Shown: one piece after another, positions 1-64,000 of the stretch | How the letters are laid out: each line of letters opens with the position of its first letter | How positions within the stretch are numbered: position 1 is the stretch's first letter | Origin: Cladocopium goreaui | Lineage: Eukaryota; Sar; Dinophyceae; Suessiales; Symbiodiniaceae | Length of the DNA: 64,000 nucleotides | Assembly (NCBI GenBank): GCA_947184155.2 | Contig: CAMXCT020001512.1 | Span: 62,001 to 126,000, forward strand | Direction: 5' to 3' | Translations under genes and position numbers: made by a program | Notes under the pieces: model-generated | Database searches by the model: none | Told to the model about the DNA's origin: nothing | The model's input: only the letters and a program-made list of their open reading frames with translations

Positions 1-3000
1 TTGATCGTCCAGATGCCAGACGCGTCCACGAGGCGCATGATAGATGGGCCGGCCAACCGTGCATCTGTTGTGCACATGATTGTGGATTTCTGCTCGGGCA
101 CGGCCAACAACATCTTTCGCTTCGTTGAAGATGGCACTCAAGCGACCAATCTGTCGCACGTAACCCATTTTGTGCCGGTTCATCTGGCGGCACTGTTGAT
201 CCTTCTGCCAAAAACTGGCTTCAAGGCTCTTGAGCTGTTGCTGCAGGCGTCGGACTTCTCGATCTGCAATGATCGGTCCACCAGGAACAGTCAGTTGCTG
301 GACCTGTCGGGTCAGCTCCTCGATCTGGTCCTGCAAAGCACAGTTCTCCACTATCTTCTCGTCCAAGCGGGCAGACAGGCGATCACTTCGGATGTGCCTC
401 TGTCTCAATATGTGATTTCTTCCAATCCACCATCCATGTACCCAACCGGTGAGGTAGGTACCCACCACAAAGACCACCAAGGTCAGCACCACAACGGCAT
501 CCCAGAAGTAGTCCCAGTAGGAAGTCTTCGGCTCCTGGATGACGTCGATGTAGGGACAGGTGTCAGGTGTGATTGGATCGCTCAGAGGAGCAGCGGCAGC
601 ACCAAGTGGTTGCAGAAGTCCAAGCATGAGAATGCAAAGGGCAAAGCGCAGCAATGCTCGAAGAGAAAGGATCATCCATACGCCCTCAAACTTTGTTTCC
701 GGGTCGTAGGAAATGTCCATGATCGGGGTGTGCACAATCGGCAGGGTGTCGTTGAAGTTCAGGTCAATGGCTTGGCCAGGACGTGGCTCGTCAGGAGCTG
801 CAACAGCCTTGCCAGACATCTCATCCCAGTCGTTCATCTCATAGTTGATCTCCTCGCCAAAACAGGCAAAGGTTTCTACAGGGACGTCCTCAGTGGTCTC
901 AGGTTCTTCCACCACTGTGGCAAGAGGCTGCGAGAACTCATCCCTGCTGGCGTTGCGGTCAGAGAGCTTCTTGCGCTTGGCCGCGATGTAGTCAGGATCC
1001 CAAGACAGCTTGATCCTTCCGTAGCGAAGGCGGTCTGCCAGCAATTGGCGAGTGCCCTCTTTGGTCAGGGAATCTGCATACTGTCTCTCACTGGAGATCC
1101 ACTTCAAGCGGCCACCAAGCGATTCCAGCCCTTCTCGCAAGACCTTGATCTCCAATCCAGTGCGCTTGTCTGTCAAGCCACTGCTGAGGCTCTCTCTGTA
1201 GTAGCTGTCGTAGAGGGCTTTGGCGTCTGTGACAAGCGTAGGCTCCAAAGGGCTCGGCTTGTGCAAGATGTTGGCAAGTGGCTCGTTCGGCTCCAAAAGG
1301 TGTTGGTAGAAGCGGCAAACAAAGTCCATGTTGTCGCAGGCCTGACTTGCTGATTGGGCTTCGGCTCCAAGACTCGAGCGGGCAACTCGTGGCAACTTCG
1401 ATGAGCGCCAGTCAATGATATGGTAGGCTCCTTCGGTGCCATCAAAGACGTCTTTGGAGACCAGCATGGTCAGGTAGCCACCTTGTGAGGATCCGTCACG
1501 TCGAATGTCAAATGCTGCATCGACCATTGTAACAAGTCGTAGATCTTGCACATCACAGATGCGTTCGTAGCAAAGTGCTACGTCAGCGTTGAGCTTGGCA
1601 AACTTGAGCAAGCGATTGGCATCGTGGATTGATTTGACCAGTCCGGCAGAGACTTGTCCAGCCAAAAGAGATGTAGAGCACTGCAGGTGCGGTTGTGATT
1701 GCACAGCGGGCCATTGTAAGGACCCAAGCAAGCCTCGCATCTGGGTGACCTCAGACGGTGTCATGTAGTCCTCAGGACCTCGATCACGTTGAAGTGAGAT
1801 GGGCTTCACCTTGCGCAGATACTCTGCGTGATCCACCTTCCATCCACCAGTCGGGGTCTTTTGAAGGCTTGCGCCACAGTACTCCAGCTTGTCCTGGTCC
1901 TTCCATTCGCGGAAGTTGAAGATCTGCCGAAGCTGCTTAACAACGTGTTGGTAAACCAAAGATTCTTCAAGTCCACCTCCAAGCATATCATCCACGTGGA
2001 TACAAACCATGCCAACGATCCGTTCGGATCCCAAACACTTGCTAGGGTCAGAGGCTTGAATGTCGGGGAAGTCAGCCTCGCAGATGAGGAAGCAGCAAGG
2101 ATCCAGCATGTGTGGGCGCAGCCCAATTGATGTCAATCTCCTTGAAGCTTCGAGAAACCATCTTCTCGGTGCGTCGATCTGTCCATAGCAAGGTTTGCGC
2201 AGCAGCATTCGGGTCGTCTCATCAGCACCCAAGATGTTGAGAACCTCTCGGGGTAGCTTGACCCAGAGTTGTCGTTCTTGAGGAAGTCCTTGTAAGAATG
2301 CTGTTGCAACGTCGGCTGTCCATCCACACCACTGCAGGATTGAAGACAAAGACAGAAACATAGAGCGGCTCAGGCGGCTTGTGGTGGGAGCTGAAGTTTC
2401 CACCTTTCCTTCAAGCGCGTCCTGGTCGTTGTAGCCGCGGACCACCAATCGAGCCTTAGCTCGCGGACTTCCGTCCGGGTTCTTGCTCCACTTGAGCAGC
2501 ATGCGTGAGGTCAAGGTGCGTTGCGGGTCAGCATCCCGAACGCTGGAAAACTCCCAGACTCCGTTCTCGAAGAAACTGCGAAGCTCCTTGATCTTGGCCT
2601 GCATGAACTGCTCGCGCTCGTGCATGGTGAGTCCACGCTCGTTGAGCTCAGAGGAGGCTTTCTTCTTGATGGCCGCATGTTTCTCTTGTCGTGCAACCCT
2701 CCTTGCAGGAGTGGCAGCATACATGGCAAGCTCCTTTCTCACAGCCCCAGTCAGTTGGTATACAGTGAGTCCAGTCCAGGTGGTCTTGTTGGGCGCAACC
2801 ACAGTGTCAAAGCGGTCAGTGGAGACCTGGATGGTGCCATTGGGTGCACGCATCATTGTGACACGAACTGGGTCCAACTGCTTCAAGTCAAAGGGACAGT
2901 CCTTCTCTTTGGTGATGTCGTGACGGCGATGTCTGGGTTGCAAGTGATGTCGAATCAGGCAACCAGCTTTGACCTCCCAGTAGTCGTGGAAGTTGTGGGC

Positions 3001-6000
3001 ATCGAGCTGGAAGTAGCCATGCTCATCGATGCTCCATCCTTTGGGAAGATCACCACCACCAATGTCATCAACTGCAAAAGCTTGACCAAAGAGCTCTGAA
3101 GCAGGCTGTGAGTCTGCAGGAGGTGCTTGTTGTGGATAAGGTTCATGGCGTCCTGCACCACGTCGCATGGGACCAAAAGGAGTGAACTGCATCGTCTCAT
3201 GTTGATCCATCCTCAGCCGTCTTGTTCTGAAGTCTTCTTGGGCAGGCTCGTAGAGCGCAGAGGATGTGGATGTCAGTCCAAAAGGGTCAGGTGCAGGCGC
3301 AGATGCATCATCAGGTGTTAGAGGTAGTGTTGGAAGCGTAGCAGGTTCTTGGCCTGGCTCATCTTCATCGACGTTGATCGGCACAACATTGTCGCCTTGT
3401 GGAACTTGATCTGGAGGTGGTAGAGCTGGGACAGCTGGTGCTGGAAGAACAGCAGGTTGTGCTTGTCCAGGAAACTCAGGATGTTCAGCAGGTGTGTCGG
3501 CTGGAGAGGTCGGAGCCATGCTGAGATCATCTTCATCTTCCAGTCCCAGTTCTCGAATGGCCTCATCCAGAGAAAGTTCAGGCCTCTGGGCCGTGGTGTC
3601 ATAGGAGGTGCGCTGGCGCGTTGTTGGTGGCTGCAAGTCATCAGCATCATCGTCGCCAGCTTCTGAACCTGAGGCGATGTCGTCCTCGTTGAAGTCCTCA
3701 AGACGTCGTCGTCTGTTGATCTTGTTGAGGTCCAGAAACCTTGTGACACCTCTGGATCGCAGTGAGGCGACTTCACGTCGTGCTTCTTGAGCATCGGCCA
3801 GTTGGGTGTCGGCTGCAGTGAAGTCAGCACGCACATGGTGCGGTGAGCACCGGATCAGCTGCGTCTTGTAAGCCAGCCAGTAGAGCTCGGGCTTCTCGTC
3901 CTTGGAGTACTCAACCATGACGACCCTGGCAGGGCCATGCCATCTGATCTTGACCAAGCGGTCTTGTCGTTGATCCCTCCAAAAGAAGCACTTCTGCCCA
4001 ATCTGCAAAGGAAGATCTGTGCCTTGGTACTGTCGCAAAAGGGCACGTCTCAGCTTGGCATCAAGATCTGCAGAGATCAGGGCTCTCTTTGCTGCAGCTC
4101 GCTGTTGAAGAAGTTGTTCAAATTGGTCATGGCCTCCCAAATGGGCTGGGGCCAGCTCTTCCTGCATGAATCCACCAGGAAGTCGAGGGACCTTGCCAAG
4201 GAGCCATTGAGATGGGCTGTAACCGGCCACGCTCACTGTGTCGTTGAGCTGTGGGACCACATAGGTCAGGGCCTGTCTGATGCCCTTTGTACCGGTCACT
4301 TTCATGTCATCCATGTAGATCTCGATGGCGCGCCTCAAGGTGACATGTCGGCGCTCGACCAAGGCAAGTCGATGGGACTCAGCTGGAGCCACAATGTGCT
4401 CGATGGCATGCTGAGTTGTCCAAGCGTTCATCTCTTCGCCAACCCAGCCGCGTCCTTCGTCAGAACAGAGGCATTGTGGAAGACCAAAGTGTCTGATCCA
4501 GGCACGCTCAAGCCCATGTATGAGATGATCTCCACGTTCACCATGAAGTACCGTGGCAACAGTGTACTTGGTGGCTTGGTCAATGACACTGAGCACTGGG
4601 AACTTCTTCTCACTGGCATTGCACTTGATCCACAGCACATCGGCTTGCAGGCGTTCACCAACTTCTCGAGCTTGATGTCGAAGAGCCGATGGTGCAACCT
4701 GATTTGGGCGCTTGTAGCGCAAGCAAGCTGTGCATTGAAAGTGGCGAGCTGCCTCAATGACTTGGTCGCTAGCTCCACGGCTTTGCAAGAGTTCGACAAG
4801 TGCTTCAGGCTTGGGGTGACCCAAGTTGCGATGCAATCGCTGCACAGTGCGAACTGCTTCGGTCTTCAATGCCGTCTGAAGCTTGACCAGGCATCCAGTG
4901 ACCTCCTTCTGCTCAGAGACGGCGAAGCCATAGTCCCAAAGCTGAGCAGGGTCAGGAGCACAGAGAGCAGCTGCAATCGTCGCTGCAAGGCCAGGTTGAT
5001 AGTCCTCCAAGTATGAGGTGCGTCGGCCAAGTCCAGGTGCCGAGCCCTCAAGGGGACAGTGAACATGTTGTCCATCACATAGTTTGGCCAGTGCGGCCTG
5101 CATTGAAGTCTTGCTGGAGAGAATGCCAGTGGGCTTCTTAACCAACTTCCACCATCCATCTTTGTCAAGGCAGGCGCAGCCGAACATGCACTGGTGCAAG
5201 ATGATCCAGTGTCCAGGAAGATCCTTCAGGGCTGTCGTGCGCCAGCTGAGAGCTCGCTCTGGTTGTTCGATGTGTGCATGTCGGGCGTTGTTGATCTGCT
5301 CCATGTAGATCTGGGCAACAAACATCAGGTGGCAGTCGTGGTGATGAGATCTCTTCAGGTAGAGGTCATGCTGTTGGGCTTCTGTCTTGGCATTCAGGTT
5401 CTGCATCTGGCTCCAAGGGCCGCAGGTTGGGGCCAAGTAGACCTCATCAGGCATCTCCGTTCGGAGTCGTTCCATGAAGGCTGTCTGGTGCTCTTCAAGG
5501 TCGAAGTCCCAACCAGTTTCATAACTGAAGATCTCAACGTCCATGCCCATAGATTCTGCAATTGCAGACACCCTCGCACCACCGCAGTAGACTTCCCAGA
5601 GCAATCGCTTTCGGGATGGTTGATGGAGCTCTTCCGTGACATAGGCATGAAGCTTGTTCTCCAACGTGTTGAGAGTGACATCGCAAGTCTGCAGCACGTG
5701 ACGCTTGAGCGCACAAAGTCCATCCTGTGCTGCGGCTTGCACATTGGAGATGTCATCAAAGAGCTTGGTCTCCTTGTTGAAAGTGCCAAAGTCCAAGAAA
5801 TCGCCACTGGTGCCGCCATCAGCCGGGACCATAAGTTCGAAGGAGGGAGGAAACTGCCACATGTCGTTGTCGTACTCGTTGAGGAGAGAGACCAAGTACT
5901 CACCGTGAACACCCACAACTGCATCTTGCCATGGGGTGTCATCCAACTTGATCATCCGACTGCGGCAATCCAAAACCAGTCCCAAGGCTTCCATGATGGG

Positions 6001-7554
6001 GCGCCCAAGCAACATAGGCGTCTCGCCAGGCAACAGGTACATCTGAACATAGCCATGCTTGCCGCCAAGGTGAAGAGGAAGGCGGACAGTCCAGGTGCAG
6101 TTCAAACTGGCATCACCTCCGAAAAAGAAGGTTCGTTGGCATCGCATGAACTTGATCTCGGTGATGTCGTAGTTGGTCTCCTTAAGCTTGAGCATGTAGC
6201 GCAAGAAAGGGCCATAGCCAGAAAGAAATGCGCTGGCTCCTGGGTCGAGCATGGCACAGTCATGTCGTTCGTGGCCTCCAAGATCTGTAAAGATCACATG
6301 GCCGTGTTCGGAGTGGTTGACAGTGCTTTCTGTCGGGGCTGTCTTCCGCTTCGTGGCTCCGCCCTTTGGCACCGGGCAGTTGTAGGTCATGTGTCCAACC
6401 TGCCCGCAACGTAGGCATGTTGGAGGGCCACTGGAAGCTCTGGCACGCCCCTTCGGATCGGGCTCTTTCCCCTTGCCCCGGGGTGGGTATCGGATGGTGT
6501 TGGAACCACCTTTGCCCTTGCCCTTCTTTGTCTTGCCTTTGCCACGTCCCGGAGACACCGGGGACCCAGAGGAGTGCGGCGATGCTGCTCCAGGAGAGAT
6601 GTTGCCGTCGGTGAGGGCCACTATGGGAAGGTATCCACGGCTGAGCTTGATCTCGTTGAAGCGCTTCCTGGCATCCAAGTACGTGGCGTAGGCCGTGTCG
6701 AACTCTTCCGCCTGCTCAGCTGGGTCAACATCATCTAGGGTCTGAAAGTAGGCAGCATCGGTGTCAAAGTCCTCAAGGGCCTCATCCGGATCAACCGGTG
6801 AGGTGGCATGGGAATGTGTGTCATCCCATTCATAGTAACCTTCTTCCCAACCATCATCATCAGGCCAGTCATCGGGATCCGGGTCGTTGTCAGCATCTTC
6901 ATAGTAGGCGGCGTAAGCTCGCCCCTTCCCTCGGAAACCGCGATGATGTTGATGTTGTCCTCCACCAGCGACTGTCTTGTGGTCCTGTCCAAGCAGCAGG
7001 AACATGGCTTCTTGCACCTTGTTGCGTTCTAACGACGGGGCCTGGGCAGTGACCAATTGTCTCTGCTCCCTTGTCAGGCCGGCCCTTCTTAGCAAGTGCC
7101 ATCCTTGAACTTTTCCAGGAAGGGTGACGTCGTGGTCGGAGAGCTTGTTGTAGAGATGGTCGTGCTCAGTGGTGAACTCGAGCAGCGATTGGCCTGGGCG
7201 TCGATGGAGTCCAGTGAAGTACTTGTCGAAGTCAGTTGGCAACTGAACGGACTTGTCGTACTCGAAGGCCTTGTCGAGGATCTTGAGCATCTTCTCGAAA
7301 GCTCCTGCCTTCTCAATGTCCTCGATTGGGAAGTTCTCCAAGAGCCTCCAAGCTGTGCCCGTCAGCGAGCCAATGACGGAAAGCAAGCCTTCAGCTTCCT
7401 TCTTCGCCATCCTCATCTTCATCACGTAGATGGTCAATCGCTTTCTCCACTCCTTATAGTCTGAAGGAGCGCCACTGAACACTGGGATGTAGGAGTCCTT
7501 GGTGGTTGTAACATCCAAGCCAGCTGTGCTCGCAGATCCAGTTCCACCTGACAT
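1..7554 (-). CDS. Copia-type Gag-Pol polyprotein with methyltransferase-like insert and membrane tail, C-terminus off window
   Basis: A single frame of 2,518 codons with no stop; the preceding in-frame stop is at 7606-7608, so ATG 7554 is the natural start. Order by residue: Gag-like 1-300; zinc knuckle CX2CX4HX4C 380-393; aspartic protease LDPGA (Asp437); methyltransferase-like insert 650-800; integrase zinc site His908, His913, Cys941, Cys944 and catalytic Asp972, Asp1032, Glu1067 (35-position spacing); acidic/proline-rich linker ~1180-1500; reverse transcriptase with TADVATAFLQG (Asp1748) and HVDDML (Asp1855-Asp1856); RNase H Asp2012, Glu2065, Asp2110. Beyond RNase H come two hydrophobic segments (2294-2322, 2352-2376) and a heptad-like coiled coil (2397-2465), not part of standard copia Pol. 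HVDD replaces the usual YVDD and DPGA the usual D(S/T)GA. All key catalytic residues are present. The single frame implies processing by its own protease, without frameshifting. Confidence 0.92.
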   Translation of the reverse strand, partial: MSGGTGSASTAGLDVTTTKDSYIPVFSGAPSDYKEWRKRLTIYVMKMRMAKKEAEGLLSVIGSLTGTAWRLLENFPIEDIEKAGAFEKMLKILDKAFEYDKSVQLPTDFDKYFTGLHRRPGQSLLEFTTEHDHLYNKLSDHDVTLPGKVQGWHLLRRAGLTREQRQLVTAQAPSLERNKVQEAMFLLLGQDHKTVAGGGQHQHHRGFRGKGRAYAAYYEDADNDPDPDDWPDDDGWEEGYYEWDDTHSHATSPVDPDEALEDFDTDAAYFQTLDDVDPAEQAEEFDTAYATYLDARKRFNEIKLSRGYLPIVALTDGNISPGAASPHSSGSPVSPGRGKGKTKKGKGKGGSNTIRYPPRGKGKEPDPKGRARASSGPPTCLRCGQVGHMTYNCPVPKGGATKRKTAPTESTVNHSEHGHVIFTDLGGHERHDCAMLDPGASAFLSGYGPFLRYMLKLKETNYDITEIKFMRCQRTFFFGGDASLNCTWTVRLPLHLGGKHGYVQMYLLPGETPMLLGRPIMEALGLVLDCRSRMIKLDDTPWQDAVVGVHGEYLVSLLNEYDNDMWQFPPSFELMVPADGGTSGDFLDFGTFNKETKLFDDISNVQAAAQDGLCALKRHVLQTCDVTLNTLENKLHAYVTEELHQPSRKRLLWEVYCGGARVSAIAESMGMDVEIFSYETGWDFDLEEHQTAFMERLRTEMPDEVYLAPTCGPWSQMQNLNAKTEAQQHDLYLKRSHHHDCHLMFVAQIYMEQINNARHAHIEQPERALSWRTTALKDLPGHWIILHQCMFGCACLDKDGWWKLVKKPTGILSSKTSMQAALAKLCDGQHVHCPLEGSAPGLGRRTSYLEDYQPGLAATIAAALCAPDPAQLWDYGFAVSEQKEVTGCLVKLQTALKTEAVRTVQRLHRNLGHPKPEALVELLQSRGASDQVIEAARHFQCTACLRYKRPNQVAPSALRHQAREVGERLQADVLWIKCNASEKKFPVLSVIDQATKYTVATVLHGERGDHLIHGLERAWIRHFGLPQCLCSDEGRGWVGEEMNAWTTQHAIEHIVAPAESHRLALVERRHVTLRRAIEIYMDDMKVTGTKGIRQALTYVVPQLNDTVSVAGYSPSQWLLGKVPRLPGGFMQEELAPAHLGGHDQFEQLLQQRAAAKRALISADLDAKLRRALLRQYQGTDLPLQIGQKCFFWRDQRQDRLVKIRWHGPARVVMVEYSKDEKPELYWLAYKTQLIRCSPHHVRADFTAADTQLADAQEARREVASLRSRGVTRFLDLNKINRRRRLEDFNEDDIASGSEAGDDDADDLQPPTTRQRTSYDTTAQRPELSLDEAIRELGLEDEDDLSMAPTSPADTPAEHPEFPGQAQPAVLPAPAVPALPPPDQVPQGDNVVPINVDEDEPGQEPATLPTLPLTPDDASAPAPDPFGLTSTSSALYEPAQEDFRTRRLRMDQHETMQFTPFGPMRRGAGRHEPYPQQAPPADSQPASELFGQAFAVDDIGGGDLPKGWSIDEHGYFQLDAHNFHDYWEVKAGCLIRHHLQPRHRRHDITKEKDCPFDLKQLDPVRVTMMRAPNGTIQVSTDRFDTVVAPNKTTWTGLTVYQLTGAVRKELAMYAATPARRVARQEKHAAIKKKASSELNERGLTMHEREQFMQAKIKELRSFFENGVWEFSSVRDADPQRTLTSRMLLKWSKNPDGSPRAKARLVVRGYNDQDALEGKVETSAPTTSRLSRSMFLSLSSILQWCGWTADVATAFLQGLPQERQLWVKLPREVLNILGADETTRMLLRKPCYGQIDAPRRWFLEASRRLTSIGLRPHMLDPCCFLICEADFPDIQASDPSKCLGSERIVGMVCIHVDDMLGGGLEESLVYQHVVKQLRQIFNFREWKDQDKLEYCGASLQKTPTGGWKVDHAEYLRKVKPISLQRDRGPEDYMTPSEVTQMRGLLGSLQWPAVQSQPHLQCSTSLLAGQVSAGLVKSIHDANRLLKFAKLNADVALCYERICDVQDLRLVTMVDAAFDIRRDGSSQGGYLTMLVSKDVFDGTEGAYHIIDWRSSKLPRVARSSLGAEAQSASQACDNMDFVCRFYQHLLEPNEPLANILHKPSPLEPTLVTDAKALYDSYYRESLSSGLTDKRTGLEIKVLREGLESLGGRLKWISSERQYADSLTKEGTRQLLADRLRYGRIKLSWDPDYIAAKRKKLSDRNASRDEFSQPLATVVEEPETTEDVPVETFACFGEEINYEMNDWDEMSGKAVAAPDEPRPGQAIDLNFNDTLPIVHTPIMDISYDPETKFEGVWMILSLRALLRFALCILMLGLLQPLGAAAAPLSDPITPDTCPYIDVIQEPKTSYWDYFWDAVVVLTLVVFVVGTYLTGWVHGWWIGRNHILRQRHIRSDRLSARLDEKIVENCALQDQIEELTRQVQQLTVPGGPIIADREVRRLQQQLKSLEASFWQKDQQCRQMNRHKMGYVRQIGRLSAIFNEAKDVVGRARAEIHNHVHNRCTVGRPIYHAPRGRVWHLDDQ
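5150..5610 (-). other. C5-methyltransferase-like domain inside the copia polyprotein
   Basis: Residues about 650-800 of the polyprotein, between protease and integrase. Visible: LLWEVYCGGARVSAIAE (654-661 resembles the SAM-binding motif I), an acidic residue after the next strand (Glu679 in FSYETGWDF), APTCGPWSQMQNLN (Cys711 in the place of the catalytic PC of motif IV) and HIEQPERALSW (Glu763, in the place of the ENV of motif VI). The order and spacing fit a short C5 cytosine methyltransferase-like Rossmann domain. The proline before the catalytic cysteine is replaced by threonine and ENV by EQP, so catalysis is uncertain. Capture of cytosine methyltransferases by dinoflagellate retrotransposons has been reported, so this is plausible; a degenerate structural role is the alternative. 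Confidence 0.55.
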
Positions 7555-7663
7555 CGTCGAAGGCAGAGGCGATCGTAGCGATCCAAGCCAAGCAAGGGAA
7601 GTCAATCACCAGGCTGTCGAATTCGAAGTGCTGGGCCCGATCTTGATCAAAAAGTGCACCAAG

Positions 7664-7893
7664 GGCCAGCACAAGGCCAGGACAGCTCGCAGCAGTACGG
7701 CCTGCTCAGGGCCAAAGTCCAAGTACCTCCAGGCCTGCTCAGGACCTGGGAACCACGCAGTGAGGCCTGCACAGGGCCTGAAGCACAGAACGCAGTTAGG
7801 CCAGCTCAAGGCCAAGCGCAAAGGACAGAGATGGCCTGCACAGGGCCGTAGGCAGCAATGGAGTCAAAGTCCAGCAAGGGCCTGCTCAGGGCC
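7664..7893. repeat. Leader array of seven 15-bp near-palindromes
   Basis: The motif GGCCTGCTCAGGGCC and close variants (GGCCTGCACAGGGCC, GGCCAGCTCAAGGCC) begin at about 7664, 7699, 7732, 7764, 7799, 7833 and 7879, that is every 32-35 bp apart from a last step of 46. Each copy can pair with itself (GGCC...GGCC). The array lies in the untranslated leader of the copia element between primer-binding site and ATG, where packaging or dimerisation signals are found in retroelements; that role is inference. Confidence 0.8.
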
Positions 7894-7933
7894 AGCTCGT
7901 GCAAACAGCGAAGCCAGCCGGTAGCAGATGTGT

Positions 7934-7949
7934 GGCAGCTCCGCTACCA
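7934..7949 (-). other. Candidate primer-binding site
   Basis: Minus strand reads TGGTAGCGGAGCTGCC directly after the LTR end, separated from it by one T. The form TGGTA(N)C(N)GAGC is what is expected for pairing with the 3' end of an initiator-type tRNA ending in GCUACCA, as used by many copia elements. The exact tRNA cannot be confirmed from this window. Confidence 0.6.
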
Positions 7950-7950
7950 A

Positions 7951-8142
7951 TGTCAAGAATGCAGTGAAGGCCCACGAAGTCCCCACAATTCCAATGCCAA
8001 GGTCGGCAGCAGCGCTTTTGCTAGAAGCGCAGCGTTGCGTAGTCACATGTGGCGCATACGTCCCACCACTGGAACATCAAACAGCGGCGGAAGACGCCAG
8101 CATGAAAGACATGTATGCAAGGATGCGGATGCAAACTTCACA
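7951..8142 (-). repeat. Candidate 5' LTR of the copia element (about 192 bp)
   Basis: On the minus strand the segment starts TGTGAAG and ends TTGACA, giving the TGT...ACA termini typical of LTRs. The inner end abuts the candidate primer-binding site. The outer end falls exactly where the sequence changes to the genomic repeat also found at 20900-20980. The second LTR is outside the window, so the outer boundary rests on the TG...CA ends and the composition change only. Confidence 0.55.
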
Positions 8143-8147
8143 CCATG

Positions 8148-8380
8148 TATTAACCATAGATTAACCATTTATAGATGGTTTACCCAGCCATAAACTTACC
8201 ATTATGGGATGAACCATGGAATCATAAACAACCATTGAGAACCATAGATTATCCATATATCAACCATAAATTAACCATAGATTATCCATAAACCATAGAA
8301 ATAGTGAGTTACCCTCTGATGAACCACTAGATTCACCATAGATTATCCATGTATTAACCATAGATTAACCATAAGTTACC
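8148..8380. repeat. TTAACCATAGA-type interspersed repeat
   Basis: Short units such as taaccatagattaacc and gattatccat recur many times. The core from about 8150 to 8225, including ccagccataaacttaccatt and atgggatgaaccatgg, is found again at about 20908-20985. Shorter related units occur near 16085-16150 and 16890-17095. No coding potential seen. Confidence 0.75.
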
Positions 8381-8489
8381 CCCCATGGCTGCCGATCCGA
8401 AAGCCGAAAGCTCGCTCCAGGATGAAGGTGCCGATGTCCCGAGGGTTGTCCGGGGGAAACACAACGAAAAACCCATGGATTTCGTGTGG

Positions 8490-8735
8490 ATCTAAGCATC
8501 AAATATGGTGGATTTACTTGATTTTTAATGGATTTTTTACTGGATTTTTCATGGGTTTTTTGATGTATAAATTTTATGGATTTTTAATGGATTTTACATG
8601 GATTTTTAATGGATGTTGATGGATTTTTAATGGATTTTTTGATGGATTTTTAATGGATGTTGATGGATTTTAACGGATTTTTTGATGGATGTTTAATGGA
8701 TGTTGATGGTTTTTAATGGATTTTAATGGATCAAT
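8490..8735. repeat. Degenerate ATGGATTTTTA tandem array
   Basis: The units atggatttttaatggatt and tgatggatttt repeat with small changes across about 240 bases. The open frame that crosses it is a by-product of the repeat, rich in Phe, Met, Gly and Trp, and is not treated as a gene. Confidence 0.8.
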
Positions 8736-9560
8736 GGATTGGTTAAGGGGAACATTTACAGGAAACTGGCTGGATTTTCCGGAAAAAAGGGGCTTTCCGG
8801 TTTCAATTTTCCCTCAAACCCATGAAACAGTTGGTTTTGCCATCGAAGTCTAGACCATGGTTTCCAGTTCGCTGTTATGTGATTTTCGATGATAGCGAAC
8901 TGTGACAGATTACCAGAGGGTAGCCATAGCCATTGATGAGATTCTACTACGGGGAAAATCTTGTAGATGACATGATAGCTACTTTACCCAGCTACATTTG
9001 ATCCGATTGGGGGAAAACTTGGATGCTTTGTATTTCATCTTTTGCCATTTTTGGTGGCGATCTATGAATGGGTCGGTCTACCCCAAATCCTATAGTTATC
9101 ATCATGCTCCCTATGGAAAATCGCGCATCTGTTTGGTATGCCCTATTTTCAGACACCCCAAAAAAATCTGTAAACATAACCAGCGAAATCCAGCGAATAA
9201 TCCATATTTTTTTGGAAGGTAACATTGGCCATGCCTATGCAATTGAGGAATTCAGCAGTAAGCAGTGGATCCAACAGATATTGAAAGGTTGTTAAAGTGA
9301 GTTATTGGAAAACAAAGGATTCAACCAGCCAGGGGAATGTTTTTTGGAGTTTAAAAACCAACCATAGTTCATAGACGGATATCAACAGTTAATACGATGA
9401 ACAATCCTTGGCTATTGTTTTTCAATATCTCATTCACATTCGCATTATATCTTCCCATTGAAGGAATTCGTTTAACCAGTTGCCTAGATATTCAACTCAC
9501 TAATGGTTTATATTTTGTAGCATCCAAAGTTGATTCGGAGCGAGCTTTAGGGTATCATCA

Positions 9561-9672
9561 CTGGTTGGTGGTTTGGAACATGAACTTTATTTTTCCATAT
9601 GTTGGGAATGTCATCATCCCAACTGTTACGAACTCCATCATTTTTCAGAGGGGTGGCTCAACCACCAACCAG
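9561..9672. mobile_element. MITE-B copy 1
   Basis: Begins CTGGTTGGTGGTTTGGAAC and ends CAACCACCAACCAG, giving terminal inverted repeats of about 14 bp. The middle holds the family core: a CATTCAGTTGGGAATGTCAT-like arm facing CATCCCAACTGACGAACT, so the whole element can fold. No coding capacity. Confidence 0.8.
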
Positions 9673-11494
9673 ATCAGTATCCCAAAACAGATGGGGAAAC
9701 ATCTCACTGTCGCAGTTGAGCGATGAAACATCCCGATCTGGGGAGATCTCCCCATGCTGTTAGTTAATTTTGCTTCAATTCATCCCATATGTGTATATAT
9801 ATATGTAATATGTATATACATACATGGGGGATATGGCATATATTCACCGAGGTACCTAAATTGGAGGTACCTACCATATATAAGGCCTGTGTAAGGCATA
9901 TGTAAGAGAATATCCCGACAAAATATGGCCTTATATGGTACAGTACCTCCATTTTAGGATCCTGAAATTCCCATTGATATATAGATGTAGTATCTATATC
10001 CCCCATATGTTATCGCCATTCCCAGTTCGATTCCCAGTTTGATACCCAGTTCGATACCCATCCGCTTCTGCACACTGTTCCCGCAGGTTTCTTGGAAGTG
10101 GGTATCGTCTTTACGGAGGCCGAAAAAGGGGGGTCGAGTCGGGTGTCGAAGACGGTGGAATCGTGGTGTCTTTACCGTCAATATGGCTATCAATTGGTAT
10201 ATAATGGCTATATAATGGCTATATAATCCCATTAAACACCATTAGACTCCAATAAAAACAATAAGTTCCTATTCAATCACCAGGAAATCCCATTAAATCC
10301 CATTCTATTCCTAAAGTGAGGGTACCCCAAAATCATCTGGGAAAACCAATGGTTTGGGGTGCACATGTTTTAAGAAACACCCATATGGCTATAACTTGGT
10401 ATATCATGGCTTTACAACTGGATAGTAATGGGATAAATTGGCTATTGTAGTGGTTATATAATGGCTATATGATGGTATATGGTTCGTGAATTGTGCCCAT
10501 ATTATTGTCTAATGATTCATAATGGCTATATGGAATGGGATAATAACGGAACGGGAATATACATATATTAACCATATATTATCATCATTATGTTCTCAAG
10601 GCCCCTATTGTAATGGTATGCAAGGTATGCAAGGTCATGGTCATGCCCTATGCCTGGACATCTCAATATGGAGGTTTCCTACAATAGGGGTACCCCTTTA
10701 TCGCTGGATGGTTTATTTCATGAAAAAGCCTAAAAAATTGATGATTTAGCGGTATCCCTATTTTAGGAAACCTCTATCCCTTCCTATTTATCCGAAAAAT
10801 TACCACACCCAATTCATGATTCCGCGATGATTATACCATCAATGGAATGTAACCATGTTTGCGGCATACATATTTGTATAATACCATAGTATGCCAAATG
10901 CATGATAGTATTTTGTGATATGATTTATCGTAATCATGCATATATATATATATATATTCATATTCAACTAGTACCATAATATGGTCATAGTACATATGGT
11001 ACTAGTTAAATATGGTAATACCAGATTAGTATATATATATATTTACACCATATGGTAAGATGGTCAAATATGGTAATATTGTACCATGATGTAAATATGC
11101 ATTCTGAAAAAGATCGTTTTTGATAGGCACTATCTTTTTAATTTAAATGCAAGTCTAATCTTTGTGATATGCATTAATTATGTTCATCAATATTTATTCA
11201 TATGCAAAAAACATAATATGTTTATAGTATTTATACCATATATATGTTAATAATCATAATAATGTTGATGATGTGTTCATTAATGGTTAATTATGCTTAA
11301 TTATGTTCATTAATTAACCTCCCTGTGGATTCTGAAGAAATGCATCGATCCAGCACCAGGATGGTTATGGTGGCGTGTCAGGCTAAACGCTGGGAAAGCA
11401 GTGGTGTTTTGGTGTTTTTTGAACCGGCGAAATGTGGATTTGTCCAGAAATTTACTGCTACTTCACCACCAAAAACCTGGAGTTCATGAAATTG

Positions 11495-11604
11495 ACCCTC
11501 TGGTACACATACAAAAAGCTATTCAAGATTGCCATTTATAGTTGAATTATCCAATAAATATGGTGGATCTTTCCATCGTTTTCTGTAAAGGTTTACCAGA
11601 GGGT
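11495..11604. mobile_element. MITE-A copy 1
   Basis: Begins ACCCTCTGGTA and ends TTTACCAGAGGGT, with the family core tggtggatctttcca. About 110 bp, palindromic ends, non-coding. Confidence 0.75.
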
Positions 11605-11920
11605 TTCCAGGGGATTTCAGCACCAAAAAACCGGTAGTTTTACATGGAGATTTTGCCATCGTCGATGCGATGAGCATTGGATAACTTGGCGCTTTTTGAT
11701 CCAAGTTTGAGACATAGTTATGGGATGATGATGGCAATAGTGGTTAATAGTGGTTAATAGTGTTGGTTAATATATTATGGTATAATAGTGGGATAATGAT
11801 TAGGAAAATATACAATAGTGGGATATGTTTGATGGGATGATTTATGACATGGTTAATAGTGTTGGTTAATAGTTGTTTTCATAGGCTATAAACCAACAAC
11901 AATGGGAATATGATGGTGAT

Positions 11921-12038
11921 CTGCTTGGTGGTGACTGGAACCATGGAAATTTATGACTTTCCATTCACTTGGGAATTTCAGAAAATCCCAACTGACGAAG
12001 TCATATTTTTCAGAGGGGTAGGCTCAACCACCAACCAG
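11921..12038. mobile_element. MITE-B copy 2
   Basis: Begins CTGCTTGGTGGT and ends CTCAACCACCAACCAG with the family core of actttccattcacttggg and cagaggggtaggct. Non-coding. Confidence 0.75.
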
Positions 12039-12345
12039 CATAAGTTTGACTACAGTATATGTTCGGAAACCTTACCATCTTTACTCCCCCCTGATCTCTT
12101 GAGCGTACAATTTTCTTGCTTATCAACAATGGGAATCATTATTTCCTCATCACTTGATCGCCATAATTCCACAAAAGAACGGACGTTAGTTTTGTCCGAA
12201 AATAGTGCTTTCCCCAAATCATATTCTACATATGTTCTCATTAAAAGTTTGGTGGTATACTCCATTTTCAGACAAACCCAAATCATATTTTTTGTGGGTT
12301 ATATCTCCCATTATATCCACAATAAATCCCATGGACAATCCCTAT

Positions 12346-12432
12346 CTGGTTGGTGGTTTGGAACATTTTGGGAATGTCATAATCCCAACTGACGAACTCA
12401 TATTTTTCAGAGGGGTACGTATACCACCAACC
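12346..12432. mobile_element. MITE-B copy 3 (shortened)
   Basis: Begins CTGGTTGGTGGTTTGGAAC, continues with gggaatgtcataatcccaac and ends near ACCACCAACCAA. It is about 25 bp shorter than full copies, having lost the actttccattcag arm. Confidence 0.7.
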
Positions 12433-13111
12433 AACTATGGTCAAACCCCCACGAAATCACCATGGTTTTTGGTTACACCACCATTAAATCACCATGAACC
12501 CCCCCCCTTGCCACACGAGAGCCGTCACCAAAAAGAGCGCAGGGCCTTCGGAGTTGGAAGAGGAGGGCGTCATCTTCGACCAGGTGGAAATGGAAAAATG
12601 GTTTCACCAACAAGAATATGGATTTAAATGGGATTAAATGGGATTTCACCACCAACAATAGGGACTTCATATTGGCATTAAATGGGATTTAACCAACAAT
12701 GATGGTGATTTTTAGGTGATTATCCCATAATGGGATTATTTAACGGTGATTTGATAGTAAACCCCTATTTTCATGGTGGCGTACATAAAGGTGATTTAAT
12801 TAATTAATTACCATTAAACCATCAACAATAGGGCTTTACATAATGGGATTAATGATTAATTAATGGTTTTCTTTCATGGAATAGGCATCAGAAATGGGAC
12901 TGAATGAGATTTTTCACCACCAACAATGGATGATGAAAAGACATTAAGTGGGGACTTAATGGGACTTAATGGGACTTAATGATGATACAGGTGATTGTCC
13001 CATCATTCCAAGCAGAGTCTGGATGTTTAGCGCTTGTGAAAGAGCGCTGCCGCTGAAAGGCCCAAAGAAAAATAACCTGGAAAGCCAAGGCAGTGACCAG
13101 AATCAGCAATT

Positions 13112-13222
13112 TACCCTCTGGTAATGACTAACAGTTCGCTATTAAAAATGGCCCATTTATAGTGAATTTACTCATTGACAATGATGGGTTTCCATAGTTT
13201 TTTGTATGCTTACCAGAGGGTA
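13112..13222. mobile_element. MITE-A copy 2
   Basis: Begins TACCCTCTGGTAA and ends TTACCAGAGGGTA, a perfect terminal inverted repeat of 13 bp. Core contains cagttcgctattaaaaatgg and tccatagttttttgtatgc. Non-coding. Confidence 0.85.
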
Positions 13223-14565
13223 AACGTAAGCCGTAAGCTGATCCAAATTTGGATTTTGCTGTCGATTGGCGGAGATTTGCCCCATGGCTGGGGTGGCTAT
13301 TTATACTTATATGGTGGTTTCCTGAAACAGGGGTACCCCATTTCATCATCCATTTTCATGGGATTTTCCATGAAATAAACCATCCCGCTATTTGGGTACC
13401 CCCATGATAACAGCACCACTTTTGATGGCAACAACGCCTATTTTGGCCAAAGACAACAATTTCCATTTATAAACCAACCATTTTTGGATACCCCCATTTA
13501 TGGAAACCCCCATATCAGTTACAAGAAATGTCCCAATGCCCACCCGCCACCTATGCCGATGGTCAACCTCCTATGTACAATGGTTTTATACCCCTGCATC
13601 CAGGTCGATATATCGAACTAAATTAATGATGATATATGGGGATCATAAACTAACAAACCCATCATTGGGAGGCCCATTCTTTGGTCCCAAATAGTTGCAA
13701 ATCCGTAAACCCCACTAAAGCCCCCCAAACGGGAAAAAACAATTCCCATAGTGAAAATCAAGGGTTCTATCTTTTGGGCTGAGTCGCTGCCAATGCTCAG
13801 GGCAATGCTTTGAAGCTTGGTTTGGTTCTGCGGAGAATGTGAGCGGCTAAAATGGATGGAAATCCAATGGATTTGGGTAGATCAATGAGAGAAACAACTA
13901 GAAACAACATGTTTAAACAACATCGCAGGGATTTGATGATCAAACATAGGTATTTCAGGGGCAATTTCAATGGATATGAGGGATGAAAGAATTTTCTGGA
14001 GGATTATGTGAGCATCAGAAACGGTGAACAATTGGGATTTGGTTATCACATATGGATTTAAGCGATACACAATGGATATGGGGATGCAAACAACTAACGT
14101 TTTTATGGGTTTGTAGTGGGATGTAATGATGTAATGGGATACAATGAGATACTGATCTTACCAACAAATGAGACTTTGATGGGGTTTTAATTTAAATGGA
14201 TCATTCTATGCCAACAGTGAGGATTTTTTACTGGGGATTTTTTTTGCATCACTGGTCCAATGAGATTTCGCCAATTATTGCATGGTATCCCCACAGAAGA
14301 TCACAGTATTTCCCACAGAAGCCCCCCTGCCCGATTCAGCGTTACTGGGTTCTTGATGAAGAATCGGGCAAGAACTCAGGGTTGATCATCATCTTCCACA
14401 CTAGAACGGCATGGCTAATGGAATTTTTGGTGCATAATTTCAGGACCTAAATAAACATATCTTTTAGATCCCAAACCTGTAATTAAACAGGCATGGTATC
14501 AAAGACTTCAAATCGTAGGTCAAATCCATGATTCATAGTTAATAGGTGTAATAGGTCAAATATGT

Positions 14566-14675
14566 TACCATCTGGTTATTTAACAGTTCGCCATGGAAAA
14601 TCCACCATTTTATAGCTAGGTAAACCATCTATTTCTATGGGCCATGGCTTCCATGGCTATGTTAACCAGAGGGTA
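14566..14675. mobile_element. MITE-A copy 3
   Basis: Begins TACCATCTGGTTA and ends TTAACCAGAGGGTA. Inner arms include tatttaacag and ccatggctatgttaa, so folding extends well inward from the ends. Confidence 0.75.
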
Positions 14676-14864
14676 TCCAAAGATTAATCCATTGTTCATT
14701 GAAGATGCACTATAGGTGAACTGATTACCATGAATATGATGAATTCATGGTTTACTGTATCAGCTTATAATCCCATTCTTTACAGTGGTTCATGGTAAAT
14801 TCAATATGTCATAAGTTGCCTGCTAGTTACCAAAAAGTTACCACTTATAGTTGATTATATATAT

Positions 14865-14895
<31 letters not shown>

Positions 14896-14949
14896 GCCCC
14901 CTTATTAAACACTTAACACTGTTTATAGCTAGTTTTCATAGTTACCAAT

Positions 14950-15071
14950 GTGGTTGGTGGTTTGGAACCATGGAATTTATCATGACTTTCCATTCAGTTG
15001 AGAATGTCATAACCCCAACTGACGAACTAACTCCATCATTTGTCAGAGGGGTAGGCTTTACCACCAACCAG
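14950..15071. mobile_element. MITE-B copy 4
   Basis: Begins GTGGTTGGTGGTTTGG and ends TTACCACCAACCAG, with the family core ccattcagttgagaatgtca and gtcagaggggtaggc. Confidence 0.75.
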
Positions 15072-16144
15072 ATATAATATTTTGTTTCATGATGTTAGGG
15101 ATGGTTTATTATTGAATTTACGATGGAATTTACCACATGAAACCCCATTGATTGTAAACTATTTGTTTATTACTATGCTTCCATTCTTCAACCTTTCAGA
15201 GGTGCGAATGGGATTTTTTCCATCATCCCTGCCGAGGAGAGATCATGAAGACAGACTTTTTGAAAGCGAAGGCAGTGAGTCAGAGCCACTTGGCGGAATT
15301 TTTCGTGGGATACTACTGGCAATGTATGAATGTCATATTTTAACGATGGGATTTATCATGATTTATCATGATTTATAATCATATTAAGATGGCAATTTGT
15401 TTTAAGATGCAATATAAAAAAAAAGGCATTAATGATAGGGATGCAATATGCATTAATAAAAAATGGGATTTGATGGGATCGGAATCAGAAACCAACAGGA
15501 ATGGTGATGTGATAAATCGGGGAGTATTCTGTTTCAAACAGTGGGATGAATATAGCAGGCATTTTTCCGAGAATTTTTCATGGGAATAATATGTAGTAAA
15601 TGGGGATTTATTCAGGATATCATAGGAATATATTGAGATATGTAAGCTATGTAACCAACAATTTGAGATATTTGAGTTACCCTCTGAGTGTTTCAAAGGT
15701 GGCTGGAAAACCCCCAAACGAGTCATGGAGGTTCAGTTCTTCAGTTCGCTGGGAAAAATCATCCAACTCAATGGTGGATTTTCCAACCAGCCACGTGGTA
15801 GATATGGATTGCCCCACTGGTGAAACATCCAAACCCTGGCGATTCTGACGATTCTGATTCGATTGCAGTGCCAGATCCATATCAACAGGAGTAAAATGAA
15901 TAAAATGAAATATGGAATTTATGGAATTTATGGAATGAAATCATCATGGAATGTATCCATAAATCCATGAAATATCATGAAATGAAACATGGAATTTGTG
16001 GATACATTCCCTGATGATTTCATGAGGATTCGATCCAATTTTTGACATCAAGAGGGGATTTTTTTACCATTACCCTCTATGGTAAGTTACTATGGTTAAT
16101 CTATGGTTAAATTTATGGATAATCTATGGTTAATGGTTTATAGT

Positions 16145-16266
16145 TACCCTCTGGTTATGTCAAAATAGCTCTTGAAAATTGCCATAGAAATAGTTGATTT
16201 ACCCATTAAACATGGTGGTTTTTCCATGATTTTCCATAGTTTTCTGTAAACGTTTACCAGAGGGTA
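16145..16266. mobile_element. MITE-A copy 4
   Basis: Begins TACCCTCTGGTTA and ends TTTACCAGAGGGTA. Core contains ccatagaaatagttgattta and aaacatggtggtttttcca, shared with copies 5, 6 and 7. Confidence 0.8.
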
Positions 16267-16774
16267 AATCTGTGGGCCTTGTGGCGCTTGTGTCTGTGAA
16301 AAATTTTCCCGGCTTTGGTCGGCCCAATTTCACCATTCCCACCAAAAACCGACCATAGGAGAGGCTTATTCTAAGTGGGATAATGGGTATACGAAAACAT
16401 AAACCACAAGTTGCAGATGCTTCATGGTGGAAACCCCAATCTTAAAACCATGGCGAGCTGATTCTTCCGTCAAAATCTGATGAACTGCTTCAACTCTTGT
16501 GTAACACATGAAAGTTCCTGTTGACTTCGTTTTGTTTATGGTAAAACTGACGTTTTAATTGGGCAACCTCCGTTTTCATCTTACAGCCCCAGCGTTTTTT
16601 GTTTTTGTGGCAAGACCCTCATGTGTCCAGTCGTTTTTGTGCTTGATGTCCAGTTCATTGATGTTAAACCAAAGAAAGTTTCTGGTAAGACTGCCAAATT
16701 TTCTGGAAAACTAAGAGTTCTTATTGATTTTTCATTTTGATTGAATGATTATTTTCTTTGAGGTTAAACCTTAT

Positions 16775-16885
16775 CTGCTTGGTGGTTTGGAACATTAATT
16801 TTATGACTTTCCATTCAGTTGGGAATAATCATCATCCCAACTGACGAAGTCCATCATTTTTCGGGTAGGCTCAACCACCAACCAG
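16775..16885. mobile_element. MITE-B copy 5
   Basis: Begins CTGCTTGGTGGTTTGGAAC and ends GGCTCAACCACCAACCAG; core actttccattcagttgggaa and catcccaactgacgaagtcc. Confidence 0.78.
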
Positions 16886-18239
16886 GTTATTAACCATCAT
16901 GAACCATATAATAACCATCATCATTAACCATTATTAACCATCATAAATCATTACTATTAACTATATGACCATACAATAAGCATACAATAACCATCATCAT
17001 TAACCATTATGAACAGTATATTAACCATATATTTTCCATAGATTTTCCATAGATTAACAGTATAATAACCATATATTAACCACACATTAACCAGTTATGT
17101 TCAACCAGACTTCCTGCGCTCCGAGGCCTCCACCTGTGAGGCTTGAAGTGGCTCCGCTGATACGTGAATAAACGGCCTGTGGCTTGCGCCAGAAAATCGG
17201 CTATTCAACATATATACATATATAATATAATATATATATATATATTGATACAATCTATAGATATATATAATATTATATATATAATATTTTTAATACATGG
17301 ATGTTTTTTTGGAGTTTGGGTAATTAAATGATTTGACTGAACTATCAAATAACTATCAAATTGCTGTGTGACTAAAGCAATAATAAACCATCCCCAAAAC
17401 TACCACAAATGGGTGGTATAAGGCATCAAAATATATGGGTGAACTATGATTGGTTTACCAACATTATAGGATTAATGATAAGATCCATGAATTGCTATTT
17501 CCTAGTATAATCTGATAATGGTGAAAAATATGTGTGTTTGAATTATCTATGATCATTACTGGAAAATATGATCAGATTGTGAATAATGATAAGATCCCTT
17601 ACATCTAAGATATAGGTTTATGTTCAATATACATATAAGATATAGTATAATTTATGTAATAATAATGACTGAACTATCTAAGATTGTGAAGTACCCGTTT
17701 ATGGTAAATTGTGGGATTTTTGACACCATTGAATAATGACCATATACAGGATTATCCCAGTAGTATGAATACCTGTATTATTGTATGGGACTAGCACAAA
17801 TGTCATAGTTCATGAGAGATATAATAAATTTGTAATGGTTGTAACGGATACGGATGATAGTTCTATGTTGAAGAATGTGCCAATGATGATGACAATAACT
17901 GTCCAAGAATTGGATTGATGATAGCTAATTATCCAACATATTCTACAACTATCCAATCTATTACAATTATCCAACAACCACTATCCGGCGATAACAGTAC
18001 TTATTCATGGGAAACGGAGAATGCAATTGTGATGATTTCGGCGTATCCATGATACAACTGAGCACAATGATGGCATGATGTATCCTCATTGGATGATTGA
18101 ACCATGGTGATTTTAATGTACTGGGACAGCACGTTATATGGATGGCATCCATGGTCACTATCTCATGACGTTGAAAATCTGAGGCAGGCGTCAATGGCTA
18201 CTATAATTATAGTAATGGTTTGCGACAAAAGAATGTTAT

Positions 18240-18485
18240 GATATATTCTGACGTATTATGTCATATGATGACACATTAGGATGTATTATGATTTAATTAG
18301 TATGACATATTAGGATATATTAGGATGTATTAGGATATATTAGGACATATTAGGATATATTAGCATATATTATCATATTTTCATATATTTTCATATATTT
18401 TCATATATTTTCATATGTTATCATTTATTATCATATATTATCATATATTATCATATATTATCATATAATATCATATAATATGATA
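18240..18485. repeat. AT-rich minisatellite (TTAGGATATA / TTATCATATA)
   Basis: A run of ~10-12 bp units, first attaggatatatt-like, then tcatatatttt-like, then tatcatatat-like. The unit changes stepwise along the array, as expected from successive local expansions. No gene. Confidence 0.8.
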
Positions 18486-19779
18486 ATAGAATACTAACCA
18501 ACCCCGAACCAATACCAAGCCATGTTTTCTAGGGAGAATATCGGGGCAACACTTGGATTTTCACCAGCCAGAAATGGTGGATTTGCCAATGACTTAAGCT
18601 GATAACCTGGGAACGGTGCATAATGTTCATAAACCTGGGATTGGTAGGTTACGTTTTTTTTGAGTGCCATGCGTTGTGCACTGGTGTTGATGGGTCAATT
18701 TGATACATTAATTCTTATTGATAATCAGATAAACTGCCCACCAGAAACTTTGTGGAATTTAATTCGATTCATTTTGGACTCCTATTTGTTTTTTTTTGTG
18801 ATCAGGGGATGAGGTTTTTCTTGTTGTCAATGTTTGGCTGGTGAAAAACACCGTTGTATCCCACTTTGGGTCTAGGTTGTCATCATTTATAACATTTTAT
18901 AACCCTTGGCCCAAACCTGTTGTCATTTATACAGTTATTTTTCTGATGCCCCATTTAAACCATGATTTATAGGGGATGTCCATTGCCACGTTTGATTACT
19001 GGAGGGTATATCCTGATTGATGGAGCGTTGATAGGGGAATATGAATTCCTTTTAAGGTAATGGAACCGCCAGGATGTTTTTCTATGTATCATGATTGTGG
19101 GACATTATTGACAAAAGAGGGATATGTATCCGATTATATCCCCATATTATCAAAATACCCTCCAGGAATCAAACATGGCAATGGATAATCCCCATGTTTA
19201 GATGATTTTCCGGCTATAAACCTCCATTTGGTTCGGGCATTTTCCAGCCAGCCAAGCTTGATTTCCGGAGGGTAAGTACTGGGATAGGGGATATAAAACA
19301 AAACCACCAAAATATACAATAGGCTATTTGATGGTATTTGACCATTGTATCCCCCATTTCTTTGTAGATGGAGAAAAATCCGGTCTCCTCATGTTCGTTT
19401 TTTTCCCCACGAGGGTCAATGAATTGACATTCCCATGATATCCCACGTTATATCCTTTTACCCTCCAGTAAACTAACATAGCTACGGAAAATGGACCATA
19501 GAAATAGCTGATTTACATTGATAAAAACTTATTCAAATAGTGATAAGCCCAGTTCAAACAACTGCCAGAAAAACACATAGAAATCTCATTGATCTTCCCA
19601 ATATTTAACTGGAAATCAACTAAATCAACTATTGTGAGAACCGGCTATCCCCGATCTTCCCATTGCGACCAGCGACGTCACCAGTGACGCCCGGACGAAC
19701 CGAGGTCATGGATACTTCGCAGCATCCTCCGAGGCGCGGTTCAATCTTTGGGAATCGCAATGGGATGTAGATTATATAT

Positions 19780-19897
19780 CTGGGTAAATTTCATCACGAC
19801 CTCCCTGTTCTCCCTCACTGGGAATCATGGTTGATAAGGGAAATCATCCTCAAATGGCCGAACTATTCAGGTTAGTGAAATACTATAATTTACCCAG
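19780..19897. mobile_element. MITE-C copy 1
   Basis: Begins CTGGGTAAATT and ends AATTTACCCAG, a perfect 11-bp terminal inverted repeat. Core contains tcactgggaatcatggttga and gccgaactattcaggttagt. Confidence 0.75.
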
Positions 19898-19923
19898 ATT
19901 TATAGTGTATGAAACTATAGATT

Positions 19924-20034
19924 TACCCTCTGGTTATTTAACATAGCCATGGTATAGATGGCCCATAGAAATAGATGGCTTACCTATTAAAAATGGTGGA
20001 TCTTTCCATGGCTATGTTAAATAACCAGATGGTA
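19924..20034. mobile_element. MITE-A copy 5
   Basis: Begins TACCCTCTGGTTATTTAACA and ends with TGTTAAATAACCAGATGGTA, a ~20 bp terminal inverted repeat with one mismatch. It lies only ~25 bp from MITE-C copy 1. Confidence 0.85.
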
Positions 20035-20745
20035 CAGAGTATGAAACTATTGATTTGTAGTGTATGAATCCATTTATAGTGTATCCAAAATTATCCATTT
20101 ATGTGTAAATGTATCCATTGTGGATCCAAATGTTTATCTGGTGAATAGTGTTGATGGGATAATGTTTATAATGTAACTTATAATAACTGTTCATGTTTTG
20201 GGAAACTATTGATAATTCTATACCCCAAATGTTTATGGCACTATGTTTATGTTTGATGAACCTATTGAAATTTGGGATTGTTACTTGGGAAACACTGTAA
20301 ATCGCCCATGTCACCAGTTGATCATCATGATAATTCCTATGAAACACTGGAGGATGTCATGGGATTATGGGATGATCATCAGATTTTCTCACTGGAGGAT
20401 TTCTATCCGCATCCTGAGTTGACAGGTCGGGGATTCTCTAGGAGGCCATGAAAACCATATTCGGATGTGATTTTCATGGATATACCAATGATATGTTTTT
20501 CTCGTGAAAAATTGGATTTGGGCAGTAAAAATGTTTGGACGTCAGGTGATTTAATCATTCAGAATGGGGATGTCGCTATTGGATCTGATGGATTTTGGCA
20601 TTTTACAAGCTACAAATCAGGGAGTTAACAATTCAGAATGGGGATTTGAGCCGGAAATACAAGAAGTGCATCATATATTTGGGACACTCTGGATACGATT
20701 TATCAGCAAAATTTAGGGGAGATACAACCAACAACATATTAGGGT

Positions 20746-20863
20746 TACCCTCTGGTAAACGTTGACACAACTATGGAAAGATCCACCATGCTATTAATGG
20801 GTAAATCAACAATTTCTACGGCCATTTTCAATAGCTATGTTTGTGTGTTTACCAGGTCGGGTA
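20746..20863. mobile_element. MITE-A copy 6
   Basis: Begins TACCCTCTGGTAAACG and ends GTTTACCAGGTCGGGTA. Relative to the family, the right end carries the substitution AGAGGG to GGTCGGG, also seen in the half-copy ending near 23640. Confidence 0.7.
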
Positions 20864-21435
20864 ACTATTAACCATTAACCATAGATTATCCATAAATTTA
20901 ATAATAGCTTAACCATAGATTAACCATTTACAGATGGTTTCCCCAGCCATAAACTTACCATTATGGGATGAACCATGGGATGAACCAAAAACTCTTGAGC
21001 GACTCATGGGATCCATCTCAAGATCCAATTTACGGATTGACCCCCCCATTTTTTGTGGAGGTGATGTGAGCTTTATGTGGGCAAAATCCCAACAAAAATA
21101 TGGTTTTCATGATGGTTTTCATGATGGTTTTCATGATGGTGAATGATTGTGAATAATGGTTTATAATGGTTAATAATGGTCACTATAAGCCACGGGATTT
21201 TTGACCCACGGTCGTACGGTCCTGGTAGGATGTAAAAACAATGGTGAAAGCGAACACTCTTCAGAGTCACTTCCAGCAACTTACTAAGATCACTTGTCAA
21301 TGGAATATGGAATCTAACTGACATGACAAGATTTAATGGATTTAAGCAGTCACTTCCCCATGGTTGCTGGGGGCAATAGGTGTTGGTTGATATTCAATGT
21401 TGCTGATGCTGCTAGTTCCTTCTTGTTTTTTCTTG

Positions 21436-21543
21436 TACCCTCTGGTCAACTAACATAGCTATTGAAAATGGCCATAGAAATAGTGGGTTTTCCCATTAAA
21501 CATGTTGATTTTCCATAGTTTTTTGTATGTTTACCAGAGGGTA
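21436..21543. mobile_element. MITE-A copy 7
   Basis: Begins TACCCTCTGGTCAA and ends TTTACCAGAGGGTA; core ccatagaaatagtgggtttt and tgattttccatagtttttt. Confidence 0.8.
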
Positions 21544-21679
21544 CCGATAGTAATTAGTTGTCACTTGTTGCGATAGCAACCGAATTGTTGAGGTGTGAAA
21601 TCTAGGGCCTTCCAGTGATATTTCCGGGCGAAAATGGTCAGAGTCAAAATCCAAATCCTTCACTGGTCCTCAAAAATAT

Positions 21680-21790
21680 CTGATTGGTGGTTTGGAACAT
21701 GAATTTTATGACTTTCCATTCAGTTGGGAATGTCATCATCCCAACTGGCGAACTCATATTTTTCAGAGGGGTAGGTCAACCACCAACCAG
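21680..21790. mobile_element. MITE-B copy 6
   Basis: Begins CTGATTGGTGGTTTGGAAC and ends GTCAACCACCAACCAG; the core is very close to copy 1, including cagttgggaatgtcatcatc. Confidence 0.8.
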
Positions 21791-22171
21791 CCAAAAATCT
21801 ACTTGGCTCCGGCGTATCACTGTGACTTAGCCCCCCCAGTCTTCAACCTGCGCCAGGATCATAGCAGGTAGCTGGGTCAAGAGCTGGGATCGGCCGAGGC
21901 TTTGTTTTGGGCCCAAGTTATACCGGTTGGATTGCTCAAAAAAAACAGAAAACGGGTTACCCTCAACAAACATGGTGATGTTATTTTTTGGATTTAACCA
22001 TCCAAAACAGGGAAATTTCGAGGTTTTTTATGGGGTCAACATACAGTTTTTTTGGAAAGGCAATGGGGTTTCCGTTCGTAAAATGATCTGCTTTTATGGT
22101 GGGGAAAACCACATGCTAACACCCAAAAGGAAAGTTGGTAAAATCCTCGTAAAATAGATCTAAAATAGAGA

Positions 22172-22275
22172 TACCCTCTGGTAATTTAACATAACTATGG
22201 AAAATCACCATTTTTAAAGGGAAAATCCACTATAAATGGCCATTTTCAATAGCTATGTTAAATTACCAGAGGGTA
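22172..22275. mobile_element. MITE-A copy 8
   Basis: Begins TACCCTCTGGTAATTTAACA and ends with the reverse complement TGTTAAATTACCAGAGGGTA, a perfect 20-bp terminal inverted repeat. Best preserved copy of the family in this window. Confidence 0.9.
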
Positions 22276-23777
22276 ATTCTTACTTGTCGGCATCTTTGTT
22301 GGGTACTACTGTACTACAATATGACACGAACGACATCCTGGTTTGCCATGGAATCTGCCGGCAGTTCTGTTTGGGGTATTTGAGAGGATGGGATTAGAGC
22401 AATGACATAAACCAGCCATGTAGATTGATGGTTTATACCACCCAGTCATGGCAATTTTTGTGGGATGGTGGATCTAAAATTTTGGGATGGTCTGGTGGAT
22501 CCTATTACCTATTGCTTTACCAACATTCGTAGACTTTGGGATTCTTCGAAACGGCTCACGGAAACCACTACCACTACCGTATCGTCGGATTGGATCAATG
22601 CTCATTCCTGATTTTGTTCAGGAATATATTATATGGGGATTCCAGTAGCTACACAATTCCATACTGGAGAATGTAAGTATCATGGGATCTTCCATACATG
22701 GTAATCTTATTATATATCTTATCCCTCTAGTTTCCCTAGTACTGCCCAAATGGGATATAGCCATATATGGAGGTTTCCTGAAATGGAGTACCCATAGTCA
22801 TCATCCATTTTAGTGGCTGGGAGAACTTCCATGAAAAAGTCACCATCCGGTACCCCCATGACTATGAAAACCCCTATATAGCCTACAAGGTAGTGCTCCC
22901 CAAGTTATGTTTGTTGGTTTATAATCCCATTAACTAGTCCGATATATCACCAACAAAAACCATAGTTGTTGGAGTTATTTGCACCAACTGAACGCTATCG
23001 TAGCCGGGGGCACCACCTTGTAGCATATAATGGAGGTTGTTTCCCAGGTTTTTGTCTTCGCTTGTCTTCCTCCAACTGGCCATTGGGGAAAAAAACCGAC
23101 CACTGAATCGTGGCTGTCGAGACACGAATGGATCTTGACGAATGGATCATCTCAATTTTTGATTGATCATGGAAGGCCATGTGCCAGAAATGGGGCTGGT
23201 TTAATTACCACCAGTTTTTTTGGTTAGATTCTTTGAATGGTGGAACTGATTGTCTCAACCGGTGATTCACGTTGTTATTTTCAAACAACCCCCTTAGTGG
23301 AATTCAGAAATGAGGCTTTTTGGTGCTTAGAATCCCTTCGATGGCTGGCCAGTTGCTTCCAAGTTGCCACGATGACATGAATAGATCGGTTGTTTTCCTG
23401 TGACTTCGATGGGAATTTCGCCATCAAGAAGTGGGGAAAAGATAGGGAAACGGATGGAAACGCAAGAACATGTGGATAGAATATGATATACTATATTAAA
23501 AATAGTTATAATAAGTAATTGTATAATAATAGTTAAAAATATTATATATAATCTCTTTTGTAATTTAAGTTATAGTTGATTTACCTATTAAAAATGGTGG
23601 ATCTTTCCAGTTCGTTTTTGAATGTTTACCAGGCCGGGTAACCAGCATTCAGAAAATGGGAAGAGAATCATAGGACTTGGCCACCAACCAGTTGTTGATT
23701 ATATCCCACTAGACCTCCATATTATGGTTGATTTGATAAATTTGATGCCCCCACCTACAATATTTATCGAATCAGAT

Positions 23778-23901
23778 CTGGGCAAATGATTTCACGACAC
23801 GTCGTTCTCCCGAAACCTGGAAATGATAGTTTTTGGGAATAGGGAAATCATCTCCAACCGGCCGAACTATTCAGGTTAGTGACATATCATCATTTACCCA
23901 G
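23778..23901. mobile_element. MITE-C copy 2
   Basis: Begins CTGGGCAAATGA and ends TCATTTACCCAG. Core contains aaatcatctccaaccggccg and aactattcaggttagtgaca, matching copy 1 with scattered changes. Confidence 0.72.
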
Positions 23902-24299
23902 ATATATGAAATATGTATATAAATAGTTATAAATATGGACTTTGATCTTTGGGAAGCCAAATGACTAACCAGTCAACTCAGCAGGGATATATTGGCAAGT
24001 GTGGGATTAAACCTGGGTAAATGGATCTGAGAAGATAGACGAACGCAACAAACTCCTCTTCACGCTGGGTATCTCAGCGTTGTTGGTGGTTGTTCCAGCC
24101 ATATTTGAGGATACCCCTGCTGAGTTCTTAATATAAGCTATACATGATATGGATATAACCTCTCTATGTATATATATATATATATGGTATTGTATATTCT
24201 ATTTCCCAAAGGTATTGATATCTACTTGTATGCAATATGTTTTTTCCAAGATACAGCATGGATTTCTCGAAGCGATAAGCTGGTCATTCCGTCATTGGG

Positions 24300-25345
24300 G
24301 ATCTGAGGTGAACGACAGACCCTGCAAGATGCCGGCATCCTCTTCAATACCGAGGTCGCCAATGGCATGAAGACCCACTAGACTAGCCATAAAATGATGA
24401 TCCATTGGAATTACTAGCCATTTTTATGTTGGAAATATTGGAATATCCATTGGAAATATTGGAACTGGAATTGGAAATATTGGAAATAATGGCCTGAAAA
24501 TGATCATCCAGTCATCCATTGGAAAGAAATTGGAATTGGAAGTAGCATATGTTCAGTTTTTCAGACGAACTCAATGTATGATGATGGTTTTAATGAATGT
24601 GCACATGGGATGGGGAATCATCCCGTTAACATATCTTTTCTTCGGTGCACATGAATGTTCACGTGGGACGAAAAAGTTTTGTTTTTGGGGATGGTTTCAC
24701 CTCGTGGAGCCAACATGCTCAGGCGACCAAGTTTCGTTCGACGCGATCGTGGAATCAGATGGCAATGGAATGAGACCAGCAGTAAAGTCGTCTAGCAACT
24801 AGCCGCAAAAGATGCCGAAACTTGGACATATCCATTAGATATATTTAGATATGATGTCATGCCGAAAAGTGCAACACCTGGAAATCTAGATTATGATCGA
24901 ACGAAGCACATGATTAAACGAGCTAAACATTGCGGCGTCTTTCAACTCGGCGTCAATGGGGCCAGGTCTGCCATGCATTGATACTTCATTCCCTTAGAGA
25001 CTTCCTCCCCACAATCTGCGTAAAAAAATCCCCATGTTTGAATCTCATGGCATTAGATCTCAGGAAAAAAAACAACCTTATGCTTGGTTCTTGGTTCTAT
25101 TCCCCATTCGTTTGCTGCTTGCTTCAATCTCCTTAAACTTACAATGGCCTTGGGCGTGGCATCTTATTTTGATGATTGAATGATGGTAATCGATGGTAAT
25201 CGCCATCATTCTTGGTTGATATTGTTGATATCCCCATCATTTCCCCTTGTTTTTGCCTGATTCTCCGCGCGGGGTTCCACGGTTTTTTTGCTGCTTTTCT
25301 TGCCCCGTGTTTGTTGCGGCAGGCCACGCAGGCTACGGACTGGTG
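24300..25345. repeat. Long interspersed repeat D, copy 1
   Basis: This segment and 28318-29190 share a colinear chain of similar blocks: cgacagaccctgcaagatgc, gatgatggttttaatgaatg, gggatggggaatcatccc, ggcgtcaatggggcca and ttctattccccattcgtttg. A shorter copy of the first block lies at about 62757-62815. The unit ends near gcaggccacgcaggctacgg, a motif also present at about 58915 and 63580. No intact frame spans it. Identity as a decayed transposon is likely but not shown. Confidence 0.65.
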
Positions 25346-26299
25346 CCCTGGATGGAAGTCTTTTCATCAAGAAAATATTCATCATTTACTTAAATGGTTA
25401 ATGGATATATATATATATTATATGTGTGTGTGTGTAAGGCTTAAAAACCAATGAAGTGTAATGGATAATCCAGTAATTCTTAAGTCTTTTCATTTACGGA
25501 TTTAGTGAAGCGAAGCATTTGCTAACAGTTATGGATATATAATGGTAAACATAGTTTACAAGCCATGATGTAGTGTAACCATAAATAATGAAACATCATG
25601 TGATATCATTTATGATACAATCATAAGTTTCCATTTATAAAGAATAGCTATATAACTTGCGACATGATCATTTATGGATAAACCAGTGAATCCATTACTG
25701 TATAATCATGTATCGATTTCATAATGTTTAACCACTCAAAATTGAGATGTAAATTGTCCATATATGGTGTATGATGAGGAGTTTTATGTCATTTATGGAT
25801 CATAGATGATTATAGTAGATCTAAGCATTCAAAATTTGAACTACTGGTTTCTGATGGTTTCTGAATGGGATATTGGTGGCATATGAATGGTTTATTAATG
25901 GAATATGAATGGGATAATCATGGGATATTGATGGCTTCTTGATTGCAATACAATTGACAAATGATTGTTTGAATTGCAGAAGGGCAGTGGGAGAGTATCG
26001 CCACTTTAAGCATCCAATATCTTGTTGAATAGTCTAGCAATTGGGATTTCACCATTCAGAGGTTGAACCACTCAAAATTGGGATATAATTGATAAATGAT
26101 AGGTTGATAATTGGGATATAATTGGGATATAATTGCTGTGAATGGCGAACCTAAAGAAAATGCACGCCGCTGCAAGCAGTTTTGGCAAACGCACGTCTGC
26201 CCAGGACTCCTTTGGCATCAAAGAACATAGCGGATCTACACATAACTATTCGTGTATATTGTTTAAAGATATTTGAATATATACATATATATATATAAT

Positions 26300-26800
26300 A
26301 ATCCCTTCTTCCTATTACTAAACCCCCTCCAAATACTAAAAACTAGTGTCCATCTCCAATTTTTGAAAATTTCAGATTGGCCAATTTGATTTTTAATTGA
26401 TCCCCTTTAGAAAACAATTTAAAAATCAACGTACCATTTGTGGGTTTCCCCCCTTAATACTAAAAACTAGTCAACCCCGGGGTGTTTAGTATTAGGGGGA
26501 AGCTTCGAAATCCCATGTTTTGCAATATTTTAATTGCGTTATATAAAGAAATTTAAGTGATTTTGAGATCGGAAAAAATAGTTTTTATTATTAAGGGTTT
26601 TAATTTAGTATTAGGGGGGAAGCTTCGAAATCCCATGTTTGGCAATATTTTAATTGCGTTATATAAAGAAATTTAATTCATTTTAATCCCTTCCTCCATT
26701 ATAATGCATGAATAACATGACTTCGATTTGGTTCCCCAATAATAAATACCACCCTAATGCTAAAAACTACTTGTATTGTTTATTATTAGGGGGGACGTGA
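26300..26800. repeat. TTTAGTATTAGGGGG repeat cluster
   Basis: The direct repeat tagtattagggggaagcttc with its following ~65 bp (ending tatataaagaaatttaa) occurs twice, at about 26486 and 26607. Flanking it are inverted matches such as cccttaatactaaaaactag and caccctaatgctaaaaacta against gtttattattagggggga. The arrangement suggests a nested or partly duplicated short TIR element. Confidence 0.6.
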
Positions 26801-27152
26801 AGGGATGATATGTATTATATCTATATGCTGTGGATGCGTCTGAGGTGTGCAGGATCTAATCAGGCCCAACTTCACGGCCATGTCTTTTTTGTGTGAACTG
26901 CTGTGATTTGATGGGGATTTCTCTGGTTTTTGGTGGGAAAATTTACAGGACCCCCCGCGGTTTTTTTGGAGTTACCCTCTGGTAAGGGACATTGGTCGCT
27001 TGTGACCCTAATCACTGTTTCTACGTTTTGAAGTAAAAAAGATAGGGTCACAAGTGACCAGGTGTGCTCGAAGTCCCACAAATGCCACACGAAAATGGTG
27101 CGGCCCCTTTGTGGTCGCCTGTGACCCTATTCGTGCCCGAAGCATGATTTTT

Positions 27153-27620
27153 GGAGGAAGTCTCGCAGAAAAGCTTCGTTTTTGAGTTTCGTAGCTTCAT
27201 TTTTGAAGGAAGTCTCGCAGAAAAGCTTCGTTTTTGAGTTTCGCAGCTTCACTTTTGAAGGAAGTCTCGCAGGAAAGCTTCGTTGTAGAGCTTCGAAGCA
27301 TCATTTTTGAAGGAAGTCTCGCAGAAAAGCGTCGCTTTAGACCTTCGAAGCTTCATTTTTGAAGGAAGTCTCGCAGAAAAGCTTCGTTTTAGAGCTTCGA
27401 AGCTTCATTTTTGGAGGAAGTCTCGCAGAAAAGCTTCGTTTTTGAGTTTCGCAGCTTCATTTTTGAAGGAAGTCTCGCAGAAAAGCTTCGTTGTAGAGCT
27501 TCGAAGCATCATTTTTGAAGGAAGTCTCGCAGAAAAGCGTCGTTTTAGACCTTCGAAGCTTCATTTTTGAAGGAAGTCTCGCAGAAAAGCTTCGTTTTAG
27601 AGCTTCGAATATGGATGAAT
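27153..27620. repeat. 52-bp minisatellite, nine units, with higher-order structure
   Basis: The anchor GAAGGAAGTCTCGCAG recurs at 27153, 27205, 27257, 27309, 27361, 27413, 27465, 27517 and 27569, an exact 52-bp step each time. Variants in the unit follow an order of four that is itself repeated: units at 27205-27412 match those at 27413-27620 in sequence of variants. A degenerate further unit ends near 27700. Open frames through it arise because 52 is not a multiple of three. Confidence 0.92.
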
Positions 27621-27737
27621 TACCCATTGATTTACATAGCTTCATATTATGCTTCGAAGATTTTCCATTTCGCTATGTCTCGCAGAAAAGCTTCGTTTAA
27701 GGGCTTCGAAGCTACATGATGGGTATCTAAACCTCTA

Positions 27738-27870
27738 TCTATCTATCTATCTAATCTATCTATCTCTATCTATCTATCTCTCTCTATCTATCTTGCTTAT
27801 CTCATGATCTATCCTATCTATCTGATCTCTCTCTATATCTATCTATCTCTCTCGCTCTCCCTTTCTATCT
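27738..27870. repeat. (CTAT)n microsatellite
   Basis: Imperfect tetranucleotide tract tctatctatctatct with CT-rich interruptions, directly after the 52-bp minisatellite. Confidence 0.9.
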
Positions 27871-28317
27871 TGTTATCGCTGTATCTCTTTACCTCAACTT
27901 CTAAAAACGGTCCGAACATGGTGTGTTTTGTACATGTTGCTCTATCTCTCCATCTCAACTGCTAAAGGCGGTCCGAACATGTTGGTTTTTGTGCATGTTG
28001 ACTTCGAAATGGACGTCACGCCACAACGGCGTCAATTTTGTATTTCTCATCTGGGCAGCTGGCTCCGCGCCCGCCGCTGTAGCGAGCTTACTTGTCGACC
28101 CTCCGGAGCCACAAGGCATTGGAAAACACTACCTTTTGGCTCCTCTGCATCTTCTTTCTTCTGACTCGTTCTCTTCTCTGATTCTCTCTGCCTCTTCCCA
28201 TCTCTGCTTTTCATCTGCCCATATTGTCGGAAGTTTGATTTCGAAACTTCCTTCGATAATGCTCAAAATCCCTAGATTTCTCTTCAGCCAGATCGCAGCC
28301 AGATCCACAGACCATCC

Positions 28318-29190
28318 TCTGAGGTGAGCGACAGACCCTGCAAAATGCCGGCATCCTCTTCAACACCGAGGTCGTGTCGTGATGGGAAGAACGGGACGCG
28401 TTCTGCCTGGCTTTGGCTCCATTTTTTCAGATGATCCATAGCTTCCATGGCTCCATTGGAGGTACCATAAATTTCAGAAAAAACTACTCTAATGATGATG
28501 GTTTTAATGAATGTTTATGGGATGGGGAATCATCCCAACATGTGAAACTTCATGAACTCAATGAGTTGTGAATCGCTCTGATTTCATGAGCAATGTCCTG
28601 GGAGTGTTTTTGGAGATGGCTTCACCTAGCAAAGTGTTGTTCAGAGAGATGCCTGCGATCATGGATGCCATGGCAACGGAAGCACACCATTGGCAATCAT
28701 GTGGGTAAAACAGTGTCATAAGCCATCCCATATCCCCAGTCATCACCATTTTGGCGGTATAAATCCTTTCCAGTCATGGGTGGTTTATTGAACCATTGTT
28801 TTACCCACAATAAAGTCACCCGAAAAGTGACACACCTGGAAATCTCCAGCTTTTGGAGGCGTCAATGGGGCCATCTCCATTGTCAGGTCCGTGGCCATGC
28901 GATCCACAATCTCTGCCAGCATCGTCGATACTTCGATGCCCTTAGATACTACCCCCCAGAATCTGCGGAAAAACATCACCAAAAAATTGGATACACAGGT
29001 ACCGTTGGGCATTCTCTAACCTTTATGTTTGGTTCTATTCCCCATTCGTTTGCTACTTGGTTCAATCTCTTTCCAGTGACCATTTTTGCGTGTAACATTT
29101 TATTGTGGTTAAATCATTATGGTTAAATCAAGGTAAATCGCCATTGTTGTTGCTTTATACCCCCACAATTTCCCCATTTGACGGTTCATA
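28318..29190. repeat. Long interspersed repeat D, copy 2 (left flank of the giant element)
   Basis: Colinear with 24300-25345 through the blocks cgacagaccctgcaaaatgc, gatgatggttttaatgaatg, gggatggggaatcatccc, ggcgtcaatggggcca and ttctattccccattcgtttg. It ends about 65 bp before the left terminal inverted repeat of the 29.5 kb element. The right flank of that element (58740-58975) matches the distal part of the same unit, which suggests insertion into a copy of repeat D. Confidence 0.6.
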
Positions 29191-29254
29191 ATGCTCAAAT
29201 GTTGGTACTTAAGTGACCCAAAAACAACATGTTTTTCAATTATGATTGAATTAT

Positions 29255-29611
29255 ATCAAAGGGGCTATTAAAAATGACTCTGATTTTTTTTTGACCCTGA
29301 AAACTTGGGAAAATTATAATCTTACGTCGGCTGCAAATATTATCCTGGAGTTATTAATCTAAGGACTGTTTTTGAATATTTTCTAAACAACATCATCAAA
29401 CCATGCCTGCATTATAACTGAACATAATATTATGTTGTAGCCAGATAGAATGCCAGATAGAATGCCAGATAGAATGCCAGGAGATATGTCAGATAGAATG
29501 CCAGAAGATTTGCAAGTAACAAAATGGATGAATGTCATGGTGGGGATCACACGAAGTAAAGTAATTTATGTTTTGGAGTTGGTCTGAAGGCCACCTAGTA
29601 TACTGACACCC
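29255..29611 (+). repeat. Left terminal inverted repeat of the giant element
   Basis: Outer ~175 bp match the right end with only two or three differences (for example gaccctgaaa against gactctgaaa). It is then interrupted by four tandem copies of ccagatagaatg (about 29441-29502) that the right copy lacks, and closes with the shared block ggccacctagtatactgaca near 29590-29611. Confidence 0.88.
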
Positions 29612-29876
29612 GTTACCCACCCCCCTCGTGAAGGTCAGGTCATAGAGAGGCAAGGCAAGTCCTGGCGGCACAAAAATTGGTAAAGAAAAAGAAATCTTAA
29701 AATCATGCAACGTCCACTGAGTACTGTGTGCTAGTGCAATCTGTAACAAGTAGGCAAGCAGACGTGAACAGCATTGGCACTGGCTTCTTTTTTGCTTCTT
29801 GGCCCACAGATCTGCAGCCGGTTGGCAGATATCAGATTTCACACGATATCGCACACATTTCGGTCAACTTCAATCA

Positions 29877-30808
29877 TCAAGATTGGTGGCCAAAAATCAG
29901 TTCTTCCATGGTTTCCATCATCAGAGGGTTCTCATCAACGCTGTCAGGGCCCTCAAGATCCAAAACGTAGAAGCCAAGCTGATTGAAAATGATGTCCCCC
30001 GTGCCACCTTACAAACATTTCCGGGCGAACGTGGCCACAAAAACTTTCCCATCAACAAGTAGTGCCGACAAGGGGCTCAGCGCAAACAAAGGACCATTGT
30101 CAAACCACGGGCTGATGCGATGCATTTTGCCACTGATGGGCGCAGTGGAGAGGTACTCAACGTCCTGTCCAAAGTCGCCCAAAGTCCAAAGTTCCATGTC
30201 ATTGATTCAAGCCATTCACTTTCAGTGACTTTAGCCCCCCCGGCCTTGGCATTCAATTTGTTGAGCATGTCCAACGCATCAATGTCATTGTCGCAGATGC
30301 ACTTCACAGTGTCGACTTTCTTCTGGACATGCTTTTGGGTTTCTGCCCAGCAATGCCTGCATGTGATACAACCGGGCACAGTTGAACTTCACACTTGTAA
30401 AATACTTAAGCTGAGCCGCTGTAGGGTGGCGTAATGCTGGATGTTGGCCAAGGGAATCATCTTGCCACTGGTGGAACTCAGCTGCAGGAACTTTAGAAAA
30501 GCACACGTGCCCAAAGAACGGGTGACATCTTCCAAAATTCTTGACTATGGGTGTAGCCAAGAGGCTCTCCAACATCTATCAAAGCATCTCGCTTGGAAAA
30601 GGCGACCACCAGCGCTTCCAGCCTCAACAAGGAATCCCAAATCAGAAATGTCAAGTAAAGGAGTGACAGTCACAGGCACAAAACCTCAGACTAAAAACCA
30701 GACTTAAGCCCAGCGCGTTTCCATTTTGCGCAAGCCGTCCATCTGGTCCAGCTGCATCAGCAAGAGCTGCTGCATGAACTTTTCTGCTTCTTCAAAAGGG
30801 TCGGCCAT
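29877..30808 (-). CDS. Unidentified multi-exon gene next to the left TIR
   Basis: Not recognised. A good start exon at 30808 reads MADPFEEAEKFMQQLLLMQL followed by a charged helix. Downstream protein-like segments on the same strand are WDSLLRLEALVVAFSKRDAL (about 30640-30540), CICDNDIDALDMLNKLNAKA (about 30305-30240), WTLGDFGQDVEYLSTAPISG and LLVDGKVFVATFARK (30190-30012, followed by a GTAAGG donor-like site), and a last exon with GFYVLDLEGPDSVDENP ending in TGA at 29877-29879. The chain requires about four introns, which I placed by eye. It is the gene closest to the left end of the element. Exon structure is uncertain; that these are real coding pieces is fairly likely. Confidence 0.5.
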
Positions 30809-31103
30809 GGTTTCAGCACGTCACGATTTGTCACGAACTCACTGGCACAGCTGGAGCAGCAAAGCGAGAGCAAATCAGTGACAGCATGCCGCGCATGAAC
30901 TCAGGTCATGTTGAATGCATGTGACAGAATGTGAAAAACACTGGCCCGTGAATCTGACTTATCGATTTGCACAATTGCGAAACACCGCTAAACCACCTCA
31001 TGAAAGCTAAGTCACCTCATGAAAGCTAAGTCACCTCATGAGAGCCTTAGCGTGTCAGCGATAAACGAAAAAGCGATGCTTTTCCCAACCCTTTAGCCGC
31101 AAA

Positions 31104-34100
31104 TCATCCAATGGGCGCCATCAACCGGTGCATTCTGTACAAGTTCCCCCTTTTTGTGGATGAGAGGTTGAGGCCAGTGACATCTATCTTGTGCACATCC
31201 ATCAGGTGATCGTAGACACTGAAAGGGATCAGCAAACTGGCCGCGTCACTGTCTTCCTCTTGCTCTGGCTGAAAATCCCAAGCCAAAATCTTCGAAGCGG
31301 GCTGCATAACCGAAGGAAGAACTTGAGTTTCACACAATGAAATCTCGCCAGAGGGGACCCAACCGCCGAAGATGTCCAAAATCTTCTTCTTACGACCGGC
31401 CTTGAAATTTGCTTCTGGTGTTCGCAATGGGTGGTACCATGCAAACCTTAGCTGCGCTTCACGTTCAGGATATGTTTAAGGTGAAACACCAAAGGGTAAC
31501 AACATGAAAAAATTGTAGATCACGGGAGCCAAGAGGCAGTCCATGGTCATCGCCATTGTGCTGAATGAGCTCCACAAGCACCCCAAGAACGATGGGCAAA
31601 ATCTTGTCATCCTTTCCCGCCACCACAACAAAATCTCCAGGACTGACATAGGCCTTTTGAGCGGGTACCCGGGACTCCGGCGCGCCGGTGACAGTGACAA
31701 GACTGTCTTGAGGTAGGTGCCCAATATCTGCACCCATTGAAATTTGATAATAGACATCCTCTGGAACATCAATGGGTTGGGGCTCACGGATCACAAGCTG
31801 GGTTGGCCCCAAGTGGGCGCTCCTCATGTCAGAAATCATGGTGTCCTTAGCCCATCAAATTCAAACTCAAGTTTTCATCAAATTCAAGATTCACATTCAA
31901 AACAGCTTGATGATCCTGCCAAAAAGAATTTCAGGACAAGTTTCCAAAGATGGCCCAGGATCCATGCCTTCCAAATAGGCTCGAAGCTCAGAAAGCTGTT
32001 GGCGTGGGCGTTGGCCCGATGCAGCCAAAGCGCTTTCCTTGAGTCATGTTTGGCAGCCACATTCCATAAAACCATCAAGTGCAGTGAGGCCACCCATAAA
32101 ATTATCTGACAACTTCCGAGCTTCAAGCTTGTCCAAGAAGTTCAAATGTTTCGCTGCAGCCGCCTCCCCAAATTTGTGTTCCACCAGCGGGGGCTTTGCC
32201 AATGCAAACATAGCGATGCGGTCGTGGTCAACCAACAAGCGGGGTGTGGACCAACTTTCATCTGATACATACTGCTTCCACTTCACCCACATGCCCATGT
32301 TGTCGACATAGAGGCTGAGGGCGTGAATGTTTCGGTACCGATGAAACTCGATGCCGTAGATTTGCCTGAGAACCGTAAAATCATAGCAGGATCCGTGGTG
32401 ACTCCAGTTCATACTGAATGCTTTTAAGGACTGCTTGGAAACGTCCTTCATCTCGCTGAGGGTGTAGTAGGAGCGGCCTCGCAAGCTGCAAATGAGCCGT
32501 GAAAAAAACCGGTCGAGCCCACCGTGGGTGTGTCCCACTAGGGGATACTGCCACTGGATTTCCCGAAGAGCCGTGCCCCTCAATGAAGCAAGCAGCCAGA
32601 TTCCCCAACTGACGTTTGTTGAGTTCTTTGTTTCCTTTGGCGTGTTGTCCGCCCCAATGAACAATGTCGATGGTAGCTTTCCTTCTTTGCAAGCAGTTCG
32701 ATGTAGTTGGCGTGTCAAGATGGTTGATTGCATGTTGGCCCCATGTGGGTGGTCTTCGAAAGTGGTAGTCAGGCAGAACTCATCCTCCCCTCGGGAAAAA
32801 GAAGACAGGGTCAAAGTGTCAACTCTTCTGCCTCTTGACACATGACAATGGTTCAAATGTTCAATTGAAAAAACTTATCCAAGATACGCTTTGGGCCCGC
32901 ATAATGCACACCCACCACGCCAACAACAAAGCGCTCCCCCTGTTTGAACAACTGGGTGGCCAGCCTTGGCGGTGTTTTTGCTGAAACTCAAATTCAAACT
33001 ATAACGCTCTTTTGCTAAAACTCAAATTCAAATCTACATAAAGCAAACAAACAATGCAATTGCTCTGGGGAACATGTCGTGGACACTGGGCAGAATGGTC
33101 TTGTTCTGGTCACATTTGTCAATGGACAAATACCTGCACGGCCCAAATCATCACTTTGACAAAACATTTCGAAATCAAATTCACCAGATGCAGCACGGTT
33201 TAAACATGAACCATGCGTATCCTGAGCCGGTCACCAATCCTCACCGCTTCTTCTGCACATTTCTTGATACCGCGCGATGGACAGTCTCTGCGCTGCCTGG
33301 AATGCGTAATGCTTTCCTGCGCAGTGTCATTGACAATCACTGAATCTTTGGTATCTGCAACCCACTTGTCACAATCACACTGAATGTTGTTGAGAACACT
33401 GCTGTTGGCTCTTGACATGTTCAATTACTTAGAGGACCTGTCCTAGGCGCTTCCGAATGGCCATCACAATCTCAGTGTCGCTTCTCGGGGTCTGGTCCAA
33501 CAAGTTCTTGAGGAAGGTGCAAGCAGAGCACGCTGTGAACATTGATTCCTTCCACGCATCGCACACTATAAACTTTTTTCAGAATGTCACATCGTGTGAG
33601 ATAAGACTGTGAATCCTAATTAAAGGCAAGAATCGGATTTGGCGATGCGAACCCATGGCAGTTCATTGGTCCATGCCTTGCGGAATGTCGATAGATCTGC
33701 AGGCTTGCCCTCCAAGTGCCCCAAATCTTGGCCAGACCTGATGTGCTGTCCCAGGCTGGAAATTGATATCAAATCAGGGCCTCACGTTTCAAAACTCATT
33801 GAAACTGGATTCAATCATAAAAGGCCGAGGTTCCTCTCAAACTCGTACTGCGAGTGGTAAAAGAATTTTCTGCCAGCAGGAAGAAAAATTTGAAGACTCA
33901 TGGGTGATCGCTCACCGTGGGTTTCGGCATAGGTTTCCAGCCAGCTTCTGCAGTCCAAGTATCGAAGGGCTTTTGGGGTGTTCCTGATAGAAAGCCAGGT
34001 CATGCTATCCCTTCGCCAGATGTTCATCACACCCTGGTTGATCTTGTTCCGCACGTTCTGTAAAGTGCCAGCAGAAACCCTTGTCAGTTTCTGAAATGCT

Positions 34101-34301
34101 CGGCTGCAAACCCTGATCCCAGCAAACTTGAACTCTCCATTGCTCTCCTTCATCATGTCCAGCAACACCTGCAACCGCTTGTCGCGGGGCAGGCTGCACC
34201 AAAGCATGCGCCAATTCCTCGACATTGATGACACATGATGAAACCAGTGCAGGCATGACATCTAATTCATCCAATTCAATGTCAAAACGGTTGCAAGCCA
34301 A
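31104..34301 (-). CDS. DUF7869-family protein, many exons; candidate transposase
   Basis: Exons read on the minus strand, in order: 34192-33830 with FAGIRVCSRAFQKLTRVSAG and SLQIFLPAGRKFFYHSQYEF; 33710-33610 with DLSTFRKAWTNELPWVRIAK; 33550-33430 with SDTEIVMAIRKRLGQ; 33345-33230 with AGKHYAFQAAQRLSIARYQE; 33140-33055 with SIDKCDQNKTILPSVHDMFP; 32970-32880 with GERFVVGVVGVHYAGPKRIL; 32835-31897 with GADNTPKETKN (Asp near 32649) and VGHTHGGLDRFFSRL (Asp near 32514); then 31840-31480 and 31427-31104 with NFKAGRKKKILDIFGGW, ending TGA. This matches my recollection of the large dinoflagellate family carrying a DUF7869 domain. The spaced aspartates (IDKCDQ, ADNT, HTHxxxD) look like an RNase H-fold DDE/D core; transposase function is inference. 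An in-frame TGA at 32044-32046 interrupts the main exon. The true start is not identified. Confidence 0.72.
32044..32046 (-). pseudogene. In-frame TGA within the DUF7869 main exon
   Basis: The main exon reads ...GFMECGCQT, then TGA, then continues in the same frame with LKESALAASGQRPRQQ and SELRAYLEGMDPGPSLE up to a stop near 31898. The continuation is clearly protein-like, so the TGA is probably a nonsense change (CGA to TGA would suffice) or a readthrough site, not the natural end. An intron hiding it is less likely because frame is kept on both sides. Confidence 0.5.
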
Positions 34302-34712
34302 GCTGCTTTACAATTGCAGGCTGGTGCTGGAAGACATCCAAACATGCATGGGCTTCACGCCCAGTAGAGCATACTCCCGCAAGGTCCTTTTCCTGAGCAC
34401 ACGGAGAAAAATTATCCATCCACCTTGATCTGAATTTGACTGTTCAACTTGAGTATAAAGAAACTTTGAGTTTGAGTTTTGACTGTTCAACTTGAGTATA
34501 AAGAAACTTTGAGTTTGAATTTGAAGCCAAGTTTCAATGCCACTGGTGCTCAAAAATCTTTCAATGCGCAAAATCGCTTTGGATGAAAGCATCCTAGACA
34601 TTGAGTCATCATTTCGCACATGAACCTTTTGAAGAGACAGTGTCGCAATGGCATTCAGCGCGCGATCTGCTCTGACATATCGTTTTTGGGCTGGTGTGTC
34701 CTGCCGTATAAC

Positions 34713-35872
34713 GATACCCGATCGAATTAGGGGGGAGACGTCGCACCTGGCTTCTTGTAAGATAATTCCAGGGGACTTCCATATAAAAAGAATTGTTTTT
34801 TGGGAATTTTGGCCCTTACAAAAAGCATAGGTTTTTAGCACCCACATTCGACCTCTATCATTTTATAAGGCGACGACTTTCTTCATGATATGAAAGGCAT
34901 CCTACTCGATGACCTTTTTATATATATTTTTTAATAAGAAGTTGTGATTTTAGATAGCGTTTTCGGGCATCATTTTGTAAGGAAACAACTTCTGGTTCCC
35001 TGTTTCTGGTTTTCCCGGACTCGTTGATTTTCAAGCAGCCTTTTGTAAGGATTCCATTTTTTGCAACCTTTTATTAAGTTGTTTTATATTTTTGTATTTT
35101 TGCTTCTTTGGCCTCATTGCCTACCAGAACTCCTCTCATGATGTCTCGCGTTTGTGTTATCACATGAGTTGTTTTTTTTTAAAGTAAAAATTGAACACGA
35201 AAGAACATGTACAAAATGAACATAAGATAGCCGTGAACGTCGTCACACTTACAACTTGCAAAAGATCCTTGGCCATCCTTGGCCAACACAACACCAAGAA
35301 GAAAGTTGGTGCCTCCACCAAATCCAAATTTAACTCAAAATTGGTGCCATGGCTGCCCTAAAACTTGAACTGTGCCATACTTTGTATCAATGCCTAAAAA
35401 TCATATATTCTTCAAAAAGGTTCTTCTACTGGTAATTTTCCCGGTGGTTTGGCTACGCGAAAGGGGTTAAGAAGGGCGACTTTTTGCGCCCAAAAAGGGT
35501 CCCAAAAACAAGGAAAAAAGTCGCCAGTAAAAATCCCAAACCAAAAGGAAAATTACTATTATCTTCTACTCTTGACGACATCTCCTTACAGAATGTCAAT
35601 GCACTGAGTTCTTTTTTGTTTTTTGATGTTCAATAACAACATCTTGAGCTCACGAAAAGCCTCAAAACGATAAACTCGATGGTCTTATAAAATGACTTGG
35701 CACCTGAAAACTCTTACAAAATGAACACTTGAACATCTACAACTTTGCCTTGTGGGTGCCCTGTTACAAAATGCCCTGGTTAGGGGGATCATTGTAACTA
35801 CAAAATGCCTATATATAAACCATTTATAGTGGGGTCGACCCCTTCCATTCTGTAAGGGGAATTCGAACGGGG
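34713..35872 (+). mobile_element. 1.17-kb TIR element, copy 1 (non-autonomous DNA transposon)
   Basis: Nearly identical over its whole length to 48461-49636 in the same orientation. Ends are imperfect inverted repeats: left ATACCCGATCGAATTAGGGG, right (reversed) ATCCCCGTTCGAATTCCCC-like. The candidate 5-bp duplication GTATA lies at 34706-34710 and 35875-35879. Internally it carries many TTGTAAGG / TTACAAAATG motifs in both directions. No credible frame. It separates the DUF7869 gene from the OTU gene. Confidence 0.8.
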
Positions 35873-36167
35873 GTGTATACCGTGTCAAACTTATTCCAAA
35901 ATCACTGTTCACAGCTACAGTTCAATTCAAAATGTGGTTGGGAAACTGGCTCCTGCTCAGCATCATCTTCGCGAGATAATTGCAATATTGCAAATCTCCT
36001 TGACCTGGCCAAGACACCAATAGGCACGTTGTCATCTCTGGCTCCCGCCGAGTTCCTCAAGATCACAGACTCACACTCACTCGCTCATTCAATGAGTGAT
36101 TCAAATTCAATGTTCATTTTCAACTGACAATTCAGTTTTAAACTAACATCCAAACTTGGTTTCAAAT

Positions 36168-38051
36168 TCAACCCTGGGCAAATCCAAGAAGCTGAAGACA
36201 CTCAATGAGATGTTGAGTTGGCAGTTCAAAAGGACACCAGTTCAGGAGGGATTCGCACAATTGCAGTTCCTGCTCTCGCCCACCAAGCACCAACTCTTTT
36301 GGCTCCACGGTGTCATAGTCCTCGTCCAAGTCCAGTGTTTGATGTCCAGGTGTCACACTGAGGGCCACTTGCTCCATGTGACAAGACTCCAACGGGACTA
36401 AAGCCCAAAAGTGGTTGTGCTTGTGCATGGCTACGGGGACCAAACATTTGCTGTCATGGTCACCGGTCATCAAGGAAAGACCGAGGAGCTTGGCAGGCTC
36501 TGACCCATTGTCGATGAGCAGCACATCGGTGCCCACACTGCAGACCAAAGCCTGCAAGAATGCCACATCGCCCCATGCATCTGTCAACCTCAAACGGCCA
36601 ATCCACCGATCAAAGTTCTGATGGGACACTAGCTCTGCAACTTCTTGGAAGCTGGCACCGCCCCAGAATGTCAGTGTTCTGTTTTGTAGGGCCCAATCGC
36701 ACGCCAGCTTTCTGGCTTCTTGGCAGCGTTTGTTTTCATTCATCCGTTTCCAGGTCGGCCGGATGTTTTGCTGAATGGCGCTGTCGATGAAAGATTGCAC
36801 ACAGCAATTTCCAGTTGTTTTTCCATCTTTGACCACATAGTCGTATTCAGTACGGGCCTTCGTTACAAGCTCCCCCGGGCAAAATATGCCACCTCTCCCA
36901 GCACCTTGGGGATGGTCTGCAATCTCTGATGCAAACGTCTGCAAGTGATCTGTGTCAAAAAAAGGACGCCACATGGCACCCAAAGTTTGCGCAAAGCGAA
37001 ATCTAAATCGTGCGCTTCGATCTGCTGCTTTAACATTGGAACTTCTCTGGGCTTCGATCTGCTTTAACTTTGACTGGCCATGTCATGGTCATGTCATATC
37101 TGCTTGGCTCCACCTGCCCCCCCCAGCTGACGAGCCACAGATTGAGCATGTTGAATGATTTGAATTTGAAGGGGTTCTTGACGGACATCTAAGAAATTAA
37201 CATTTTGAACATAAGTGAGTTTGACCGAGTTTGACCTGACACCTCAATTCTTGCTTTAAATCTTACACTCATACAGAGTTTGACAAACGAATATGAATGA
37301 CATCTCGCTATTTGAAAGCCAAATAAAGCGATGACAACTTGACAGTGCGAACCCTCAGACACACCCAGTGCCGAATCGGTCCTCCGGACAGCAAGATGCA
37401 ATTGACCTCAGGCATTGTGTCCAAACGAGATCTCAAAACGCGAAAGAAAAAGTCTAAGGAAGATAAAAAAAAAAGAAAGTCAGAAGCAGAAAACAAGTCA
37501 CAGGCAAGTGAGATGACATAGCGTGTGTCAGCGATCTGCTTTTGCCCCAAATCAGGTCACTTTCTAAACATCGGCACCAAGACCTTTTGCCGATCTGTAC
37601 AGGGCTTTGATGCCTGACTCTGGTGTTTCATCACAACCTTGTGCACCACAACATAGCCGGGTCCATTCTCCTGGGGAATGAAAACTGGCACAGTTTGGTG
37701 ACACAATCGCTGCTGACAAGTTATCACTGACACTGATGTACCAACTTGTGAACGTATCAAGTTGTCAACCCATACTAAGACAACCGGATACCTTTTTTTT
37801 GGACAAGACACGCAATCAATCTTGGTCTTCTTGGACGCGAGTTTCATCAGAGCGGTCATGGTGATGTTGGCATTGCCCTCATTTTCAAGGATTTTCTTCA
37901 CCTTGGAGAATTGCTGTTAGGCACTAGAGGTGCTGGATGTCGATGGGAAATGCTCAGGGTCCACACATACATAAAACATAATATCATAAAACCAAGTCAC
38001 CTCACTTTCGATCAGCTTTCTCTCAGGTTCCGTGAGGAGATCCAACGCCAT
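36168..38051 (-). CDS. OTU-like cysteine protease gene, several exons
   Basis: Start exon at 38051 reads MALDLLTEPERKLIESE and ends at a GTGACTTGG donor-like site. The next exon begins after CTCCAAG near 37900 (KILENEGNANITMTALMKLA, then a CVSCP pair). The main exon 36983-36168 has TTGNCCVQSFIDSAI (Cys60 of that exon in the place of the OTU catalytic Cys), WGDVAFLQALVCSVGTDVLL and KHNHFWALVP (His191 in the place of the catalytic His). This order, G-N-C ... W-G-x-x-x-L-Q-A-L ... H-x-x-L, is characteristic of OTU deubiquitinase-like proteases. The loop residue before the Cys differs from the usual DGNC. A role in processing element proteins or in removing host ubiquitin is inference. Whether it is one gene with its neighbours is unresolved. 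Confidence 0.55.
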
Positions 38052-38544
38052 TGCCAAATGCCAGCTGCCAACGATATAGGCTGATGCTCAACTTAATTAT
38101 CAATGGCAGCGAGTGAGACTGAGTCAATGTGAATGTGACTTGAATTGGTTCAATGTACAATCAGTATCCCAATGTTTAGACAAATTCAAAGTGATCCCAT
38201 TGTGAACTGGCTCAATTCCAGATTCAAACTCAAAGTCAGCAAGTCAACTGGACATGTCAAATTCCAATATCACGCATGACTCTGAAAAGTGTAGACATCA
38301 AAATCAAATCAAATTCACAGTCAGATTCAAAATCAAATCAACTGGTTCACAAGAAGTGTCAGAATCAGCTATTAATCTTTTGCGCCCGGCTGCCTGATGG
38401 ATCACGCATCACACAAAGGGACAAAATCCCAAGAGCCAAAACCAAAGCGCGATAATGCGCTTTTTCCCAAAGCCGCATCAATGATTCATTGACACGTTTC
38501 CCACAAAGCTTTTCAAGCTAAATCTCAAAAGATCAAAAGTGGCT

Positions 38545-41500
38545 TCACATGGCCACATTTCCGAAAGATGCCAGCAAGTTGCGCCCTGGGCCTCCATTGG
38601 CAGCACCGCCGTTGGAGCCGGAGCCATTGCTGTGAGTGGGGGTACCGCCATTGCTCACTGGCGGAGTAGTTGCAGCGCCAGGGCTCGCATTGGGCTGGGG
38701 CGTCGGTGGGCTGGACTTGGGAACTGGCGCAGGAGTTTGCGGCCTGGGCGTGATGGCTCGTCCACGCTTTGCTTCATACTGCACCAATTGCTGGGGCTTT
38801 GCCAAAGCGGTTCCAGGCACCACCCGCTTCTCCTTGAGCCATGTTGCCAGGTTGGCCATCACAAATTTCTGGTGACTCTTTGAGGCACACACTGCCACCA
38901 CCCGAGCTCCAGCAAGAAGGCCGCCAAGAATGGAAAGCCCAGACCCAACGCCAATCGCCACCAAGACGTTGGCACCAAAAATGTGCAGCAGCTCTTGGGA
39001 CAAAACTTGGTGCGCTTCATGAGGAAATGGTACGCATTCATCGTCTTTGATGGATGCAAGCGCCTCCCCTTCCTGCCCAATTTCCTGCAGACAGATGAGA
39101 GGGACGCAATTTTAATCTCAACTGGTTGCCGAAAAAATCAATCACATTCAAGCACCCAAAACATACGCCAACTGTGTCAATCGTTGCGGTGGCCCCCCCA
39201 AAGATGAAATGATAGCCCACAATCAGCCAACACTGTGACAATAAGAAATATTTTAAAATACACATTCAATAGCATGGCGGTCCTCAACAAGTCTGTCGGT
39301 TGCGGTGTCCCCAGCAAACATCATTTCATAGTCTGTCAATTTGCATACCTTAAGGCTGCCGATGGCTACCAAAGGGACTGGCCATCTGTTGAAGAAGGTG
39401 TCCGTGGCCTTCAGAAACTTCATTGTGCTGGCTGCTGTTGAAAACCCTTTCGGGCTTGCCAAGACCAATCGGTCCTCCACATGCGCTCCTTGGATGGAAA
39501 GCCACTGTCATTGGCAACCAAGGCAAGGCATGCGGAGTCATGACGGCTGATGACAACACCTTGAAAACATTGATTGGTTTGATTGATTGATTAATTGACT
39601 GACTGACTGGTTGATTGATTGATTGGTTGATTGATTGATTGATTGGATTGATTGATTGATTGATTGGCCCACCGATTGATGGATTGATTGGATGGATTGA
39701 TTGATGACAACATCACGACCAACTAATTCAGCCAAAGGTTCCAAAAGCCCTCTTTCCGCGTCTGATGCGTGCTAAGAGGTCTGTCTGTTCAGGGTCGAGC
39801 GTGATGACAGCTGTCGATGTCTTTCGGGGTAGCTTTGCTCGCACAACATCCAAAGCTGACTTGCTCTTTAGGCTGTCGACTTTCACCATGACAGCCAAGC
39901 ACGACTTGTCACGCATCTCAGGGCTGCTGGTGGATTGGACCATGGCAAACATGTCCAAGACCTCTGTCATCCTCTGTGCGGAGGCACCCACGCCAACACC
40001 TGTAAAGATGTTGACTCGTCTTTTCTTCACCTCGTCATAGTCGAGCAACCCGTCGTTTTGAGTCTCATAGAGAACGACCTTGGGTGATCCAGTTTCCTTC
40101 AAAAGTGGCAGTCTTTCCAGCTTCTGCTCAGTGTCGCTGGTCCAGACCAGCCATTCAACTCTTGCATCAATGTACCTGGAGCGACCGCGAGACACGAAAT
40201 CAGGCTTAAAAGATTGAAACTCAGATCTATTAAAAACAGGCAATGAAGAGCAGATGAAAACAAAAAAAAAGGAATCAAACTCAGATTAATTTCAAGTTAA
40301 GTTGCTCCTGGATGGTTCGGGTCTCGTGACTTGTCGCCATCATGTTGTATTTGGACAACTCCTCAAGGTAATCAGGTTCATTCACGATCTCATTCGTTGT
40401 CGTGACCTCCAGGAATTCGTGCCGCACAGTCGGTGTGTTGGCAGCTGCTGCAAGCGTAGGTGGGAAGTCTGTCCTCAGTAAAGACATGGTGTGACTGCAG
40501 CTTGCACTGGGTTAAGTTAAGCTCAGCAAAACGTAAGTTCAAATTTTGGTATTGAATGTGATGCTACTATATGACTTTGAAATGTGAATCTGACCTGTAC
40601 CGAGTTTGTAATTCGATCAAAATTAGTACAAGTTTCACATACTTCTCGCGGCATGACTCGACCTGCTTCTGCAATGAGTCGTCCTTTGTCAAATTCAAGG
40701 ACTTGCCCGGCACGGACTCTTTCCTGATGACACCAAAACATCCAAAACAGGACCAACAAAACCATGGTCAAAGTCAATTCCGAATCAAAACTGTATCAAA
40801 ATCAGTGCAAGCCACAAGCAAATGCAAGAACATGTCACAACATCTTGTAAGATCAAACTCAGCAACTGAACTTTTAGAATCAGACTCAGGCAAGTATCGA
40901 CACCTTGCAAAGCGACAACTCGTAGTGGCCCTTGGCCAGCTTCGTACAGAACTTCATCAAAGGGATCTTGGATGTGTAGGCCGAGACTTCCATTTTGCAG
41001 TTGTCGTCATTGTCATCTGGTTCACCTACAGCTCCTTCAACTTCTTGCTCACTTCCAATGAAAGCCTGATACCAATCAGGGTCCATGTAGGCCATGATGT
41101 CGGCCTCGAACTGTTTGAAAAGCCCAGCCAAGTGCTTGTACACGTCGCGCCGGATCAGCAAAGATTTCAAGCGAATGGGGATGTCAAAGTTCCCCTTGCA
41201 GTGTCTCAGAGGAACTATGGAGCCCTTTCGTCGAAACCCACAGCGCTGCTCATACGTCAGGACCTTCACCTGCGCATCAAGATGTGATCATCAGCAAAAA
41301 ATGCCCAATTCATTTTTTTAAACCTAGCTTGGCAGGTTCGACGACAAAATTTATCATCATTTAGGTTCAACATGGCCATCATGGACATGCACTCACAGAC
41401 TTGATTACATGTTATCAATGCAAAGATCTTCAGCCAAGCCACGACGTAGACCGCATCGGCCTCATCCAAGTTCAGGCCTGTGAGGCTGCGCAAGGCAGTT

Positions 41501-42727
41501 ATGCCATCAAGGGCACATTCCCGGCCAAGCTCATACTCGACTTGGACAATTGCTTGCAGCAAATCAGGCTGCCCCTTCAACTTCCGGGCAACAGACACAT
41601 AGCGTTTGATTGTGTCCGATGACCACTCAGATGTGAGCTTTGCAGCAACATCCTCTGGTTTGTCCCCAAGAGTTTCCACCAACTCCAGCAAGACAAGGCA
41701 CTTTGCCCTGGCCGACAGGCCGATGACATTCCTCTGCCTTTCCTCTTCCTCGTAGGCACCTCAATGAGAAAATCATTGGCTAAACAAAGTCAATGCCAAC
41801 TCTCAGCAACAAAAAAGACAATCTGACTTCAGCTTCTCCATGTAAGTGCCAACAAGTTGCAGAACTTCTTCACAAGGTAGTCTGCCCCGACCCCTTGCGC
41901 AGACAGGCAAAGCACCACGTCCGTCAGCGAGTCAATGAGCCAGTGCAAGATGTGCTCATCATCTTTCAACCAGAAGCAAATCAAGCACGCAGCTGCCACC
42001 CTTAGTCGCAAGCAGTCAAAACAATCAGTGGCACACTTCAATTTTTGAAGACGAATCTTAAAGCCATAGTAGCCTAAAGAGCCCCCAAGACCCCAAGACA
42101 ACCATAAGCCGGAGTTTGCTAAGGCTAGGGCTCTGCATCAGAAGAAGATCGGAGCAAGCCTTTGTACTCATCCTCCACCCAAACAGCCGGATCCGCGTTG
42201 ATCTGGATGGTGCCAACAATACCTCCAGACGCATGTCATGCTTCTCCCCAAGACACCCAGGAAAAAATGCAATGCTGCAATGATGCATTCAATCGGCAAT
42301 AGTAACAGGTTGGACTGCATGGTTGTGCCGGTGCTGAGGGTCAGACGGTTGAGAAAGCCCAACGATCCACCCACGGTCATGCTGCCAGGTTTGCCCTTGA
42401 CATCAGCCGCTGCTCTGGTTGGGCATGCCATACCTTTAGCATTTTTCCTGAGTTTGTCCATTGAATGGTGGCTCAGACTGAATGGTGAAATTTGATGAGA
42501 TGCAAATACGATTTACGGACCCCATGCTAAAATAAAACAAAGCCATGAAACCCATTCAGCTGCTGCTGCGTGAAATCGAAGGCTTCGTTCATCACATGCT
42601 CGAGCTGACCAGCACGTACTGAATCCCGAAAAGTCTTCTGAAGGTCGACACTCACAGGTGTGTCCTTGGCAGCACGCCTGGCCAAACCAAAGAGTCGGCG
42701 GGCTTCTTGGTCAGCGGCATCTGCCAT
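38545..42727 (-). CDS. Multi-exon gene ending in an SAM-binding-like domain
   Basis: A start exon at 42727 reads MADAADQEARRLFGLARRAA. Further exons on the same strand include RLRVAAACLICFWLKDDEHI (about 42000-41930), ARAKCLVLLELVETLGDKPE through DGITALRSLTGLNLDEADA (41730-41410), FKQFEADIMAYMDPDWYQAF (about 41120-41050), a block from 40200 to 39740 with NIFTGVGVGASAQRMTEVLD, and the last exon 39003-38545. That exon has VAIGVGSGLSILGGLLAGAR followed by VVAVCASKSHQKFVMANLAT, which resembles the glycine-rich SAM-binding motif and following strand of N-6/N-4 DNA methylases, then a Pro/Ser/Gly-rich tail to TGA 38545. No DPPY-type catalytic motif was found. Function therefore is only suggested. 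Exon junctions are approximate. Confidence 0.5.
39555..39712. repeat. (TTGA/TTGG)n microsatellite
   Basis: Imperfect tetranucleotide tract ttgattgattgattggttga inside an intron of the minus-strand gene. Frames through it are artefacts (Ser-Ile-Asn-Gln strings). Confidence 0.88.
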
Positions 42728-42804
42728 GGTTGGCAAGCTAAGCTACTGCTGACTGACGGGCCTGGAGCCTGTGGTGTTCAAAATGCTTTGACTCTGATGG
42801 GCTA

Positions 42805-42980
42805 CAAAGGTGGAGCCCCTCCATCCCCTTAACCCAGGGGAACCCAGGTTCGGCCGTACAACATCCTATGATGCTACTCTGGGTCAGTTGACTGACGGGG
42901 GTCATCTCCATCATAGGATGTTGTACGGCCGTACCTGGGTACGGCTGTACATGGGGGGTGGAGGTCCTCCACCTTTGGGG
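42805..42980. repeat. Long imperfect hairpin
   Basis: The arm 42842-42873 (acccaggttcggccgtacaa then catcctatgatg) faces 42909-42940 (catcataggatgttgtacgg then ccgtacctgggt). The pairing continues outward with aaaggtggagcccctcc against ggaggtcctccaccttt. It lies just upstream of the start exon at 42727 and could be a MITE or a transcribed hairpin. Confidence 0.75.
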
Positions 42981-43050
42981 CACATGAGAGTCAACATCAA
43001 AAAGAAATTAATAAAAAATCAATGGACGGGGGCTGGGTCATTCACTCCTT

Positions 43051-43290
43051 GAACGTGGGTACGAGTGACGCGGGTCAATCCCCCATATCACATAGGTCTC
43101 GAACGTGGGTACGAGTGACGTGGGTCAATCCCCATGGATATATTAAGTCTCGAACGTGGGTACGAGTGACGTGGGTCAATCCCCATGGATATATTAAGTC
43201 TCGAACGTGGGTACGAGTGACGCGGGTCCATCCCCATATCATATCAGTCTCGAACGTGGGTACGAGTGACGCGGGTCAAGCCCATGTCGC
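43051..43290. repeat. 50/51-bp tandem repeat, five units
   Basis: GAACGTGGGTACGAGTGACG starts at 43051, 43101, 43152, 43203 and 43252. Units differ mainly in the last 20 bp (catggatatattaag or catatcacatagg). No spacer variability of CRISPR type. Lies between the divergently unrelated ends of two minus-strand genes. Confidence 0.9.
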
Positions 43291-43682
43291 TTGCATTCAA
43301 ATTCAAGGTTGATGGGGGGATGACCCACGTTAGTCATACTAGAAGGATAAGGGGGATCGGCCCATGTCACTTGTACCCACTTTCAACCAAATGATGATTT
43401 GAATTATCATGTCCATGCTGAATGTGTGAATTTGAGGTTTAGGTTTAGCCATGAAAATGTTGAGAAAATGGAAAATTTCACAACAGCTGCAAGCAAAACC
43501 CACTGGCAGGCTTTGGGTGAATCTGAGTTGAAAGCTTTGGAAGTTGAATCTGACCAGAAAATTTTAACTTCTCTTTTGGCCCCAGCCATCAATCGCAGTC
43601 AGACAGCAAAATTGGCGACGCCCCAGCTGTGAAACCACAGCTGCTGAAGTTCGACGCCCAAAACATATCGGCCTAACATGGT

Positions 43683-46600
43683 TCACTCCAAAAGCAAGCC
43701 ACATCTGGCTAGAACTCCGGTGCCAAGAGCTTGACCAACGCATGCGCTGTGCATGGCATTGCCCATCATTTTTTGGGCGGCCGGCCCGGTCTGCTGGCCA
43801 AAGTTCACGGATGGCGGGAGCCCCATCCTGACATCGGAATCCAAAACAATTTTTACTATGTCATAAATTTTATCATATGTGTTTTATCATTTTGTTTTCA
43901 AAAGGCAAAGCATCAAAACAAGATGTGGAAAACCATAAACAGATTTCGTGTTCGTTAAGATTAAGATGAAGCCACAATATGACATACGTTCCAAACCAAG
44001 GGGATAGTTTTCACAACACCACGCCAGAACTTGAAACACATTTCCAATTCAGAGTGACATTTTTTTCGACATGCAGGATCTTCATCACCAAAAAGACTAA
44101 ATGGCAATGACCGCTTTGGACTTTTTTGAGTCAAGAGTCAACGTTGCCACCTCCGGAATGGTCAAATCGCGACCCAAAGACATGACATACAGGCAGCTTC
44201 GGGTGGCCAGGGTCGGCACAGCTCCGTCCTCCCGCAGTTGGCAGCGCCTGAGCGCACTAGATCAGATCACAAGCAAGTACAAGTGAGCATCACATCAATC
44301 GACTTTAGCTTGGCCAATGGCCAATGGCTGTAACCCAAACTTTAATTAACAAGAGACAAGTTCAATTAACTTTAGGTAAGTCGCAATTTGAGCTCTTGCA
44401 TCTAATTTCAGAATGTCCCCCAAAAAACGGAAACATAACCAACCTCCCCTGCACAAAAGCTGACTGACACATAGTTACATAAGCTGCCGCAAAAAAAACA
44501 AAATCAAAACAAATCCTCAGTCAGCTACTCGGAGACGGCTAGTTCCAGTCGAGTTGCATGATGGTCTGCGATTTGTCCATGATGCATCTGCTGCTCTGCA
44601 ACGGGGCACAGATGTAGGAGAGTATGTTGATCATGTTCCTCTCCCGGGCCGAATTGGTCTGCTTGATTCCGGCAGATTCATACAACCTGATTGAAAAACG
44701 ATGGGCCCATGTAGGGCTATCTTGGGGATCTGGGCGGACTGTGGAACATGTGTCTGGGATATGATGGCGGCCAATGTCAAAGTGTCGGTCATAGCAACTT
44801 GTGACTGGCTTGATCCTACAGTAGCATGCCACCAAGCCGCTCAACAAGTGTGATTTTGCCAGTCTCTTCTGCCACGTTCACGTTCTTCATGAAACCTTAG
44901 AACCGAAATTGGGGCGATGAGTCGGATTCATGACCCCATCTTTTGCTGATGCATTTAAGCCACTGTTTGTCTTCAAGTACTGTGAATGCAAAGTCCTCCA
45001 CGAGCATGTCGGTTTTCCCTTGCATCCTCGGCTTCATGCAATTCTGACATGAAACATTCATGAACACAGCCAGCGTGATTCAAGTTAGAAACTGTCTACG
45101 TTAGTTAGGTCAATCCAAGACTCCGCAACTGCATGGATGAGCATCGCAAAGTACGTAGGGGTTGAGTTCACAGCTGCAACGCGGGAGGCGTAGCATTTCC
45201 TAAGGAGATTGGGAACTTTGGGATGCCTTCACAACATCGAACATGACAACGATAGGTCCCCAAACATTCTTTGTGGGGACCTATTGTCTTCATGGTTGGT
45301 AAACTAGAAAAAGCTGCTTTTGTAACATAGTGATATATTAAAATTGTGCATATGTGCTTGATAGTTCGATATTAAAAAAATGAAACGATGCGTTGTGAAA
45401 ATTTAACTGACAAAAGATTGCAACTTATGTACTTCATGTGCAACCCGGGTACTTCATGTGTGGGCAGGGCATGAAGGCGGCCCCAGGGCACATCGGGTCG
45501 CTTGATGCCCAAGAAATTGTAGAAGTCTGAAGTAAGGGGCACAAGACATTGCTCTTTGGTCGACTGGCAAAGTTCATGAAAGTGTGCGGGTGTACCTTCA
45601 GCACGAAGTATGCCCACAGCCTCAGAATACTGGGACACTTATACCAGGTTACAAATGCAAGACTGATGGCTGGACAATAGTGTTTGCCTAGAAGCATACC
45701 ATCTGGGTCGCAGCATTGGATATCCATAGTTCAAAGGGCTTTGATTGCGAAAGATGGAAATATCATACCATTCAGACAACTCTTTCTTGATATAGTCAAT
45801 GGCCTTCTCCAAGTCGTTCCTATCATCAGAAGAGCACTCGCCATCGGCAGTTGAGGATCTGTTCGTCATACCCTCCACCTTAGCTTCAGATAGCAACGGG
45901 CTGCTTACCTGCTTTTGCAAACAGCTGGTTGCAGCCAAGAAACACATTCCAAAGTGAATACTAAAGGCTGCACCCGCTTCACCGTCTCGATCCCGACAAA
46001 AAATGGCGCACTGTTCTTGTCCCCCCAGCCCTTTCCAAGGCCTCTCCTCAGCCAATGTTGATTTTAGTGGGAGTGTGATGTGGTCTCTGTTATCAACACA
46101 AGCTGGACCTGGCATACAATTCGGGAATGGTATGGAAAGGCTTAAATGCTGCCTGAGTTGCATGCTCCATGGGGTGCACGGAAACCCCAAGCTATACACG
46201 CCAATGTGCTTTGGGATCTCCTCCCAATCGCCTGTGTGCATGTTCTCAACCAAGACCTTTCCGGTATCGTCGTCCACACGGCGGCTTTTCATTTCATTCG
46301 CCAAAGTTCCTTGGCACTTGTGAACCCCAATGCAAAATATAGCAGTCTAAAGAAGTTTCCAAAGAAGTGTGGCTCTGATATATATATTTTTAAATCTACA
46401 GCCTATGGGAATTCAAGAAGAAAGGCTCCGTAAAGGGATCCGTAAAAAGATCCGTAAAAAGATTGATTGGGAATTTTTGGGAAGAAAGGATCGGTGACAA
46501 GCTTCTTGGATTGTGATTGACAGCAATGAAGTGCAAGACATCGGCGTTGCTATCACATGCCCCGACCAGATGAGGCTTCAACTTGATTTTGCCACCAGTG

Positions 46601-48016
46601 CAATTCTCAATCTCTTGGAACCTCAACAGCACAAGAAAATTTCGTGTTGAAAGTATGACTATATAGCTTGAGATACTTAAGTATGTAATACTTACCCCCG
46701 CAGTTTCTCTGAAAGCCAATTTCATGTTAGACTAAGCAGTTCGCGCCTGGGGCCTCCATAAAACTAGCTCACTGGCCACAACAAACCGGCAATATCCGGC
46801 AATACAACCCTCACCTCAACAGAACTTGGGGTTCTCAACTAACCCCACGTTTGTTTCAAACACAAAACCCGCCACTGAATCACTGCAAACTGACAGGGGA
46901 TGGGCAAACACCAGTCAGTCATTGAATCACTTGTTTGGTGTGGTCTTCCACTGCGCTCTGGTAAGTAATTAGATTAATGATAAATCATTCATATCTAATA
47001 TCAACCCAACTGAAGTCTTATTAACAGAATCAAACATCTGATGGTGTCAACATGAAGCATCAACGTTTCAGAACCTCGCCAAGTGGCAATGTTTTCAAGC
47101 CGAACAGTTCAGTGCACATGCCCGCGCAGTCTGACCACATGTTTATGGTCGCCTGCAGCGTCCCAGAGCCACCTCACGACGCATGGGGGAATGATCTGAC
47201 TCTACATTATTGATATGGTTCACGTGTCATCTGTTCTGTCCACACTAATGCCCATGATGCCCATGTTCACACTCACGCAAAACCAGTTGACATTGATATA
47301 CTCACGGTGAAACTACATTTGACTGATGATTACATGGGTATGCTTTTGATACTAATTTTGATCCGATGGATCCTGCGTTGAAATGCATCCAGGCGTCCAG
47401 AAATCCGGCGAGCAAGGTTTTTTGCCCACTCCGCTTGTGGCGCAATGGCTTGCATCTGCCTCTGCACATCGTCGCTGCAAATCACCTTGTCCTGCCAGCA
47501 GGTGTCATGCAGTCAGCAAGCTGCGTTTGCTGCTACGTGCTGGGGGGGGGTTCCTTTTTGGCATTTTTTCTTTATACACCAAGGGGAAAATTGCTATTAT
47601 ACATAATGCCATTCTTGAGTTTGATGTGGGGTTTGTTGAGAATATGAACTTGAAGCTCGATAACGTTACTTGAATTTGACATGAGTTTTGAACAGCACAT
47701 CTTGCTTGACAAGTGCAACTTGATATCACTGCTGAATTTGAAAATGCTGACCATAAAGAGCATACTAACTGAACCTGAGCATTGATGGAGTTTGAATTTG
47801 AGTTGGGGCCTTGAACTTGAACGGATATAAATCTTGAAAATCTACGAACCGAAGTTGATTCGCTCCTTGCATTTGAACACTGGGTCTGACCTTTTTTCTC
47901 CCCAGGACAGCTGCCATCTCGTTGAGAGCTAAAGCTGAAGTGCCGAGGGCGCAAGACTTCAAGGAAAACCCAAAATTACTGGCCGCCAAAGTGACCTTAA
48001 ATATCCGGCCAAACAA
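43683..48016 (-). CDS. C5 cytosine DNA methyltransferase-like gene, many exons
   Basis: Conserved C5-methyltransferase motifs appear in order on the minus strand in separate protein-like exons: motif I-like MWSDCAGMCTELFGL (47140-47095); KPHLVGACDSNADVLHFIAV (about 46590-46520, motif II/III); GVYSLGFPCTPWS, catalytic Cys at 46176-46178 (motif IV); VQPLVFTLECVSWL, Glu at 45947-45949 (motif VI, ECV for ENV), followed by a GTAAGC donor; LNYGYPMLRPRWY (about 45735-45690, motif VIII region); VPTLATRSCLYVMSLGRDLT then IPEVATL (about 44230-44120, motif IX); QKMMGNAMHSACVGQALG (about 43790-43720, motif X), ending TGA 43683-43685. Upstream exons include WAKNLARRISGRLDAFQRRI (about 47460-47390) and SALALNEMAAVLGRKK (about 47930-47880); the start is unsure. 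The enzyme would methylate cytosine in DNA in the nucleus. Substitution in motif VI is mild. A decayed copy cannot be excluded because not every splice junction was verified. Confidence 0.75.
45245..45288. repeat. Small hairpin in the methyltransferase gene region
   Basis: gacaacgataggtcccca faces tggggacctattgtc around a ~10-bp loop. Likely intronic; purpose unknown. Confidence 0.6.
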
Positions 48017-48460
48017 ACTCTAATCGCCGCTCACTGACTCAGACTCACATGGCCCTTCCACTTCTTCCAAAGCTGAATCCGGCTCAGGGCATGCAGTTGA
48101 CACGGTGTCCTCACCTTTGCAAACAGAAGCGCATGGGAACCACATCAACACCGACCATCAAACTCAAAATCTCAGATCAAAATCAAACCCATCAGTTCAG
48201 AATCGAGGTAACTCGGGGAAGTTAAAAGGCCGTCAAACTCAACATCAAAGTCATCATCAAACTCAAAGTACAAATGTTCATGTAATTATATGCAGTTGAA
48301 ACTATAGCTATAATCAAAAATGTTACAAAATAGTTCAAAATCTAGAACAACAAAAGCATACAAAACATCATGACATTGATTTTCTAACCGTCATCAAAAT
48401 TAAACTCTGAAGCCCAAAAAAACTGAAAGCCATCAAAATCGAATCCAGAAGCAACGTGAA

Positions 48461-49641
48461 GATACCCGATCGAATTAGGGGGGAAACATCGCACCCGGCT
48501 TCTTGTAAGATAATTCCAGGGGACTTCCAAAAACCCTATAAAAATAATTGGTTTTTGGGAATTTTGGACCTTACAAAAAGAGTAGGTTTTTAGCACGCAC
48601 ATTCGACTTCAAACACCTATTCCATTTTATAAGGCGACGACTTTCTTCATGATACGAAAGTTGCATCCTACTCGATGACCTTTTTATATATGTTTTTTAA
48701 ATAAGAAGTTGTGATTTTAGATAGCGTTTTCGGGCATCATTTTGTAAGGAAACAACTTCTGGTTCCCTGTTTCTGGTTTTCCCGGACTCGTTGATTTTCA
48801 AGAAGCCTTTTTGTAAGGATTCCATTTTTTGCAACCTTTTATTAAGTTGTTTTATATTTTTGTATTTTTGCTTCTTTGGCCTCATTGCCTACCAGAACTC
48901 CTCTCATGATGTCTCGCGTTTGTGTTATCACATGAGTTTTTTTTAAAAAAAAAAGTAAAAATTGAACACAAAAGAACATGTACAAAATGAACATAAGATA
49001 GCCGTGAACGTCGTCACACTTACAACTTGCAAAAGATCCTTGGCCATCCTTGGCCAACACAACACCAAGAAGAAAGTTGGTGCCTCCACCAAATCCAAAT
49101 TTAACTCAAAATTGCTGCCATGGCTGCCCTAAAACTTGAACTGTGCCATACTTTGTATCAATGCCTAAAAATCATATATTCTTCAAAAAGGTTCTTCTAC
49201 TGGTAATTTTCCCGGTGGTTTGGCTACGCGAAAGGGGTTAAGAAGGGCGACTTTTTGCGCCCAAAAAGGGTCCCAAAAACAAGGAAAAAAGTTGCCAGTA
49301 AAAATCCCAAACCAAAAGGAAAATTACTATCTTCTACTCTTGACGACATCTCCTTACAAAATGTCAATACACTTCTTTTTTGTTTTTTGATGTTCAATAA
49401 CAACATCTTGAGCTCACGAAAAGCCTCAAAAAGATAAACTCGATGGTCTTATAAAATGACTTGGCACCTCAAAACTCTTACAAAATGAACACTTGAACAT
49501 CTACAACTTTGCCTTGTGGGCGCCCTGTTACAAAATGCCCTGGTTAGGGGGATCATTGTAACTACAAAATGCCTATATATAAACCATTTATAGTGGGGTC
49601 GACCCCTTCCATTCTGTAAGGGGAATTCGAACGGGGATACA
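48461..49641 (+). mobile_element. 1.17-kb TIR element, copy 2
   Basis: Same element and orientation as 34713-35872, differing by scattered substitutions and small indels. Left end ATACCCGATCGAATTAGGGG, right end ATTCGAACGGGGAT. The pentamer TGAAG is found at 48457-48461 and 49642-49646, a candidate 5-bp target duplication. Inserted between the methyltransferase gene and the MKRPA gene. Confidence 0.8.
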
Positions 49642-49699
49642 TGAAGTGGTTCAGTCTCAGTTTCAAGCTCAAGGTCAGAACCAGTGAATCATTTAGGAC

Positions 49700-52600
49700 T
49701 GGTTTTGGTAAGTTCAGTAAAATAGTAAAGGCGCCTGAAGATGATTCCGCCGACGACGAGGCCGAGTCTTCGTTCAGCATGTCAGTCAGACAGGCTCGGA
49801 CCTGCTCATCCGTGCTTCGACTCATCATGTCCACCTAGGCCAGGCAGAGATTTGCAACGTTACGTGTCAGACATCTGAAAAAATAGTGGCGGCAGAATTT
49901 GATCACCCAAACAAAACATCCAAAGCAAATCAAAAGCAAATCCGAAATGCAATCGTATCCCTGCATACCACCATCTTCAACCCGCCAGGTCCGGCAAGAA
50001 GCTTAGCCCTGTTAGCAAAAGTCTTTTGTGAGATCTGGACGTTGTCAGGAATGCGGATCAAAAGGAACTCTGCACCCTGCTCCCATCTCCGCTTCCTGCA
50101 AACCTCGCCGGGCACCAACTCCAAGTTGATCCCAGCCATGTCACGGATGCCAATCAATGGCTGGATGAGTCTGAAGATGGAGCTCAAAACCTGAAGATGA
50201 CTTTGATTATGAATCCTTTGAAGTTTAAAGGATTTAAAGGTAGGTGGGCTTAGGTTGGCATGATGTTCCGAAGACCTTTGTGCATGATGTGCTTCAATGA
50301 GTTCCAAAATTCACGTGACAGTGGTTCTTGTCATGTCATGCCTGTGACTCTTGTCATGTCCTGGCATTTTCAGTTTGTCATGTCATGTCACGTGCAGCGC
50401 TGAGTTTGACATCCCAAATGCTGCAAGTGCCCACGTAACCACTAGACCAAATAATGCAGAAGGTCAGCGAGTTTGAGTTTGATTGGGTCTGATGAAATTT
50501 TGTAACTTTGACTTTTAAAGACTCAACGATTTGGTTTAATTGTTCAAGCGGCCAAATGTTTGATACTGACAACTCACCCATGGATGCGCAGCCCACCCAG
50601 CCACTCTCACCACCCATTGTCCTGACGGGGCTGCTTCCGCTTCAACGATGCTGGCTCTGACGGGCCTACCAACACCTGCAAGATCATTCATCAAAGGATT
50701 CAACCAAGACTGCGAATCCTGTCTCATCCAATGATTCCAGTTGCGATGGACAAATGTCCCAGGTCACCAGTCCCCGCTGTGAACACACGAGAAACTTGTT
50801 ATTTGTCTGTCTGTTGACAACTTGTACCCCCAAGATCCCCCAAGCCTCTTCCATGGGACGGCCTGTAGGCTCTTGCCTTTGCCGCCCACTGGCCGCTGGA
50901 CGTTTCATGGCGCTTGCCGGCCTTTTCATGGCGCTTGCCGGCCTTTTCATGGCTTAGATCCCTGCTTTGGGCCTTCAAGCTGTCAATGGAGTCCATGATC
51001 CTTCCATTCATGCCATTTACTTGATGCAAAATGATTGCGTGCAGCTGCTTGTCCAAGGATGCCCAACTGGTTTGCGACTTGCACTTGCAGATTGCAGCGC
51101 CACATCTGACTGAGATTGCCACTGTAAGTGGAGACAAAAACCTGATCACGGGGCAGCAAGCTGACGATATGACATGCCGTTTGTTTCAAACAGACATGTG
51201 TTGACATGCATCCTGGAAGCCTCGACACACATGTGTTCAACGGGCCCTTAACAAGTTGATAGTTAGGGGATGTTAAGGGCGCCAAGCGATCAAACAAAAC
51301 AACCGTGGCATCAAGTGTCAAAGCCTAAGGCACTGACACAGCCCAGCTCCCACCAAGGAAGGCCGCTTCCTTTGTGGCGAGGATATCAGACTCATTCAAA
51401 CTCTCAAACTCTGTAATATTTGTTCACACTCAGAATTAGTTTAAAAATCTTTGGTCACATTTAGAACGAGATAAAACAATTAATGCAAACAATACTTGGT
51501 CACCCGCGGCAGACTAGATATGATATAAAAAATTGGCCACGCTCTGAAATAAAATTTGGCCACACTCAGATTCACGATGATATTTTAGATTAATACTGTC
51601 ACACTCAGAAGGAAATGTCAAAATGTGGGCCACGCTTAGAATGGAGTAAAACATATCAGATCATCACACTCAGAATGAGGTTCAATACTTTGTCATGCTC
51701 AGAACTGTGAACCACTTGCGAAACGACCGAATACCACTGAGAAAAATCAGCTGGGGAAACGGCGCGCTGGGTAGCCACACTTGGAGCCTGGCAGGAATGC
51801 AGCGCAACCATATGGAATAATTGATATAGCCCTGTGATGCTGACTTTGAAGAATCTGATTCTGATCAGCACAGCGGACTCTACCTGATTCTGACCGATTC
51901 TGGGCTTCGATGCAGGCCGCGCGCATTTTTGTATATCTCTGGCATCGCGCGCTCATTCTCCATATCAGGACTCCAGCTTCTTCAATGAGATCTTGAGGTA
52001 TCCGTTGATATCTTAGTTGGCAGGAAGTTGCTCAGGAACTTACAAATTGTTGCGGCATTCATTCCAGGCACAAGATGGAAAAGCACTGGCAGCAATACCG
52101 AATGTTCAACAATTCAAAATCATCAGTCAGCCGAGTGTCTGAGGAACTTTTCCGGGCTGTGTAAGTAATGGAACAGGATCTGCCTCATTTGGATCAGCTG
52201 CAAATGAAGCAACATCCGAAAAGATTTCCGTCATGAAAGCCTCGAAAGCATGACTGGACTGAATCATTTCAAAATTCCAATTTGGGGGCACTCACTTTAA
52301 GATTCCATATGGCAAGTCACATGATATGATGCTGCCCCTTGTCTTCGAGACCCAGAACCCTTTGCTGGATACTGGGTGCGATCCCGGCATCGGCCATCAA
52401 TTCCAACCTTACAGGCACCACACAATAAGCACGACTTGCCAAGAATGACTGCGAAGTATTGCAACGTCTGACTACAATCGTTGCCAAGAATGACTGCCAA
52501 GTAACATCACAGGATCAAATTGAAGACCTTGTGCAACGGTTTCGTCTCCTTCAACCTTAGGCTCCACCACTTCATCAATCTGTTCTTCCTCCTCAGCGTC

Positions 52601-52786
52601 CACCTCAACTTCGGCTTCCGCCTCATCGTCGGCTTCGGCCACATATCTGGCTTCAGCCACAACTGGTAGGGGCTCCGCCGGCGCATCAATCACTTCCACA
52701 TCAGATTCAAGGGTCAAAGTCCTGATGGCATGAAACATAATTGAATCAATACCCGACACAAGAAAAATCACTTCAACATCAATCAA
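49700..52786 (-). CDS. Unidentified multi-exon gene with MKRPA repeats
   Basis: Not recognised. Protein-like exons on the minus strand: a strongly acidic exon (52720-52520, AEAEVEVDAEEEEQIDEVVE); 51320-51130 with LPRDQVFVSTYSGN; 51030-50960 with QVNGMNGRIMDSIDSLKAQ; 50950-50690 beginning MKRPASAMKRPASAMKRPAA and continuing WGILGVQVVNRQTNNKFLVC; 50675-50570 with ASIVEAEAAPSGQWVVRVAG; 50190-49970 with GINLELVPGEVCRKRRWEQG; 49830-49730 with MSRSTDEQVRACLTDMLNED. Tandem MKRPA motifs are frequent in dinoflagellate proteins and are basic, nucleic-acid-binding-like. The 3' end abuts the second 1.17-kb element, so it may be truncated. Could be two genes. Confidence 0.4.
51420..51710. repeat. Degenerate GGTCACACTCAGAAT array
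   Basis: About nine diverged units (ttcacactcagaatta, ggtcacatttagaacgag, ggccacgctctgaaat, ggccacactcagattc, gtcacactcagaagga, gccacgcttagaatgg, atcacactcagaatga, gtcatgctcagaactg) spaced 25-45 bp apart. No coding role seen. Confidence 0.65.
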
Positions 52787-52799
52787 GGTCAGCTGACAT

Positions 52800-53795
52800 C
52801 ACCTGGCCATCTGATCATTGTCAATCAATTTCAGTATCTAAGTGTAAGTTGCGCTGAGCTTCCACTCCAAAGACGGTGGATGGATTTCATTGAATTCACT
52901 CAGGATGCAATCACACTGGTAGTCAAAATCATCCCAGTTCCAGATATGTTGGTGGCAGTTCTCCATGATGCTGCTCATAGCGTCTGACCTTAGAATGGAG
53001 CAATATTATGTCAGGCAAAAAGAATCAAAAGTTCAGGCTTTTTAAGAAATATGAAGCCAACTTGCAGGAGTTCAGCCAACGCCGCCAAGCTTCAAAGAAA
53101 CATCGAAGTGCAGCCAGCGCCATGCCATCAGTATGTCTTCGGTCCATGATCGTGACAAGCTGGCGATACAGCAGATGACTTCTACGCCATGGGCCTCAGA
53201 TTCCACCAACAGATGTTCGTAGTGACAGCCCGTCAACTAAAACTCAGAACTGTTGAAAAGACCCGAAGCCACAAAACAATCGTTCAAGTGACCCGAAGCC
53301 ATGCGTAGAGAAATCCGGCGACACAAGGTGCACGATGATATCCAGCTGAACAATTTATCATCACCAGCGTTGCCGGTTGAGAACAGATCAGGCGAAGGCA
53401 GTGTGGCATGTTTCGATGGCTCAGAACCTCAGATGACAGTTACTGACCTGACTTTATTGGGAAACCACAAGGGCTGGAACTCAGAACTCGTAAGCAGTGC
53501 AGCGAAATGACACCAGCTCGTGTGCGTCGGTCTAGCCCGCAAAACCGCAAGTGGCTGCGATCACGAGCCGCTCGATCGTGTTCCTCACTCCTCAGCGTGC
53601 TCATTCATGCAGCAGCCATCAGTTTTGGAAATGCCTTTATAGTGGCTTACTGCTGCTGCAACAACTCAAGCACAAAACGCATTCAGGGCCACGATCACTC
53701 ACAATAAAAAAAACAAGTCAGTGATGACAATATATGACAATCACCGAACACCAAAGCACGGGAGCATCCACAATAATCCCTACCCCCTATTAATA
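52800..53795. other. No confident gene
   Basis: A plus-strand frame at 53301-53510 (MRREIRRHKVHDDIQLNNLS...) is protein-like in composition but short and unsupported. Otherwise nothing is recognised before the assembly gap. Confidence 0.4.
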
Positions 53796-53895
53796 NNNNN
53801 NNNNNNNNNNNNNNNNNNNNNNNNNNNNNNNNNNNNNNNNNNNNNNNNNNNNNNNNNNNNNNNNNNNNNNNNNNNNNNNNNNNNNNNNNNNNNNN
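53796..53895. other. Assembly gap of exactly 100 N
   Basis: A run of 100 undetermined bases flanked on the right by a TAC/TAG triplet tract. The round number indicates a placeholder of unknown true length. Confidence 0.98.
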
Positions 53896-54020
53896 TACTA
53901 CTACTACTAGTACTACTACTAGTACTACTACTAGTACTACTACTACTACTATTACTACTACGATTACTATTACTACTACTACTACTACTACTACGACTAC
54001 TACTACTACGACTACCACTA
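53896..54020. repeat. (TAC)n triplet tract
   Basis: Imperfect TAC/TAG/TAT triplets directly at the gap edge; the gap probably reflects collapse of this repeat. It is the reverse orientation of the TAG tracts further right. Confidence 0.92.
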
Positions 54021-54246
54021 CTAGTACTAGTACTAGCGTTATTTGCATGTGAAAGACAGTTGCACCGACAGTCACAAGCACGATTTCATTGACACACACT
54101 GTGAGGAAAATCGAAAATCCAACCTGTCGGAATATACCTCAACAACCTGAGAAGAAAAGCTTATTCAACAGTTCAAGCAGGTACCAGTGGTTGATCAGAC
54201 CACTCATCCACCGAAATGCCATAGCTTCGTAGTAACAATTCTACCA

Positions 54247-54743
54247 GTAGTAGTCGTAGTAGTAGTAGTAGTAGAAGTAGTAGTAGTAGTAGTAGTGGTT
54301 GTAGTAGTAGTAGTAGTAGTAGTAGTAGTCGTTGCAGTAGTGGTAGCAGTCGAAGTAGTGTATTCATTCGGACCCCTTCACGGCATTGAGGGCCCCCTTG
54401 AACATACGAGTGCGCTGTCATTTGCGACCAAGGGGCAAAAGGTCGCATGGAAGGGGAAAAAGCAACAAGTCAGAAAGGCATCTACAAGAGACGAGAGGTG
54501 AAACAGACAGACATGGAAATTTGAAGACTGAAACTAGGACAATATTGGTAAAAGCTAGACCCGGGCTGAGATCCTGGAGATGTGGATGTTTCAGACCTGT
54601 TTCAGACTGTTTCAGACCCTTTTCTGGCCATGCACAACACTTGACACAATTGGCAGTAAAGAACCAAACAATTCTAAGAGTAGTAGTCGTAGTCGTAGTA
54701 GTAGTAGTAGTAGTAGTAGTCGTAGTAGTAGTAGTAGTAGTAC

Positions 54744-54776
<33 letters not shown>

Positions 54777-55191
54777 TGGTAGTGGTAGTGGTAGTGGTAG
54801 TAGTAGTGGTATTTGCAGTAGCTGTAATGTTTTCTGACCCCTTGAAGGCACTGCGGGCCCCCTGGAACATACTAGTACGCTATCACTTGCGGCCAAGGGG
54901 CAAAAGGTAGCATGGAAGGGGAAAAAGCAACAAGTCAGAAAGGCATCTACAAGAGGCAAGAGGTCAAACAGACAGACATGGAAATTTGAAGACTGAAACT
55001 AGGACAATATTGGTAAAAGCTAGACCCGGGCTGAGATCCTGGAGATGTGGATGTTTCAGACCTGTTTCAGACTGTTTCAGACCCTTTTCTGGCCATGCAC
55101 AACACTTGACACAATTGGCAGTAAAGAACCAAACAATTCTAAGAGTAGTAGTCATAGTCGTAGTCGTAGTCGTAGTCGTAGTCGTAGTCGT

Positions 55192-55264
<73 letters not shown>

Positions 55265-55266
55265 TC

Positions 55267-55306
<40 letters not shown>

Positions 55307-55316
55307 CTAGTAGTAC

Positions 55317-55352
<36 letters not shown>

Positions 55353-55495
55353 TAGTAGTAGTAGTAGTAAGAAGTAGTAGTAGTAGTAGTAGTAGCAGTA
55401 GCACGAGCAGTCGCAGCAGCACTAGCAGTAGCAGTAGCGAAAGGAGTGGTAGTAGGGGTAGTAGCAGTCGTAGTGGCAGGAGCAGTAATGTTTTT
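54247..55495. repeat. Tandem higher-order repeat with expandable (TAG)n cores
   Basis: A unit made of a TAG-triplet tract plus ~330 bp of unique-looking sequence is repeated. The spacer from cttgcggccaaggggcaaaa through gacagacatggaaatttgaa and ctgagatcctggagatgtgg to aaccaaacaattctaagagt occurs at about 54418-54680 and about 54890-55147, nearly identical. The triplet cores at 54247, 54677 and 55142 differ greatly in length and in TAG/TCG/TGG variants. Long Val, Ser or Thr frames through them are not genes. Confidence 0.88.
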
Positions 55496-57190
55496 TGACC
55501 CCTTGAGGGCATTGCGGGCCCGCTTATTCAACAGTTCAAGCGGGTACTGCCATAGCTTCGTTGGACTGGATAGGCAAATTGGCTCCAGTAGCCCTGCTTC
55601 AGATGAAAATGGAACCATTTGTGATAACGGTGTGCACACACACACACGGATGGAGTCCTCGAAAAGTTCGATTGCTGCTAGGATGCCCCCTAATAAGCTC
55701 GACGAGGCGTGTTAATTTATTCTCGGCTCATGTAGTATTGGTTTTCAATAGGCGGAATGGAAAAACAATTTTAAAAAAAATGGTCCCGAGCGCCGGCATT
55801 CTTTTTATTAGGGGGACCTTTATTAATAGGGGGTCGAGATTAAATTGTGGCACTGGATGGACATCTTTCGGTCGAGCGCAAAAGCCAACTGGGGTGGCTC
55901 ATCTAGTACGGCACCGTTTGGGAGTCGAATCCATCCCTCAGAGGCATGGAAGAGTCCAAGCAAACAGAAATCAAGGGTCCAAGCGAACAGAAATCAAATG
56001 CTGGCACCCGGTCCAATCACGATCCAATCACCTTTGCTACTAGTCCCGGTCCAATCACGATCTGTCAATGTCAAGGCACTTTCTTCTCCACACCCTTGCC
56101 CGGAAACACGACCAGGCAGACACGCCTCCCCCACGTACTTCCAATGGAGGTATCCATCGAAGTTGGTGATGCGCCCGCTGTTGATGTCAGACACCCTTAG
56201 GTTGCAAGTACCCATTCCACACAATTCCACAACCAACACAAATGCCACAATCCCCGCATCCATCTTACGAATAGCCTCAATGCAACTGACTGAAACTAAC
56301 TGACTTATCAGGCTCACTAGCCCACAGTCTAAAACAACAAGCCGAAGAACGCAGTTTCAGCCAGTTGGGGGTCCAGCTTCCACCTGCAAAGCGGCTATGC
56401 TTGAAGCTGGGCTGTTCAATCCACATTGCAAAGAGTGAGTAAACAACAAACATGCGTGAACATTGAACATGGCGCACTGCATATGTGATTAATTGTTCAG
56501 AGCATGACAACACCTTGCTGCAGCGGAGGCGCAGCAAGTAAAAGGCCTGTTGCCCACGGCGGCTCAGCAAGCAGGTGAAAGCGTGGTACTGGCTTGGGAT
56601 CAGTGTCAAAGCCACTGACTGATCCATACCATCACGGCCAGCGCAATGTCAGTGTGGTTTATGTTGTTAGTGTGGTTTATGTTGTTAGTGTGGTTAGTGT
56701 GGTTTATGTCAGTGTGGTTTATGTCTCTGATCATGATATAGTGATAACAACATGGTGGGCGTGTCAGTGTGGTGTTTGAATGCGTTTGTGTCTTTGGTTT
56801 GGCCTGCCGGCTGTTGTTGACATGTTTTGACATGTTTTGACATGTTTTGACATGTTTTGACATGTTTTGACACGTTTGGTCTCTCATTATTTCTCTTTGG
56901 TTTTGACATGTTTTGACATCGCCTGTTGTTGATCAAGACCTGTCTCTTGTTTTTGCCTTGATTCCCAAAGCTCTCAAAACGCACGTGGGTGTGAATCTGA
57001 GCGACTGCAACTTTGATTCTGAATCTGGGCACTGCAATATAAAATTTAGTCATGGGTGACTACCCACGTGCTTGGCTGAACACATGCAAGAGCCACCTGC
57101 GCAAATGTAGTGTCTTTGCCTGCATTGGCCTCAGTCCCAAAGCAATGACCGGATGGCGGAAACTGGTTGAAAGCTCGAAAGCTCTTCTGT
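55496..57190. other. Mostly non-coding, with weak minus-strand frames
   Basis: A minus-strand frame from 56263 to 55994 starts with a signal-peptide-like stretch, MDAGIVAFVLVVELCG, and runs ~90 residues; a second at about 56465-56285 contains GGSWTPNWLKLRSSACCF. Neither is recognised. The region 56640-56725 is a tandem of gtgtggtttatgtt, and 56815-56875 is an 11-bp tandem tgacatgtttt. Coding status is open. Confidence 0.35.
56815..56925. repeat. 11-bp tandem repeat TGACATGTTTT
   Basis: Six near-perfect copies in 56818-56880 and two more near 56902-56918. Confidence 0.88.
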
Positions 57191-57193
57191 AGT

Positions 57194-57489
57194 TGGACAT
57201 TAGCCCGACTAACGCTGATAGTCCAGCAATCTACCAATGCCAAGAGTTCTAAATCTGACTGAGCTGACACATCATTACAACCTGCTGACAAATCAGGTAT
57301 CACCACGGGTCGCCGGGCGAGGTGTTGGGCCACTAGGCCTAAGCAAATGCGACATGTTCAAGGTCGCCGGCGACCCGTGGTGATACCTGATTTGTCAGCA
57401 GGTTGTAATGATGTGTCAGCTCAGTCAGATTTAGAACTCTTGGCATTGGTAGATTGCTGGACTATCAGTGTTAGTCGGGCTAATGTCCA
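57194..57489. repeat. Long near-perfect inverted repeat (122-bp arms)
   Basis: 57194-57315 is the reverse complement of 57368-57489 with very few mismatches; the loop is ~52 bp. Each arm carries the same protein-like frame (DLSAGCNDVSAQSDLELLAL, then VDCWTISVSRANVQ), once on each strand, so an apparently coding segment has been inverted and duplicated in place. Confidence 0.92.
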
Positions 57490-57729
57490 GTTTGCAGGAT
57501 CACGGCAACTCAGCTAACTCACGCTTGATAAGTTTGGGCAAACGGTTCTGAGCCCGAGGCAGTGTGAGAAACCAGCTATCATTGCATCTGGAGTGAGCCG
57601 TCGGATATATGACAATAATATCAATAATCACGTGTTGGAACCAATGCCAGCCCATCAGCAAGGATTCAGTTTGCAAACAAGCCAGGTGCGCTGCCAAGAT
57701 GTTGAGGTCCAAGCAGTTCAGGTTGAACA

Positions 57730-57950
57730 TGGGGACTGAATCTGACTGAGTATGAGTTTGAATCTGAATCTGTAGACTCTGTGGGACTAGGAAAGCCTGA
57801 GTATGAGTTTGACACATGAGTTTGAATATGAATCTTAACATGAATTTGAATATGAACCTGAACATGAATCTGAATATTCACTGAAATATTCTGAATCTGA
57901 ACATGATAATGAAAATGAATTTGAATATGAATCCGAACATGTACTTGACA
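57730..57950. repeat. Hexamer-type tract (GAATNT)n
   Basis: gaatctgaatatgaatttga-type repetition. Similar AAATTC/TTTGAG hexamer tracts recur at about 34435-34520, 38215-38345, 47780-47830 and 48160-48285. The 186-residue minus-strand frame here is a product of the repeat. Confidence 0.8.
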
Positions 57951-57993
57951 ATAATAGGACAGTCCTATTATTGTCAAGTACATGTTCGGATTC
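57929..57993. repeat. Perfect 32-bp-arm palindrome
   Basis: 57929-57960 and 57962-57993 are exact reverse complements around one central base. Such structures are usually unstable in cloning and may mark a recent fold-back event or an assembly artefact. Confidence 0.92.
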
Positions 57994-58264
57994 GTCCTGT
58001 TAGGACGCCTGAATGCGAGAAAGTAGACTTGAAAGTGAATCTGACTGAGTTTGCAGACTAAGAATAGAACCCACCGCGAACCTGGCTGGACGCGGCAATT
58101 GCAACAGCTGAGCGGATGTGAAAGTGAAAGTGAAAGTTGCCATAACAAGATCAACGGCGCCAGCGCCAATATCAAAACATGCCAGACGCACGGCCCATGT
58201 GTTGATCTTGACGTTGGTTGCAAAATACATGGCCCACCCCCACCATCCCACCAACAGAGCCAGG

Positions 58265-58435
58265 ACCCACTTTAAAGTCTACCCTTTTCAACCTTTTTCG
58301 GGCCCCGAAAGTCTACCCTTTTAGAGTCTAATTTCCAACCAATAGAAATGGTCATTATCCGGGGCCCAGAAAGGCTAGACTTTAAAAGGCTAGACTTTAA
58401 CAGGCAGGGTAGACTTTAATTGGCAGGGTAGTTAG
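58265..58435. repeat. Subterminal repeats near the right TIR
   Basis: aaagtctaccctttt occurs twice (about 58274 and 58309) and its inverse-type relatives gggtagactttaa, aaggctagactttaa (twice) and ggcagggtag follow. Clusters of short repeats beside TIRs are typical transposase-binding regions; role here is inference. Confidence 0.6.
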
Positions 58436-58479
58436 ACAAACGTCATCACCATGATCGCCATTAAAGCGGGTCGAGGAGT

Positions 58480-58731
58480 GGGTGTCAGTATACTAGGTGG
58501 CCTTCAGACCAACTCCAAAACATAAAAAACACTAACATGAGATAGTAGCTACTACAACATATTATTTTCAGTTATAATGGCATGGTTTGATGATGTTGTT
58601 TAGAAAATATTCAAAAACGGTCCTTAGATTAATAACTCCAGGATAATATTTGCAGCCGACGTAAGATTATAATTTTCCCAAGTTTTCAGAGTCAAAAAAA
58701 AATCAGAGTCATTTTTAATAGCCCCTTTGAT
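58480..58731 (-). repeat. Right terminal inverted repeat of the giant element
   Basis: Reverse complement of the left end: the outer ~175 bp align almost without gaps, then a diverged stretch, then the identical block ending gggtgtcagtatactaggtg. About 100 bp shorter than the left copy because it lacks the ccagatagaatg array. Confidence 0.88.
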
Positions 58732-58914
58732 TATGCTCAATCGCCATCATTGTTGGTTTATATCCTTTATATCCCTATCATTTCCCCTCTTTTTCTTGAT
58801 TCCCCGTTAGTTTTCACCGTTTTCGCTGGTTAAAGCCCCGACCAATTCCTCCACGGAAGCCACGTTTCCCGCGCATCCGACCCCCTTCCCGCGCCGGACT
58901 CCGGTCTCGCACGG

Positions 58915-58972
58915 CAGGGCACGCAGGCTACGCAGGCTACGCAGGCTACGCAGGCTGACTGGCGCCCTGGAT
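58915..58972. repeat. ACGCAGGCT decamer array
   Basis: acgcaggctacgcaggctac repeated four times before gactggcgccctggat. Related single or double copies occur near 25323 and 63575. Confidence 0.8.
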
Positions 58973-59037
58973 TTCATAATGGTCCACTGAAAATTGGGAT
59001 ACGGGGGTCAAGTTACCTATTGTGGATGGTTTATAAT

Positions 59038-59160
59038 GGAACATCCTATTTAAAATGGATGATAACTACAATAGGGGTACCAGCATTTTGGGAAACCAGT
59101 TACAATTACAGTGGATAGTTGCGAGATCCGAATCACCAGTTGATAGATGGTGAACATCCC
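59038..59160. repeat. Interspersed repeat E, copy 1
   Basis: Matches 60408-60530 almost base for base: aaaatggatgataactacaa, ggggtaccagcattttggga, ttacagtggatagttgcga. Confidence 0.8.
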
Positions 59161-60407
59161 ATTTTTTTTGGTTTCGCAACCATCCACACTATGAATTTCC
59201 TATATTTGGGGCAATATCCACCATCTATGACTTAGGGTTCTTAGGGTACCAGGGTTTTGACCCACCGTTTTAATGATAGAAGGATATATCCCGATGATGG
59301 TTTCATAATTATCTGGGACAATTTTATGATTATTAGGATGTAATTGGGATATCCATAAATGATAGTTTAATTGTGTACATGTATGAGGTAATGGTAAAGG
59401 GTATATTGTCCCAATGATATAACTGAGGAATATTGAGGATATAAGTTCTATTCATATTATGTATGAGAATCCACTCAAATAAATTATGCTGTAATTGATT
59501 GGTTGCTGCGGAGTACTAACCTACCAATACCCTCCTTGATTGGTTATTAACAATTTTCTCATGGTGCTTGACGCATTGCTGCAAGCGGTGGTTACAACTT
59601 GATTCAACCACCATTCCAAGAAACAATACAGCGTGTCCTGTTGTACAACCATTATCTAACCCAAACCATTAAATAATGTAGATTGATTATTTATCTGTGT
59701 GTCCAATCAATATTTGTTGGATAGAAACACGTGTTTGCTGTAGATTCTTTGACGCAGCGAAACAACAAACTGGAATTGGTGAACATACAGGGGAGTTAAA
59801 ATCTACTCAACTTCCAGATATCATTCATAGATCATTCATAAATCAATCTGGTTATTGATTGGTTTTTCTGGTGGTTTTATATATACTGTCGGATCTACTG
59901 GAGGTCCCTAACTAACCCATATACTAAACGAGTGACCTATTTACCGACCAATATCATGGGATGGGACACCAGACCCACTACCAGTTCAAAGCAAGCCCCA
60001 TGAAAAACCTCAGTAAATCAGATGAAAATCCCTGTGCTAAACCAGTTAAACTGCACTAAACCCCGTTAAAACCCTATTAACCCCCATTAAAAGCCTCATC
60101 TTAACCGCCTTCGAACCCGCGGCCACACCCTGAGGCGCTCGGAGGTATCCTCCCGCGCACCGCGACGTCACTCGGATAGCCATGAACAGTGGGAATAGGA
60201 TGGGGGCGTTCAATATATTGGCCCAATAGATATATATGGCTTCCCCACATTCTATTGGCTTCCATAAATATAGTGGGATTCATGTTTAAAATTGGTGAAC
60301 ACCACATTTTTCATACATGGCGAAGGATTTAGCAATCAGAATTGGTTCATAATCATATGGAGGTTTCCATAAATGAAGGTACCCCAAAATGGATGGTTTA
60401 CACTAGA

Positions 60408-60530
60408 ACATCCTTTTTAAAATGGATGATATCTATAATAGGGGTACCAGCATTTTGGGAAACCAGTTGTAATTACAGTGGATAGTTGCGAAATCCTGCA
60501 CCAGTTGATAGGTGGTAAACATCCAATGTG
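60408..60530. repeat. Interspersed repeat E, copy 2
   Basis: Same orientation and same blocks as 59038-59160, with scattered substitutions. Related GGGGTACC fragments occur near 10330, 10685 and 13330. Confidence 0.8.
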
Positions 60531-60738
60531 TTGCAGGATTTCTGCCACCCACAGTATGTTTATATCATGATAAAATATCATAAACCATAACATTAGATAT
60601 AACATTAGATAGCTTAATGGTATATGATTTTTATTGGGATATGAATCATGTCAAGATCATAATGATCCATTTCTTGATATTGAGATCATTGAGATATTTT
60701 TAATGGTTTAATCACACTCCCATTTATTAATAGCGTAT

Positions 60739-60843
60739 CTGGTTGGTGGTTTCAAACATTTTTTCATTTTTCCACAATATATTCGGAATAATCATCCCAA
60801 CTGACTTTCATATTTTTCAGAGGGGTAGGTCAACCACCAACCA
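60739..60843. mobile_element. MITE-B copy 7
   Basis: Begins CTGGTTGGTGGTTTCAAAC and ends TCAACCACCAACCA. The phrase aatagcgtatc is present on both sides (about 60729 and 60846) and may be the duplicated target. Confidence 0.78.
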
Positions 60844-61744
60844 CTAATAGCGTATCGATCGTTGATTGATGGCTTATGAATAAATTGGATTAAAACAGTG
60901 AACCCCGAAGCATCATGATGGGTTGACAAATGATGGCATTTCTTGATGGGATAGTCTGACTGGATAATCCCTTTATGGTTTAAGTGGTTTTGAAATTGGA
61001 TATTGATTAGTGATAGATGGTCCATTTATATAGTGATTTATGTACCGCGTTATATATATATATATATTACACTACATATTTATGTGTTCCCAGTGGTTTA
61101 TGTCGAAATGGGATATGTTCAGTGCATATTCGTGGTCTATTCATGATTGATGGGATCTGAATGGGTTGACAAGGTTTCAGTTGTCATTGTTGATTCTATG
61201 GGATTATGCTACCTATCAACCATATGAAATAACGGTTGCTAATATATGAGATTATGCTACCTATTGATTATATGGGATTATGCCACCTATTGATTATATG
61301 GGATTATGCTACCTGGTTAAACTCAGGTTATTGTAATACACCTATCAACCAACTAGTCGAACGAGATGGGATAGGGATACATTTTCATGGCTCTAACGGC
61401 ACTCTTCATGAGGAAAATGATGATAAACATTGATAAACCATGATTTGTCTGGTGGTAATTGCTCTTGTCAAAGCCGTGAAATGCGGAAATATCTGTAAGA
61501 ATGGATCCTATCCTCATGAATATAGCACCCTTATCACAATGAACGGAGAATTTATAATTGAGATATACTGGTAACTGTAACTTGATGATCGAATCAGCCC
61601 ACACAGAATATATAACCAGGAAAAAGTTGAGATTTGAGCACCGGACAGTTGAGATTTGTCAGCAAAAATTGTGAAGGCAACAACGCATATGTCGCATATT
61701 TCAGCATGATTCATTTGGAATTCAAAGAATCAAGAATCAAGATT

Positions 61745-61853
61745 TACTCTCTGGTAAAGTAACGTAACTATGGAAAATCACCATTTTTAATTGGTAAATC
61801 AACGAACTAAATGGGCCATGTTCAATAGCTTTTTGTATGTTTACCGGAGGGTA
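61745..61853. mobile_element. MITE-A copy 9
   Basis: Begins TACTCTCTGGTAAA and ends TTTACCGGAGGGTA; core aactatggaaaatcaccatt shared with copy 8. Confidence 0.78.
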
Positions 61854-62043
61854 ACCACAGCAGTACCTCATTTGGTTCGGGGATTTTCCCATGAAAAAAC
61901 CTCCATTTCTTGGGGATGTCCCAGCGAAGGCGAAGGGTAGATGGTTGCTCCACAAATGTGTCGATGATCTGCCGTTGGTTAATAGCGATGGTTAATAGTG
62001 GTTGTCATAGGCTATAAACCAACAACAGGAATATGCTCGTGAT

Positions 62044-62143
62044 CTGGTTGGTGGTTTGGAACATGAATTTTATTTTTCCATAATATATGGGATAATCCTT
62101 CCCATTGACTGAGAATTTTCAGAGGATTGAAACCATCAACCAG
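62044..62143. mobile_element. MITE-B copy 8 (diverged)
   Basis: Begins CTGGTTGGTGGTTTGGAAC and ends AACCATCAACCAG; the core is shortened. Confidence 0.72.
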
Positions 62144-62223
62144 GACTTGTCGTTTTTTTGGTCGCCAAGAGATTGGTTTCTATGATGGAAAACCATGGAA
62201 AAACCATGAAAAAATGTGGATAC

Positions 62224-62312
62224 CTGGGTAAATTATAAGTGGAATCATGGTTGGTAAATCATCCCCAAACGGCTCAACATTTCAGATTACTGAACTATTC
62301 TAATTTACCCAG
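62224..62312. mobile_element. MITE-C copy 3 (shortened)
   Basis: Begins CTGGGTAAATTATA and ends TAATTTACCCAG; core ggaatcatggttggtaaatc matches copy 1. Confidence 0.72.
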
Positions 62313-64000
62313 ATGATATCAATTATCCTTTGACCTATAAGAAGTGCCCCAATCGAGGGTATCCTTGGTCGATCTATGGGTGATCCGTGCGTCCATCATG
62401 GATGCTCTGGGTTGCATACGGCTCATGCGGATCGTTTCTCAGGGGGCTTGCAGCATCCGTTGCCATCAGGCCTGGAGACTCTGAACAGTGGAACCAAAGC
62501 CATCGCACTGCCGCGAAATTTCGGGCCTTTTCTTTGGCTTCGTCGGCATCGAGCCGGAGATCATGCCTTGGTGATGTCGGCACGGATGATCCAGGAAGCC
62601 CAGACCATAAAATCGCATCGATATCCCATTAGTAAGCCATGAGTTCCAATTTTGGGCCATCAGAAACCACATCCAATCCCATTCAATCACACTTGTTCAT
62701 GATTAAATCGGGGTTAATACTTTATTTTTCAGCCAGATCGCTTCATTTTTGTCGTTACTTGAGGTGAGCGACAAACCCTGCAAGATGCTGGCATCCTCTT
62801 CAACACTGAGGTCGCCGGGAGGTCCTGATGAATCAACAGTCATCGTCATAAATGGCGATTTCAATCATCCCCAAATGGATGGTTTATGGCATTTTGTGGC
62901 ATTGGGTGAATCTTACAAAACATGTTGGAAAAACCATGAGAATTGACGAACTTTGGCGGATTTGAACTCTCCAAAATGGGCGGAAAATGGGCGTGAATCA
63001 CCCCTAAAGGCTTGAAAGATATAGAGTGCAGCAAGCGCAGGGGTCACCAAGTGGAGAGGAATGATGTTCCCATTTTGAAAGGGAAAATTGCAGGTTCAAA
63101 ACCAGGGGATTTGGAGTATACCAACCAGTGGTTCGTTGAGTATTGGTTTTACCACATTAGTAGCATTGGTTTATTATTGCGTTTATCCGTTTATTCTTGG
63201 GTTTATTATTGTCGTACTTTTCCATTTTTGGGGGTGGTGTGTCCAAATTGTTGTTTAAAAAGTCCTTCAAAGTCCAAGAAACATCAGAGATCCCAGCGGG
63301 ACGCGGATGCCAAGTCGTGAAGAATCCCATGATTCTTGGGTTGACATGCCCATTCTGAACAGCATGTTGCGGCCAAAGCTTTGTCTGGAAACAGCACCAC
63401 CGGATTTTATTCTTCTCATCAATTTCCTTCTTGGATTTGTCATTTTTGGGGTGTATAATGGTGTTTTTTATCCCTATTCGCAGACACATTTCTATCATAG
63501 GTTTCCTAGTTACTAGCAACTATGTCACTATGTGCTGGTACCTCAAACATGACAGACCCCAAGTTACCAAGCGGCGCCAGGGCACGCAGGCGACGCAGGC
63601 TACAGACTTGCGTCCTGGATGAAAAATGGCCGAAGAATCCCGTTGCGGTTGGTATTATTCCCATGACTATTTCCATTACCCAGAAAAATCCCTATCATGG
63701 TTGTTCTATAACAATTAACTTAGGTGTTTATATTCCTTAAATTCATCAATCATATTTCTGGATAAATCATTACAACAATTAGATCGGAGGTTTAACCGTT
63801 ATACAATTTACTGATCATGTTTTCTGGATCAATCACTAGACTTATGATTAACCAGAAAACATTATCAGCATTTTTATATTATATATATATTATCATTACT
63901 AATGTGGTTAGACTTACTGATCATGTTTTCTGGATGATTGTGGCTACTAACTATATCATAACTGAAGTCTTGCCCCACATTGCTGACACCCATCTGCCAT

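What the first reader, a model, noticed from the sequence alone, without database searches (positions are those of the whole stretch)
29255..58731. A ~29.5 kb element bounded by long terminal inverted repeats and carrying a multi-gene cargo
Seen: both ends read ATCAAAGGGGCTATTAAAAA inward and stay nearly identical for ~175 bp; TAT lies just outside each end; three MITE families present on both sides are absent inside; protein-like exons inside run on one strand. Known: giant TIR elements such as Mavericks are 15-25 kb and carry integrase, protease and polymerase; I see no B-type polymerase or capsid gene here. Inference: this is a distinct giant transposon of a dinoflagellate, with DUF7869, OTU and DNA-methyltransferase genes.
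Basis: partly seen in the sequence, partly recalled or inferred. Interest (0 to 1): 0.93.

Follow-up and report, generated by a model that had tools for sequence, protein, structure and literature searches.

The report
Giant gene-carrying transposon of coral algae
This 29.5 kb stretch of what is probably a coral symbiont's genome belongs to a group of very large cut-and-paste transposons that carry a likely new type of transposase together with their own DNA-methylating enzyme, and some relatives are so alike that they probably jumped recently.

Summary
Two inverted ends of about 180 bp (95-97% identical) face inward 29,477 bp apart, flanked by TAT. The end tip aligns without gaps over 46 bp with those of three other families in this 1.17 Gb genome, probably Cladocopium goreaui. 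One family gives 13 inward-facing pairs 13.5-27.9 kb apart, another a 25.6 kb pair. With the window, 10 of 15 pairs have exact 3-bp target duplications; 5 of 200,000 permutations reach that. DUF7869 is modelled as an RNase H fold resembling retroviral integrases and Mos1 transposase (modest Z), with a conserved D-D-D set at the expected places. Best reading: giant cut-and-paste transposons, with OTU-DUF7869 as their undescribed DDD-type transposase and an on-board DNA methyltransferase. Transposition itself was not shown. The window copy has a scaffold gap and two nested insertions, so it may be dead.

The parts
29252..29254 (.). left copy of the 3-bp target-site duplication TAT
29255..29441 (+). 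left terminal inverted repeat; first 46 bp carry the tip shared by four element families
29565..29611 (+). second inverted segment, 47 bp, 100% identical to 58526-58480
31119..36893 (-). one intron-containing gene: OTU-like part (36893-36183), then the DUF7869 part (exon ORF 32874-32047; C-terminal part to 31119); candidate transposase
   Evidence: tblastn of homologous single proteins of about 1,100-1,190 aa; Pfam PF25273 E=6.7e-22; OTU only sub-threshold in relatives
34713..35872 (.). nested repeat (1.16 kb) between the OTU-like and DUF7869 exons of that gene
38541..42712 (-). gene X, unknown function; in this genome found only on contigs that bear element ends
   Evidence: tblastn of P0023/P0024; genome distribution
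44115..47146 (-). C5 cytosine DNA methyltransferase gene (GFPCTPWS motif near 46.2 kb, NYGYPMLRPRWY near 45.7 kb; outermost pieces match weakly, E 0.002)
   Evidence: the PF00145 hit is on the related C4846 copy, the window copy itself has no Pfam hit
48461..49636 (.). second copy of the nested repeat, 95% identical to 34713-35872
53796..53895 (.). scaffold gap of 100 N
58480..58526 (-). partner of the 47-bp inverted segment
58548..58731 (-). right terminal inverted repeat
58732..58734 (.). right copy of the 3-bp target-site duplication TAT

Best explanation
The region is an older, possibly dead copy of a giant cut-and-paste DNA transposon. Shown: paired inverted ends with a conserved 46-bp tip, 3-bp target duplications at most of the sites examined, a conserved three-gene block next to one end, near-identical copies elsewhere with different flanks, shorter copies with related ends, and a modelled RNase H fold with three aligned aspartates in DUF7869. 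Inferred: the OTU-DUF7869 protein is the transposase. It would bind the 46-bp tips, cut both ends with the D220/D308/D353-like site (numbers of relative P0010) and insert with a 3-bp stagger; the OTU-like part might shield it from ubiquitin-dependent turnover. The methyltransferase would methylate element DNA, either for transposition on methylated DNA or to coexist with host silencing. The ~14 kb copies would be deletion derivatives moved in trans.
Confidence: 0.8

Rival explanations
1. A real giant TIR element, but moved in trans by an unrelated transposase; OTU-DUF7869, X and the methyltransferase are passengers.
For: DUF7869 activity untested; 14-kb copies with no listed DUF7869 match still have ends, so movement in trans probably happens; structure match modest; the six-frame Pfam scan is insensitive, it missed the window's own methyltransferase and OTU-like part.
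Against: DUF7869 sits at the same end and orientation in C1512, C3822, C1090 and C4846; no other transposase domain by Pfam in six frames of the window element; fold and D-D-D set are those of a DDE enzyme.
Confidence: 0.12
2. An integrated DNA virus or Polinton-like element that lost, or hides, its capsid and polymerase genes.
For: Size and inverted ends; integrated DNA viruses are reported from protists (PMC10120064 and PMC7805220, seen only as search listings). The six-frame Pfam scan missed the window's own methyltransferase and OTU-like part, so divergent viral genes could be missed too, and 100 N are of unknown true length.
Against: No polymerase, capsid, ATPase or protease family by Pfam in six frames; apart from DUF7869 only sub-threshold Mucin, New_glue and RP-C matches. 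No relative of DUF7869 confirmed in IMG/VR (which may leave out near records). Window and C4846 share a block of methyltransferase, X and OTU-DUF7869 and nothing viral that I could name.
Confidence: 0.06
3. A segmental duplication or assembly artefact that mimics a TIR element at this locus.
For: 100-N gap inside; some 14-kb copies sit in scaffolds with swapped flanks.
Against: TSD at this locus, MITE boundary on both sides, and related architecture at other loci.
Confidence: 0.03

Closest known systems
Ginger1 DNA transposons (PMC2836005, passages including parts of the abstract)
   Same: TIRs of tens to hundreds of bp; a transposase with an integrase-like RNase H core joined to an OTU-like protease
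   Different: Ginger1 is 2.6-7 kb, starts TGTNR, makes 4-bp CCGG/CCGT duplications and has OTU at the C-terminus; here 13.5-29.5 kb, ends ATSA, 3-bp duplications, OTU-like part N-terminal, no rve hit
Maverick/Polinton (PMC6431247, passages only)
   Same: Giant, several genes, DDE-type integration enzyme
   Different: No family B polymerase or capsid gene found; different gene set
DNMT-carrying retrotransposons of Symbiodinium (PMC5890265, start of abstract in a listing, and passages)
   Same: Mobile elements of the same algal family that carry a C5 DNA methyltransferase
   Different: The ones named in the passages are LINE and DIRS retrotransposons; this is a TIR element with no reverse transcriptase found
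PIF/Harbinger (features recalled)
   Same: 3-bp target duplication, TIRs
   Different: Target here is not TWA (TAT, ATA, ACA, GTA, AAT); no Harbinger domain hit; far larger

Membership tests
Class II TIR (cut-and-paste) DNA transposon | Terminal inverted repeats in pairs | tested here: met
Class II TIR (cut-and-paste) DNA transposon | Target-site duplication of constant length | tested here: met
   3 bp in 10 of 15 pairs, 5 of 200,000 permutations; 4 of the 5 misses share a flank with another copy, C1440 does not
Class II TIR (cut-and-paste) DNA transposon | Element-encoded DDE/D enzyme of RNase H fold | tested here: inconclusive
Class II TIR (cut-and-paste) DNA transposon | Excision leaving an empty site | not testable with these tools
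   No second strain or reads held for this genome (no relatives)
Ginger1 | 4-bp CCGG/CCGT duplication and TGTNR ends | tested here: not met
   3-bp AT-rich duplication, ends ATSA
Ginger1 | Gypsy-type integrase (rve), C-terminal OTU | tested here: not met
   No rve hit in the element or in P0002, P0012, P0015; OTU-like part is N-terminal
[quoted passage not shown]
   No such Pfam family in six frames, but the same scan missed the methyltransferase, and the gap at 53.8 kb could hide sequence
PIF/Harbinger | TWA duplication (recalled) | tested here: not met
   TAT, ATA, ACA, GTA, AAT seen
CACTA/EnSpm | Ends beginning CACTA/G (recalled) | tested here: not met
   Ends begin ATCA or ATGA
KDZ (Zisupton group) | 8-9 bp duplication (recalled) | tested here: not met
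   3-bp duplication in 10 of 15 pairs
OTU cysteine protease | PF02338 above gathering score | tested here: not met
   Relatives P0002 and P0015 score 15.0 and 13.1 bits against 23.3, P0012 has no hit, the window ORF none; hence OTU-like only
C5 DNA methyltransferase | PF00145 above gathering score with PC catalytic motif | tested here: met
   Met for the C4846 composite, 39.7 bits against 22, with GFPCTPWS in both copies; the window composite alone gave no hit

The most novel reading that the evidence does not exclude
DUF7869 is the catalytic domain of an undescribed superfamily of DDD transposases that drives giant (about 24-30 kb) transposons in dinoflagellates; these carry their own cytosine methyltransferase as a conserved working part, so the element writes its own methylation marks, and they breed 14-kb non-autonomous giants.
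Probability: 0.55. Interest if true: 0.87.

Novelty: new variant of a known kind. Interest (0 to 1): 0.8.

Why it matters
The C. goreaui genome paper says that novel Symbiodiniaceae repeats stay unclassified for lack of dinoflagellate repeats in the database (PMC9412976, passage). This gives one such class a full anatomy: ends, target duplications, a candidate transposase with three testable aspartates, and a conserved three-gene block. It puts a DNA methyltransferase inside a cut-and-paste transposon, so whether elements methylate themselves becomes testable. It also offers a function for Pfam's DUF7869 and a possible natural vector for moving tens of kilobases in coral symbionts.

Tried and rejected
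LTR retrotransposon for 34713-49636 (two 1.16-1.18 kb direct copies): rejected, the copies have different flanks and no LTR-type ends, and no reverse transcriptase was found between them. OTU and DUF7869 as separate genes: rejected. Premature stop in the DUF7869 exon: not claimed, the stop may lie in an intron. Partner of the C225 tip: none found from 566,093 to 686,000, with a 5,000-N gap at 597,213-602,212. No DUF7869 relative confirmed in IMG/VR (109 pattern matches, none confirmed). Structure of gene X: mean pLDDT 47, not used. No clear solved relative or Pfam family for gene X. Genome-wide search with the tip patterns: not completed. Methyltransferase search of the own genome: not completed, so linkage of the methyltransferase rests on window, C4846 and the EukProt protein P0026. 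In print: 'DUF7869' 0 papers; searches listed nothing, judged by title and start of abstract, that describes such elements; only open-licence PMC papers were searched.

Full report
Observation. The two ends read ATCAAAGGGGCTATTAAAAATGACTC inward and match over 187 bp at 95% or 176 bp at 97%, 29,477 bp apart, with TAT outside both. MITE families A, B and E occur 12, 8 and 3 times in the window and never inside. G+C is higher inside than outside, though the left border is not sharp.

Where it is. The genome has 1,165,616,438 bases in 6,202 contigs. The species name is therefore an inference.

Gene content. The OTU-like exon (36.9-36.2 kb) and the DUF7869 exons (34.4-31.1 kb) match consecutive parts of single proteins of about 1,100-1,190 aa (P0002, P0012, P0015). 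Upstream lie gene X (42.7-38.5 kb; my composite is 60% and 62% identical to P0023 and P0024) and a C5 methyltransferase (47.1-44.1 kb). In another gene set (EukProt) the DUF7869 relative s434_g4 and the gene X relative s434_g6 bear names that would place them on one scaffold (my reading of the names), and the model s220_g28 (P0026) matches both the methyltransferase and gene X of the C4846 copy in order, at 65-94%. These proteins are not identical to any stretch I fetched (s434_g4 is 75% like C3822 and 61% like the window), so they probably come from another species; I did not identify it.

Related elements. DUF7869 matches lie on 14 contigs (40 of 118 candidates scored, so a lower bound). Seven of them end in right ends 99-100% identical to that of C4846. 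C4846 and C313 are 99% identical up to a sharp right end, beyond which the sequence differs, and in C4846 a genomic MITE lies 165 bp outside that end. The exons of window and C4846 are collinear from methyltransferase to DUF7869 at 25-62% protein identity per matched piece, mostly near 40%.

Ends genome-wide. The C4846 right end (200 bp) gave 41 matches, of which I count 35 as element ends (6 are internal repeats). They form 13 inward-facing pairs: C4846 24,271 bp, C313 24,056, C365 27,919, and ten of 13,489-14,970 bp (C5910, C5849, C2407, C1868, C1440, C1336, C380, C209, C121, C2644); 9 ends are unpaired (C1779, C5317, C4594, C1142, C5905, C2591, C1499, two in C2135), some near contig ends. 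The C3822 end gave a pair of 25,597 bp and a right end in C1090. The tips of window, C3822, C225 and C4846/C313 align without gaps over 46 bp, ATSA.......T....AAAA.TGA..C......TTT.TTGA..CTGA. For window against C4846 alone 15 of the first 26 bases agree; 11 of 20,000 random 26-mers of the C4846 interior reach that.

Target duplications. 10 of 15 pairs examined carry an exact 3-bp duplication: window TAT, C3822 GTA, C2644 AAT, C4846 ATA, C313 ATA (ambiguous, in an AT run), C365 ACA, C5910 ATA, C1868 GTA, C1336 TAT, C380 TAT. The misses are C209, C121, C5849, C2407 and C1440. Permuting left against right flanks reached 10 in 5 of 200,000 trials. C5849 and C2407 share 40 of 40 flank bases with C1868 or C380, and the left flanks of C209 and C121 show the same 15 bases as C380 and C5849: cross-joined scaffolds or recombination between copies. 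C1440 has no such excuse.

Gene X looks like an element gene. Matches lie on 20 contigs, and all 20 carry a family end or 136 (55 of 91 candidates scored). In 8 of the 10 paired 14-kb elements, and beside the unpaired end in C2591, only a fragment of gene X was listed; C5910 and C1440 had none listed; and none of the ten had a DUF7869 match. They look like non-autonomous derivatives, with the caveat that not all candidates were scored and that I did not read their interiors.

Methyltransferase. The C4846 composite scores 39.7 bits against PF00145 (cut-off 22) and finds 11 relatives, 5 of them tagged PF00145 (only the 7,993 best candidates were scored). The window copy shows the same motifs but no Pfam hit. 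DNMTs inside retrotransposons of this algal family are known (PMC5890265); [quoted passage not shown]

State of the window copy. It has a 100-N gap, two nested repeats (one within the span of the candidate transposase gene, between exons) and TIRs 3-5% apart; whether its genes still work is unknown. It is best seen as an older member of a group of which the C4846 family is a young one.

A control against me. The six-frame Pfam scan of the element found DUF7869 but missed the methyltransferase and the OTU-like part, so its silence on viral or other transposase genes is weak evidence.

Verdict. A real giant TIR transposon and, with its relatives, an apparently undescribed group of 13.5-29.5 kb elements. 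Membership in Ginger1, Harbinger, CACTA or KDZ fails on tested features (the last three against recalled definitions); Maverick membership is unsupported but not strictly excluded. The OTU plus DDE combination resembles that of Ginger1 but is arranged differently.

Noticed in passing
window 1-7605 (-): An uninterrupted 2,535-aa frame with RVT_2 and rve (and a sub-threshold zinc knuckle): a Copia-type retrotransposon polyprotein, about 55% G+C against about 38% to its right.
   Followed up: partly
G000:C5849, C2407, C1868, C380, C209, C121: The 14-kb elements sit in scaffolds whose flanks are swapped between copies (40 of 40 bases shared in three cases), hinting at assembly cross-joins or recombination between elements.
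   Followed up: partly
G000:C225:586093: A lone element tip with TGC outside and Copia-like sequence inside; no partner end in about 100 kb to the right, a 5-kb gap in between.
   Followed up: partly
G000:C1669, C163, C5897, C1314: More distant DUF7869 copies for which no family end or gene X was listed. Possibly further families with other ends.
   Followed up: no
window 34713-35872 and 48461-49636: A 1.16-1.18 kb repeat with weak inverted ends (GATACCCGATCGAATT ... AATTCGAACGGGG), 95% alike, twice inside the element.
   Followed up: partly
window 27138-27717: Tandem repeat with a period near 52 bp just left of the element.
   Followed up: no
window 53896-55525: Long low-complexity repeat arrays directly next to the scaffold gap, perhaps the cause of the gap.
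   Followed up: no
G000:C4846:467098-467676: A 193-aa frame upstream of the methyltransferase in the young copy with no counterpart found among window ORFs; only a chance-level HARP match.
   Followed up: no
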